DNA of 40,505 nt, taken from NCBI GenBank assembly GCA_016235085.1, contig JACRMA010000012.1, forward strand, positions 1 to 40,505. Direction: 5' to 3'. The notes below the pieces were generated by a model. That model was not told the origin of the DNA. It made no database searches and worked only from the letters and a program-made list of their open reading frames with translations. This DNA is from Candidatus Zixiibacteriota bacterium (GTDB lineage Bacteria > Zixibacteria > MSB-5A5 > WJJR01). Shown here one piece after another: positions 1-40,505 of the stretch. Position 1 is the first letter of the stretch. Each line of letters opens with the position of its first letter. Both the position numbers and the translations under genes were made by a program.

Positions 1-3
1 ACA

Positions 4-27
4 AGGGACGCGCTGGCCCGCGTCCCT
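4..27 (-). terminator. Hairpin terminator after the cupredoxin gene
   Basis: A perfect 9-bp stem (AGGGACGCG with CGCGTCCCT) and a 6-nt loop lie 35 nt beyond the stop codon of the minus-strand cupredoxin gene. No clear U-tract follows on either strand, so its strength as an intrinsic terminator is uncertain. Confidence 0.5.
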
Positions 28-61
28 CGAAACTCGATTCTGATTGATCAGATCTCAGAAC

Positions 62-754
62 CTACGATGTCGCATTAACCACCACGGTCTTCGGTTTGAC
101 CGCGGTCACGGTGACCGTCCCCTTCATCCCCGATCCCTCATGCGGACGGCAAAAGTAATGGTAGACCCCTGGCACCGTGAAGGTGAATTGAAAAGTTTGA
201 CCCACCGACAACGCTTCGTCGAACAGCGCCCCCACGCTCGGGTCCGCGGCACCGGTTCCCGAAGTGACCGTGTGAGAACCGGAGGATGTCCACTTCACGG
301 CATCGCCTGCATTGATAGAGACATTGGCCGGACTGAATGAAGCCCCGGATGTTGAGACCTGGACTGTCTTGGGAGCGGCGACAGCCGAGATTGTCACTGT
401 GCCCGTCATTCCCATCGATTCGTGCGGCCGACAGAAATACGAAACCACTCCGGCACTGCTAAACACGCGCGAAAACGTCTGCCCGGCCCCGAGCACCTGG
501 TCGAACAGTTGCCCCACTGTGGGATCGGAGGCACCCGTGCCGGAGGTCACGGTGTGGGAACCGGAAACCCCAACCCACTTCACCGTGTCGCCGACAGTGA
601 TCTGCAGGGCTTTCGGCGTGAACGCCGGGCTGCCGCCGGAACCTGTCGGTGACTTGGAATTGGAGCATCCCTGGCTGAACGCGAGCACCCCGATCGCCAG
701 TATGCTGACAACGCCAGACACCCGGCCATAATGATTCTTTAGAATACCTCTCAT
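62..754 (-). CDS. Two-domain cupredoxin (plastocyanin-like) lipoprotein
   Basis: Predicted periplasmic or surface-anchored blue-copper electron-transfer protein of 230 residues. Residues 1-30 form a signal peptide ending in Ser-Gln-Gly-Cys, so Cys30 is a probable lipidation site, although the lipobox is not ideal. A Ser/Gly linker follows. Two tandem cupredoxin domains (about 43-124 and 134-220) each keep a full type 1 copper ligand set: His67, Cys108, His111, Met116 and His161, Cys202, His205, Met210, with plastocyanin-like C-x2-H-x4-M spacing. The domains are close copies, sharing a Ser-His-Thr-Val-Thr-Ser-Gly segment around the first His, so they arose by internal duplication. The ATG is preceded by AAAGGAGG at good spacing. 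The gene diverges from the downstream dockerin gene. The electron-transfer partner is not visible here. Confidence 0.9.
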   Translation of the reverse strand: MRGILKNHYGRVSGVVSILAIGVLAFSQGCSNSKSPTGSGGSPAFTPKALQITVGDTVKWVGVSGSHTVTSGTGASDPTVGQLFDQVLGAGQTFSRVFSSAGVVSYFCRPHESMGMTGTVTISAVAAPKTVQVSTSGASFSPANVSINAGDAVKWTSSGSHTVTSGTGAADPSVGALFDEALSVGQTFQFTFTVPGVYHYFCRPHEGSGMKGTVTVTAVKPKTVVVNATS

Positions 755-1269
755 GAAGCCTCCTTTGACGTTTTAGAACCCCGGTCGAGATCGCCAGGTT
801 CCGGGAAACAGGAGTGTTTTCACCCCAATTGGCGCCGCTGTCGCCCGCCGACGGTTCCGGGATCGTCCGGCGCCGACCCTTACGTGCCTGCACCGCAAAC
901 TTTTATTCGGCGGCCGGCATATTTTTCGGGAACATTTCCCAATCCGAGGCAGGTACTGGGCTAAAGAGGAGTGTTTTCCTCCTTAATCAGGACTGTCCGC
1001 CATCACCATGCTATCCGGTGGCAGCCCATCCATTGTGTCACCGACGCGCGCAAGGCGCTATTGCCAGATGAGTTACCGTACCGGCCCGACGGGAGTATTG
1101 GAGGGAGCAGCCCCGCATCTGCCAGTGGGTTCAGCTTCGATCCAGGGCCGTATCGAGGGGAATGATTGTCTGTCCAGAATTTGGAATGGGAATCCCGGCG
1201 CTCACGAAGTGGTCAGCGCCACCGTCACACCATAGCGCGGCCCAGTCGGCGGCCAGGAGGATCTCTACA
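755..1269. other. Divergent intergenic region, no gene seen
   Basis: About 515 bp between divergent start codons. Short open frames here have no ribosome binding site or recognisable product. The 12-mer AGGAGTGTTTTC occurs twice (near 810 and 967); the second copy is part of a small GAGGA/TCCTC hairpin (about 966-981). No convincing promoter was found for either gene. Confidence 0.6.
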
Positions 1270-2946
1270 ATGCGTTTCCTGAAATTGGTTTCATCAGCAG
1301 TATTGCTTGCCGTCGTACTGGGAGCGATGGCCGGGATTGCCGCGGCAGACCCGGAAACCTTCCACATCATCCAGGTCAGCGAAGTCTTCAGCAATGCAGA
1401 CGGGACAGTGCAGTTCATCGAATTGAAGGCGCTCTCCGCATTCCAGACACAGTTGCAGTATGCGCGGGTAAACGCGCGCAACGCGGACGGTACCGTCATC
1501 ACGCTCGTGAGAGATTTTACGGCCACATTTCCGGCACTCGACAACAACGAGACGATTCTCCTGGCAACCGCGGGGGCCGCTACGGCTCTGGGATTCGCCC
1601 CCGACTTCATCATTCCGAGCGGTTCAGTCCCGTTGCACAGCGGCCGGATCGAATTCGACGATGACTTCAATGGCGTCATCGACGGCGTCGCTTACGGTAA
1701 TTACACCGGTGATATGACCGGGTACGGAACGCCGGCGCCCGCGCTGCCATGCGACGGATATCAGTCACTCACCCGCCTGACGTTTTCGCTTTTTACGAAG
1801 AACAACGCGGCAGATTTCACGACAGCCGAGAACAGTCCCACGCGCAACGATGGGTCGACCGGCCTGCTTGGCGTGCCCAATCCCACCCCGCCTGTCTTGG
1901 CGGCCATTGCCACGCAGAATATGAATGAGGGCGCCGCGCTGAACCTATTGATCTCCGCCACGGACTGCAATGGGACATTCCCAGCGATGTCCGGCATCAA
2001 TCTGCCCGCGAATTCAAGTTTCACACCTCACGCCAATGGCACCGGGAATTTCGTATTCAATCCAGTTGCAGGACAGTTTGGGACTTTCGTTGTGGACTTC
2101 ATCGCATCCGACGGCACAACGGCCGATACGGCAGCTGTGACGATCAAAGTGAATGCGCTGCCCATCGCGCGAGACACATCGGTGACCACTCCCGAAGACA
2201 CACCGGTCGGAGCGCAACTTCAGGCGTACGATCCCGATGCTGGCACGCTGAGCTTTATAATCTTAACCGGTCCGTTCCACGGAGCCACCAGTGGCTTTAA
2301 TCCTAGCACCGGAACGTTCAACTACACGCCCAATCCCAATTACAGCGGACCCGATACAATCACATTCCGGGTTAATGATGGGACAGCCAATTCATCTCCC
2401 GGAACCGTTGGACTGACCGTGACCGCGGTCAATGACGCTCCGGTCGCAGTGGACGTCAGTGCCTCGACTTCGGTGAACCTGGCGCACACATTCGGCGCCA
2501 TGCCGGTGACGGATGTGGACAACGTATCCTGGACGATTACCCACGCCAGCGGGCCATTCCACGGAAGCGTCTCTTCCTTTGATGCCGCCACTGGCGCATT
2601 TGTCTATACACCGGCGCTGAACTATCAGGGATCGGATTCCATCCGCTACCACGCCAACGACGGATCGGCAAACTCGAACACCGCGACCATCCGCATCACA
2701 GTCGTGAGTGGCTGCGCTTGCCCGAGTCAAGGAGATATCAATAGCGATGCCGTGATTGATGTTTTCGACGTGATCGGCGTTATCGGTATCGCGTTCAGCG
2801 GTGATACGGATCCACAGGATGCGGGCTGTCCCAAGACGCGTGGTGATGTGAACAACGATGGCGCGACGGATGTATTCGATGTGATCTACTTGATTGCGAC
2901 GGCATTCAGCGGCGGACCGGATCCGGTCGATCCCTGCGCGGGGTAG
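1270..2946 (+). CDS. Secreted Ig-like repeat protein with C-terminal dockerin
   Basis: Extracellular modular protein of 558 residues. The ATG at 1270 is chosen over in-frame upstream ATGs (first at 1162) because AGGAGG lies 9 nt before it and a classic signal peptide follows (basic start, hydrophobic core, Ala-rich cleavage site near residue 25). Residues about 28-175 resemble a lamin-tail-like beta domain. Residues about 205-480 hold three cadherin/Ig-like repeats of the kind common in bacterial adhesins, with recurring Asn-Tyr-x-Gly-x-Asp-(Thr/Ser)-Ile segments. Residues 482-558 are a double dockerin: two Ca-binding loops ending Asp-Val-Phe-Asp, framed by cysteines. No enzyme signature is visible, so it is probably a structural or adhesive component. 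A terminator follows. Confidence 0.88.
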   Translation: MRFLKLVSSAVLLAVVLGAMAGIAAADPETFHIIQVSEVFSNADGTVQFIELKALSAFQTQLQYARVNARNADGTVITLVRDFTATFPALDNNETILLATAGAATALGFAPDFIIPSGSVPLHSGRIEFDDDFNGVIDGVAYGNYTGDMTGYGTPAPALPCDGYQSLTRLTFSLFTKNNAADFTTAENSPTRNDGSTGLLGVPNPTPPVLAAIATQNMNEGAALNLLISATDCNGTFPAMSGINLPANSSFTPHANGTGNFVFNPVAGQFGTFVVDFIASDGTTADTAAVTIKVNALPIARDTSVTTPEDTPVGAQLQAYDPDAGTLSFIILTGPFHGATSGFNPSTGTFNYTPNPNYSGPDTITFRVNDGTANSSPGTVGLTVTAVNDAPVAVDVSASTSVNLAHTFGAMPVTDVDNVSWTITHASGPFHGSVSSFDAATGAFVYTPALNYQGSDSIRYHANDGSANSNTATIRITVVSGCACPSQGDINSDAVIDVFDVIGVIGIAFSGDTDPQDAGCPKTRGDVNNDGATDVFDVIYLIATAFSGGPDPVDPCAG

Positions 2947-2974
2947 TTCACTTGCGAAATACGTTTGGACTGCG

Positions 2975-2997
2975 AGGGGCGCCAGCCGGCACCCCTT
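2975..2997 (+). terminator. Terminator after the dockerin gene
   Basis: Stem AGGGG-c-GCC paired with GGC-a-CCCCT around an AGCC loop, with one C/A mismatch, 29 nt after the stop codon. Two T residues follow directly, so the U-tract is weak. It resembles the GC hairpins behind other dockerin genes in the window. Confidence 0.55.
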
Positions 2998-3578
2998 CGT
3001 GTTTGCGCTCCACTCCTCACGGTGCAAAAGATCATTCAATCCGGCGCACCCGTCTTGGCAAGGATCATCCGACAAGCCCCAATGCCGACAATTGACAATT
3101 CAGTTGGCCGGCATGGCCGGGGCCGCCGGTTCACGCCGGCTATGCCAAGCCATTGACTTGCCCCCGGTTAGGTGACGTCAGCGTGGCTCACCTCCGGGAC
3201 TTCAAGGCGCCGGCCTCCCACAACTCCTTAAAGGAATTGACATTATGACGTTTGGAATCGCACATTTTGGTAGTTGAAATACGTCTGTGCCGGATAGGAC
3301 GGTCTCCGGTTCTCAGTAACAAAATTCCACGGGGATCCTCCTTCAAGCCCAGACCAACGTTGCGGCAAGATGCGCGATCCGAACCGTCGGCGGATCAGGC
3401 ACGCGATCGTCACGTGGGGCCTGTACACCGGTGACATCTGTCTTGCCTGTAATTGAGCGTACGATGGTAACAGAGAGGGATGACCGCAGGCGCTCTGTAG
3501 CTATGGATAAAGCGGGTACGCGCGCAGAAGAAGAAAGCAACCTGCGGGATGACCACTCCTCACGATTGAGGTGCAGCC
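2998..3578. other. Intergenic region with inverted repeats
   Basis: About 580 bp without a supported gene. Positions 3110-3146 form an 11-bp inverted repeat (GGCATGGCCGG with CCGGCTATGCC, one G-T pair) with a 15-nt loop. A smaller GGTGA/TCACC repeat lies near 3170-3202. A TTGACA hexamer at about 3237 has no good -10 partner. The start of the hybrid kinase gene follows. Confidence 0.5.
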
Positions 3579-6500
3579 ATGAGGACGATCGACGAGAGCA
3601 CTCCCAACGAAGCGATCTCCGCAGCCAGGAACGGGACGGACAGCACCCCGACACCACTTCGGCCTAGACGTTTTCGGGATTGGCCCAGCATCGCCACGGT
3701 TTTGGCGTTGTTTGTTGTCGCACTCACGGCAGTTCTGTGGCTCGTTGACCGGACAACATATAGTGCGAAGCACGCGGAGCTCGTGAGTCACGTCGAGTCT
3801 TTGGGGCGGAGCACTCGCCAGCGGCTGCATGCAAACGAAGACTACCTGCGCATGCTGGCGGCAGAACGTGGCGGACTTCCCCCGGATTCCGAGTTGTTTC
3901 AGAAACGTGCGTCGCGCTACGTTACCGACCACGCGGAATTGATCAATATCCTGTGGCTCGACCCCGGGCTCTGCGTGCAGGGAGTGGCCCCGATCGAACC
4001 CAATAAGGCGCTGCTCGGCATTCATCTCAACTCGCCGGAGCCTCAGCAGGCTGCCCGGCTGGCAATGGAAACGCGGCAGCCAGTCTATACGCGCGCTTTT
4101 GAAGCGGTCCATGGCCACCCCTCGTTCGATTTGCTGGTCCCCGTTTTCGACAGCCTGAAATTCCTGGGCTGGCTCGCGGCGGCTTACTCTTGCGAAGGCA
4201 CGTTGCGGACGCTTGTGCCCAATCAAGTCATCAAAGACAATCACGTTAGTCTCCTGGATTCGGCGGGGCAGCCAATTTGTGAACTGCCCTTCTCAGGCAG
4301 TCTGGATGAACGGCTGGAACACAAGGTGGCAATGACCCCTCCACCGAGCAATCTCATCCTGCATATCACCGCCAGAGGCCTCGGGTTCGTCGGCTGGGAA
4401 TTGCGCCTCATGGGATTTCTCAGCCTGATGTTGCTGTTTGTCATGGGCTTCGCCATGTGGAAGTTGAAGCGCGAAGTCGAGGTGCGCAAGCAGGCGGAAC
4501 ACGAGGCTCGCGAAGCGCACGAGTACATGCATCATGTCATATCGGCGGCCAACGTGCTGATTCTGGGACTCGACGCGCAGGGGCGCGTCCGCATGTTCAA
4601 CAAGGCTGCAGAACGCATTACCGGGTATTCCAGAGAAGAGCTGGAAGGTGTCGACTGGTTTAGCAAAATCGTGCCCAGAGATCGTTTTGCCGCGACGTGG
4701 GAAGCCTTTCGTGACTTTCAGAAGGGCAGTAGCCTGATGCCGGCCAATTTCGAAAGCCCCATTCTGACGAAGGACGGTCAGGAACGGATCATCTCCTGGC
4801 AGAATACCACCACTCTGTCACCTGACCGGGCCATCTCTACCATCTCCTTCGGTATCGATGTCACAAACAGACGGCACGCCGAGGATGCGCTGCGGAAGAG
4901 TGAATCGGAGCTGCGCGATGCGCAACGGGTTGGGCGGATCGGGAGTTGGGAGTGGAACGCCATTACGGACACAGTAACGTGGTCCAGGGAGTACTTCCAT
5001 CTCCACGGCGCCGACGATTCAGCGCCGGCACCGGGCTTTGAAGAACGCCTGAAATACTACACCCCGGAAAGCGCCGCCCGGTTGAATGCAGCGGTTCGTA
5101 AGACGCTGGAGACCGGCGAACCGTACGAAATCGATCTGGAGTTGGTGTCCCCGAACTCCCCTTGCCGCTGGCTCACCGCTCGCAGCGAAGCCAAGCGGGA
5201 TGGACACGGGAATATCGTCGGCCTGTACGGCACGGCGCAGGACATAACCCAGCGCCGAGAAGCCGAAGAAACGCTTCGCCAGACGCATCAACTGCTCGAG
5301 TCCATTTTCGAGCACACGCACACGATGGTTGCCTACATGGACGCCAAATTCAATTTCATCAGAGTCAATCGGGCGTATGCGCTATCCGACGATCATGTCC
5401 CCAGCTTCTACGTCGGCAAGAATCATTTCGACCTGTTCCCCAATGCCGAGAACGAGGCCATCTTCAACAAAGTCGTCAATACCGGTAATCCGCACTTTGA
5501 GTTCGCCAGACCATTCGAGTATGCCGAGCATCTGGAGCGTGGAACCAGTTACTGGGACTGGAGCCTGGTGCCGATCAAGGACGCCCATGGCGCCGTGACC
5601 GCCGTGATCTTAACACTCCTGAATGTCACGGACCGCCTGTGGGCGGAACACGCGTTGCGCGACAGCGAAGCCAAGATGCGCAGCATCGTGAACAACGTCG
5701 GCGTCGGTGTCGCTCTTATCAGCCCGAAGCTGGAAGTGCTGGAGATGAATCATCGGATGCGCGAATGGTTTCCGAACGTCGACACCAGCCTGCGCCCAAC
5801 CTGCTTTCGGGAATTTAGTGACCCCGCGCGGGAACAGGCCTGTGAGTATTGTCCGACAATCAAGACACTGGATGACGGACAGGTCCATGAGGCCATGACG
5901 CTCACGCCCCGCACAAACGGCTCCCGCAATTATCGTATCATCGCCTCCCCCATACTGGATGAGCACGGAATAGTCACCGCGGCGATCGAGTTGGTCGAAG
6001 ACATCACCGACCGGGTATCCCTGGAGGCGCAGTTGCGCCACTCCCAGAAGATGGAATCCATTGGCCGCCTGGCAGGAGGAGTCGCCCATGACTTCAACAA
6101 CATGCTCGGCGCGATCATTGGGCACAGCGAATTGGCGATGGAGCGCCATGCGCCCAGCGATCCGACCTACTCAGATCTGGAACAAATCCGGGCCGCCGCC
6201 GAACGGTCCGCCGATCTGACCAGACAATTGCTCGCCTTCGCACGCCGGCAGATTATCACCCCCAGGGTCCTGGAGCCGAACACGACCGTCGAGGGACTTC
6301 TCAAAATGCTGCGGAGGCTGATCGGTGAGAATATCGAATTGACGTGGCTCCCCGGTACCGGCGTGTGGCCGATCAAGATCGATCCCTCTCAAGTGGACCA
6401 GCTCCTGGCAAACCTTTGCGTCAATGCCCGTGATGCCATCGCCGGCGTGGGTCGCATCACGATCGCCACTCAGAATGTCACGGTCGATGAAGACTATTGC

Positions 6501-7172
6501 GGCGATAATCCGGATTTCGTCCCCGGCGAGTATGTCCTCCTGGTGGTGAGCGATGACGGCTGCGGGATGGACCAGGACACATTGAGCAAGATCTTCGAGC
6601 CATTCTTCACGACCAAGGGGATCGGAAAGGGCACCGGCCTCGGCCTGTCGACCGTGTATGGCATTGTGAAGCAAAACAAGGGACTCATCCACGTCTACAG
6701 CGAACTGGGTAAGGGAACGATATTCAGAATCTATCTGCCGCGCCATCTTGCCGCTGAGGAGCAACTGGGCAAGGAGCAGAGACCGCAGCCTCCGACGGGA
6801 GGAACCGAGACGATCCTTCTGGTCGAGGATGAGTCCACGATCCTCAATCTCGCGCGGCGCATTCTCGAACGATTCGGATATCACGTGCTGGCCGCCGCCA
6901 CTCCCAGCGAAGCGCTGCGCATTGCGTCCGAACAAAACGGCATGATTCACTTGATGATTACCGATGTCATCATGCCCGAGATGAATGGACGGGATCTGGT
7001 GAACAAATTGACCCCATTGTTCCCGACGATGAAGACCCTGTACATGTCCGGGTATACGGCGGATGTCATTGCCCATCAAGACGCGCTGGATGAAGGCGTC
7101 CATTTCATACAGAAACCATTTACCGTCCAGACACTGGCCGTCAAAGTGCGCGACGTCCTCGACGGCCAATAA
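3579..7172 (+). CDS. Multi-PAS hybrid sensor histidine kinase with receiver domain
   Basis: Membrane-bound hybrid sensor kinase of 1197 residues that autophosphorylates on His and passes phosphate to its own receiver domain. TM1 lies at about 36-56. An extracytoplasmic sensor segment (57-265, with a CHASE-like Leu-Trp-Leu-Asp-Pro motif) and TM2 (about 268-290) follow. Four PAS/PAC units span about 312-815; the fourth has a C-x6-C-x2-C type cysteine cluster. HisKA carries the H-box with phospho-acceptor His837. The ATPase domain has the N-box near Asn949, an Asp-Asp-Gly-Cys-Gly-Met G1 box and a Gly-Lys-Gly-Thr-Gly-Leu-Gly-Leu G2 box. The receiver domain (about 1070-1190) has Asp1129 and Lys1179. 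GAGGTG lies upstream of the ATG. No separate response regulator is adjacent, so the output partner is unknown. Confidence 0.93.
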
Positions 7173-7198
7173 TTGCCGCCATCACCCGGAGAGGCGCG

Positions 7199-8290
7199 TC
7201 ACTTCTGGACTTCGAATCGGTCGATCAGCGTGTCGCCCAGATCATAGACTCCGACCGTCAGCCGGTCGTACACGCGTGAGAGTTTGCAGAAATGGTAAGT
7301 CTTAAGAAACTTTACGCTGCAGTCCAACTGCCGCCCTCGGTCGTATAACGGCGCTCCGCCGCCACCCGCAACAACGTAGTCAATGTCGTCGCACCGCAGC
7401 CGTTCGTAATCATGATCGTGGCCGTTGAACACTGCCTCAACGCCATGCCGACGGAAGAGCGGAACAATCGTCCGCCGCAGCCCCATCTCGTCTTCCCTGT
7501 GGCCGCCGCTGCTGTACGGCGGGTGATGGAAGATCAGTATCGTGAATAGCGTCGAGTCGCCGGGATGGCTGAGTGTGGAATCCAGCCAGTGAAACTGCGC
7601 TGACCAGGAGTCCGCCGGCGCGTTGGAATTCAGGACAATAAACCGCATCTGGTTCCGGTCCACCGCGTACCACTGCTCATTGTTCGGCAAGTCGAATTCG
7701 CTGAAGAACAGGGGTGATTGCTTTTCGTGATTGCCCAGCGCGGGGAAGAACTCGGCCACGGCACGCAACGGTGCGGCGATACTTCGGAAGGTGACCCAAT
7801 CGCTTTCACGGGTGCCATCCTCCACCAGATCACCGGTGTGAAACACGGCCGCCGGATGGCGGCGCATGATCAGATCGGTGATTTTCCGGTGGGTCTCGGC
7901 ATCTGTCCGCGTATCGCCGTAGATCACGATGGTCGGATTGATACTGACAGTGACACGGACCGTGTCCGCCGCCAGACTGTCCGATACAATCGCAAGGAAG
8001 CTCGTATCAACCGCGCCTTCGGGCGGGGTACCACAGGCACTGTCACCGCGCGGTGTCAGCCATGACGGGCACGATTGGTACGACACCGTGTGATGAGGGC
8101 TATCGGAATCGGTGAATTCAAGCCGGTAACAATAGGCAATCCCCCCCGCCGCTTCGGTCTGAAGGGCGGAGGTAATGTGCGGCCGTTCATTCCCCTGCTT
8201 GAGAGGCTTACCCGACTCGCCACAACTCAACGCGATGAGACTCGAGACGAGTACACCGACGGCCGCATGGTGACGATGATTGCGGGTCAT
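7199..8290 (-). CDS. Calcineurin-like metallophosphoesterase lipoprotein
   Basis: Exported phosphoesterase of about 363 residues. The ATG at 8290 is preferred over 8341 because GGAG precedes it and the signal peptide then starts correctly. Cys23, after Leu-Ile-Ala-Leu-Ser, is a likely lipidation site. Residues about 40-118 resemble a small putative Ig (He_PIG-like) domain with Pro-Ser-Trp-Leu-Thr. The catalytic domain shows the metal-binding series Gly-Asp-Thr-Arg (about 125), Gly-Asp-Leu-Val-Glu-Asp-Gly, Gly-Asn-His-Glu, His-His-Pro-Pro and Gly-His-Asp-His-Asp-Tyr-Glu-Arg (about 290). This matches the purple-acid-phosphatase/calcineurin superfamily with a dinuclear metal site. Substrate unknown. 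Its 3' end converges on the hybrid kinase with a 26-nt gap. The membrane-protein gene lies 113 nt upstream on the same strand, so the two could be co-transcribed. Confidence 0.87.
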   Translation of the reverse strand: MTRNHRHHAAVGVLVSSLIALSCGESGKPLKQGNERPHITSALQTEAAGGIAYCYRLEFTDSDSPHHTVSYQSCPSWLTPRGDSACGTPPEGAVDTSFLAIVSDSLAADTVRVTVSINPTIVIYGDTRTDAETHRKITDLIMRRHPAAVFHTGDLVEDGTRESDWVTFRSIAAPLRAVAEFFPALGNHEKQSPLFFSEFDLPNNEQWYAVDRNQMRFIVLNSNAPADSWSAQFHWLDSTLSHPGDSTLFTILIFHHPPYSSGGHREDEMGLRRTIVPLFRRHGVEAVFNGHDHDYERLRCDDIDYVVAGGGGAPLYDRGRQLDCSVKFLKTYHFCKLSRVYDRLTVGVYDLGDTLIDRFEVQK

Positions 8291-8403
8291 CCCTGCCGCT
8301 CCGTGGAAATTTCGCCTGGCATCCCGGAATTGCGGGATCATGGGCGGGAGGAACCGGCCCTGGCCTGCCCCTCCCGCACAGACCGTTCATTTCACTGTCT
8401 TGG

Positions 8404-8964
8404 TCAGCGCGGCCAAAGCCATCCAAACACACCCGCGGTAACCAGGCCAAAAATCAGTCCATCCACCGTCAATTTGATCGTCGTCACACAGGACCGGTGA
8501 TACCATATCGACATCTGCCAAAGGGCGGCCGAGTACCCGATGAAAGCCGTCGCCCCGGTAAACCGGAAGACCTGCAGATATTCGGCGCCCATGGGTAGGG
8601 CCCGCCCGGCGATGTACGCCGCGAAGATTCCCATTACGACCGAATAGAGAAACCAAAGGATCAGCGACTGCCCCATGCCGGACGGACCGTTTGGCAATAC
8701 GGTGAGTATCATGTTCGGGCCGGACTTCAACTTCTCAGCAAATTCCGGAGATTTCATTTCTTGCATGCTCCCGGGGCACGGAACCATGTAGTCCCCCGGC
8801 GGTATCGCGAGCGGCCGCACCGCGTCCCGCAGCTTGGCCTCCATCGGCATCCTGGCGAAATCTCCCTTGTGCCATGGCGTGGCCATGTGAAGTATGGCGC
8901 TGACGATGAAAACAAAGACTGCGGACAGCAAAATCGGCAACCACAAGTCGAGCAAGCCTGTCAT
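8404..8964 (-). CDS. Conserved four-helix membrane protein, function unknown
   Basis: Integral membrane protein of 186 residues with predicted helices at about 5-27, 98-120, 128-150 and 160-183. A polar loop between helices 1 and 2 contains Trp-His-Lys-Gly-Asp, Pro-Pro-Gly-Asp-Tyr-Met-Val-Pro and a Met-Lys-Ser-Pro-Glu-Phe segment. From memory, the Ile-His-Met start, the Pro-Pro-Gly-Asp-Tyr loop and the C-terminal Ala-Leu-Trp-Gln-Met-Ser-Ile-Trp-Tyr segment recur in a conserved uncharacterised family of several phyla. No catalytic motif is evident. GGGAGG precedes the ATG at about 5 nt spacing. The phosphoesterase gene follows on the same strand. Confidence 0.85.
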
Positions 8965-9126
8965 AAGAACCTCCCTGTGTGACGGACCCTCCTACAAAGC
9001 TCTAACCTCAACTAATCCGGCAGACAAACTGGTCTTGAACCTAAGACGTGGGGTTTCCGGGAGCAATGCCAAATCGCGCGTGCCCCGGTGCGCCCCCGGC
9101 GATCCGCACGGCTTTGGTTCGCTCAG

Positions 9127-9624
9127 CTACCGATAGTTGTCGAATCCGAGGTGGAACGGGAGATCCTTGTCGCGCAGGGCCGCCATGACGGCCTGTAAAT
9201 CGTCCTTCTTGGGACCAGCCACACGCACCTGGGCATCCTGGATCGTGGTCTTAACGCTTAACTGCAGGGTCTTGATAATCTTGGTGATTTCTTTGCACTG
9301 GTCGGTCGACAAACCGGATTGAACCTTGATCTTCTGGGTCAGTGTGCCGGAGAACGTCTGCTCGATGGTGCCGTACTCGAGCCCCTTAACGGAGACGCCG
9401 CGTTTGGCCAGCCGTGTATGCAGCATCTCCAGCAGGCTGCGGCGCTTCATATCGTCGTCGGCGACGATAACGATCTCGCGTTCCTTGCGATTGAGCGTGA
9501 TTGAGCTCTTGCTGTCTTTGAAATCAAATCGCTGGCTCATCTCTCGCGTCGCTTGGTTGATCGCATTGAGCACTTCCTCCAGATCGATCTTGGATACGAT
9601 ATCAAATGAGTAGGTTTGCGCCAT
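9127..9624 (-). CDS. yajQ: YajQ-family nucleotide-binding protein (DUF520)
   Basis: Cytoplasmic 165-residue protein of the YajQ/DUF520 family, known to bind nucleotides and in some bacteria cyclic-di-GMP. Recognisable features are the N-terminal Ser-Phe-Asp-Ile-Val-Ser-Lys-Ile-Asp-Leu segment, Arg-Phe-Asp-Phe-Lys-Asp-Ser-Lys-Ser, the central Lys-Arg-Gly-Val-Ser segment, and the C-terminal His-Leu-Gly-Phe-Asp-Asn-Tyr-Arg. The length is typical of the family. The longer frame back to 9840 is rejected: the ATG at 9624 has GAGGA upstream and matches the family start. It is transcribed away from the secreted protein gene at 10030. A c-di-GMP role here is inferred from the family only; no cyclase or phosphodiesterase gene is in the window. 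Confidence 0.93.
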   Translation of the reverse strand: MAQTYSFDIVSKIDLEEVLNAINQATREMSQRFDFKDSKSSITLNRKEREIVIVADDDMKRRSLLEMLHTRLAKRGVSVKGLEYGTIEQTFSGTLTQKIKVQSGLSTDQCKEITKIIKTLQLSVKTTIQDAQVRVAGPKKDDLQAVMAALRDKDLPFHLGFDNYR

Positions 9625-10029
9625 TGGGATGTCCTCACACTTTCCGGTTGGAAGTCCGCAACACGGTACAACAGTCCCGACTGCCTCGCAACGCTGTTCG
9701 TGAAGGCGGGTGTGCATTATGAATGCTGAGGTGACGGCTTTCCGTTTCGCCCGCGGACATCCACCCCATGTCGCACTCCATTCGATTCTCTGCGTAAACT
9801 GCCCCATCGCGGGCCGTCCACGCAAGGTATTGTCTGCCAATCACATTGGCACCGCATGTTCATGCCCACTCATTGGAGTGACATATTGATGAACCGCCGG
9901 AGACCGTACATCATAGAACAGGTGACGTCTGCCTCTGGGGCTCGTAACATTATGGGCGAATCACAATCCCGGCCACCGAGATCGAGGCGAGGCGAAGCGA
10001 TGAGACACTTTGAAAACAAGGAGAGATCG
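9625..10029. other. Divergent intergenic region, no gene seen
   Basis: About 400 bp between the start of yajQ (minus) and the start at 10030 (plus). Open frames extend into it from both genes but lack ribosome binding sites and family similarity. No clear promoter hexamers or operators were found. Confidence 0.5.
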
Positions 10030-11148
10030 ATGCAATCACAAGGTAAGACGCGCGTGGGGCGGTTGGCTGCGATCGCATTGGCGGCACTGATGGCTTCGGT
10101 GAGTGCGGTCACAACGAACGCGCAGAAGCTGGAACTGTCGATCCTGAGCACGCCGATCACCAGTTTCCGCACCGACCGCTCTGCCGACTCGGGAATGGTC
10201 GAGACTTCGATCGCGCTCGGCGCTCCGCTGTATATCCGTTTGGAATTGACCAACAACACAGCCCAACCGATTGAGTTGCCGCAATCTGTGGACCCTGCCG
10301 GCAAACTCGTGGGGGTATTCGTGGTCGGCCCGGCGGGATCCACCCGCCCGCTCCACACGCGTCGTTGGGAAGTCCGCGACCTCGACTTGAAGGCGAAGCC
10401 ACTGGCACCCGGCAAGAGCATCGTGCATGAGACTTTTCTTTATGGCGTGTTCGCCGATGAGAAAGCCCGCACGGAACTGGAGTATCTCTTCCCCGCACCA
10501 GGTTCGTATCAGTTGTTCGCCCGCTACTCATCCCCGGAACCGACATTGACCGTGGAATCCAATCGGGTCACCGTCCGAGTGGGCGAGCCGGTCCCGCATT
10601 GGCAGGCCCTTCTCAGCGCCGGCATCGTCGATCAGCTTGAGGGCCGTAGTCGCTCCCAGGAGGAAAGTCGGCGGCGGCGCGATTCCCTGTCGGCAATCAT
10701 CGCGCAATCGGACGGTAATCCACTGGCGCCGATGTTTATTCCTCCGGGGACCTCATCGAACTCCGCTACCGCGCGCGTTTCACCAGCAACTGAGCAGACA
10801 ATCCGTGAAGTCATCGATCAATTCGTGAGCGCGTGGGAAGCAGGTGATCTCCAATTCTGCGGCAACGTCCTCACCGAGGACTTCCAAAGCAACGGTCTGA
10901 TGAATCGCACACATTTCCAGCAGATGTTGTCCGATGGTCTCGACAGTCTGCGGGGACAGGGTGCCCAGGCGAGCATCATGGCACGGGATATCAAAGTCAG
11001 TTCTAAGGACGGCGATGTGGAATCTGTGTTCCGTCTCGGACTGAGCACGATCGAAGGCGGTATCGTCTCCGAGCACGCCATAGCGATCGTGTGGAAATAC
11101 TCCGGCGGCGCATGGCGCATGTGGCGATGGAACAGTCTGGAACCATAA
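10030..11148 (+). CDS. Secreted protein with beta domain and C-terminal NTF2-like domain
   Basis: Exported protein of 372 residues. The ATG at 10030 is chosen because AAGGAGA lies 6 nt upstream and a signal peptide follows (Lys/Arg start, Ala/Leu core, cleavage near Asn-Ala-Gln about residue 31). The in-frame extension to 9856 has neither. Residues about 32-185 look like an Ig-type beta sandwich resembling intracellular-protease-inhibitor or DUF4426-like folds. A charged, probably coiled linker rich in Arg/Glu/Ser (about 195-225) and a low-complexity stretch follow. Residues about 255-372 resemble an NTF2/SnoaL-like domain (helix with Val-Ile-Asp-Gln-Phe-Val-Ser-Ala-Trp, then strands ending Trp-Arg-Met-Trp-Arg-Trp-Asn). 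These domains bind ligands or act as accessory modules. The specific function is unknown and there is no dockerin. Confidence 0.8.
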   Translation: MQSQGKTRVGRLAAIALAALMASVSAVTTNAQKLELSILSTPITSFRTDRSADSGMVETSIALGAPLYIRLELTNNTAQPIELPQSVDPAGKLVGVFVVGPAGSTRPLHTRRWEVRDLDLKAKPLAPGKSIVHETFLYGVFADEKARTELEYLFPAPGSYQLFARYSSPEPTLTVESNRVTVRVGEPVPHWQALLSAGIVDQLEGRSRSQEESRRRRDSLSAIIAQSDGNPLAPMFIPPGTSSNSATARVSPATEQTIREVIDQFVSAWEAGDLQFCGNVLTEDFQSNGLMNRTHFQQMLSDGLDSLRGQGAQASIMARDIKVSSKDGDVESVFRLGLSTIEGGIVSEHAIAIVWKYSGGAWRMWRWNSLEP

Positions 11149-11454
11149 TGCCGGCCGCGTATGAGGAATTCGACCCAGGGAGGTGGCAAAGTGCGGGCTC
11201 TTGAAGGCGATTCGTATTCGCAGTGGCATCCTGATCGCCACTAAAGTGATTCCTCTACGGGAGTGCCAGGCCAGTGCGGCCGACCGTAGTACATGCCATC
11301 CGCATAATCCAAGGGGCACCGTCCCAGATGAGCTTCATGACGCACGGTTCGCCTTCTGGTAGACTATTGGTCTCATTCAATCTGCCGATAGAGATAGTGA
11401 TCATCCCTTCCCCCAGGGAATTCACTGGCAGTGCAGAGTATAAGGCCGAGGATC

Positions 11455-12375
11455 ATGCTCGAGCTGGCCACGAAATCTCTCGATGAGCACCCGCTCCCAT
11501 TGAGCACAGTGGCGCGGTCCGTCATCCGATTGACCGCCAATCCTGCGGTCAGTATGAGAGAACTCTCACGCGCGGTCTCCGCGGATCCTGGACTGTCCGG
11601 AAAGTTGATCAAGATGGCCAACTCCGCATTCTATGCCGGTCCGGAGGCGGTTACCTCCATCACCGGCGCTGTTTTCAAGCTTGGAATCACCGCCACGCGA
11701 TCGGTCGCGATGACGGCCTCGGTGCAAGCGCTGTTTCGCGATGGGGATCCTGATGGCCTTGAGGATCGGTTATGGAGACACAGTCTTGCCGTTGGCGTAG
11801 CCGCGAGAGTCATAGCTCAGGAAGCGGGATCATCACTTGCCGAGGAGGCATTCCTGAGCGGTCTATTGCATGACATTGCCAAACTGCTTCTCCTGCAGCG
11901 ATTCCCGGCGGTCTACAAACCCATCTTCAAGCGAACCCTTGAGACAGGCGAACCTCCGCTCGATGTTGAAATGGCCAGCATGGGTTTTACCCATGCCGAT
12001 TTGGGCGCGATGATCCTGGAGCGTTGGGCGTTCGAACCGGCACCGATCGGCGCGATCCGATTTCACCATGATCCGGATCGTGTGGGCCGCTACACTGATA
12101 CTGACCCAGCCAACACGGACAGGGCCACAAGACTCCTTGCCCATGCGGTCAGCCTCGCCAACGTCATTGCCAAACGCTTGGATGGAACGGCACCAACCGA
12201 TCACGAGAGCCCACTGACGAATGGCCCAACGCCGGCGTTTTTTGGCTTCACGACCGAACAGTTGGATAGGATTATTCAGAATGTGAGCTATCGCGTCGGC
12301 GATGAACTGCAGGTTTTCGGCCAGCCCGATGCACCGATCTACGTTTCTGAGCACCGTGATCACGGAGCGGACTGA
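11455..12375 (+). CDS. HDOD-domain signalling protein
   Basis: Cytoplasmic single-domain HDOD protein of about 306 residues. HDOD proteins are HD-fold relatives, usually without catalytic metal sites, found in bacterial signalling. The N-terminal helix and Leu-Pro-Leu-Ser motif are followed by the family-typical Leu-Ser-Gly-Lys-Leu-Ile-Lys-Met-Ala-Asn-Ser and Ile-Thr-Gly-Ala-Val-Phe-Lys-Leu-Gly segments. Later come Leu-Trp-Arg-His-Ser, Ser-Gly-Leu-Leu-His-Asp-Ile-Ala-Lys-Leu and Phe-His-His-Asp-Pro, so several HD-type His/Asp residues are kept. The start is uncertain: ATG 11455 has GAGG and AAGG nearby, while an in-frame GTG at 11431 would add eight residues. The C-terminal 50 residues are not recognised. 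It stands alone, with about 300 bp upstream and 780 bp downstream lacking intact genes. Confidence 0.85.
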   Translation: MLELATKSLDEHPLPLSTVARSVIRLTANPAVSMRELSRAVSADPGLSGKLIKMANSAFYAGPEAVTSITGAVFKLGITATRSVAMTASVQALFRDGDPDGLEDRLWRHSLAVGVAARVIAQEAGSSLAEEAFLSGLLHDIAKLLLLQRFPAVYKPIFKRTLETGEPPLDVEMASMGFTHADLGAMILERWAFEPAPIGAIRFHHDPDRVGRYTDTDPANTDRATRLLAHAVSLANVIAKRLDGTAPTDHESPLTNGPTPAFFGFTTEQLDRIIQNVSYRVGDELQVFGQPDAPIYVSEHRDHGAD

Positions 12376-13157
12376 CAAACACAGTGCCGGACCCCAAGGA
12401 CGCTCCCCACAACCTGCAAACAGTTCTGTTCGACTTGCCGGCAGAGCCAGCGCGCCAGCCGGCATGATACTAACCGCGCACTGACACACCGATCTCCCCA
12501 TAAAAACCGTCTTCTCTCGATGTAGAGAAACTGAACACCGACCCTCGGCCCGCCCCGCCCGGACTTCCCCTCCCAACAGGAGTCCCTGCGGTTGATCGTG
12601 GAAGGTGTCATCACGATCAAGAATTTACTTGACAACGTGATTCTCATGTTGCTAAGTAAGGCGGAAGCTGAGTCCAATCTCCTTACTGCGTACGGGCTCA
12701 CCGAGCAAGCTTCCTGTTGTACATCGTTAGGTGGCTACGCGCTTTCTCAGGCGCGAGAGGTGTCGTGTGCAAGGCAATTGAACGAAAGGTGGCCGGCTGG
12801 CAATATGCCGCTGATGATGAAGTGACCTTGCATCTTTCAGAATCTCGTTCCCCCAGTACTGTTTGCCCTACGCGTTAGAGTCGTACGAAGAGAAATCAAT
12901 CCCGAATTGACGGCACTTGGAGCCTTCCTATTCTCCATTGTCGCCCAGGGTACTGCCGTCGATTTCACTCACGTCCGAGCCTGCTGCGCGATGCTGCCAA
13001 CCAAAGTGAATGGACAGGAAGGAGGCTCACCGGACACAACCACGGTGTAGTCTATCGTCATCTGCACGATTGTTACGGCAGTAATCACTTCAGTCGGCGG
13101 CGTCTTGTACCTGCGGCGTCGCCCTCACAACCTGAGAAGTATTAGGGAGGATCGGGA
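12376..13157. other. Gene-poor region with possible gene decay
   Basis: About 780 bp without an intact gene. It holds a possible decayed permease fragment at 12813-12948 (listed separately). A frame at 13045-13155, interrupted by an in-frame TAG just upstream, encodes a hydrophobic stretch followed by Arg-Arg-Arg and has no usable start. A TTGACA at about 12629 with a poor -10 (TAAGTA, 18-nt spacer) is the only promoter-like element seen before the 13158 gene. Confidence 0.5.
12813..12948 (+). pseudogene. Possible remnant of an ABC-transporter permease (PotC-like C-terminal part)
   Basis: Three reading frames, read in turn, resemble the end of spermidine/putrescine-type ABC permeases. They give Asp-Asp-Glu-Val then Ser-Pro-Ser-Thr (12813-12860), then Leu-Pro with Ser-Tyr (12863-12885), then Arg-Arg-Glu-Ile-Asn-Pro-Glu-Leu-Thr-Ala-Leu and a hydrophobic run (12886-12948). 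In intact family members the order is Asp-Asp-Phe-Val, Thr-Leu-Pro, Ile/Val-Asn-Pro-x-Ile-x-Ala and the last helix. At least two frameshifts would be needed. No other part of a permease gene is visible nearby, and the match is short, so chance similarity is a real possibility. Confidence 0.25.
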
Positions 13158-16100
13158 ATGAGAATCTTCAGAGTGGTTTTCGGAACTGTCGCCATTGTCT
13201 CAATCATGGCGTCGCTGGGCGCCCTCATAGTGCAAGCCGAGGTGGCTGCACCATGGAATGAACAGGGCAACGCGGTTCAAGTGCTCAGCAAAGTGAGTTC
13301 TTTACGCGGCCCGATGGCCGCCGGAGCTGCTTCGGCAATGGCACCGGGCGACCCGGTTAGCATCAGCGGAGCGCTGGCGGCCGCATCCGGATACCTGAAT
13401 CGGATGCAGGCGGATGTCACCGAGGACAATGCGGGCAATGGATCCGGTGCGCTGGAGTCACCGAACGATCTTGATGATGGCGGTTGGGACTGGGTCGTCA
13501 CCTCTCCCCCCGCACCGTTCTTTCACACGACCGCCGCGAGTCCCAAAAACATCTACGGCGTCACAGCCCTGGGCCTGTACCACGGGTACCTGGCCTCCAG
13601 TAACCCAGCCTATTTTACGGCACTGACCGATGCCGCAAACAAGATGGTTGCTGACGCGGGAATTCGCTCGGCGTCTGATTTGATCTTTCTGATGCGTTAC
13701 AACGATCTTCCCGGCGTTGCCGGCACGGCATACAAAGATGCCGCCAAAGCCAAGTTTGATGCCCGGATCGCACTGTACGGCTCCGCGGATTCACTGGCGA
13801 AGTATATCCGCAACGTTCGCGGTGCAAGCTATCCCAACGGAATCATCGCCTGGGATATCGCCGCCTTTGTGAAGGCCGCAGCGATGCTTGAAGCCCGCTA
13901 TCCGTCTGATGTTTACGACTACGCCACCGCCGCCGCCGATATGGCCGAGGTTCTCTGGCAGGATTCGTTCAATGACTCCCCGGGGTTCTTTGACGTGGTC
14001 GACGATGCCGGGTGGGATCCGACCTGGAGCAACGTCAACTATTGGTGGTACACGCTTGGAATTTCCGGCCTCATCGATGCCTTTACCGCGACCGGAACGC
14101 ACACGTCTGAGGTACCGGGGCTTGTGGCGAGAATTCTTGCCAGCCAGTACACCACGGGAGCGATTAGCGGCAGTTATGGCGCGAATGCCGGTGACGAAGA
14201 CTGGCAATCCACCGCGTATGCCGCGCCGTCGCTCGCCGTGGTCGATCAGCCGCTCTACCAGGGCAAGATCAACCACATCGCCTATTGGCTCGGAGCGACT
14301 CAGGATCCCAGCGGCGGGTGGAAGTACTCCGACAACACACATTATCCGGAAATCATCGCCGAGTGCGCCTCGGCCCTGGCCCTGGGTCAGGCACCCTCCT
14401 ATGTCATCGTCGATGACGGCTTTACGAGCCAGGCCGATGTGGATGTCTACAATACGGCCAATGGAACGGACTATGTCTTCGGGTACGACGCGTTCGCCAC
14501 GATCCAAGGCGGCGTGGATGGCGTGTCTGGTTCGACTGTCATGGTGCTCCCGGGGACATACATCTTGTCGAGTACCGTCAACCTCAACAAGACGAATCTG
14601 ACAATCGACGGGGCAGGCGCCGGATCGACCATCGTGCAAGTGGCCCAATCTGTTGGCTATGCGTTTAACATATCGGCGTCCGGTGTGACTCTGCGCGATA
14701 TCGAGCTTCAGAAGACCGATGTCACGGGTTTGCATAATCTCATCTACATCGGCGCGAGCAACGCGTCCATTTTGAACAACCTGATCTACGGACCGGATCC
14801 GGGAACGCCTTGGAGCGTAAACGGCATCGTCAGCCGTGCGATGATATCAACCGGCGGCCTGACCGGTCTTTTGATCGACAACAACACGATTCATCACCTG
14901 CGTCAGCCGGGTTATTTCAGTGGTCCAACGACCGGTGTGATTTCCAACAACGCGGTATCCGGCACACGCGGCTGGGTGAATGAGGGCGCTAATCTGACCT
15001 TCACCAATAACAACTGGCCATTGCCGCCAAACCAGGGAGCCGAGATTGCATTGCTCGCCACTCTCGGTGCCAACGGTCCAATCTGGTATCCAGACCTCAT
15101 GGCATTGTCCAATGCGAACAACAACGCCTACGTGGATGCTCAATTCACGCCGACGGACAAGGGCCGGGCGATATCATATGTAGATGACTCGGCCGTACCG
15201 GGCGGATTCGGCAGCGCGCTCGCTCCGGTTCAGACCATGTCGGCCGGTGTCAGTGGGGTGCTGACGACGGGAACAGTGAATGTCGCCGCCGGCAGCTACA
15301 CGGACAATCTGGTCGTGGGGAAGGCCATGACATTGCTGGGCGCGGGGGCCGGCACTTGCCTCGTCTATCCCCTCTTGTCCGCTCCGATGCCAGGCGCCAG
15401 CGGCTCATTGCCGGCGGGCGCAAGCAATATGGTGCTCGTACAGGCGAACAACGTCTCGATCAGCGGCTTCACCTTCGATGGAAACAATACCGCTTTGACA
15501 AGCGGCGTGCTGGCCGGAGGAGTGGACGTGGACGCGCGCAACGGCATCATTACGAATCACGCGCTTGGCCTGTACAACAATTTGACCGTCGACAACTGCA
15601 CAATCAAGAATATCTACCTGCGTGGACTCTATGCCTCGTCGGGCGGAACGTTCAATTTCCATCACAACAGTGTCGACAACGTGCAGGGTGAATACGCCTC
15701 GATTGGCATGTTCAACTTCAACGGCTCTGGAGTGTTTGATCACAATACCGTATCGAACTGCAACGATGCGATCGCCTCAAATTGGTCGACCGGCTGCACC
15801 TTCACAAACAACATCGTCACCAATTCGGGCAGCGGCATTCACACCGATAACGCCGGGAATGCGGCCGGCAGTGCGGCTGACCTGATTGAGAACAACAGCA
15901 TCTCGAACAGTCCCGTCAACGGCTACGGGATTTTCGTGTTTGCGCCGTATGTGGCACCGGTGATCAATCTCAATACGATTACAAATGTCGACTTCGCCCT
16001 CACCTGCGCGGGGTCTTATGCCTCCGTCACGCCGCAATTCACCAATAACATTGCGGACGGCATGGGCAAACCGAACAGCGCCGGCGTCTACGTGACAACT

Positions 16101-18515
16101 GACATCTGGGGTTACGCATCGGGGAATGTCGCGGTGAATTTTGAGAACAACTCAATCAGAAACTTCACTGAGGGCCTTTACCTCGTTGCCGAGGCCGGTA
16201 AGACAAACTCGACGACACTGCTAAACAATAACATCGCTCAAAACGGATTGGGCATCAGTAATGGCGTCGGCCTGACGTACGGCGGCGGTGCCAACGTCGG
16301 GGCAATCGTGTCGGCAACACAGAATTCGTTCGCAAATACGGCCAATGCAACAGACAACAGTTCGGGCAACGCGTCCAGCCAGGATTGCTGGAGTGACTGG
16401 TCTGGGGTCGGAACGTACTTCGTTGGTGGCAGCGGCGGCAACATCGACGCGAGCCCGAACGTCGACTGCGGGCTCGACATGACACCGAATGCCATTGTCT
16501 ACCACTGCAGCGGAGACTTCACATTCGACGTAGGGATCGGCGAGGCCGTCCTTGATCTGGAGGGCGCCCACATTATCATCGAATACCCGGCGTCATTCGT
16601 ACTGTCGGGCGTGACTTCGGCGTCGCCCAACTTCTCCGTCTTCACTTCGCTGGTCGACAACACCGTGGGCAACGATATTCTGACGGTGGATCTGGGCGTC
16701 CTGACCGGTGCGCTGAACGGTCCGGCCACACTGTTCACGGTTGCCCTGAATGGCAGCACCAGCCTCTGCAGCGGTTCTCAGATTTCGATGACGACTGCGT
16801 CGTTGCGTGACGGTAACAACAACCCGATCGTCGCGTCGCTGGCCTACCCGGTGTCGGTGGTCGCCGATTGCGGGGACCCGTCGATCACAGTCAATTCTCC
16901 CGCGCCGGGTGGTATCTACAACGTTGTCCCGGTGCTCGATATCAGCGCGGCGGATGATTGTGAATTGGATGCCGTCTACTACCAGTACGACGGATGTTCT
17001 CCAGGCGACTGGCAGGCAATCGCGACTGGACTGATCGGAACGACTTACAGCAACGCAACTTGGACAATACCGGGTTGGCCTGGTTTGTCGGATGGAGCGC
17101 ATTGCATCCGCTTCAAGGTGATCGACGACAACGGCCGCGGGAACGCCGATTCGTGCTCCTTCAACTGGTGCTTCACAAAGGATGTAACGCCGCCGCCGCC
17201 GCCGACCAATCTGACCGCGACGCCGGGGCACAACAAAGTCCACTTGAACTGGACGAATGCGGCCAGTGATTTCGATCACGTGGTTGTGATGCGTTCGGAT
17301 TGGTACGCCGGTGGGCATGGATATCCCGAGTACGACGACAACAATCCCGAAGGTCCGGATCCGTCGGATACCGCCTCGTTCGACCGCGTCTACGCGGGAG
17401 CAGCTGCAACGCTGATCGACGTCGATGATTTGTCCGACGCGACACGTGACGTCTATCATTATCGCGCCTTCACCGTTGACGCTGCCGGAAGCGTCTCCGC
17501 GCCTTCGAATTCAGCGCGGTCGACCTCGTACTGGCTGGGCGATGTCAAATCACCGTACGACGGTTCGGTGTATTCACAGGATCTCTTTGTCTTCGCGCCA
17601 ACCTATGGCAAGTCACATGGCCAGGCGGGATACAACGACGAAGTCGACTTCGGTCCGACATTCAACATGAGCCCCAAGGGCATCCCGACCACCGACAACG
17701 TCGTCAATTTCGAAGATCTGGTGATCTTTGCCATCAACTTCGACGCGGTCAGTCCACTGCTCAAGTTCGCACCGGTCTTCGCCAGCTCACCCGCGGATCA
17801 ATCATTGGCAACCGGACTGTCCGGCCTGTCTCTGGTGATCCCGAATGTGGCTCCGGTTGTCGGGGAAAGCTTCACCGTCAAGGTCCTGATGGCGAACAGC
17901 CAGAACAATGCCAAGGCCGTGCGGTTCACTCTCCCGTACGATGCGAAGCAACTGGAGTATGTCGGCTCGGCCATGAGCGCCGAATTGCGGCAGTCGCCGA
18001 TGCAGGTATTCTTTGACGCCCGCGAGACGGAACAGATGATCGATGTCAGCCTCGCCCTGCTCGGCGGTGAAACCGCGATGGGCGGGTCAGGCGAAATCGC
18101 TACGATGACTTTCAAACTCCTTGCGGCAGGAGGGACGTCATTGGACTTCAACGAAGTGGACTTCCGTGATGGCGGTAACAACCGGCTCGAGGTTACGCAC
18201 CGGGGCGCCCAGCTCGCATCGAATTCGGCGCTCCCGGCATCGTACGCCCTCGACCAGAATTACCCCAACCCGTTTAACGCGGGGACCCAGATCGTCTACC
18301 AGTTGCGTGAGCGCACGAATGTTTCGCTCGCGGTCTATAACATTTCCGGACAGTTGGTGACTAAACTGCTCGACGGCATTCAGGAACCCGGCAGGCATTC
18401 CATTACCTGGGATGGCCGTGGGACGGATGGAGATGAAGTGCCGTCCGGAGTATACTTCTATCGGATGATCGCGGGTGACTACACTGCGACCAAGAAGATG
18501 ATGATCGTGAAGTAA
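13158..18515 (+). CDS. Giant modular surface protein with cohesin-like modules and T9SS tail
   Basis: Secreted protein of 1785 residues. Signal peptide about 1-28; GGGAGG precedes the ATG. Modules in order: an alpha/alpha-toroid-like region (about 60-410, rich in Trp/Tyr and Asp); a long right-handed beta-helix (about 416-1108, many Asn-Asn-x-Ile turns, NosD/pectate-lyase type, in two similar halves); a cohesin-like module (about 1109-1235); an Ig-like domain; an FN3-like domain (about 1345-1455); a dockerin-like pair of loops (about 1459-1533); a second, clearer cohesin module (about 1550-1680); and a T9SS type A sorting domain (1692-1785, with Gln-Asn-Tyr-Pro-Asn-Pro-Phe, Gly-Val-Tyr-Phe-Tyr and a Lys-Lys-Met-Met end). 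The tail predicts export by T9SS and surface attachment. The helix and toroid suggest polysaccharide binding or cleavage, unproven. A long hairpin terminator follows. Confidence 0.88.
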   Translation: MRIFRVVFGTVAIVSIMASLGALIVQAEVAAPWNEQGNAVQVLSKVSSLRGPMAAGAASAMAPGDPVSISGALAAASGYLNRMQADVTEDNAGNGSGALESPNDLDDGGWDWVVTSPPAPFFHTTAASPKNIYGVTALGLYHGYLASSNPAYFTALTDAANKMVADAGIRSASDLIFLMRYNDLPGVAGTAYKDAAKAKFDARIALYGSADSLAKYIRNVRGASYPNGIIAWDIAAFVKAAAMLEARYPSDVYDYATAAADMAEVLWQDSFNDSPGFFDVVDDAGWDPTWSNVNYWWYTLGISGLIDAFTATGTHTSEVPGLVARILASQYTTGAISGSYGANAGDEDWQSTAYAAPSLAVVDQPLYQGKINHIAYWLGATQDPSGGWKYSDNTHYPEIIAECASALALGQAPSYVIVDDGFTSQADVDVYNTANGTDYVFGYDAFATIQGGVDGVSGSTVMVLPGTYILSSTVNLNKTNLTIDGAGAGSTIVQVAQSVGYAFNISASGVTLRDIELQKTDVTGLHNLIYIGASNASILNNLIYGPDPGTPWSVNGIVSRAMISTGGLTGLLIDNNTIHHLRQPGYFSGPTTGVISNNAVSGTRGWVNEGANLTFTNNNWPLPPNQGAEIALLATLGANGPIWYPDLMALSNANNNAYVDAQFTPTDKGRAISYVDDSAVPGGFGSALAPVQTMSAGVSGVLTTGTVNVAAGSYTDNLVVGKAMTLLGAGAGTCLVYPLLSAPMPGASGSLPAGASNMVLVQANNVSISGFTFDGNNTALTSGVLAGGVDVDARNGIITNHALGLYNNLTVDNCTIKNIYLRGLYASSGGTFNFHHNSVDNVQGEYASIGMFNFNGSGVFDHNTVSNCNDAIASNWSTGCTFTNNIVTNSGSGIHTDNAGNAAGSAADLIENNSISNSPVNGYGIFVFAPYVAPVINLNTITNVDFALTCAGSYASVTPQFTNNIADGMGKPNSAGVYVTTDIWGYASGNVAVNFENNSIRNFTEGLYLVAEAGKTNSTTLLNNNIAQNGLGISNGVGLTYGGGANVGAIVSATQNSFANTANATDNSSGNASSQDCWSDWSGVGTYFVGGSGGNIDASPNVDCGLDMTPNAIVYHCSGDFTFDVGIGEAVLDLEGAHIIIEYPASFVLSGVTSASPNFSVFTSLVDNTVGNDILTVDLGVLTGALNGPATLFTVALNGSTSLCSGSQISMTTASLRDGNNNPIVASLAYPVSVVADCGDPSITVNSPAPGGIYNVVPVLDISAADDCELDAVYYQYDGCSPGDWQAIATGLIGTTYSNATWTIPGWPGLSDGAHCIRFKVIDDNGRGNADSCSFNWCFTKDVTPPPPPTNLTATPGHNKVHLNWTNAASDFDHVVVMRSDWYAGGHGYPEYDDNNPEGPDPSDTASFDRVYAGAAATLIDVDDLSDATRDVYHYRAFTVDAAGSVSAPSNSARSTSYWLGDVKSPYDGSVYSQDLFVFAPTYGKSHGQAGYNDEVDFGPTFNMSPKGIPTTDNVVNFEDLVIFAINFDAVSPLLKFAPVFASSPADQSLATGLSGLSLVIPNVAPVVGESFTVKVLMANSQNNAKAVRFTLPYDAKQLEYVGSAMSAELRQSPMQVFFDARETEQMIDVSLALLGGETAMGGSGEIATMTFKLLAAGGTSLDFNEVDFRDGGNNRLEVTHRGAQLASNSALPASYALDQNYPNPFNAGTQIVYQLRERTNVSLAVYNISGQLVTKLLDGIQEPGRHSITWDGRGTDGDEVPSGVYFYRMIAGDYTATKKMMIVK

Positions 18516-18523
18516 ATCGTTGT

Positions 18524-18572
18524 TCGGCGGGCGGGAGCCTCCCGAAGAGGGGGGCTCCCGACTCCCCGCCGA
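18524..18572 (+). terminator. Long hairpin terminator after the 1785-residue protein gene
   Basis: An 8-bp outer stem (TCGGCGGG with CCCGCCGA) and an 8-bp inner stem (CGGGAGCC with GGCTCCCG), separated by a 4-nt bulge on the 3' side, begin 8 nt after the stop codon. There is no T-run, so it may act as a 3' stabiliser or Rho-assisted terminator. It isolates the large gene from the following two-gene unit. Confidence 0.6.
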
Positions 18573-18615
18573 ATTGAGTGTTCTTGGTCTTTGGTTATTA
18601 GGGAAGTGACAACAG

Positions 18616-19350
18616 ATGAGAGTGCGCCGTAACCCGTATCTTGGTATCCTTCTTGCAATCATCACATGTTGGGTGATCCCATCCGGCAGCACGGTGGCAG
18701 GCCAGGTCTCCTTCAGCCCACCCAGCCAATCCGCCACACCGTACGACACATTCGACGTCAATATCGTCGTCGACACCGGCGTGCGCGCCCTGGGATGTTT
18801 CAATGTCCAGGTCAGTTTCCTGCGTCCTGACGTCACCGTACTTGGAGTGACCGAGGGACCGTTGCTGAAGAACACGGGAAGCTCCTTCGGGTGGACCGCC
18901 AAGGATACGCTGGGTGTGTGGGACATCTTCGATTGCGTTCTCCCGCCCAAGTACGCGAACGGCCCGGGTGTCCTGGCGACAATGCGATTTGCCACGGGTG
19001 CGTCTCCATGCAGCACCCCACTGCAATTCGTCTATGTCTATTTTCAGGACACAATCGGGCAGCCGGTCACGGTCGGCTCGGCCGATGGCATGATTGTCGT
19101 CCCCGGCTGCTGCAGTTGTCCGTCCCAGGGCGATATCAACAACGATGGCAGCATCGACGTCTTCGACGTGATCAGCGTCATCGATGTGGCCTTCAGCGGC
19201 GGTCAGGATATTCAGGATCCGGGATGCCCGATTGCACGCAGCGATGTCAATAACGACCAGGTGGTCGACGTGTTCGACGTAATCTACATCATTGGAACGG
19301 CATTTAGCGGCGGTTCCCTGCCCATCGACCCGTGCAACTCTGGCGGATGA
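18616..19350 (+). CDS. Small secreted cohesin-plus-dockerin protein
   Basis: Exported protein of 244 residues. Signal peptide about 1-31 (basic start, Ile/Leu-rich core). Residues about 33-160 fit a cohesin-like beta sandwich: an early Phe-Asp-Val-Asn-Ile-Val-Val strand, a Phe-Asn-Val-Gln-Val-Ser-Phe strand, and Gly-Val-Leu-Ala-Thr-Met-Arg-Phe near the end, the order typical of cohesins. Residues about 163-244 form a double dockerin with loops Asp-Ile-Asn-Asn-Asp-Gly-Ser-Ile-Asp and Asp-Val-Asn-Asn-Asp-Gln-Val-Val-Asp, framed by cysteines. The protein is essentially one cohesin joined to one dockerin, so it could act as an adaptor or chain-forming unit. AGGGAAG lies about 10 nt before the ATG. 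The next gene starts 27 nt downstream, forming a two-gene unit bounded by terminators. Confidence 0.85.
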   Translation: MRVRRNPYLGILLAIITCWVIPSGSTVAGQVSFSPPSQSATPYDTFDVNIVVDTGVRALGCFNVQVSFLRPDVTVLGVTEGPLLKNTGSSFGWTAKDTLGVWDIFDCVLPPKYANGPGVLATMRFATGASPCSTPLQFVYVYFQDTIGQPVTVGSADGMIVVPGCCSCPSQGDINNDGSIDVFDVISVIDVAFSGGQDIQDPGCPIARSDVNNDQVVDVFDVIYIIGTAFSGGSLPIDPCNSGG

Positions 19351-19377
19351 TAAACTCGAGGTTCCGGAGGTCGTATC

Positions 19378-20124
19378 ATGTCCCATCACACAACAAGAAT
19401 CGGTTCTGTGGCGCTTGCCACACTCCTCGCCGTCGGCCTGCTCCTGCCGGGGTCAGCCATGGCGCAGCGGGTTTTCGTCGATCCGCCATCGTTCGCACAA
19501 CACTGCAACGTCACGGATACGCTCTGGATCATGCTGGACGCTTCGCTGGTCGGAGTCGAGGGAGCGAGTCTCAATGTGCAATTCGACCAGACCGTGGGGC
19601 GGCTCGACACGATTCTTGCCGCACCGGCGCTGGATACCAACGTGTTTCTCCGGTACCAGAACTACTACCCGGATTCCGTCACCATCGACGCGGGGATCCT
19701 GATTGGCGCACTTAGCGGTCCGGGTGCCCTTTGCGGACTGGTGATCACCCTCACCGATCACCTGGGCGCCAGCCCGGTCACGCTGGTCCGTTCGATTCTC
19801 CGGGACGCCGATAATCAGGACATTGCCCATCTGGCCGATCCCGGCGTACTCGATAATCCCTGTTGCTGTGCACATCACGGTGACGTGGCAGGCGACGACG
19901 TCTTCGATGTAAACGATGTCGTGACTCTGATCGACTACACGTTTAGCAATGGTACCGCGCCGCTGATTGACGCAGGCTGTCCTCATATGCATCGGGGGGA
20001 CGTCAATTGTGATGCCATTCCTGATGTCTTTGACATTCTTCGGCTGATCGACTTTGTCTTCAGTGGGGGGCCTCCCCTCTGTCAGCCTTGCGACTGCTCT
20101 CCCTACCCGACGCATTGCTTGTAA
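19378..20124 (+). CDS. Small secreted cohesin-like plus type-B dockerin protein
   Basis: Exported protein of 248 residues. Signal peptide about 1-31, ending Ala-Met-Ala-Gln. Residues about 33-158 form a cohesin-like domain with a Leu-Asn-Val-Gln-Phe-Asp strand and a late Arg-Asp-Ala-Asp-Asn segment. Residues about 160-248 are a double dockerin of a second type: the helices read Leu-Ile-Asp-Tyr-Thr-Phe and Leu-Ile-Asp-Phe-Val-Phe, and the end adds Cys-x-Pro-Cys-x-Cys-Ser-Pro-Tyr-Pro. The first loop is degenerate (Ala-Gly-Asp-Asp in place of Asn-x-Asp). GGAGG lies 7 nt before the ATG. It has the same layout as its upstream neighbour but a different dockerin subtype, so the pair could link two binding specificities. 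A strong terminator follows. Confidence 0.85.
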   Translation: MSHHTTRIGSVALATLLAVGLLLPGSAMAQRVFVDPPSFAQHCNVTDTLWIMLDASLVGVEGASLNVQFDQTVGRLDTILAAPALDTNVFLRYQNYYPDSVTIDAGILIGALSGPGALCGLVITLTDHLGASPVTLVRSILRDADNQDIAHLADPGVLDNPCCCAHHGDVAGDDVFDVNDVVTLIDYTFSNGTAPLIDAGCPHMHRGDVNCDAIPDVFDILRLIDFVFSGGPPLCQPCDCSPYPTHCL

Positions 20125-20150
20125 TATCGTTGGATTCAACGGCTCGAACT

Positions 20151-20174
20151 CGGGGCGCCACCAGCGCCCCGTTT
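20151..20174 (+). terminator. Terminator closing the two-gene cohesin/dockerin unit
   Basis: A perfect 8-bp stem (CGGGGCGC with GCGCCCCG) and 5-nt CACCA loop, followed by TTT, starts 27 nt after the stop codon. Confidence 0.75.
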
Positions 20175-20255
20175 CCGTTGGGCGCGCCCACTGACGACAC
20201 GTCTTCGGCGTGCTGCCCGGCATGGCACCCGAATCCCCTCTTCGAAAGTTGAACA

Positions 20256-20284
20256 TTGCGTTCATCTTACCGTTGGCGTATAAT
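20256..20284 (+). promoter_or_regulatory. Sigma70-like promoter of the Ser/Thr kinase gene
   Basis: TTGCGT and TATAAT are separated by exactly 17 nt. The predicted transcription start lies near 20291, about 27 nt before the GTG start at 20318. This placement rules out the longer in-frame starts upstream (20210 and 20222). Confidence 0.6.
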
Positions 20285-20317
20285 GCCATGCACGGAGATT
20301 CAGCGGGCGGAGACGAC

Positions 20318-22822
20318 GTGACGCAAGTCGGTAAGACGGTTACTCATTACCAGATTTCCAGCAAGCTCGGCGCGGGCGGGATGGGAGAAGTATACCTGGC
20401 CACCGACACAGTGCTCAACCGTAACGTCGCTCTCAAGTTTCTCCCGGAATCTCTCAGCGCCGATCCTGAGGCCCGGCAACGGCTCCTGCGCGAGGCACAG
20501 GCCGCTTCCAAGCTCAATCATCCGAATATCACGACTGTCTACGCAGTTGAGCGTTCGACAGACCGCGACTTCATCGTAATGGAGTACGTCGAGGGAGTTC
20601 CGTTGGACGAATTCGTCCGCTCCAAGACGTGGTCGCTGGAGCGCGTGCTCGATCTGGCAATTCAAATCGGCGAGGGACTGGACAAGGCCCATCGGGCGGG
20701 CATCGTGCATCGCGACTTGAAGCCGGCGAACATCCTGGTCGATGGCGACGGCCGTCCCAAGATCCTGGACTTCGGACTGGCGAAGTTTCGCGGTGCCGTC
20801 AAACTGACCCAGACCGGCTCAACGACCGGCACTGCGGCCTACATGTCCCCGGAACAAACCCAGGGCCGGGAAACCGATTCGCGTTCGGATCTGTTTTCGT
20901 TCGGCGTCGTTCTCTACGAGATGATCGCCGGGAGGCCTCCGTTCGCCGGAGAGCACCACGCCGCGATATCGTTTGCGATTGTGATGGAAACACCGGAGCC
21001 GCTGGCGCGCTTCAAGTCGGACGTGCCGGCCGAACTCCAGCAAATCGTCAGCAAGTGCCTCGCCAAACGGCCCGAGGAACGCTACCAGACGGCCGGCGAC
21101 CTTCTCGCCGATCTGCGCCGCCTGCGGCACACCAGCGGTTCCCAAGCGGCAGCTCCGGTGGAACCGAGACACAGGATGATTGCGGTCCTCCCCTTCGAAA
21201 ACCTCGGTCAGGCGGATGATGAATACTTTGCCGATGGCATCACCGAGGAGATCATCAGCCGGCTCGCCAACGTCGATGAGATCGGGGTCATCTCCCGCAC
21301 CAGCGCGATGCAATACAAAGGGACCAGGAAGTCCATCCGTGAAATCGGCGGTGAACTCGGGGTCGATTTTGTTCTGGAGGGAACAGTCCGTTGGAACCGA
21401 AGCGCCCAGGGCGCCAGTCGCGTTCGGATTACGCCGCAGCTCATTCGGGTGAACGAAGACCGGCACATGTGGTCGGATCGGTACGACCGGGTGATCGAGG
21501 ATATCTTCGACGTCCAATCCGAGATCGCCGAACAGGTGATTGCCCAGTTAAACGTCAAGCTGGCCGATCCGCAACGCCGCGCAATCGAGGCAAAACCAAC
21601 GGACAACATCGAAGCGTACCACGCCTACCTGCGCGGGTTGGAGTACATCAGCAAGCCAGATTATAGTCCGGAGAACCACGGCCTCGCCATCCAGATGTTT
21701 GAGCGCGCCTCCGCACTCGATCCTGAGTTTGCACAGGCGCACGCCTATCTGTCCATCGCCCACTCCGGATTGTATTTCTATGGTTATGATCACACGGCCG
21801 CCCGCGTTGCGAAGGCGAAGGCGGCCGTGGAACGCGCGCTGGAGATTCGGCGGAACGATCCGGAAACACCTCTGGCATTCGGGTTCTATCGCTACCGGTG
21901 CCAAGCCGACCTGGAGGGCGCGTTGATCGAGTTTACCCAGTCGGTCAAGCTCCAGCCCAATCAGGCTCTGCCGCTGTTCATGGTTGCGATGATTCAGCGT
22001 CGGCAAGGGCGGTTTGTGGAGTCACTCCAAGGCGTGAAGGATGTCGTGAAACTCGACCCGCGGCGCTCCTCCTTCGTGTGCGAAGCAGGAATTACCGCCA
22101 TGATGATGCGGCGTTACGATGAAGCCGAAGAGTTCTTTGACCGGTCCATCAATCTGACCCCGGATCAAGGGAACGCCTATACATGGAAAGCCATGCTGTA
22201 CCTCTTCGGTCGCGGCGAATTATCCAAAGCCCGGGCGTGCCTCGAAATGCTGGGCGACCGGGGACACGAAGACGCTTTCTGGGAGTGGTACGAGCTGCTC
22301 CTGGCCGAGCGGGACTGCGGGGCCGCACTGAATCACGTCGCTCTGTTGAAGTCAGACATCTATGAAGACCAGAATTGGTATTTCCCCAAGGCCTTGCTGA
22401 TTGCGAAGACGCATACCCTATTGGGCGACCCCACACGGGCATTGCCGGAGTACGCATCGGCTTGTACGCTTTTGGAAGCCGCGATCACAGCCGATCCAGA
22501 GGATCCGCGTAAACACGCCGCTCTGGCGCTCGCATACGCCGGTTTGCGAAAATTCGAAGACGCATTCCATCATGCCCGCGCGGCAGTGGATGCGCCGCAG
22601 GTGGTCAAAGATTCGCTGTCGCGCCCTCTGTTTGTCGCCACTCAGATCGAAGTTCATGTGAGCGCGGGCGATCACGCCACCGCCCTGCGATTGATCGACG
22701 AGCAGTTGTCAATCCCCTCTTGGCTTGCCCCGGCCTGGCTGCGCACCCTGCCGTATTGGGATTCCCTGCGCAGCAATCCTGAGTTCCAGAAACTGCTCCA
22801 GCGGCCCCTCAAGACATTTTAA
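20318..22822 (+). CDS. Ser/Thr protein kinase with TolB-like domain and TPR repeats
   Basis: Cytoplasmic eukaryotic-type protein kinase of 834 residues without a membrane segment. The GTG start at 20318 fits GGAG upstream, the promoter at 20256-20284 and the usual family start (Gly-Lys-Thr-x-x-His-Tyr). The kinase domain (about 10-275) keeps the Gly-Ala-Gly-Gly-Met-Gly loop, Lys40, His131-Arg132-Asp133 with Leu-Lys-Pro-Ala-Asn, Asp151-Phe-Gly, and an Ala-Tyr-Met-Ser-Pro-Glu activation segment, so it should be active. Residues about 285-430 match the Ala-Val-Leu-Pro-Phe-Glu-Asn / Asp-Gly-Ile-Thr-Glu-Glu domain often found next to adenylate cyclases and TPRs. The rest is TPR-like helical repeats for protein contacts. 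A 5' terminator and its own promoter make it monocistronic. Substrates are unknown; a link to the exoprotein genes is only positional. Confidence 0.92.
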   Translation: MTQVGKTVTHYQISSKLGAGGMGEVYLATDTVLNRNVALKFLPESLSADPEARQRLLREAQAASKLNHPNITTVYAVERSTDRDFIVMEYVEGVPLDEFVRSKTWSLERVLDLAIQIGEGLDKAHRAGIVHRDLKPANILVDGDGRPKILDFGLAKFRGAVKLTQTGSTTGTAAYMSPEQTQGRETDSRSDLFSFGVVLYEMIAGRPPFAGEHHAAISFAIVMETPEPLARFKSDVPAELQQIVSKCLAKRPEERYQTAGDLLADLRRLRHTSGSQAAAPVEPRHRMIAVLPFENLGQADDEYFADGITEEIISRLANVDEIGVISRTSAMQYKGTRKSIREIGGELGVDFVLEGTVRWNRSAQGASRVRITPQLIRVNEDRHMWSDRYDRVIEDIFDVQSEIAEQVIAQLNVKLADPQRRAIEAKPTDNIEAYHAYLRGLEYISKPDYSPENHGLAIQMFERASALDPEFAQAHAYLSIAHSGLYFYGYDHTAARVAKAKAAVERALEIRRNDPETPLAFGFYRYRCQADLEGALIEFTQSVKLQPNQALPLFMVAMIQRRQGRFVESLQGVKDVVKLDPRRSSFVCEAGITAMMMRRYDEAEEFFDRSINLTPDQGNAYTWKAMLYLFGRGELSKARACLEMLGDRGHEDAFWEWYELLLAERDCGAALNHVALLKSDIYEDQNWYFPKALLIAKTHTLLGDPTRALPEYASACTLLEAAITADPEDPRKHAALALAYAGLRKFEDAFHHARAAVDAPQVVKDSLSRPLFVATQIEVHVSAGDHATALRLIDEQLSIPSWLAPAWLRTLPYWDSLRSNPEFQKLLQRPLKTF

Positions 22823-22882
22823 CGATTCCAAGCGGCCGGTACTTCAACTTGTCCCGCACGGACGCCTTCCGGATGGCGTGTA

Positions 22883-22911
22883 TTGACAAATCCGTTTTCG
22901 TACGGTATTAT
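22883..22911 (+). promoter_or_regulatory. Strong sigma70-like promoter upstream of the 884-residue protein
   Basis: Consensus TTGACA and TATTAT with a 17-nt spacer. Transcription from about 22918 would give a leader of roughly 220 nt before the ATG at 23137. The leader contains an AATGCC/GGCATT inverted repeat (about 22924-22945) and a 17-codon frame without a convincing ribosome binding site. Confidence 0.65.
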
Positions 22912-23136
22912 TGCGAAGTAGGAAATGCCTGATCAAAGCGGCATTCAGCAAGTACTGCGCAATTCGTTCGCTCGTTGAGCACGAGGTCCCAAAATCGACA
23001 ACGCCGTGGCTACAAGGCGACGGTGCGTTCAACGACAAGTTCGGGATAGCGTCCGTGGCGCTCTTGTCGATTCCCAGTCGTTCACAGGATTGACCAGATA
23101 ACAGCCTGGCTGCATTCCCCCATCGAAGGACCGCTT

Positions 23137-25791
23137 ATGACCATCACCAATGAGTTTCGCACGCCAGGGTCACGCGCACATCGAGGAGTCCGGGGCACAC
23201 TGCCGGTTTGGCTCGCTTGTCTGACTTTAGCCGTCCTCGCGAGTACAGCCGTTGCACGAGCGAGTCAAGGCCCGGCGCCAAGCGATGGTGTCAGAGGAGT
23301 GCGGATGTCCATTGCTCCCGCAGCTCAAATGACATGGGACGAATTGGTCGCAATTGATAAAGCCAAGGCGGCCTTACCGGGGGCCCCTTCTCAGGCGATT
23401 CCGTTTATGGAAGAGCCCGCCGACCGTGACATTGGCTTCACCATGGGTTTATCACCGCAACCGGATCATGTGGCGACTCCGGCGTACAGCCCGAGGGTAT
23501 TGCTCCCGCCACTGAAGAACAGCTTCCAGGCCTTGCCTGACAACAACCGGGTGATTCCGCCCGATACGCATGGCGCGGTCAGCAAGAGCTATACCATGAC
23601 CATGCTGAACAGCCAGGTGCGGATTCAGAATCGTTTCGGCGCAACGATCAGCACAGTGAGTCTGGCAGCCTTCTGGGTTACGGTTGGCTCCACTGGCCTG
23701 ACCGATCCTCGCATCATGTATGATCCGGCAACGAATCGCTGGCTGGCCACTGTCCTTGCCGACGTGCGAACCGCGACTGCATCGTTCCTCTTCGCCATCA
23801 GCGCGAACAGCAATCCCACCGGAAGCTGGACATTCTACCGCGTCGACGTGGATCCAACCGACGTCAACTGGGCCGACTATGACGATCTGGGATTCAACGA
23901 CACCTGGATTGCCGTTACGGCCAACATGTACACGGTCGCGGCGTCGCTGTTTTCGGGTACCGCGATGTGGGTGATTAATAAGTCCACCGCACTCGCGGGA
24001 GGCTCGCTGACGTTGACATCATTCCCCGTTGGGTCCGATTCATTTGGCGGTTTCGACGGCTTCACTTTGAGAGTCTGCCAGACGTTCGGGCCCGAACCGA
24101 CGCTTTATATCGTCGATAACCCGGGCTGGAGTTCTGCTGGCGTCAACCTCTTGCGCTTGACCCAGATCACCGGCACCGCTGCAGCACCCATTTGGTCGGC
24201 AACGCCCGGCTCAGATTGGGCCGGCTCGGGTCTATTCGCTGTGAACAATTCATTTTCGCCGCAGATCAATGCGCCGCAATTGGGCACCGCGACGCTGATC
24301 TCAACCAACGACCGTCGCATGCTCAACGCCGTCTTCCGCAATGGACACGTCTGGTGTACGCACAGCGGAGGCTTGCCGGTCGGAGCCGTGGATCGCACGG
24401 CGGCGTTCTGGTACCAACTGGACCCAACGGCGCTACCGGCGCCCATCGTTCAATCAGGTGTGCTTGACGGCGGAAGCGGTGTGCACCATTTCTTTCCCAG
24501 TATCTCCGTGAACATCAATGACGATGCCTTCATCGGATTCACGCGCTCCGACGCAACACGATACGCCGAGGCGGTCTACACCGGTCGGTTGGGAACTGAC
24601 CCACTGGGCACCATGGATCCGATCTCCCTTCTGAAAGCCGGCGAGGCCAGTTATGTGAAGGATTTTGGGAGCGGACGCGTGCGCTGGGGTGATTACAGCG
24701 CCACGCTCGTCGATCCCATTGACGACGTCTCCTTCTGGACGATTCAGGAATACGCCGCCATGGACGTCGGCCCCACCGCGAACGATGACCGATGGGGAAC
24801 CTGGTGGGGACGCGTCTCGTCGGGGCCGGCGAACAATCCACCAACGGCGATTTGCAGGAATGTAACAGTCAATGCCAGTTTCAGTTGCCTGGCAGCAGTG
24901 TTTGCGGCCGCGGTCAACAATGGATCGTCGGATCCGGAGGACGGCACGAATGTGACGCTGGCTCTGTTGCCGCCGGGACCGTTTCCGCTCGGCGTGACCG
25001 CTGTCGACCTTGTTGTCACTGATACGCAGGGTGGATCGGATACCTGTTCCGCGTTGATCACGGTGGAGGATCACACAGCGCCGGTCATTACCTGCCCGGC
25101 GCCGATGACCGTGAACAACACGGTGGGACAATGCGGTGCGACAGTGAATTTCACTCCAACCGCCACAGACAATTGTCCCGGTGCATCGATCGTTTCGACG
25201 CCGCCATCGGGAACAGTCTTTCCGATCGGTGTGACGCCAGTCATGTCCATCGCCAGCGATGCATCGGGGAACATGGACACGTGCCAGTTCACGGTGACCG
25301 TACGCGACACCGAGCGTCCCGTGGTGCTCTGCCATGCGGACACGATTGTTGACGCACCGCCCGGCCAATCCGACGCGATTGTCATATTCGGCAGTTCGGC
25401 GACCGATAACTGCCCGGGGGCGGTCGTCGTCTGCACTCCTCCGTCCGGTTCGGCGTTTCCGGGAGGCGTCACTCACGTCATCTGTATCGCGACCGATGCG
25501 GCAGGTAACAAGGACACCTGCGGGTTCAATATCACTGTGAATCTGTGTGTCTGCCTGCACCAGGGTGACATCGCAGTGCGGCCTACCGGCGACGGCATGA
25601 TTGACGTGTTTGACATAATTGAGGAAATCGGAATTGCATTCAGCGGCGCGACTGATCCGCAAGACCCGCAGTGCCCAAGGACCCGTGGTGATGTCGACAA
25701 CAACGGCATAAGCGACGTTTTCGATGTCCTATACCTGATCGCGACTGCGTTCGGCGGCGGACCGAATCCGGTCGACCCATGCACACCGTAG
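23137..25791 (+). CDS. Secreted propeller-like protein with HYR domains and dockerin
   Basis: Extracellular protein of 884 residues. A long N-terminal region precedes the signal peptide core (about 22-43), with cleavage near Ala-Arg-Ala-Ser; GAAGGA precedes the ATG. Residues about 125-560 look like a beta-propeller, with Pro-Pro-Asp-Thr-His-Gly, Asp-Pro-Arg-Ile-Met-Tyr-Asp and repeated Trp-containing strands. Residues about 570-800 hold one HYR-like and two clear HYR domains with Ala-Thr-Asp-Asn-Cys-Pro-Gly, typically adhesive Ig-like modules. Residues about 804-884 are a double dockerin; its first loop has a three- to four-residue insertion (Arg-Pro-Thr-Gly-Asp-Gly) and the linker keeps the usual Cys-Pro-Arg-Thr-Arg-Gly-Asp. 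No catalytic residues could be assigned. A promoter lies at 22883-22911 and a terminator follows. Confidence 0.87.
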   Translation: MTITNEFRTPGSRAHRGVRGTLPVWLACLTLAVLASTAVARASQGPAPSDGVRGVRMSIAPAAQMTWDELVAIDKAKAALPGAPSQAIPFMEEPADRDIGFTMGLSPQPDHVATPAYSPRVLLPPLKNSFQALPDNNRVIPPDTHGAVSKSYTMTMLNSQVRIQNRFGATISTVSLAAFWVTVGSTGLTDPRIMYDPATNRWLATVLADVRTATASFLFAISANSNPTGSWTFYRVDVDPTDVNWADYDDLGFNDTWIAVTANMYTVAASLFSGTAMWVINKSTALAGGSLTLTSFPVGSDSFGGFDGFTLRVCQTFGPEPTLYIVDNPGWSSAGVNLLRLTQITGTAAAPIWSATPGSDWAGSGLFAVNNSFSPQINAPQLGTATLISTNDRRMLNAVFRNGHVWCTHSGGLPVGAVDRTAAFWYQLDPTALPAPIVQSGVLDGGSGVHHFFPSISVNINDDAFIGFTRSDATRYAEAVYTGRLGTDPLGTMDPISLLKAGEASYVKDFGSGRVRWGDYSATLVDPIDDVSFWTIQEYAAMDVGPTANDDRWGTWWGRVSSGPANNPPTAICRNVTVNASFSCLAAVFAAAVNNGSSDPEDGTNVTLALLPPGPFPLGVTAVDLVVTDTQGGSDTCSALITVEDHTAPVITCPAPMTVNNTVGQCGATVNFTPTATDNCPGASIVSTPPSGTVFPIGVTPVMSIASDASGNMDTCQFTVTVRDTERPVVLCHADTIVDAPPGQSDAIVIFGSSATDNCPGAVVVCTPPSGSAFPGGVTHVICIATDAAGNKDTCGFNITVNLCVCLHQGDIAVRPTGDGMIDVFDIIEEIGIAFSGATDPQDPQCPRTRGDVDNNGISDVFDVLYLIATAFGGGPNPVDPCTP

Positions 25792-25817
25792 CTTGTACAT
25801 TGACCTGATCAGTCATG

Positions 25818-25841
25818 AGGGGCGTCGTCTGGCGCCCCTTT
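25818..25841 (+). terminator. Intrinsic terminator after the HYR/dockerin gene
   Basis: A 7-bp stem AGGGGCG with CGCCCCT around an 8-nt loop, followed by a TT, starts 27 nt after the stop. It resembles the hairpin behind the 1270-2946 gene. Confidence 0.7.
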
Positions 25842-25882
25842 GCGTTATCTCCCGCTGGACGAGTTCGATTGGCGATGAGGAG

Positions 25883-25911
25883 TTGCGAATTCGTACCCTT
25901 CGTCGTATCTT
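25883..25911 (+). promoter_or_regulatory. Sigma70-like promoter of the Asp-box dockerin gene
   Basis: TTGCGA and TATCTT are separated by 17 nt, giving a predicted leader of about 75 nt to the ATG at 25992. The same -10 hexamer TATCTT occurs upstream of the protease gene. Confidence 0.55.
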
Positions 25912-25991
25912 GGTCATGATCGCGTTCCCCGACGCGCGTTTGTATTAGTAACGTCCACATCGAAGCACTCCCCTCCTGCCGGAGGTAGGTT

Positions 25992-28900
25992 ATGCGCACT
26001 CGACTGATCTCTACTGCTGTTGCCATCCTGGCGACCGTGATGGTTTGGGCTGCGGAGTCGCCCGAAAGAATGGTGGCACGTCACCTGGCTGATGAGGCCC
26101 AGCAGCCGTCGAGAGGTGGCAAGTCGTGGGCAACTCTGCCCATCGCCGATGGGCCGCAGGACCGATTGGATAACTGGATCGCGGCGCAGCCGGCGAATCG
26201 ATCGATCATCAGGGATGATTACACCGTTGGCGCCGGATTGAACGCGGTGACGGCCGCCCCCGGGCTGCAATTGGCATGGACGACATATGACTTCCAGCAT
26301 AACGATGCGGTACCCCACCAGATCGGGACCATTCTCTCCCCGGCAGTCGGCGACACGTCCCACCTTGTCCACTTTGTATGGACCCACTGGGATATAATCC
26401 CCGAATCGCTGAACCGCATTGACCGGTTCGTCAACTTCCAGAGCTATAACTCCGCAACAGGGCATTTCATCCATGGCACGAATGGACTTACTATCTCGGG
26501 GGCGGGTGGCGATCCGTTGCAGGGGCGCGCCGGTTTCATCACAATGGACGTAGACGACAACGACCGCACGAGAGCCGTTGCTCACGTGCGGGATGCACCT
26601 GAGCAGCCTTCCGGCGACTACTGCTCCTACTACTATGAGCAGTCCGCCTCGGCATTTTCCGTGTTCACCGAGGGTGTACTGAATGGCTCGAAGGGTGTGC
26701 TCGGCAATTTCACCGACGACGTGATTTGGCCACACGTTACCGTAGACCGGCAACCGGGCACCGACTATTTCTACGTCGTCTCACACACCTACTCTGCGAA
26801 TTCCAACCTCGTCTTTTGGCGCTGTACAGCCCCGATGATTTGGCAGGGACCTTACGTGATCGATTCCACCCCGTCTCTGAGCTACAACATTGCGGCAGAC
26901 CCGACGAGCGACAAGATTGCCCTGGTCACGGAGAATGCCACTCCATCCCCGTCCAATCCACACGGCATTTTGCAGATCGTCTACCGTCCTTCACCGGCCC
27001 GCGGCGATGACTGGGGTGCGGTGAACACGACCGGTTTGGGCGATTCCAAACGTGTATTCGTAACCAGCTACAACGACGCGGCGGGTCCGGGAGCGTGGCT
27101 CGACGTCGTCGGTGATTACGACAATGCCGGTAAGCTTCACATCGTCTGGAACGAGCAGCGTGTGCAGAATTCTAGCGAGCAGGGCTCCTGGAAGCACTGG
27201 GATGACGTCGCCAATACGATCACCACGATCCACCAAGCCTACTGGAACAACACGGGTGCAGTCGGTGGCCGCGACATCAATATTAAGTTCCCGTCGATTG
27301 GATTCGGTGACGGTTCGACGACTTGCGGCAGCGGAACCAATTTGAATTATGTGTACCTGACGTTCTGCCAATTCGGCGGCGAGACCTCAGCCGAGCAACA
27401 CGATCAATCCGCCCACGGATACATGAACGGTGAGGTCTACTTGTCCGGATCCACCGACGGCGGCATCCACTGGTCGCCCGCACAGAACTTGACGAACAGC
27501 CGGCGTCCAGGTTGCGACCCGGCCCGAGGTGATTCGTGTCCCTCCGAGAACTGGCCGTCGCTGGCACGCACTGTGAACGACACGCTGCACCTCATGTACA
27601 TCAATGACCGTGACGCGGGGGACGCGGTCTTCGGCCAGGGGAACTGGACCTTCAATCCGGTGATGTACTATCGAATTCCCGGCGGGACAAATGCACAACT
27701 GCTTTGCCCGACGATTGCGCCGAATGCGGCCGTGGACTTGTCTGACGCCAATGGCGCCGATTGTGAATACAACACCCCTCCCAACACGAGCCTCTCCGAG
27801 TCGTTGACTATATCAAACCCTGGAAATGCCGCGATGACCGGCCAGGTGAGCATCCAGTACCTCAATCCGCCAAGCGGCGCTTGGCTGCTCACCGCCACTG
27901 GCGGGTACACGATTCCCCCTGGAGGGATGGACGACGTCCGGCCAGTTGTGATGAGCGCCGCGGGTTTGAGTGAGGGGTTGTATCGGGCGCAGATCTCGGT
28001 CACCCACAATGATCCGACAAAGACCTCGCCCGTTGTCCTGCCGGTGGATTTCTTCGTATTCCATAACTTTGCCTGCCCGGAGTACGTAACCCTGCACACC
28101 AATTGGCTGGAACTCGAGGTCTCGAGCGTCGACCGTGTCGCGATGGGGCCCCTGCGATACTCGGGCACAGGCATCGGACTGAACGTCGCACCGATCCCGG
28201 GCAGTTCACATCAGAGTATGGCTGCGAACGTACCTGTGGGTGGCGGCATCTGGGGCGCACGCGGTCTTTACCGTGCACCACGCTTCGGCTCGCCGGATTC
28301 GGGAAATAACACGATCTACGATGCCAGCTTGATCATTGCCAGGACCCCGACTCCATCGGCACCTCCCCCCGGGGACACAACGGTCTACCGATACCTGTTT
28401 GGCCAGGGCAATTATGCCAGAGGTTTCCGCGCGTTGTCCGGTTTGACGGTCGACTCATCCAACTATGGAACTGGCGCCGGCATGGTTACGGCGCGGGCGC
28501 AACAGGCCACAATTGATTCCCTCATTGGCATCGATGTCGAGTACCAGTTCCCCCAGAGTGCCGACTCGTCGAACTTTGTAATCATCACCTACAAAATCTT
28601 CAAACGAGCCGCCGGTACAATCTCCGGCCTGATCATCGGCGAGGCGGCGGACTTCGACATCATTCCGTCGGCAGAGAACGCGAAGTACCAGATCGGCACA
28701 CAGAATAAGGCCGCGTACAGCTCGGCCATGAATCTGGTGTACCAGACGGGCGCCGACTCCGGCGCCACCACGCTGGCTCAGAAGTACATGGGTGGGATGA
28801 CCGCGATTCAATGCACTCCAGCGCCGCGCGCCTGGCTCGCCCCGAATGATCAATGGTTGTTCAAGAATCGTGGCGGCGGATTCTACGAGGGATACCTGTA

Positions 28901-29681
28901 CGCACAATTGGTGAAGAGCGGATTCGAAATCATCCCGGCTTCGGGAGGATACACCAAATTAGATTGGCATTCGGTAATGGCATTCGCCAAGAATGTGTCC
29001 TTGAGTTCGACGACAGCCAAGCGATTCGCGCTGGGTTTTGTGACGTCGACGGCAGGTCCAGACACTACCGACCTGATGGCGACGACGCGGAAAGCCTGGC
29101 GATTTGCCTTCGGCTGGCAGGACGTAGTGACTCTCGACACCATCTCGCTCGGCATAGCGAGATCGTATCCCTACTGGGCATCGGGCTCCCATGAAAACGG
29201 GCCAACGAGCGGCTGCTGTGGTTGCGTGGTGAGTAAAGTTTCCGGGAGTCCGCTGTTGACGATCGCTCCCGACCCGGGTAACTGCACGGGCACGATTACT
29301 TTTGCCGGATCGCCGAGTCCGGGAAGTTTCACGGCGACATTCCGGGTTGCGACCCCAACCTGCACCGGTCCCTTGTACACTGAGGATCACGTGGTCACGA
29401 TTCTGGCGGGTTTCTTCCCGTGCAACTGTCCCGACCAGGGCCGTTTGAATGCGGACAGTGTCATCGACGTTTTGGATATCATAGCGTTAATCGACTATGT
29501 CTTCTCCGGCGCAGCCCAACCGGTGACTGACCCGATCTGCCCGACCGATCGCGGCGAGATCAACTGCGACGGGGCCGATGATGTCCTGGACGTGGTGGAC
29601 CTGATCGACTATGTCTTTGCCGAAGGACAAGCGCCCTGCAACCCCTGCGCCTGCAGTCCGTACCCGTCGAATTGCCCGTGA
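25992..29681 (+). CDS. Large secreted Asp-box (sialidase-fold-like) protein with type-B dockerin
   Basis: Extracellular protein of 1229 residues. Short signal peptide (about 1-21) ending Val-Trp-Ala-Ala; GGAGG precedes the ATG at good spacing. Residues about 60-570 appear to be a propeller: an Asp-box (Ser-Thr-Asp-Gly-Gly-Ile-His-Trp, about 480-487) and nearby Trp-Ser-Pro-Ala-Gln-Asn-Leu are typical of BNR/sialidase-like folds. The catalytic Arg triad and Tyr/Glu pair of true sialidases could not be assigned. Residues about 575-690 are an Ig-like strand domain. About 700-1060 is a beta-rich region of unknown family. Residues about 1143-1229 are a type-B double dockerin with two Leu-Ile-Asp-Tyr-Val-Phe helices and a Cys-x-Pro-Cys-x-Cys-Ser-Pro-Tyr-Pro end; the first loop starts Arg-Leu-Asn instead of Asp-x-Asn. 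The substrate is unknown. Confidence 0.87.
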   Translation: MRTRLISTAVAILATVMVWAAESPERMVARHLADEAQQPSRGGKSWATLPIADGPQDRLDNWIAAQPANRSIIRDDYTVGAGLNAVTAAPGLQLAWTTYDFQHNDAVPHQIGTILSPAVGDTSHLVHFVWTHWDIIPESLNRIDRFVNFQSYNSATGHFIHGTNGLTISGAGGDPLQGRAGFITMDVDDNDRTRAVAHVRDAPEQPSGDYCSYYYEQSASAFSVFTEGVLNGSKGVLGNFTDDVIWPHVTVDRQPGTDYFYVVSHTYSANSNLVFWRCTAPMIWQGPYVIDSTPSLSYNIAADPTSDKIALVTENATPSPSNPHGILQIVYRPSPARGDDWGAVNTTGLGDSKRVFVTSYNDAAGPGAWLDVVGDYDNAGKLHIVWNEQRVQNSSEQGSWKHWDDVANTITTIHQAYWNNTGAVGGRDINIKFPSIGFGDGSTTCGSGTNLNYVYLTFCQFGGETSAEQHDQSAHGYMNGEVYLSGSTDGGIHWSPAQNLTNSRRPGCDPARGDSCPSENWPSLARTVNDTLHLMYINDRDAGDAVFGQGNWTFNPVMYYRIPGGTNAQLLCPTIAPNAAVDLSDANGADCEYNTPPNTSLSESLTISNPGNAAMTGQVSIQYLNPPSGAWLLTATGGYTIPPGGMDDVRPVVMSAAGLSEGLYRAQISVTHNDPTKTSPVVLPVDFFVFHNFACPEYVTLHTNWLELEVSSVDRVAMGPLRYSGTGIGLNVAPIPGSSHQSMAANVPVGGGIWGARGLYRAPRFGSPDSGNNTIYDASLIIARTPTPSAPPPGDTTVYRYLFGQGNYARGFRALSGLTVDSSNYGTGAGMVTARAQQATIDSLIGIDVEYQFPQSADSSNFVIITYKIFKRAAGTISGLIIGEAADFDIIPSAENAKYQIGTQNKAAYSSAMNLVYQTGADSGATTLAQKYMGGMTAIQCTPAPRAWLAPNDQWLFKNRGGGFYEGYLYAQLVKSGFEIIPASGGYTKLDWHSVMAFAKNVSLSSTTAKRFALGFVTSTAGPDTTDLMATTRKAWRFAFGWQDVVTLDTISLGIARSYPYWASGSHENGPTSGCCGCVVSKVSGSPLLTIAPDPGNCTGTITFAGSPSPGSFTATFRVATPTCTGPLYTEDHVVTILAGFFPCNCPDQGRLNADSVIDVLDIIALIDYVFSGAAQPVTDPICPTDRGEINCDGADDVLDVVDLIDYVFAEGQAPCNPCACSPYPSNCP

Positions 29682-29776
29682 ATGAACTACCCGGCAGTAT
29701 TCGCGAGGGGCAAGAATGTCGCCAGAAGTCGCCGATCCTGATTCGATGACGTTCATGATTCCGGATGTTATTCCTC

Positions 29777-29806
29777 TTGACATTTGGGCGTCCAACCTGT
29801 TATCTT
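29777..29806 (+). promoter_or_regulatory. Sigma70-like promoter of the subtilisin-dockerin gene
   Basis: TTGACA and TATCTT with an 18-nt spacer (17 nt to TTATCT). The predicted leader is about 230 nt. No terminator was seen between the preceding stop at 29681 and this site. Confidence 0.55.
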
Positions 29807-30043
29807 GCTTGAGGTAAGCCAAACGCCGCGATGAGCGGCAACGTCTCTGGTTTTGAGGTGAATCCGCTGGCACTGGCTCTCGCCGGATCCGCGGTCTGAC
29901 GCCCGACCAATACAGTTACCGACATATCCCCGCCCTACGGGGAACAAGTTCTCACAGGGAACGTGACATCCATCGGACGAATTTGGGTTCCGGTGGCACA
30001 TCGTGCGAACACAGCAATGGCACATGGCCCTTGCGGAGGAGGA

Positions 30044-33000
30044 ATGATGGCAAAGCGACTGATTCTTGTGCTGGCGATCGTGCTTGCGGGGTTGTTCTCG
30101 TTCCCGAGAACCAGCGTCGCCGCACCAGAAGGGACAGCGTCGGCAACGGGAGGGCCGCAACCGGATGACCAGGCTCAGTTCCAAACTGCTGCCTCGACGC
30201 TCCCCACCTATTATGTGTACCACGGGCGGCCGGAGAATCTGACGCTTGATCCTGTCCGGCTCGCAATCCAATACGGCGCACCATCATCCACAAGCGAGCG
30301 TTCGGCGGCGATTAACGCGGCCGGAATCGACGTCATGTCCGAGGAAGCGACCGGGATCACCGGGTGGTCACTCCTCAATCTCGCGACGGAAATCTCTGGT
30401 CCGGCCGATGCCGATTCGCGCATCAAATCGCTGCTCGCCACCACGGCGGCGACATTCGTCTCGCCTGTCTTCCGCACTCAGGCGGGGGGTTGGGTGACGA
30501 TGACTCCGACAATCCTTCTGCGTTTCAAGAACGGATACGAGTCCAACGGAGACGCCCTGCTCGCGACGATTGCTCCTGAACTGGCCGCCACAGACCGGGA
30601 ATTCGGCAAGATGCCGGGGGCCTACAAACTGCGCAGCAGTTCTCGCAATGGGTTCGACGTTTTGGCCATCGCCAATCGGCTCGCCTCTGATCCGCGGGTT
30701 GCGTGGGCGGAACCGGATGCCATCTTTACCGGGCATGGTGATCTGATCCCCAACGATCCCGGGTTCTCCAGTCTCTGGGGGATTCGCAACACGGGGCAAT
30801 CGGGCGGCGCTCCCGGCATGGATATGGCCGGCGACAGAGCGTGGGACATTACCACCGGGGATCCTAATGTCAAGGTGCTGATCATCGACACCGGCGTGCA
30901 GCAGGACCATCCGGACATCAATCAACTCCCGGGTGCGGACTTCACCGGCGAAGGCGGCGGAGGCGGGCCGGTCAATGCCTGCGACAATCACGGCACTGCC
31001 GTAGCGGGGTGCGTGTCAGCCATCATCAATAATGCGACCGGCACGGTTGGCATCGCCCCATCGTGCCGCGTCCTGTCCGCCCGCCCGTTTACCTCAACTC
31101 TGGATTGCTCCGGCAGTTGGTCAAGTACCGCGAGTTGGACGGTTGATGCCCTGACGTGGGGAGAATCCCAGGGAGCGCGCGTCAGCAACAACAGCAACTA
31201 CTATGGCTTCACATCGAGCGCCATCGAGGACAAGTATGCTTCGACCTATGCCGGCGGCATGGTTCATTTTGCCAGTGCCGGGAATGACGCCAGTCCTTCT
31301 ATTTCGTATCCATCGTCTGCCCCATTTGTGAACTCGGTCGCAGCATTAAATCAGCAGGGTTCGCGCTCTTCGTTCAGCAACTACGGTGTCGGATTGGACT
31401 TTTCCGCACCGGGCTCGACGATCTACTCGACCGATCGCACGGGAACCCAGGGATATGTGAGTGGGGACTACACCTTTGTCAACGGTACGTCTTTCGCCTC
31501 ACCCTATTCGGCCGGCGTGGCGGCACTCATCATCTCCAACAATCCCGCGCTGACCTCCGCCCAGGTCGAAGCCAAGATGCAGACTTCCAGCCGTGATTTG
31601 GGCGCAGCCGGGTACGACACCGACTTCGGCTGGGGATTCGTGAATGCGTACGATGCCATTGTCCCATACACCACGCTCTCGGTGTTGTCGTACAATCCCA
31701 CCTCGGGCATCGCGGTCACCATCAGCCCGGCGGATACCAATGGGTTGGGCGATGGCGTCACGCCGTTCGACCGGCAGTATTCACCCGGAAGGGATGTGAC
31801 GCTGACCGCGCCGGGCATCGGCGCGGGAGACACGTTCGTCAGATGGTTGAAAGACGGTGTCTACTTTCCCGGGGGTACCACGATTACGGTCGACTTGAGC
31901 ACGTCGCATGCGTTGATGGCGGTCTATCTCGCTTGCACCCAATCCGTGAGCAAGCCAGTTATCACACCCGAAGGCCCGGTGTGCATGATCCCCTACACTG
32001 TCGCCTGGCTGCCGCTGGCGGGGGCTTCGGGGTATGAGATCCAGGAGAATGGCGGAGCGTGGGTTTCGACCGGCACCGACACCTCGAAGTCATTCACTCC
32101 CTCGGTGGCGGGAGACTACGTGTATTCCGTTCGTCCGGTGTCAAGCTGCGGCGCCGGGGCGGCCAGCGCGACGGCGACCATCTCGGTTGATGGCGCCATT
32201 CCGCCAGTGGTCTCGCAACCACGGATTGATGGTCCCAGTCCGGTGTGCATAAACTCCCAATTCGCCGTGAGTTGGGATGCGGTCACGGGTGCCCGCAGCT
32301 ATGAAATTCGCGAGAATGGCGGAAGCTGGACCAGCGTCGGGGCGGTGCCGGTGCAATTCTATTTCAAGACGGTCCCGGGCCTCTACACGTATGAAGTCCG
32401 TTCCGAGAACAGCTGCGGGGCGAGCGCACTCAGTTTGCCGGTCTCAATCACGGTAACCGCTGATGGATCCGCCGCTCCCGCTCCGCCCACGCAGCCTGTC
32501 GTGCAGCCGGCCAATCCAGTGTGCACGGGCACACCGCTGACCATTCGGTGGAACAACGTGCCCGCAGCGGACTACTATCAAATTCGTGAGAACGGCGGTA
32601 TCTGGCAGAACTGCGGAAGCATACCAGTGTGGGGCATGAGTCCCGCGGGACCCGGCACGTTCATTTATGAGATTCGCGCGGTCAATAGTTGTGGTGCGAG
32701 CAATCCAAGCCCGGCGACGACGGTCCTCATCGGACCCTGCTACAATGTCGCCGTATTTTCCCTGCACCCGGACAACGACGTAGCGATAACCCTAAGCCCG
32801 CCGGACCAAAATGGCAAAACAGGAGGCACGACCCCGGACGCTTATCTGTACGGCAGTGGCCAGATCGTGTCCATCGAAGTTCCGGCGGTGGTTAACGGTT
32901 GGAACTTCCTCAAGTGGCAGCGTGACGGAGTGGACTACTCAACCAATCCGGCGATTTCCCTGACGATCGACGCCGACAGAGTGATGACCGCGATGTACCA

Positions 33001-34051
33001 CATCCCCATGCTCACCATTGCCTCAGCCAATCCCGGGAGCGGCGTGGCCATCGTGGTCACGCCACAGGACATCAACGGTCAGGCCGATGGCACGACTCCA
33101 TTCACCCGCGAATATGTTCAGGGAACGAACGTCACGCTGCAGGCACCGGCCAACTTCAACGGCAATCCGTTTGAGAAGTGGCAGCGCGATGGCGCGGATT
33201 ATCCCGGTGGACAGTCGATCGCTTTCGCACTGGATACCAATCATTCGATGACCGCCATGTATCATAGCGTGACGGGCGTTGAGATCGAGAGTAAGAGCGC
33301 GCTGTCAGGCTCGGTGCCGATCCATATTAAACTCTCCAATGAAGTTCCGGTGCGAAAGATCCTGCTCCCCCTGGAAATCCGTGAAGTCACGCCGGGAGCG
33401 GCCATCACGAGAATCCGGGTCAGCTATGCGGAACGGCTGACGGGGTATCTGACGGGAATCAGCTCCGCGCTGCAGTTTGGCACTCCCGATGGAAACTGCA
33501 AGAGTGGATTGTCGGGTGGATACAAGACAGCCACCGCGATCATGACGCCCGATGTCGACGTGAACGTCGGGGACCTCCCCGAGGGAATCTCCATCGTCCG
33601 CGGCCGTCTGACGGACCCCGCCCTCCCCGCAGGCGCTGACGCCTCTGGGTCGATCATTCTGACGGTGTTCGTGAATGGACCGCAGGGGTCGTTCGAGATC
33701 GACACGACCTGCACCAATCCCGCTAATCATCTGATCTTTACCCAGGAAGATCCGCCGACTTACACGAACATCCTCCCGGTCTTTACGAAAGGTACAATTA
33801 CCATCACCGGCGACGGCTGCGGATGCCCATCGCAGGGGGATCTTATCGCCAACGGTGATATCGATGTGTTTGATATCATCGCCGTGATCGGGGTCGCATT
33901 CAGCGGTGACCTGGATCCACAGGATGCGAACTGCCCCAAGACTCGCGGTGACGTCAACAACGACGGCGTCACCGACGTCTTCGACGTGATCTACCTGATT
34001 GCAACGGCGTTCAGCGGTGGGCCCAATCCGCTTGATCCGTGCAATCCCTAG
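30044..34051 (+). CDS. Secreted subtilisin-like serine protease with cohesin-like module and dockerin
   Basis: Exported S8 peptidase of 1335 or 1336 residues. Tandem ATGs at 30044/30047 follow GGAGGAGG; the upstream in-frame start (29963) lacks a ribosome binding site. Signal peptide about 1-25. A prodomain-like region ends near residue 230 (Arg-Val-Ala-Trp-Ala-Glu-Pro-Asp). The catalytic domain has Asp282 (Ile-Asp-Thr-Gly-Val), His316 (Asn-His-Gly-Thr-Ala) and Ser483 (Asn-Gly-Thr-Ser-Phe-Ala-Ser-Pro), so it should be active. Next come an InlB-type B-repeat, three FN3/Ig-like repeats with Tyr-Glu-Ile-(Gln/Arg)-Glu-Asn-Gly-Gly, and two more B-repeats. A cohesin-like module (about 1083-1255) also occurs in the 36817-39273 protein. 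A type-A double dockerin ends the protein. It could process or be docked with other exoproteins (inferred). A UUCG terminator follows. Confidence 0.92.
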   Translation: MMAKRLILVLAIVLAGLFSFPRTSVAAPEGTASATGGPQPDDQAQFQTAASTLPTYYVYHGRPENLTLDPVRLAIQYGAPSSTSERSAAINAAGIDVMSEEATGITGWSLLNLATEISGPADADSRIKSLLATTAATFVSPVFRTQAGGWVTMTPTILLRFKNGYESNGDALLATIAPELAATDREFGKMPGAYKLRSSSRNGFDVLAIANRLASDPRVAWAEPDAIFTGHGDLIPNDPGFSSLWGIRNTGQSGGAPGMDMAGDRAWDITTGDPNVKVLIIDTGVQQDHPDINQLPGADFTGEGGGGGPVNACDNHGTAVAGCVSAIINNATGTVGIAPSCRVLSARPFTSTLDCSGSWSSTASWTVDALTWGESQGARVSNNSNYYGFTSSAIEDKYASTYAGGMVHFASAGNDASPSISYPSSAPFVNSVAALNQQGSRSSFSNYGVGLDFSAPGSTIYSTDRTGTQGYVSGDYTFVNGTSFASPYSAGVAALIISNNPALTSAQVEAKMQTSSRDLGAAGYDTDFGWGFVNAYDAIVPYTTLSVLSYNPTSGIAVTISPADTNGLGDGVTPFDRQYSPGRDVTLTAPGIGAGDTFVRWLKDGVYFPGGTTITVDLSTSHALMAVYLACTQSVSKPVITPEGPVCMIPYTVAWLPLAGASGYEIQENGGAWVSTGTDTSKSFTPSVAGDYVYSVRPVSSCGAGAASATATISVDGAIPPVVSQPRIDGPSPVCINSQFAVSWDAVTGARSYEIRENGGSWTSVGAVPVQFYFKTVPGLYTYEVRSENSCGASALSLPVSITVTADGSAAPAPPTQPVVQPANPVCTGTPLTIRWNNVPAADYYQIRENGGIWQNCGSIPVWGMSPAGPGTFIYEIRAVNSCGASNPSPATTVLIGPCYNVAVFSLHPDNDVAITLSPPDQNGKTGGTTPDAYLYGSGQIVSIEVPAVVNGWNFLKWQRDGVDYSTNPAISLTIDADRVMTAMYHIPMLTIASANPGSGVAIVVTPQDINGQADGTTPFTREYVQGTNVTLQAPANFNGNPFEKWQRDGADYPGGQSIAFALDTNHSMTAMYHSVTGVEIESKSALSGSVPIHIKLSNEVPVRKILLPLEIREVTPGAAITRIRVSYAERLTGYLTGISSALQFGTPDGNCKSGLSGGYKTATAIMTPDVDVNVGDLPEGISIVRGRLTDPALPAGADASGSIILTVFVNGPQGSFEIDTTCTNPANHLIFTQEDPPTYTNILPVFTKGTITITGDGCGCPSQGDLIANGDIDVFDIIAVIGVAFSGDLDPQDANCPKTRGDVNNDGVTDVFDVIYLIATAFSGGPNPLDPCNP

Positions 34052-34075
34052 TTGTTCACGCGCGAGATTGGCTAT

Positions 34076-34107
34076 CAGGGGCATCTTCGGATGCCCCTGT
34101 TCCTTTT
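34076..34107 (+). terminator. Strong intrinsic terminator with UUCG tetraloop
   Basis: A perfect 10-bp stem CAGGGGCATC / GATGCCCCTG closes a C(TTCG)G tetraloop, an unusually stable RNA hairpin, and is followed by TTCCTTTT. It ends the protease transcript. Confidence 0.9.
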
Positions 34108-34238
34108 GGGGACGTCTGACTGAACACGCAGTCGCGGGAGTACGCGCCGCATGCTCCGGCAGCCGGCCGGCGCCCGGCGTCAACTGCCAGGATCATGTGC
34201 GATCAACGGGCGAACAGATGCGAAAGTCCGAGGAGCAC

Positions 34239-35147
34239 TCAGATTGTCGGTGAACCGAGCGCACGCTGTGCGGCGTCACAAATCGCTCGTACCGCCGCAT
34301 GCGTGATAGCCTTTTCCGCCGTCACTGCATAGTAACGCCAATGAACAATTGGAGTCGTGCCGATGAAATTCACGCCGAACCGGTGTTGAATTTCTTCGCT
34401 GGCGAATGCCGGAGCGGGGAATATGCCTGCACCAGACTGCCCGAAGAGGAGGATGTAAGTGTAGTCGTCGAACTCGCCAACGATCTTCGGTTGAATTCCA
34501 TGATCGGTGAACCAGCGGTCCAATGCGGAACGGAGCCCGGCAATCATGGTCGGCATCACAATGGGCGCTCCGTCCAATGACTGCGGGAACCGGCGTCTGT
34601 ACTTTATGGCCAGATCCGTCCGGGCGTACAAACCGACAGCACTCTCACCGAGAAAGTGATTGAACAGCTTGTTACCGCGCCCCCCCTTGATCGGCGCATT
34701 GGTCAGAATGATATCGAGTTCGCGCCGGCCCAGAGCCGCCAACAAAGCGCTCCGTTTGCCATCGCGAACCACAAGCTTGACAGGTTCTTCGAGTCCCAGC
34801 GCCGGTTCCAGCAAGAGGCGGGCCGTCAGCTTGGGTAGAATGTCCACTATTGCCGCAGTGAGCCGCAGGGGTCCATTGCCCGATCGCGGACTCAGTGCGG
34901 TCTGCATCTCCTGGCCGAGGGCGAAGATCTGGTCGGCGTACCGCAGCACAACGTGTCCCATTTCGGTCAACTCAAGCCGACGGCCTTTCCGCTGGAACAG
35001 CTTGCGTTCCAGCGCATCCTCCAGCGCGTGGATCTGAGCACTCAGAGTCGATGGCGCCAGCCGCAATTCCGCACTCGCCCGGCTCAGGCTTCCCTCGCGA
35101 GCCACAGTCCAGAAATAGTGCAGGTGGTGATAGTTCAGGACTTTCAT
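34239..35147 (-). CDS. nhaR: LysR-family transcriptional regulator, NhaR-like
   Basis: Cytoplasmic DNA-binding regulator of about 302 residues. It begins with the NhaR-type Asn-Tyr-His-His-Leu-His-Tyr-Phe-Trp helix-turn-helix. It continues with Leu-Phe-Gln-Arg-Lys-Gly-Arg-Arg-Leu-Glu and Arg-Tyr-Ala-Asp-Gln-Ile-Phe-Ala-Leu-Gly-Gln-Glu-Met, very close to E. coli NhaR, the activator of the Na+/H+ antiporter gene nhaA. The effector domain includes Gly-Glu-Phe-Asp-Asp, also kept in NhaR. The start is ambiguous: in-frame ATG 35159 and TTG 35183 are alternatives and none has a strong ribosome binding site; 35147 fits the family start best. No antiporter gene is present here, so the target is unknown. 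It is divergent from the RNA candidate at 35376. Confidence 0.88.
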   Translation of the reverse strand: MKVLNYHHLHYFWTVAREGSLSRASAELRLAPSTLSAQIHALEDALERKLFQRKGRRLELTEMGHVVLRYADQIFALGQEMQTALSPRSGNGPLRLTAAIVDILPKLTARLLLEPALGLEEPVKLVVRDGKRSALLAALGRRELDIILTNAPIKGGRGNKLFNHFLGESAVGLYARTDLAIKYRRRFPQSLDGAPIVMPTMIAGLRSALDRWFTDHGIQPKIVGEFDDYTYILLFGQSGAGIFPAPAFASEEIQHRFGVNFIGTTPIVHWRYYAVTAEKAITHAAVRAICDAAQRALGSPTI

Positions 35148-35375
35148 TTTGCGCAACATGAGCCGCCACAAACGAAAAGTCAACTCTGTACCGCGACCTC
35201 CGAAAGGTTGTGTCGTCCTGCTGCTGAAGACGTTTCGAAGGAATCGAAAGGTGTGTTCAAGATTATCTGATTGTCCGAGTGCCGGGATTCACCATGATTG
35301 GTTTAGCGTGGTTTGGGCAGTGTCGAGAATCTCACCATCTGTCACAACTGACGGCTTCGCGAGATCTGTAATGGG

Positions 35376-35564
35376 TTCTGTTCGGGTAGGGCCAGCAGGA
35401 CCGTTTGGGGGAACGCCCCGGAGGAAGTGCTTTGCCCTCCGGGGCCCCGCAAGGCTCGGGAGAGGGTCAAGTGTCTCGTTGCAGACCTGTATTAGCAGTG
35501 TAATTGGCGCAATCGTGCTCGATTGGGGCTGACGCAGCAATTCCTGCGGCCAGACCAAGCAGGG
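35376..35564 (+). ncRNA. Structured small RNA candidate, 6S-like in size and end pairing
   Basis: About 189 nt with paired ends. Positions 35376-35385 pair with 35555-35564 (one mismatch), then an internal loop, then 35390-35399 pair with 35543-35551 (A bulge at 35394). Inside lie a perfect 10-bp hairpin (35415-35424 with 35436-35445) and a CAATCG-TGCT-CGATTG hairpin (about 35510-35525). A very strong terminator follows directly, and no protein-coding frame with a ribosome binding site precedes it. GTTCG followed by GGGCCAG on the 5' side and CCTGCGGC on the 3' side echo 6S RNA (SsrS) as remembered from E. coli, and the length fits. The branched interior is unlike the rod shape of 6S. tmRNA, SRP RNA and RNase P signatures were not found. 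Confidence 0.45.
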
Positions 35565-35604
35565 AAGTCCGTGGGGAGGTGGTATCGCCACGGACTTCTT
35601 TTTT
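35564..35604 (+). terminator. Strong intrinsic terminator after the RNA candidate
   Basis: A perfect 11-bp stem GAAGTCCGTGG / CCACGGACTTC with a 13-nt loop is followed at once by TTTTTT. This is the best U-tract terminator in the window and implies a plus-strand transcript ending here. Confidence 0.92.
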
Positions 35605-35693
35605 GCCGATTTGTCGCCTCATGCTCCGACGGTACTTCCCCGCGCCAATCGGGCCACTCAAATATACAATCGGAGCTCGGCAGCGGAACGATG

Positions 35694-35807
35694 TTATGGG
35701 GTCTTCGCGTGTTGCTTGGCCGGACCGCTCTTGACCTTCTGCTGTTGCTTCACGGCTTTTTGCTTCTGGCTTTTCGACTTGTCCTTCTTACCGCCCTTGT
35801 CTCCCAT
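35694..35807 (-). CDS. 37-residue lysine-rich small protein
   Basis: A tiny gene encoding 37 residues that starts Met-Gly-Asp-Lys-Gly-Gly-Lys-Lys-Asp-Lys and ends Lys-Thr-Pro. The sequence is about one third Lys with much Gln and Ser, so it is highly basic and probably disordered. GGGAG lies 7 nt before the ATG (AAAGGGAGCGTGCC then ATG), which supports translation. From memory, similar very short Met-Gly-Asp-Lys starting, Lys/Gln-rich proteins are annotated as hypothetical in several Gram-negative phyla. The function is unknown; charge alone would allow nucleic-acid or ribosome binding. It lies between the RNA candidate, whose terminator converges on it, and a long non-coding stretch. Confidence 0.65.
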   Translation of the reverse strand: MGDKGGKKDKSKSQKQKAVKQQQKVKSGPAKQHAKTP

Positions 35808-36816
35808 GGCACGCTCCCTTTCGCTTTTCGGTCAGGTTCTCGAAGTGACAGTGTACCTCATCAGCCAATCCAGATGCCATCGTTGCCCAAGCTAAAACAC
35901 ACCGTGAGTGATGGCAAGAACTTAGGTCGCGCAAGCCCGGCCTGGGGTGGACGTACCAATTCGATACATCCGGCGCGTTCTCCGAGACACTGCTGGTTAC
36001 AATCTGCACGTCGGACATTTCCCCCATCGGCAGAAGCGGCGGATCGCCGCCGCCCGATTGCGGTGTCGGTCCGATGGCGAATCGCCGGTCGCCCAATGGT
36101 CGTGCGAATCTGCGATTAGAGCCGAATCCGTATGATGTTGGACCAAGATGATGACGCGTCAGTGCTTGCTGACAACATAACTTATCCGGCCTGCCCCGAT
36201 CTATTTCGCTGATTCTCCTGTTTGGGGGTGTGTTGACCGGACGGCACCCGGACGGCACCCGGACGTGCCCATCCGTGTTGAAACCCGTGCCGGAATGCCG
36301 CATGTTGGCTTAATCGGGATAGTTATTATCATGATTATGAAGGCGCTCGAAGCGCCATATCTGGACGATTTTCCTATTTTTTGCTTGACACTGGCATCGC
36401 CGTCACTCATTTTGCGGCATAGTGTCGCGTGAAGAGCAGTAGCATCACGCAAATCGTGTAGATAGTCTTTGAAGAGTACCCTCCCTCCCCCAAGGGAGTT
36501 GTAAGTCATAGCACTTGGTGAAGCCTTCGTCTCTCCATTTGGGGCGACATCGGTAACCGATTGACGGCGCCGGTTCTTCCGCTACGCTTTGCGGTACGGC
36601 GGTCACTTTGGTCGAAAACTCCTTCTGACTTGAAACTACCTCGGGCATGACGGAAATCACACGACGATCACAGTTGCATGAAATCACTCGCGAGAGGCGA
36701 TTGCGAAAGCCGCCCAGCCCTTCTCCCCTGATCACGTTTACCCGTGCACTGGAACGCCCCTTCTACACACCGGTCCTCAACGCAGTAATTCTACGCCACA
36801 ACCGAAGGAGGTCTGA
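35808..36816. other. Long intergenic region, no gene supported
   Basis: About 1 kb without a convincing gene. A 171-codon minus frame (35788-36303) and a 198-codon plus frame (35523-36119) lack ribosome binding sites and biased composition, and overlap better-supported features. A GGCGCT-CGA-AGCGCC hairpin sits near 36330-36345. A TTGACA at about 36384 has no good -10. The direct upstream 20 nt hold the AAGGAGG site of the next gene. Confidence 0.5.
36239..36265. repeat. Short tandem repeat, 11-bp unit
   Basis: The unit GGACGGCACCC occurs twice in perfect tandem followed by a third partial copy (GGACG). It lies in the gene-free region; no function is evident. Confidence 0.8.
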
Positions 36817-39273
36817 ATGAAGCCAATGAACAAGTCTTTGACTGGACTGGCCTGTCTTGCCATGCTGGCATTAGCTCTCATTTGCTGGACTGATGAGTGC
36901 TACTGCGCCCCCCAGTGCTCCTGTCCCAATCAAGGAGATGTCGAAGACGACTTTAATGTCGACGTCTTCGACGTCATCGCGACAATCGGTATCGTATACC
37001 AGGGAAGAGAACCCGGCATCACTGACCCTGACTGTTCAACGGCGCGTTCAGACGCCAACGCGGATGGAGTCACTGATGCCGTCGACATAGTGTATATTCG
37101 GGATATCGCATTCTCCGGCGGCACGTCCGTGGATCCTTGTCTTGGTCTCGTATCTCCCGCCCCGACACTGGGGGGGACGCTGTGGTCCGTGACGGTCGAA
37201 TCCAAACAAGTTCTCCCAGGTTCCACTAACCAGACGATCGCGATCAGACTGACCAACGACGCACCGGTCCGGCAACTGGTTGTGCCGCTGGTGATCCGCT
37301 CAGTAACAGCCGGAACCTCCATTTCATCTCTCAAACTTGGTGTCTCAGAGAGGCTGACTGGAAGTGCCCCTCAGATCAGTGTGCTGAATCAATACGCCAG
37401 TGGTGAGGGCTCGTGCAAGTCTGGCAATGCAGGAGGGTATTCGACCATCGCGTTTAACGATGGGGAGAGCCACCCTGTGACAGCATCCCCGATGGCGGTC
37501 CTGTTTGCGCAGGGTTGGCTGTTCGGGGGAGGTTTCGCGGCTGGCTCGGACGTATCGGGTTCGCTCGTTATGACTGTCGACGTCAACAGCACGCCTGGAA
37601 TCATTGAGATCGACACGACGTGCACCAATCCTGGCAACCACCTCCTGTTCGTCCCTTTATCCACTTATACGCCCGTACTCCCGACATTTGCGAAGGGGCT
37701 GATCAGCGTTTTCGGTCCCAACGATCATGCCGCGACGATTAACCACTCGGCACCCAGTGGGAATCCGCCACGGGTAGTGTCCTTCGACGGCGTGACGCCC
37801 GAACCGGCCGACAGTTGGGAATGGCTGTTCGGCGACGGCACGACCGGCTCTGGGAAGAATACGTATCACGGGTACCCCGGCACAGGGAGCTACAGCGCCG
37901 CGGCAATGGCCACAGTCGGCGACCAGAAATACTATGCGATGGCTCAGATCATTGTGAATGGGATAGTCGCCGGATTTTCCGCCTCAACGGACCGAGCCGG
38001 GGAGAGCCCGCTGACAGTTCAGTTTACCGATCTATCGAGCGGCGGACCGACCGCATGGTCCTGGGACTTCGGTGACGGTACACCCACATCGACAGAGCAA
38101 AACCCCGCCCACACATACACAACCAATGGCTGGTTCAATGTGCGGCTCACGGCATCCAAGTTCGCCGATTCCTCGATGAGAGAGAAACTCAACTATGTCC
38201 ACACGTCGCCCCCAATCACCGATCTGGCCGTACAAATCTATAGCGACTGGGCATCTCGGCCCGGCTTTGACAAGCACTATTATGTTAACCTCTTCAACCT
38301 TGGCACGACGGATGTGAGCGGGATCACTCTCCACCTCAGATTCCCAGGATGGGAGCAATTCATCTCGAGCGATCCCGTCGGCACCGTCCTGGACAGTGTC
38401 ATCACCTGGACTGTGCCACTGATGCAGGCAAGCCCGTCACCGCTGACCTTTTCTATCCTCATCCACATCCCTGTGGGAATTCCCCACGGCACGTCGCTAA
38501 TTGCAACCGCGTCAGTCGATGCTGTTCCCAATGAGATCGTGCTGACGAACAACTTTGACGATGGACACGACATCGTGGTCAGTTCGGTTGATCCGAATGA
38601 CATGCTGGTGCAACCACCGGGATGTGGTCCGAATGGGAATGTCACCAATGGATCCGAGCCCCTGACATACAACATCCAATTTGAGAACAAGTCGACAGCT
38701 ACCGCCGAAGCGATTTACGTTTGGGTTGTTGACACTTTGGATGCAGACTTGGATTGGAATACGTTGCAGCTAGGCCCCAGCATCAACGACAATGTGCTGA
38801 GTGTGAATTTCAATTCCTCCACCGGTGAGCTGATATGGTTCTTCGATGGGATCAACTTGCCGCCCAATGTCACACCGCCTCAAGGGGAAGGATTCGTTGC
38901 TTATACGGTTACGCCGAAACCAGGGCTCCCGGACGGAACGGTCATCTCAAGCCGGGCCCACATCCGTTTCGACTACAATGAATGGATTGCCGCACCGGGC
39001 TCGGGACCATTGACGCAACTCAAGTTCACGACGTGTCCCTGCAATTGCCCAATGCAGGGCGACCTCAACAGCGACGCACTGATTGATGTATTCGATGTCA
39101 TCGGCGTTATCGGCATTGCATTCACTGGTGACGCCGACCCGCAAGACAGCGATTGCCCCAAGACGCGCGGCGATGCCAACAACGACGGAGTCTCCGACGT
39201 CTTCGATGTGATTTATCTGATCGCCACGGCCTTCAGCGGCGGACCGAATCCCGTCGATCCTTGCGCGCCGTAG
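36817..39273 (+). CDS. Secreted protein with dockerins at both ends, cohesin-like and PKD modules
   Basis: Extracellular protein of 818 residues. Signal peptide about 1-31; AAGGAGG precedes the ATG. The N-terminal double dockerin (about 33-108) starts immediately after cleavage. A cohesin-like module (about 125-305) shares Pro-Val-Arg-x-Leu-x-x-Pro-Leu-x-Ile-Arg, Cys-Lys-Ser-Gly and Glu-Ile-Asp-Thr-Thr-Cys-Thr-Asn-Pro with the protease at 30044-34051. Two PKD domains follow (about 308-470; Trp-Ser-Trp-Asp-Phe-Gly-Asp-Gly-Thr in the second). A beta domain (about 472-590) and a repeat domain beginning Asp-Pro-Asn-Asp with Phe-Glu-Asn-Lys-Ser-Thr-Ala (about 592-735) come next, the latter typical of secreted FCB-group proteins. 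A type-A double dockerin (about 738-818) ends the protein. No enzyme motif is visible; it could bridge two cohesins. Confidence 0.88.
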   Translation: MKPMNKSLTGLACLAMLALALICWTDECYCAPQCSCPNQGDVEDDFNVDVFDVIATIGIVYQGREPGITDPDCSTARSDANADGVTDAVDIVYIRDIAFSGGTSVDPCLGLVSPAPTLGGTLWSVTVESKQVLPGSTNQTIAIRLTNDAPVRQLVVPLVIRSVTAGTSISSLKLGVSERLTGSAPQISVLNQYASGEGSCKSGNAGGYSTIAFNDGESHPVTASPMAVLFAQGWLFGGGFAAGSDVSGSLVMTVDVNSTPGIIEIDTTCTNPGNHLLFVPLSTYTPVLPTFAKGLISVFGPNDHAATINHSAPSGNPPRVVSFDGVTPEPADSWEWLFGDGTTGSGKNTYHGYPGTGSYSAAAMATVGDQKYYAMAQIIVNGIVAGFSASTDRAGESPLTVQFTDLSSGGPTAWSWDFGDGTPTSTEQNPAHTYTTNGWFNVRLTASKFADSSMREKLNYVHTSPPITDLAVQIYSDWASRPGFDKHYYVNLFNLGTTDVSGITLHLRFPGWEQFISSDPVGTVLDSVITWTVPLMQASPSPLTFSILIHIPVGIPHGTSLIATASVDAVPNEIVLTNNFDDGHDIVVSSVDPNDMLVQPPGCGPNGNVTNGSEPLTYNIQFENKSTATAEAIYVWVVDTLDADLDWNTLQLGPSINDNVLSVNFNSSTGELIWFFDGINLPPNVTPPQGEGFVAYTVTPKPGLPDGTVISSRAHIRFDYNEWIAAPGSGPLTQLKFTTCPCNCPMQGDLNSDALIDVFDVIGVIGIAFTGDADPQDSDCPKTRGDANNDGVSDVFDVIYLIATAFSGGPNPVDPCAP

Positions 39274-39303
39274 CTAACAGTATGCGCCAGTGAGAGAGTC
39301 GTC

Positions 39304-39340
39304 AAGCCCGCGGGACAAAGGATCGTCCTGCGGGCTTTCT
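39304..39340 (+). terminator. Intrinsic terminator after the double-dockerin-ended gene
   Basis: A 13-bp stem with one G-T pair (AAGCCCGCGGGAC with GTCCTGCGGGCTT) and an 8-nt loop, followed by TCTCTTT. Confidence 0.85.
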
Positions 39341-39580
39341 CTTTCCCCGGCAGGCTGCGACGGTCGTTCCGTCACATTCAGAGCGGACCATTCGAGTTGA
39401 TCGGCCTGTTATGACTTATTGACAATTTCGCTTGCTTTCAATGCCCGACGTCGCGAAATTGTGAGCAATTGCAATGGCTGGTGGTGGTGAGGCGCATCTT
39501 CGCCGCATCTTCCCTATTTCTCGCCGCTGTCTGCCGCGTCCGGCGAGCAAGCGGACGGAATCCGATTGGGGAGGTTGGAG

Positions 39581-40505
39581 ATGCGATTCCGATTGTTCAT
39601 GACAGGAGTTTCAATCCTGGCGCTCGTGAGCATGCCGTCGCCGCTCGCCCACGGTCAGGGAGTTTGTTTTGACCCGGCTGCAGACTACGCCTCCGGCAAT
39701 GGCTCTTACTCGATTCACACCGCTGATCTGGATGGCGATCACGATGCCGACCTGGTGGTGGCCAACATGGACGGGAACAGCATCTCCGTGTTGATGAACA
39801 ACAAGAATGGAGCCTTTGGGCCGGCCAGCAATTATGCCTCGGTTGCCCAGCCTCTTTCGGCTGTCGCCGCCGATCTGGACGGGGATGGCGATCAGGATCT
39901 GGCGGTGGCCAAGTATGGCAGCAACAACGTCGGCATCCTGATGAACAATGGCGACGGGACGTTTGGGGCGACAGTGAACTATACCGCCGGCGGCGGACCA
40001 TACTCAATTATCGCGCTCGATCTGGACGGAGATAACGATATCGATCTGGCGGTGGTCTGTCTCAATGGTCCCTATGTCGCGGGGCTGAAGAACTACGGTA
40101 ACGGTGTCTTCGCGGCGGCGACGAACTATGCTGTCGGGTCGGGTGCCGTCTCAATCGTTGCTGCCGATTTGGATGGGGACATTGACCCCGACCTTGCCGT
40201 GGCAAATGCCTACAGCGACAATGTCTCGGTATTGAAGAACAACGGAAACGGAACGTTCGGCATAGCAGTAAACTACCCGGCCGGAGATTCCCCCTTCTCG
40301 ATAGATGCCGCCGACCTCGATGGAGACGGTGATGCCGACCTGGCAACGGCAAATGCGGTCGGTGCGAGCGTTTCGGTGCTGAGGAACAACGCGAACGGGG
40401 TCTTTGCTGCACCGGTGAATCATCCGGCGGGGAACGATCCACGCTCGGTCGTCGCCGCCGATTTCGATGGCGATGGCGATGCCGATCTGGCAGTCGGAAA
40501 CTACA
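39581..40505 (+). CDS. Secreted FG-GAP/VCBS repeat protein, 5' part (runs off the window)
   Basis: The first 308 codons of an exported protein that continues past the window edge. GGGAGG lies about 6 nt before the ATG. Signal peptide about 1-26 ending Ala-His-Gly-Gln. From residue about 45 there are six repeats of roughly 48 residues. Each holds an Asp-Leu-Asp-Gly-Asp-x-Asp-x-Asp-Leu-Ala-Val loop, a Ca-binding-type motif, and most have Val-Ser-Val-Leu-x-Asn-Asn-x-x-Gly-x-Phe. This is the FG-GAP/VCBS pattern of integrin-like beta-propellers on secreted proteins. The C-terminus, and so any dockerin or T9SS tail, is outside the window. Confidence 0.88.
   Translation, partial: MRFRLFMTGVSILALVSMPSPLAHGQGVCFDPAADYASGNGSYSIHTADLDGDHDADLVVANMDGNSISVLMNNKNGAFGPASNYASVAQPLSAVAADLDGDGDQDLAVAKYGSNNVGILMNNGDGTFGATVNYTAGGGPYSIIALDLDGDNDIDLAVVCLNGPYVAGLKNYGNGVFAAATNYAVGSGAVSIVAADLDGDIDPDLAVANAYSDNVSVLKNNGNGTFGIAVNYPAGDSPFSIDAADLDGDGDADLATANAVGASVSVLRNNANGVFAAPVNHPAGNDPRSVVAADFDGDGDADLAVGNY

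Follow-up and report, generated by a model that had tools for sequence, protein, structure and literature searches.

Cohesin and dockerin modules of a Candidatus Zixiibacteriota genome as parts of a probable non-cellulosomal, T9SS-anchored surface coat

The window analysed here is a 40,505-nucleotide stretch of contig JACRMA010000012.1 from Candidatus Zixiibacteriota bacterium (GCA_016235085.1). It encodes a run of proteins that carry double-dockerin modules, cohesin-like modules, or both. Their features are given below from 5' to 3'.

1270..2946, + strand: P0001, secreted, with cadherin/Big_9 repeats and a C-terminal double dockerin (2713-2943).
13158..18515, + strand: P0007 (1785 aa), candidate surface-anchoring cohesin protein.
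About 16473-16862, + strand: N-terminal cohesin-like module of P0007, related to the P0009 module.
About 17553-17744, + strand: degenerate dockerin of P0007, weakly matched (0.064) by NCBIfam dockerin_GC.
17832-18194, + strand: Pfam cohesin of P0007 (PF00963, 1.5e-9, 39.4 bits).
18261-18506, + strand: T9SS type A sorting tail of P0007 (TIGR04183, 1.1e-12).
18616..19350, + strand: P0008 (244 aa), with a signal-like segment at its N-terminus.
About 18700-19101, + strand: cohesin module of P0008 (Pfam only 0.028; the AF2 model matches cohesins).
19111-19341, + strand: double dockerin of P0008, 3 residues after the cohesin.
19378..20124, + strand: P0009 (248 aa), with a signal-like segment at its N-terminus.
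About 19465-19854, + strand: cohesin module of P0009, homologous to the N-terminal module of P0007.
19861-20097, + strand: double dockerin of P0009, 2 residues after the cohesin.
23137..25791, + strand: P0011, with HYR repeats (1.8e-27) and a C-terminal double dockerin (25546-25788).
25992..29681, + strand: P0012, large and secreted, no recognised domain besides a C-terminal double dockerin (29421-29654).
29963..34051, + strand: P0013, with a subtilisin S8 domain (about 30866-31636; PF00082, 2.7e-40).
33257-33811, + strand: VES cohesin of P0013 (the AF2 model matches cohesins).
33818-34048, + strand: double dockerin of P0013, downstream of the VES cohesin.
36817..39273, + strand: P0014, with double dockerins at both ends (N-terminal 36916-37143; C-terminal 39040-39270).
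37174-37713, + strand: VES cohesin of P0014, followed by PKD, DUF11 and DUF7619 domains.
39566..40504, + strand: P0015, FG-GAP repeat protein whose gene is cut by the contig end.

Much of this arrangement is shared with a genome of the same genus (G001). P0001 has a syntenic ortholog there (88% identity), P0007 a counterpart of 92% identity, and the consecutive P0007, P0008 and P0009 are conserved as a run at 90-92% identity; P0012 has no counterpart at the syntenic place. The G001 reading frame syntenic to P0015 carries a double dockerin at its end, which makes P0015 a probable dockerin protein as well.

Eight double-dockerin modules in seven proteins (P0001, P0008, P0009, P0011, P0012, P0013 and, twice, P0014) bear out the count of the initial annotation. 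They align with 16 invariant columns. Pfam Dockerin_1 (PF00404) scores them at 12-18 bits against a gathering cut-off of 22.9, which is passed at about 15 places genome-wide, and a profile built from the eight modules recovers them at 1e-32 to 1e-40. All seven PDB sequence matches of this profile are dockerins (best E 0.012). The dockerin loop pattern D-x-N/D-x-D/N ... D is matched by 118 repeats, and AF2 models show the dockerin halves as two helices (pLDDT mostly 84-96). With its two predicted Ca2+-binding loop-helix repeats, the module has the make-up of a type I-like dockerin. It is rich in cysteine, with cysteine pairs at the module ends, and the pattern CxC...C...DPC would form disulfides. 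Positions 10 and 11 of dockerins are established cohesin-recognition residues (PMC8063739). The pair Val-Phe occupies them in 29 of 41 first and 32 of 41 second repeats, a uniformity compatible with a single type of partner common to the modules and with a binding surface that is symmetric.

Cohesin-like modules are found in five proteins, as had also been proposed: in P0007 by PF00963, in P0008 by fold, in P0009 by homology, and in P0013 and P0014 as members of the VES family. The PF00963 cut-off is passed at three places in the genome, P0007 among them; P0008 reaches 15 bits, and P0009 and P0013 are unmatched. AF2 models of the P0008 and P0013 VES modules were searched with Foldseek against 350,542 PDB chains. 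All 19 matches of the P0008 model at E<=1e-3 are cohesins (5nrk, 2.5e-6), and cohesins fill the top 10 matches of the P0013 VES model (6kgf, 3.6e-5); confidence in these cohesin models is moderate, with mean pLDDT of 72-75, shallow alignments and TM-scores to cohesins of about 0.5-0.6. The initial annotation had named the lack of a cohesin fold in predicted structures as grounds for abandoning its reading, and the P0008 and VES models both match cohesins first.

On the strength of the P0013 model, VES is a divergent cohesin family. It has neither a Pfam match nor a PDB sequence match, occurs in 18 copies in the genome and is rare outside its own order. The view of VES as an unrelated Ig-like domain is weakened by the fold search, which puts cohesins first. 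VES often directly adjoins a dockerin, and its role may for this reason be structural rather than that of a receptor. X modules stabilise or present type II dockerins. Along these lines, the receptor role could be limited to the few cohesins at Pfam level that sit on T9SS or lipoprotein-like proteins, while VES and the other linkerless modules would stabilise or present the adjoining dockerin or bind it in cis. We consider this alternative unlikely. It agrees with the elusiveness of VES in Pfam and PDB sequence searches and with a cohesin-dockerin gap of only 0-3 residues in 11 of the 18 dockerin-tailed cohesin proteins (P0008 and P0009 included). However, the best fold matches of VES are cohesins rather than X modules, and VES is also carried by T9SS-tailed proteins with no detected dockerin (L071, 351 aa; L131, 536 aa) and lies at a distance from the dockerin in L070, L075, L096 and L099.

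A search of the 3.3-Mb MAG with the eight-module profile finds about 89 occurrences of the dockerin module, of which the window holds about 9%. The initial annotation described an island. The modules are indeed denser here than across the genome (8 in 40.5 kb, where 1.1 would be expected; Poisson P about 2e-5, uncorrected for the choice of window), but a separate, dedicated locus was dropped as an explanation, since dockerin modules lie on dozens of contigs and the window is part of a genome-wide set. Cohesins are borne by 32 ORFs in the genome, 18 ending in a dockerin and 8 in a T9SS tail. No large scaffoldin with many tandem cohesins was found in the genome, the maximum being three cohesin-like modules in one protein (L111, 908 aa).

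The cargo of the dockerins includes peptidases of families S8 (6 ORFs), M36 (3), M28 (2), M14, C10, M64 and M1. Adhesion and propeller domains make up other cargo, including FG-GAP/BNR, HYR, cadherin and PKD. Pfam scans detected no glycoside hydrolase or CBM family in 63 dockerin ORFs outside the window, nor any in the window proteins, and a cellulosome proper was rejected on this cargo. The cargo labels given earlier hold for the subtilisin of P0013, the HYR repeats of P0011 and the PKD domain of P0014; the Asp-box propeller ascribed to P0012 finds no support from Pfam or NCBIfam.

Of the 74 clear ORFs with the dockerin module, 71 have it at the very C-terminal end. Its position and very uniform sequence would suit a sorting or anchoring tag that is read by an outer-membrane machinery, in the manner of the T9SS tail, and binds no cohesin, the cohesin-like modules then being ordinary Ig-like adhesion domains. 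Likewise, no protein ends with both a clear dockerin and a T9SS tail, and the NCBIfam domain that weakly matches P0007 takes its name from 'GC-type dockerin domain-anchored' proteins. Against such a tag, dockerins are also N-terminal or internal (P0014, L088, L095, L107, L089 of 330 aa, and L110), the recognition positions are conserved in both repeats, cohesin folds are present in the genome, and relatives encode strings in which dockerins alternate with VES (G003 and G004, the latter reading Doc-VES-Doc-VES-Doc-VES-Doc). We consider the tag distinctly unlikely. Highly improbable is a superficial similarity of EF-hand repeats and generic beta sandwiches from which nothing assembles. Most window modules do fall below Pfam cut-offs, yet the modules recur genome-wide, sit C-terminally and share uniform recognition residues, their top PDB matches are restricted to dockerins and cohesins, and their synteny is conserved.

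The genome contains 49 TIGR04183 sorting tails and a SprA-like gene (SprA_N, 3.4e-36), which together support the FCB-group affiliation guessed earlier. The combination of tail and translocon gene that defines T9SS cargo is found for P0007 and seven other cohesin ORFs, and not for the dockerin-tailed proteins. Judged from sequence, the cohesins on T9SS-tailed proteins, P0007 included, are the putative anchor. In a comparison of 38 related genomes, those with more dockerins tended to have more Pfam cohesins (rho 0.44, p 0.005) and more VES copies (rho 0.62), both correlations being uncorrected for phylogeny. Pfam cohesins without a match to the dockerin profile occur in eight relatives, and the reverse is seen in one (G013). 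Because current Pfam misses the VES family, cohesins are probably undercounted in such lineages.

The best explanation, to which we assign a probability of about two in three, is that the window is part of a genome-wide non-cellulosomal, probably proteolytic cohesin-dockerin coat anchored via T9SS-sorted cohesins. A protein-digesting or adhesive coat built on the cellulosome principle is probable because secreted proteins are dockerin-tagged and cohesins occur on surface-sorted and adaptor proteins. The plug would be the double dockerin that ends about 75 exported proteins and presumably depends on Ca2+. Several cohesin types would serve as sockets, some on proteins such as P0007 that T9SS would carry and anchor to the outer surface, and others on small or large adaptors with a dockerin end of their own (P0008, P0009, P0013, P0014). 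As adaptors carry a cohesin and a terminal dockerin, components could be chained, and P0014, with two dockerins and one cohesin, is a possible cross-linker. The coat would keep proteases and adhesins near the cell, where they would bind and digest protein. A weak point of this explanation is the route across the outer membrane of dockerin-tailed proteins lacking a T9SS tail, which are taken as Sec-exported. The non-cellulosomal extracellular assembly of the initial annotation is thus well supported by the folds and the scanned cargo free of glycoside hydrolases; that these cohesins bind these dockerins is what we infer. P0008 and P0009 are small single-gene proteins and make the binding question directly testable.

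The near-linkerless cohesin-dockerin protomers (P0008, P0009 and some nine more) and the alternating strings might also form head-to-tail polymers, as a filament or a surface lattice, with T9SS-anchored cohesins as the nucleus. We hold this to be unlikely. If true, it would describe a self-assembling extracellular cohesin-dockerin polymer rather than a scaffoldin-templated complex, and disulfide-clasped dockerins would suit oxic surroundings.

The coat, if correctly read, brings the cohesin-dockerin principle to a secretome that is large, peptidase-rich and non-cellulosomal, in an uncultured diderm lineage whose anchoring route, through T9SS-tailed cohesins, is visible. For protein engineering, its Val-Phe recognition pair and its dockerins rich in cysteine would add new plug-socket parts. 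A PMC search for dockerin and Zixibacteria returned no paper. The proposed coat resembles the clostridial and ruminococcal cellulosome in its double Ca2+-loop dockerins, cohesin fold, recognition code at positions 10/11, cohesins on anchored proteins and adaptors with both modules. It differs in that the scanned cargo is free of cellulases and CBMs, no long tandem-cohesin scaffoldin was found, the putative anchoring is of T9SS type and not by SLH or sortase, Val-Phe replaces the recognition residues of clostridia, and the module ends carry cysteine pairs. Published precedents exist. Ca. Stygibacter (Cloacimonadota) has a cellulosome-like complex in which signal-peptide enzymes, S8 and C25 peptidases included, bear C-terminal dockerins, and a scaffoldin bears cohesins and a conserved C-terminal domain for cell-surface attachment, for which a T9SS review is cited (PMC8542988). 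Dockerin-tailed peptidases and cohesin proteins with a C-terminal domain for surface attachment, putative in the present genome, are common to both. In Ca. Stygibacter one large scaffoldin holds the tandem cohesins together with CBM2/CBM3, and GH18 and GH57 enzymes are present (PMC8542988), whereas here the scanned cargo lacks GH and CBM families, dockerin proteins number about 75, cohesins are spread over many proteins and include a new family, and dockerins are cysteine-rich. The planctosome of freshwater Planctomycetes (Nemodlikiaceae) is a hypothesised peptide-degrading cohesin-dockerin complex, with peptidase cargo and an adaptor carrying dockerin, HYR and cohesin (PMC6461901). The dockerin-bearing peptidases that a planctosome-like complex requires are present in our genome, its assembly being predicted. 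The planctosome has a lamin-tail protein anchor and M12B and M14 peptidases (PMC6461901), in contrast to the putative T9SS-tail anchoring here, and scale and cohesin types differ. ANME archaea likewise have many dockerin and cohesin proteins outside cellulose degradation, some scaffoldin-like with one dockerin and several cohesins, in an archaeal S-layer and ABC-binding-protein context that, unlike the present one, is neither peptidase-rich nor T9SS-based (PMC9012536). Four features are new relative to these systems: the VES family, a dockerin rich in cysteine, cohesin-dockerin fusions that are linkerless, and the alternating strings of relatives.

The window is one entire contig (40,505 bp) of a 3.32 Mb MAG comprising 142 contigs and 93% complete. 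Eight double-dockerin modules are spread over seven of its proteins at a density about 7 times the genome mean, while a profile of the eight matches 89 places genome-wide (E <= 0.1). The dockerin island of the initial annotation is thus real, yet it holds only about 9% of the whole system. Ordinary genes are interspersed among the dockerin genes:

PAS histidine kinase
metallophosphatase
HDOD protein
20210-22822, Ser/Thr protein kinase with TPRs, between P0009 and P0011; missing at that place in the same-genus genome (G001)
LysR/NhaR-type regulator, read by eye

In 71 of 74 ORFs scoring >= 25 bits, no more than 15 residues separate the end of the last module from the stop. A PDB sequence search with the dockerin profile returned dockerins only, though weakly, and modelled dockerins have a pLDDT of mostly 84-96. 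The main form is CxCPxQGD(I/L)NxDxxIDVFDVIxxIxxAFSGxxDPQDxxCPxTRGDVNNDGxxDVFDVIYLIxTAFSGGPxPxDPC; among 39 strong modules the CxC start is found in 34, the middle Cys in 38 and the C-terminal Cys in 38. Canonical dockerins have their two ends joined by a ring-stacking "clasp" (PMC4728124), a role that a disulfide may take in these Cys-rich modules. Positions 10 and 11 of each repeat are established specificity residues (PMC8063739). Here they are Val-Phe in 29/41 first and 32/41 second repeats, and are the same in both repeats in 28/41, pointing to a single predominant recognition code and perhaps to dual-mode binding.

The cargo scanned is not cellulolytic, in agreement with the earlier reading: Pfam found no GH or CBM families in 63 dockerin ORFs outside the window. 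The peptidases found there are S8 (six), M36 (three), M28 (two) and M14, C10, M64 and M1 (one each), and the proposed subtilisin of the window, P0013, is one more, with D, H and S motifs seen in its sequence. The same 63 ORFs carry FG-GAP, HYR, cadherin-like, Laminin_G_3, TSP_3, BNR and PKD domains. A crude pattern finds a signal-peptide-like N-terminus in about 49 of 67 complete ORFs. One dockerin ORF outside the window weakly matches PF12256 (TcdB middle/N region; 8.5e-6), probably because of FG-GAP-like repeats. P0016 (62-754, minus strand) is a double plastocyanin-like copper protein with a lipobox-like N-terminus, and L067 (323 aa) is a dockerin-tailed protein with a copper-binding domain, suggesting that redox proteins can be cargo. 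Two small dockerin proteins, L068 (237 aa) and L079 (211 aa), share the segment YxLNWxSVNGGGxxxxSSxxYxMGxSxGQxVAGxAxSAxYxMGxGFWYGxGG directly before the dockerin; it is another repeated cargo domain, for which no name was found.

The candidate sockets are cohesins of several types. P0007 matches the Pfam cohesin family (1.5e-9), and its only two matches among PDB sequences are both cohesin chains, both marginal (0.03-0.04). The P0009 module is homologous to the first module of P0007, and that of P0008 scores marginally in Pfam (0.028). The approximately 180-residue module of P0013 and P0014, named VES, has no match in Pfam or in a PDB sequence search. Predicted structures bear out the cohesin fold that had been proposed: all 19 PDB matches of the P0008 model at E <= 1e-3 are cohesins, as are the ten best of the P0013 VES model. 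Since model confidence is moderate, this fold assignment, though strong, falls short of certainty. Matches to VES number 18 in the window's genome, 24 in the congener and 8-19 in the rest of the family. The sister family has fewer; in the remainder of the class VES is marginal in G016 and G023 only, with two strong matches in G112.

Thirty-two ORFs bear cohesins. Eighteen have a dockerin tail, six have neither tail (two of them truncated) and eight end in a type IX secretion (T9SS) sorting domain, TIGR04183:

P0007
L071, 351 aa
L111, 910 and 1011 aa
L120, 1845 and 3612 aa
L122
L131

The genome holds 49 T9SS tails and a match to SprA_N, of the T9SS translocon (3.4e-36). The gap from cohesin to dockerin is <= 3 residues in 11/18 dockerin-tailed ORFs. 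Dockerins flank VES in P0014, L088 and L095 (dockerin–VES–...–dockerin), and alternating strings occur in same-family genomes, such as a 981-aa protein of G004 (Doc-VES-Doc-VES-Doc-VES-Doc). One of the six ORFs with neither tail, the 283-aa ORF of L113 (9097-9948), looks like a lipoprotein: it has a cohesin (PF00963, ~1e-4), no dockerin and, by eye, a lipobox-like LAGC at its start, a possible second mode of cohesin anchoring. G112 belongs to a different family of the class; in it, the genes of a VES-VES protein and a dockerin-like protein lie side by side (L245, 1623-2903 and 3039-4124). By eye, both proteins end in a transmembrane tail of the IPTLNEWGM... type that has basic residues and resembles IPTL-CTERM/PEP-CTERM, so the modules are paired there with a different sorting signal.

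Gene order is kept in G001 (P0016-P0001-P0004-P0005-P0006-P0007-P0008-P0009-P0011), with P0007, P0008 and P0009 90-92% identical to their counterparts, and a second contig carries P0011-P0013-P0017-P0015 in order. P0012 and P0014 are missing from their syntenic places, which leaves a conserved core with turnover among the cargo genes; P0002 and P0003 are likewise missing. The G001 counterpart of P0015 (L237, 8869-10308) has FG-GAP repeats and a double dockerin but is broken by a single in-frame stop, and the contig end truncates the copy in the window. Over 38 genomes, kinship ignored, dockerin counts correlate with cohesin counts (rho 0.44, and still 0.44 with the family left out) and with VES counts (rho 0.62).

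These modules, folds, tails and cargo most likely belong to a surface coat. After export by Sec, peptidases and adhesins with dockerin tails would arrive outside the cell and dock there into cohesins. Those cohesins that sit on T9SS-sorted proteins would supply outer-membrane attachment, and cohesin–dockerin adaptors would lengthen the network.

The general kind of system is already known. In Ca. Stygibacter, peptidases as well as glycosidases bear C-terminal dockerins, and the scaffoldin ends in a domain for attachment to the cell surface (PMC8542988). A peptide-degrading counterpart has been proposed in the planctosome, whose adaptors have the form dockerin–HYR–cohesin (PMC6461901), and ANME archaea have many cohesin/dockerin proteins (PMC9012536). 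What is new here is the VES family, the Cys-rich Val-Phe dockerins, the linkerless cohesin–dockerin proteins, the alternating strings and, in contrast to the glycosidases of Ca. Stygibacter, a cargo free of GH and CBM families in the ORFs searched.

Follow-up and report, generated by a model that had tools for sequence, protein, structure and literature searches.

The genes for two small proteins, P1 and P2, each uniting a cohesin with a dockerin, form a real unit together with the large upstream gene of a T9SS-tailed cohesin protein, and this larger locus recurs across several families of the class. We propose, and put the chances at about even, that P1 and P2 are adaptor-scaffoldin-like, monovalent members of a T9SS-anchored cohesin-dockerin display system, which we call non-cellulosomal solely on the strength of the dockerin proteins encoded in the window (S8 subtilase, HYR, PKD, and cadherin-like types). 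In more general terms, the two proteins are probably connectors in a surface-display system. The window is the whole stretch of DNA that was analysed, 40,505 nucleotides. It comes from a Candidatus Zixiibacteriota MAG, as do the named relatives of the locus. The features discussed below are as follows.

13158 to 18515, plus strand: large upstream gene; its scaffoldin-like product of 1785 aa carries two cohesins and ends in a T9SS tail
16470 to 16853, plus strand: cohesin A of the large protein, without a Pfam match, a member by profile and tree
17553 to 17744, plus strand: dockerin-like stretch in the large protein (GDVKSPYDGSV...VNFEDLVIFAINF), a weak match to NCBIfam dockerin_GC
17823 to 18227, plus strand: cohesin B of the large protein, Pfam Cohesin 38.2 bits (cut-off, 24.1)
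18261 to 18506, plus strand: T9SS type A sorting tail of the large protein (TIGR04183; Pfam Por_Secre_tail)
18522 to 18574, plus strand: hairpin between the large gene and P1, -46 kcal/mol, z -6.2, without a U-tract
18616 to 19350, plus strand: P1, 244 aa, with signal peptide, cohesin-fold domain, and dockerin with positions 10-11 = VF/VF
18706 to 19101, plus strand: P1 cohesin domain, Foldseek best 50 all cohesins, Pfam Cohesin 15.1 bits
19126 to 19338, plus strand: P1 dockerin, two calcium-loop repeats of the bulk genome type, Pfam Dockerin_1 14.9 bits
19378 to 20124, plus strand: P2, 248 aa, with signal peptide, cohesin-fold domain, and dockerin with positions 10-11 = VN/VF
19468 to 19854, plus strand: P2 cohesin domain, Foldseek best 50 all cohesins, hhalign match to the P1 cohesin profile
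19876 to 20088, plus strand: P2 dockerin, with 80 similar places in the genome
20151 to 20171, plus strand: terminator-like hairpin 3' of P2, 8 GC pairs, weak T tail

As the sequence-only reading had it, P1 and P2 are two open reading frames 27 nt apart (the P1 stop lies at 19350 and the P2 ATG at 19378), each with a signal peptide and a cohesin, and on this sequence and fold agree. The gap contains a Shine-Dalgarno-like CCGGAGG stretch, and the signal peptides were recognized by eye (...TVAG/Q in P1 and ...AMA/Q in P2). A dockerin is present in each protein, although what had been described as a double dockerin is in both cases one ordinary two-repeat dockerin. Domain searches found no domains in P1 or P2 other than these two; each protein is a cohesin plus a dockerin on one non-catalytic chain, the architecture of an adaptor scaffoldin. 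Orthologs of P1 show 91% identity in the same genus and 41% in the same family, and those of P2 show 90% and 42%, respectively.

AlphaFold2 models of P1 and P2 (mean pLDDT, 80.5 and 81.0; pTM, 0.58 and 0.66) confirmed, at the level of predicted structure, that both N-terminal domains have a cohesin fold. For either protein, the 50 best PDB matches listed by Foldseek were cohesins only, with best E values of 1.6e-11 for P1 (against 1g1k, TMt 0.81) and 1.5e-8 for P2. Profile searches of the PDB with P1 and P2 also returned only cohesins, at weak E values of 0.013 to 0.84, and the two domains are related to each other (hhalign probability 97.9). Against Pfam PF00963, P1 scored 15.1 bits, under the curated cut-off of 24.1, and P2 gave no match, while the ortholog L061 fell narrowly short at 23.7 bits. 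The P1 dockerin scored 14.9 bits against PF00404 (cut-off, 22.9) and the P2 dockerin gave no match, while the orthologs L058 (25.3 bits) and L061 (29.9 bits) exceeded this cut-off. Judged by these scores, both modules of P1 and P2 are too diverged for the Pfam cut-offs. The models also bear on a closed monomer, in which the dockerin would bind the cohesin of its own chain until a stronger partner released it. The architecture permits such a state and the linker is short, but the pTM values give no clear support, and we regard it as very improbable.

The large protein ends in a T9SS tail that scored 42.1 bits against TIGR04183 (cut-off, 23) and also exceeded the cut-off of Pfam Por_Secre_tail. 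With this type A C-terminal domain, and with T9SS machinery encoded in the genome, it has the features expected of T9SS cargo. Its cohesin A is related to the P2 cohesin; cohesin B was not returned by hmmscan of the whole protein and was recovered with the isolated domain and in the genome search. The dockerin-like stretch reached 13.7 bits with NCBIfam dockerin_GC, far under the cut-off of 29.

This large gene adjoins P1/P2-type genes in families f1, f5, f8, f11, and f12, and the C-terminal ~800 aa of its product are conserved beside them, at 34 to 48% identity over most of this length. In f5, f8, and f12 the large gene is followed by two small cohesin-dockerin genes, and at one f8 locus (L068) by a single one. 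In f11, a T9SS tail replaces the dockerin at the end of the P1-type protein, and the large protein includes the P2-type cohesin. In G002, the contig begins directly before P1. In the genome of the window, this cohesin subfamily has four members, all in the locus, and the next match has an E value of 0.0014; the query included the four locus rows, so that their own scores are not independent, while the absence of others is informative. In a tree, the locus cohesins cluster by their position in the locus. The search for the gene pair in related genomes thus found it, together with the large gene, in several families. P1 and P2 are adjacent, as proposed, but a two-gene border is too narrow, because the large upstream gene is part of the conserved unit. 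The claim that the pair is bounded by terminators held downstream, where a hairpin with 8 GC pairs follows P2; the upstream hairpin is very stable but lacks a U-tract, and it could have a transcript-stabilizing or separating role.

Across the class, cohesins and dockerins are split by the T9SS tail. Tails, called by pattern, end 42 of 51 ORFs with a Pfam cohesin in a sample from across the class, whereas in four genomes they occur in 1 of 158 dockerin ORFs, 152 of which carry the dockerin at the C terminus. P1 and P2 are exceptions in that they unite the two modules. The T9SS core protein SprA is encoded in the same genome (E 3.4e-36) and in all 33 of 33 near-complete relatives. Among genomes with a completeness of 90% or more, both modules occur in 39, dockerins alone in none, cohesins alone in 2, and neither module in 3; this co-absence (Fisher p 7.6e-4) carries no phylogenetic correction and is driven by two families. 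T9SS tails and Pfam dockerins are inversely related (rho -0.44 by genome; -0.42 by family, p 0.09), and Pfam dockerins are scarce or absent in the four families with the most tails. The trend is weak at the family level and is to be read with the fact that Pfam undercounts divergent dockerins.

The genome itself encodes ~70 dockerin proteins, nearly all with the dockerin at the C terminus: there are 73 places similar to the P1 dockerin and 80 similar to that of P2, and 69 dockerin pairs were extracted from the fetched loci. This number weighs on the head-to-tail assembly raised in the sequence-only reading, in which the dockerin of P1 or P2 would bind a cohesin of P1 or P2 to build chains. Both partners lie on one chain, and if the P1 and P2 cohesins read the genome-wide code, they would read their own dockerins too. 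However, ~70 other dockerins and further cohesins would compete, and f8 (L068) and f11 have a single small gene, which in f11 lacks a dockerin. We consider such chains quite unlikely.

Several further observations concern the dockerin proteins of this and related genomes. Dockerin genes are clustered in the window, where the 40-kb contig encodes five more dockerin proteins (1162-2946, 23137-25791, 25992-29681, 29963-34051, and 36817-39273), among them cadherin-like, HYR, S8 subtilase, and PKD types. The only dockerin ORF of the genome with a T9SS tail, L110:2331-5057, encodes a 908-aa protein with an internal dockerin and lies at Pfam cohesin match C75. Two other dockerin proteins (L081:1241-5248 and L076:7832-10501) carry dozens of seven-residue TCxGxxT repeats in a very long, regular, Cys-rich array. 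A domain of ~180 aa, which starts with VESK and ends in ...FEIDTTC..P.NHL.F....P.F.KG, recurs in dockerin proteins of the window (29963-34051 and 36817-39273) and of L094, L096, L102, L104, and L125. It had no Pfam match in the proteins scanned, and an hhalign probability of 0.1 ruled it out as a cohesin. Cohesin-like beta-sandwich modules are abundant in these secretomes. In f3 and f4 (G009, G010, G018, G019, G025, and G032) dockerins are almost absent, and each genome has 41 to 299 candidate T9SS tails, which looks like one tag standing in for the other.

In P1, the calcium loop D-x-N-x-D-x3-D-x2-D is complete in both dockerin repeats; in repeat 1 of P2, the N3 ligand is replaced by Ala. The models of both proteins place a helix after each loop, as in type I dockerin repeats. 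Positions 10 and 11 of the repeat are known specificity determinants (PMC8063739, PMC3413522), and we read them by a profile scan of dockerin repeats. P1 carries V-F, as do the majority of this genome's ~69 dockerins, while P2 departs from it in repeat 1 only (V-N), its second repeat being of the bulk type. The P2 dockerin has LID[Y/F] at positions 16 to 19, and the C-terminal end of the protein is Cys-rich (CxPCxCSPYPxxC). The Asn that P2 has at position 11 of repeat 1 recalls the adaptor dockerin of A. cellulolyticus ScaB, which is marked by Asn at this position and owes a different partner to its altered positions (PMC3413522). The two proteins had been said to carry different dockerin subtypes that could convert one binding specificity into another. 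A distinct subtype is apparent in P2, with V-N in repeat 1, LID[Y/F], and the Cys-rich end, but P1 is of the bulk type at positions 10-11. Given the differences at positions 16 to 19 and at the Cys-rich end, P2 may have a changed specificity. Conversion is hinted at by V-N in P2, but it is made doubtful by the code of P1, which argues against a special specificity for this protein, and by the homologs in relatives, which carry the code of their own genome.

The codes are genome specific. V-F occupies positions 10-11 in 78 of 108 distinct repeats of this genome, A-V in 33 of 46 repeats of G002, V/I-S in 52 of 53 of G043, and I-A/G/S in 32 of 37 of G096; as a check for sampling bias, lower-ranked dockerins of the latter three genomes showed the same codes. 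For 212 of 217 dockerins, the nearest neighbor comes from the same genome (or genus), and a dockerin tree built on 48 columns, with poorly resolved forks, has 9 genome-label changes against a shuffled mean of 118.8. The P2 orthologs of G000 and G002 share an identical calcium loop, NCDAIPD, and differ in the code residues (DVFDIL versus DAVDLN), a sequence pattern more suggestive of substitution at the recognition face than of copying of the whole module. Dockerins that group by genome, and locus cohesins that group by position, are expected if all dockerins within a genome follow the receptors they share. Against this, duplication or gene conversion could be the source of the genome-wise clustering.

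For the binding of the modules, the cohesin-dockerin pairings, and the surface location, we infer the following. About 70 Sec-exported proteins, including proteases and adhesion-type proteins, bear a dockerin at their C terminus, with a recognition code common to the whole genome. The T9SS tail would carry the large protein and a few other cohesin proteins to the outer surface. The dockerin of P1 or P2 would dock onto a T9SS-anchored cohesin, and its own cohesin would be offered to another dockerin, so that the array is extended or branched. The cohesin fold and the conserved linkage to a T9SS-tailed cohesin protein speak for this predicted adaptor role. The adaptor dockerin is evidently not essential everywhere, since the f11 homolog of P1 has a T9SS tail and no dockerin.

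The bulk code of P1 weighs against the adaptor role, because with it P1 may be one more cargo protein. P1 and P2 could then be ordinary displayed cargo in which the dockerin alone works and the cohesin-fold domain, having lost dockerin binding, serves as a spacer, adhesin, or ligand-binding module. Their dockerins with the bulk cargo code, their cohesins under the Pfam cut-offs, and the frequency of cohesin-like modules in these secretomes would all fit. However, the fold match is specific to cohesins, and these cohesin lineages have long been kept at the same locus beside another cohesin gene; we give this explanation a real chance, though one well below even. If the P1 and P2 cohesins read the common code, branching or chains become possible; if they do not, P1 and P2 are cargo whose N-terminal domain is inert or binds in another way.

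The T9SS tail goes with cohesins and not with dockerins, it takes the place of the dockerin in the f11 ortholog of P1, and Pfam dockerins are scarce in the four families richest in T9SS tails; these observations hint at a wider reading. The Zixibacteria dockerin might serve as another sorting tag, one that can be exchanged for the T9SS tail. Sec-exported proteins lacking the tail would bind T9SS-tailed cohesin carriers, reach the surface, and possibly piggyback through T9SS, with codes of each lineage's own and P1 and P2 as swivel pieces. We think this unlikely.

What is new is the class-wide three-gene locus, the placing of cohesins on proteins with a T9SS tail and of dockerins on proteins without one, and dockerin codes that are specific to each genome; the literature searched under the spelling Zixibacteria contained nothing on dockerins in this group. 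The many dockerin proteins of this uncultured class have lacked an explanation; the locus gives them a concrete conserved gene set, tied to T9SS anchoring, and raises the question of how those that lack a T9SS tail get through the outer membrane. Codes that shift in concert over dozens of dockerins provide, in nature, a set of cohesin-dockerin pairs that may be orthogonal, and they allow coevolution between one receptor and many ligands to be tested.

Monovalent adaptor scaffoldins are a described class in cellulosomes (PMC4959524), with R. flavefaciens ScaC as an example, and like P1 and P2 they are small, secreted, and built of a single cohesin and a single dockerin. In contrast to them, P1 and P2, known here from sequence and models, stand in a non-cellulosomal context, in a diderm T9SS host, beside a T9SS-tailed cohesin gene, and the P1 dockerin shares the code of the bulk cargo dockerins. 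The non-cellulosomal cohesin of the non-cellulolytic Archaeoglobus fulgidus (PDB 2xdh; Voronov-Goldman 2011) is a close structural match, third best for P1 and second best for P2. In that organism, two neighboring genes reportedly encode two cohesins and one dockerin that bind strongly. This archaeon is not known to have T9SS or an expanded dockerin protein set. ANME archaea, also non-cellulolytic, have scaffoldin-like proteins with dockerin and cohesins together, but with up to 5 cohesins per protein and a suggested attachment by S-layer, not T9SS (PMC9012536). In Ca. Stygibacter (Cloacimonadota), a cellulosome-like system has been proposed in which a scaffold with cohesins and a T9SS CTD anchors dockerin-bearing signal-peptide enzymes, including S8 peptidases (PMC8542988). 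In that system, tandem cohesins and CBMs sit on a single scaffoldin of 3,755 aa (PMC8542988), whereas the Zixibacteria locus combines, class-wide, a large protein with two dispersed cohesins and single-cohesin dockerin proteins.
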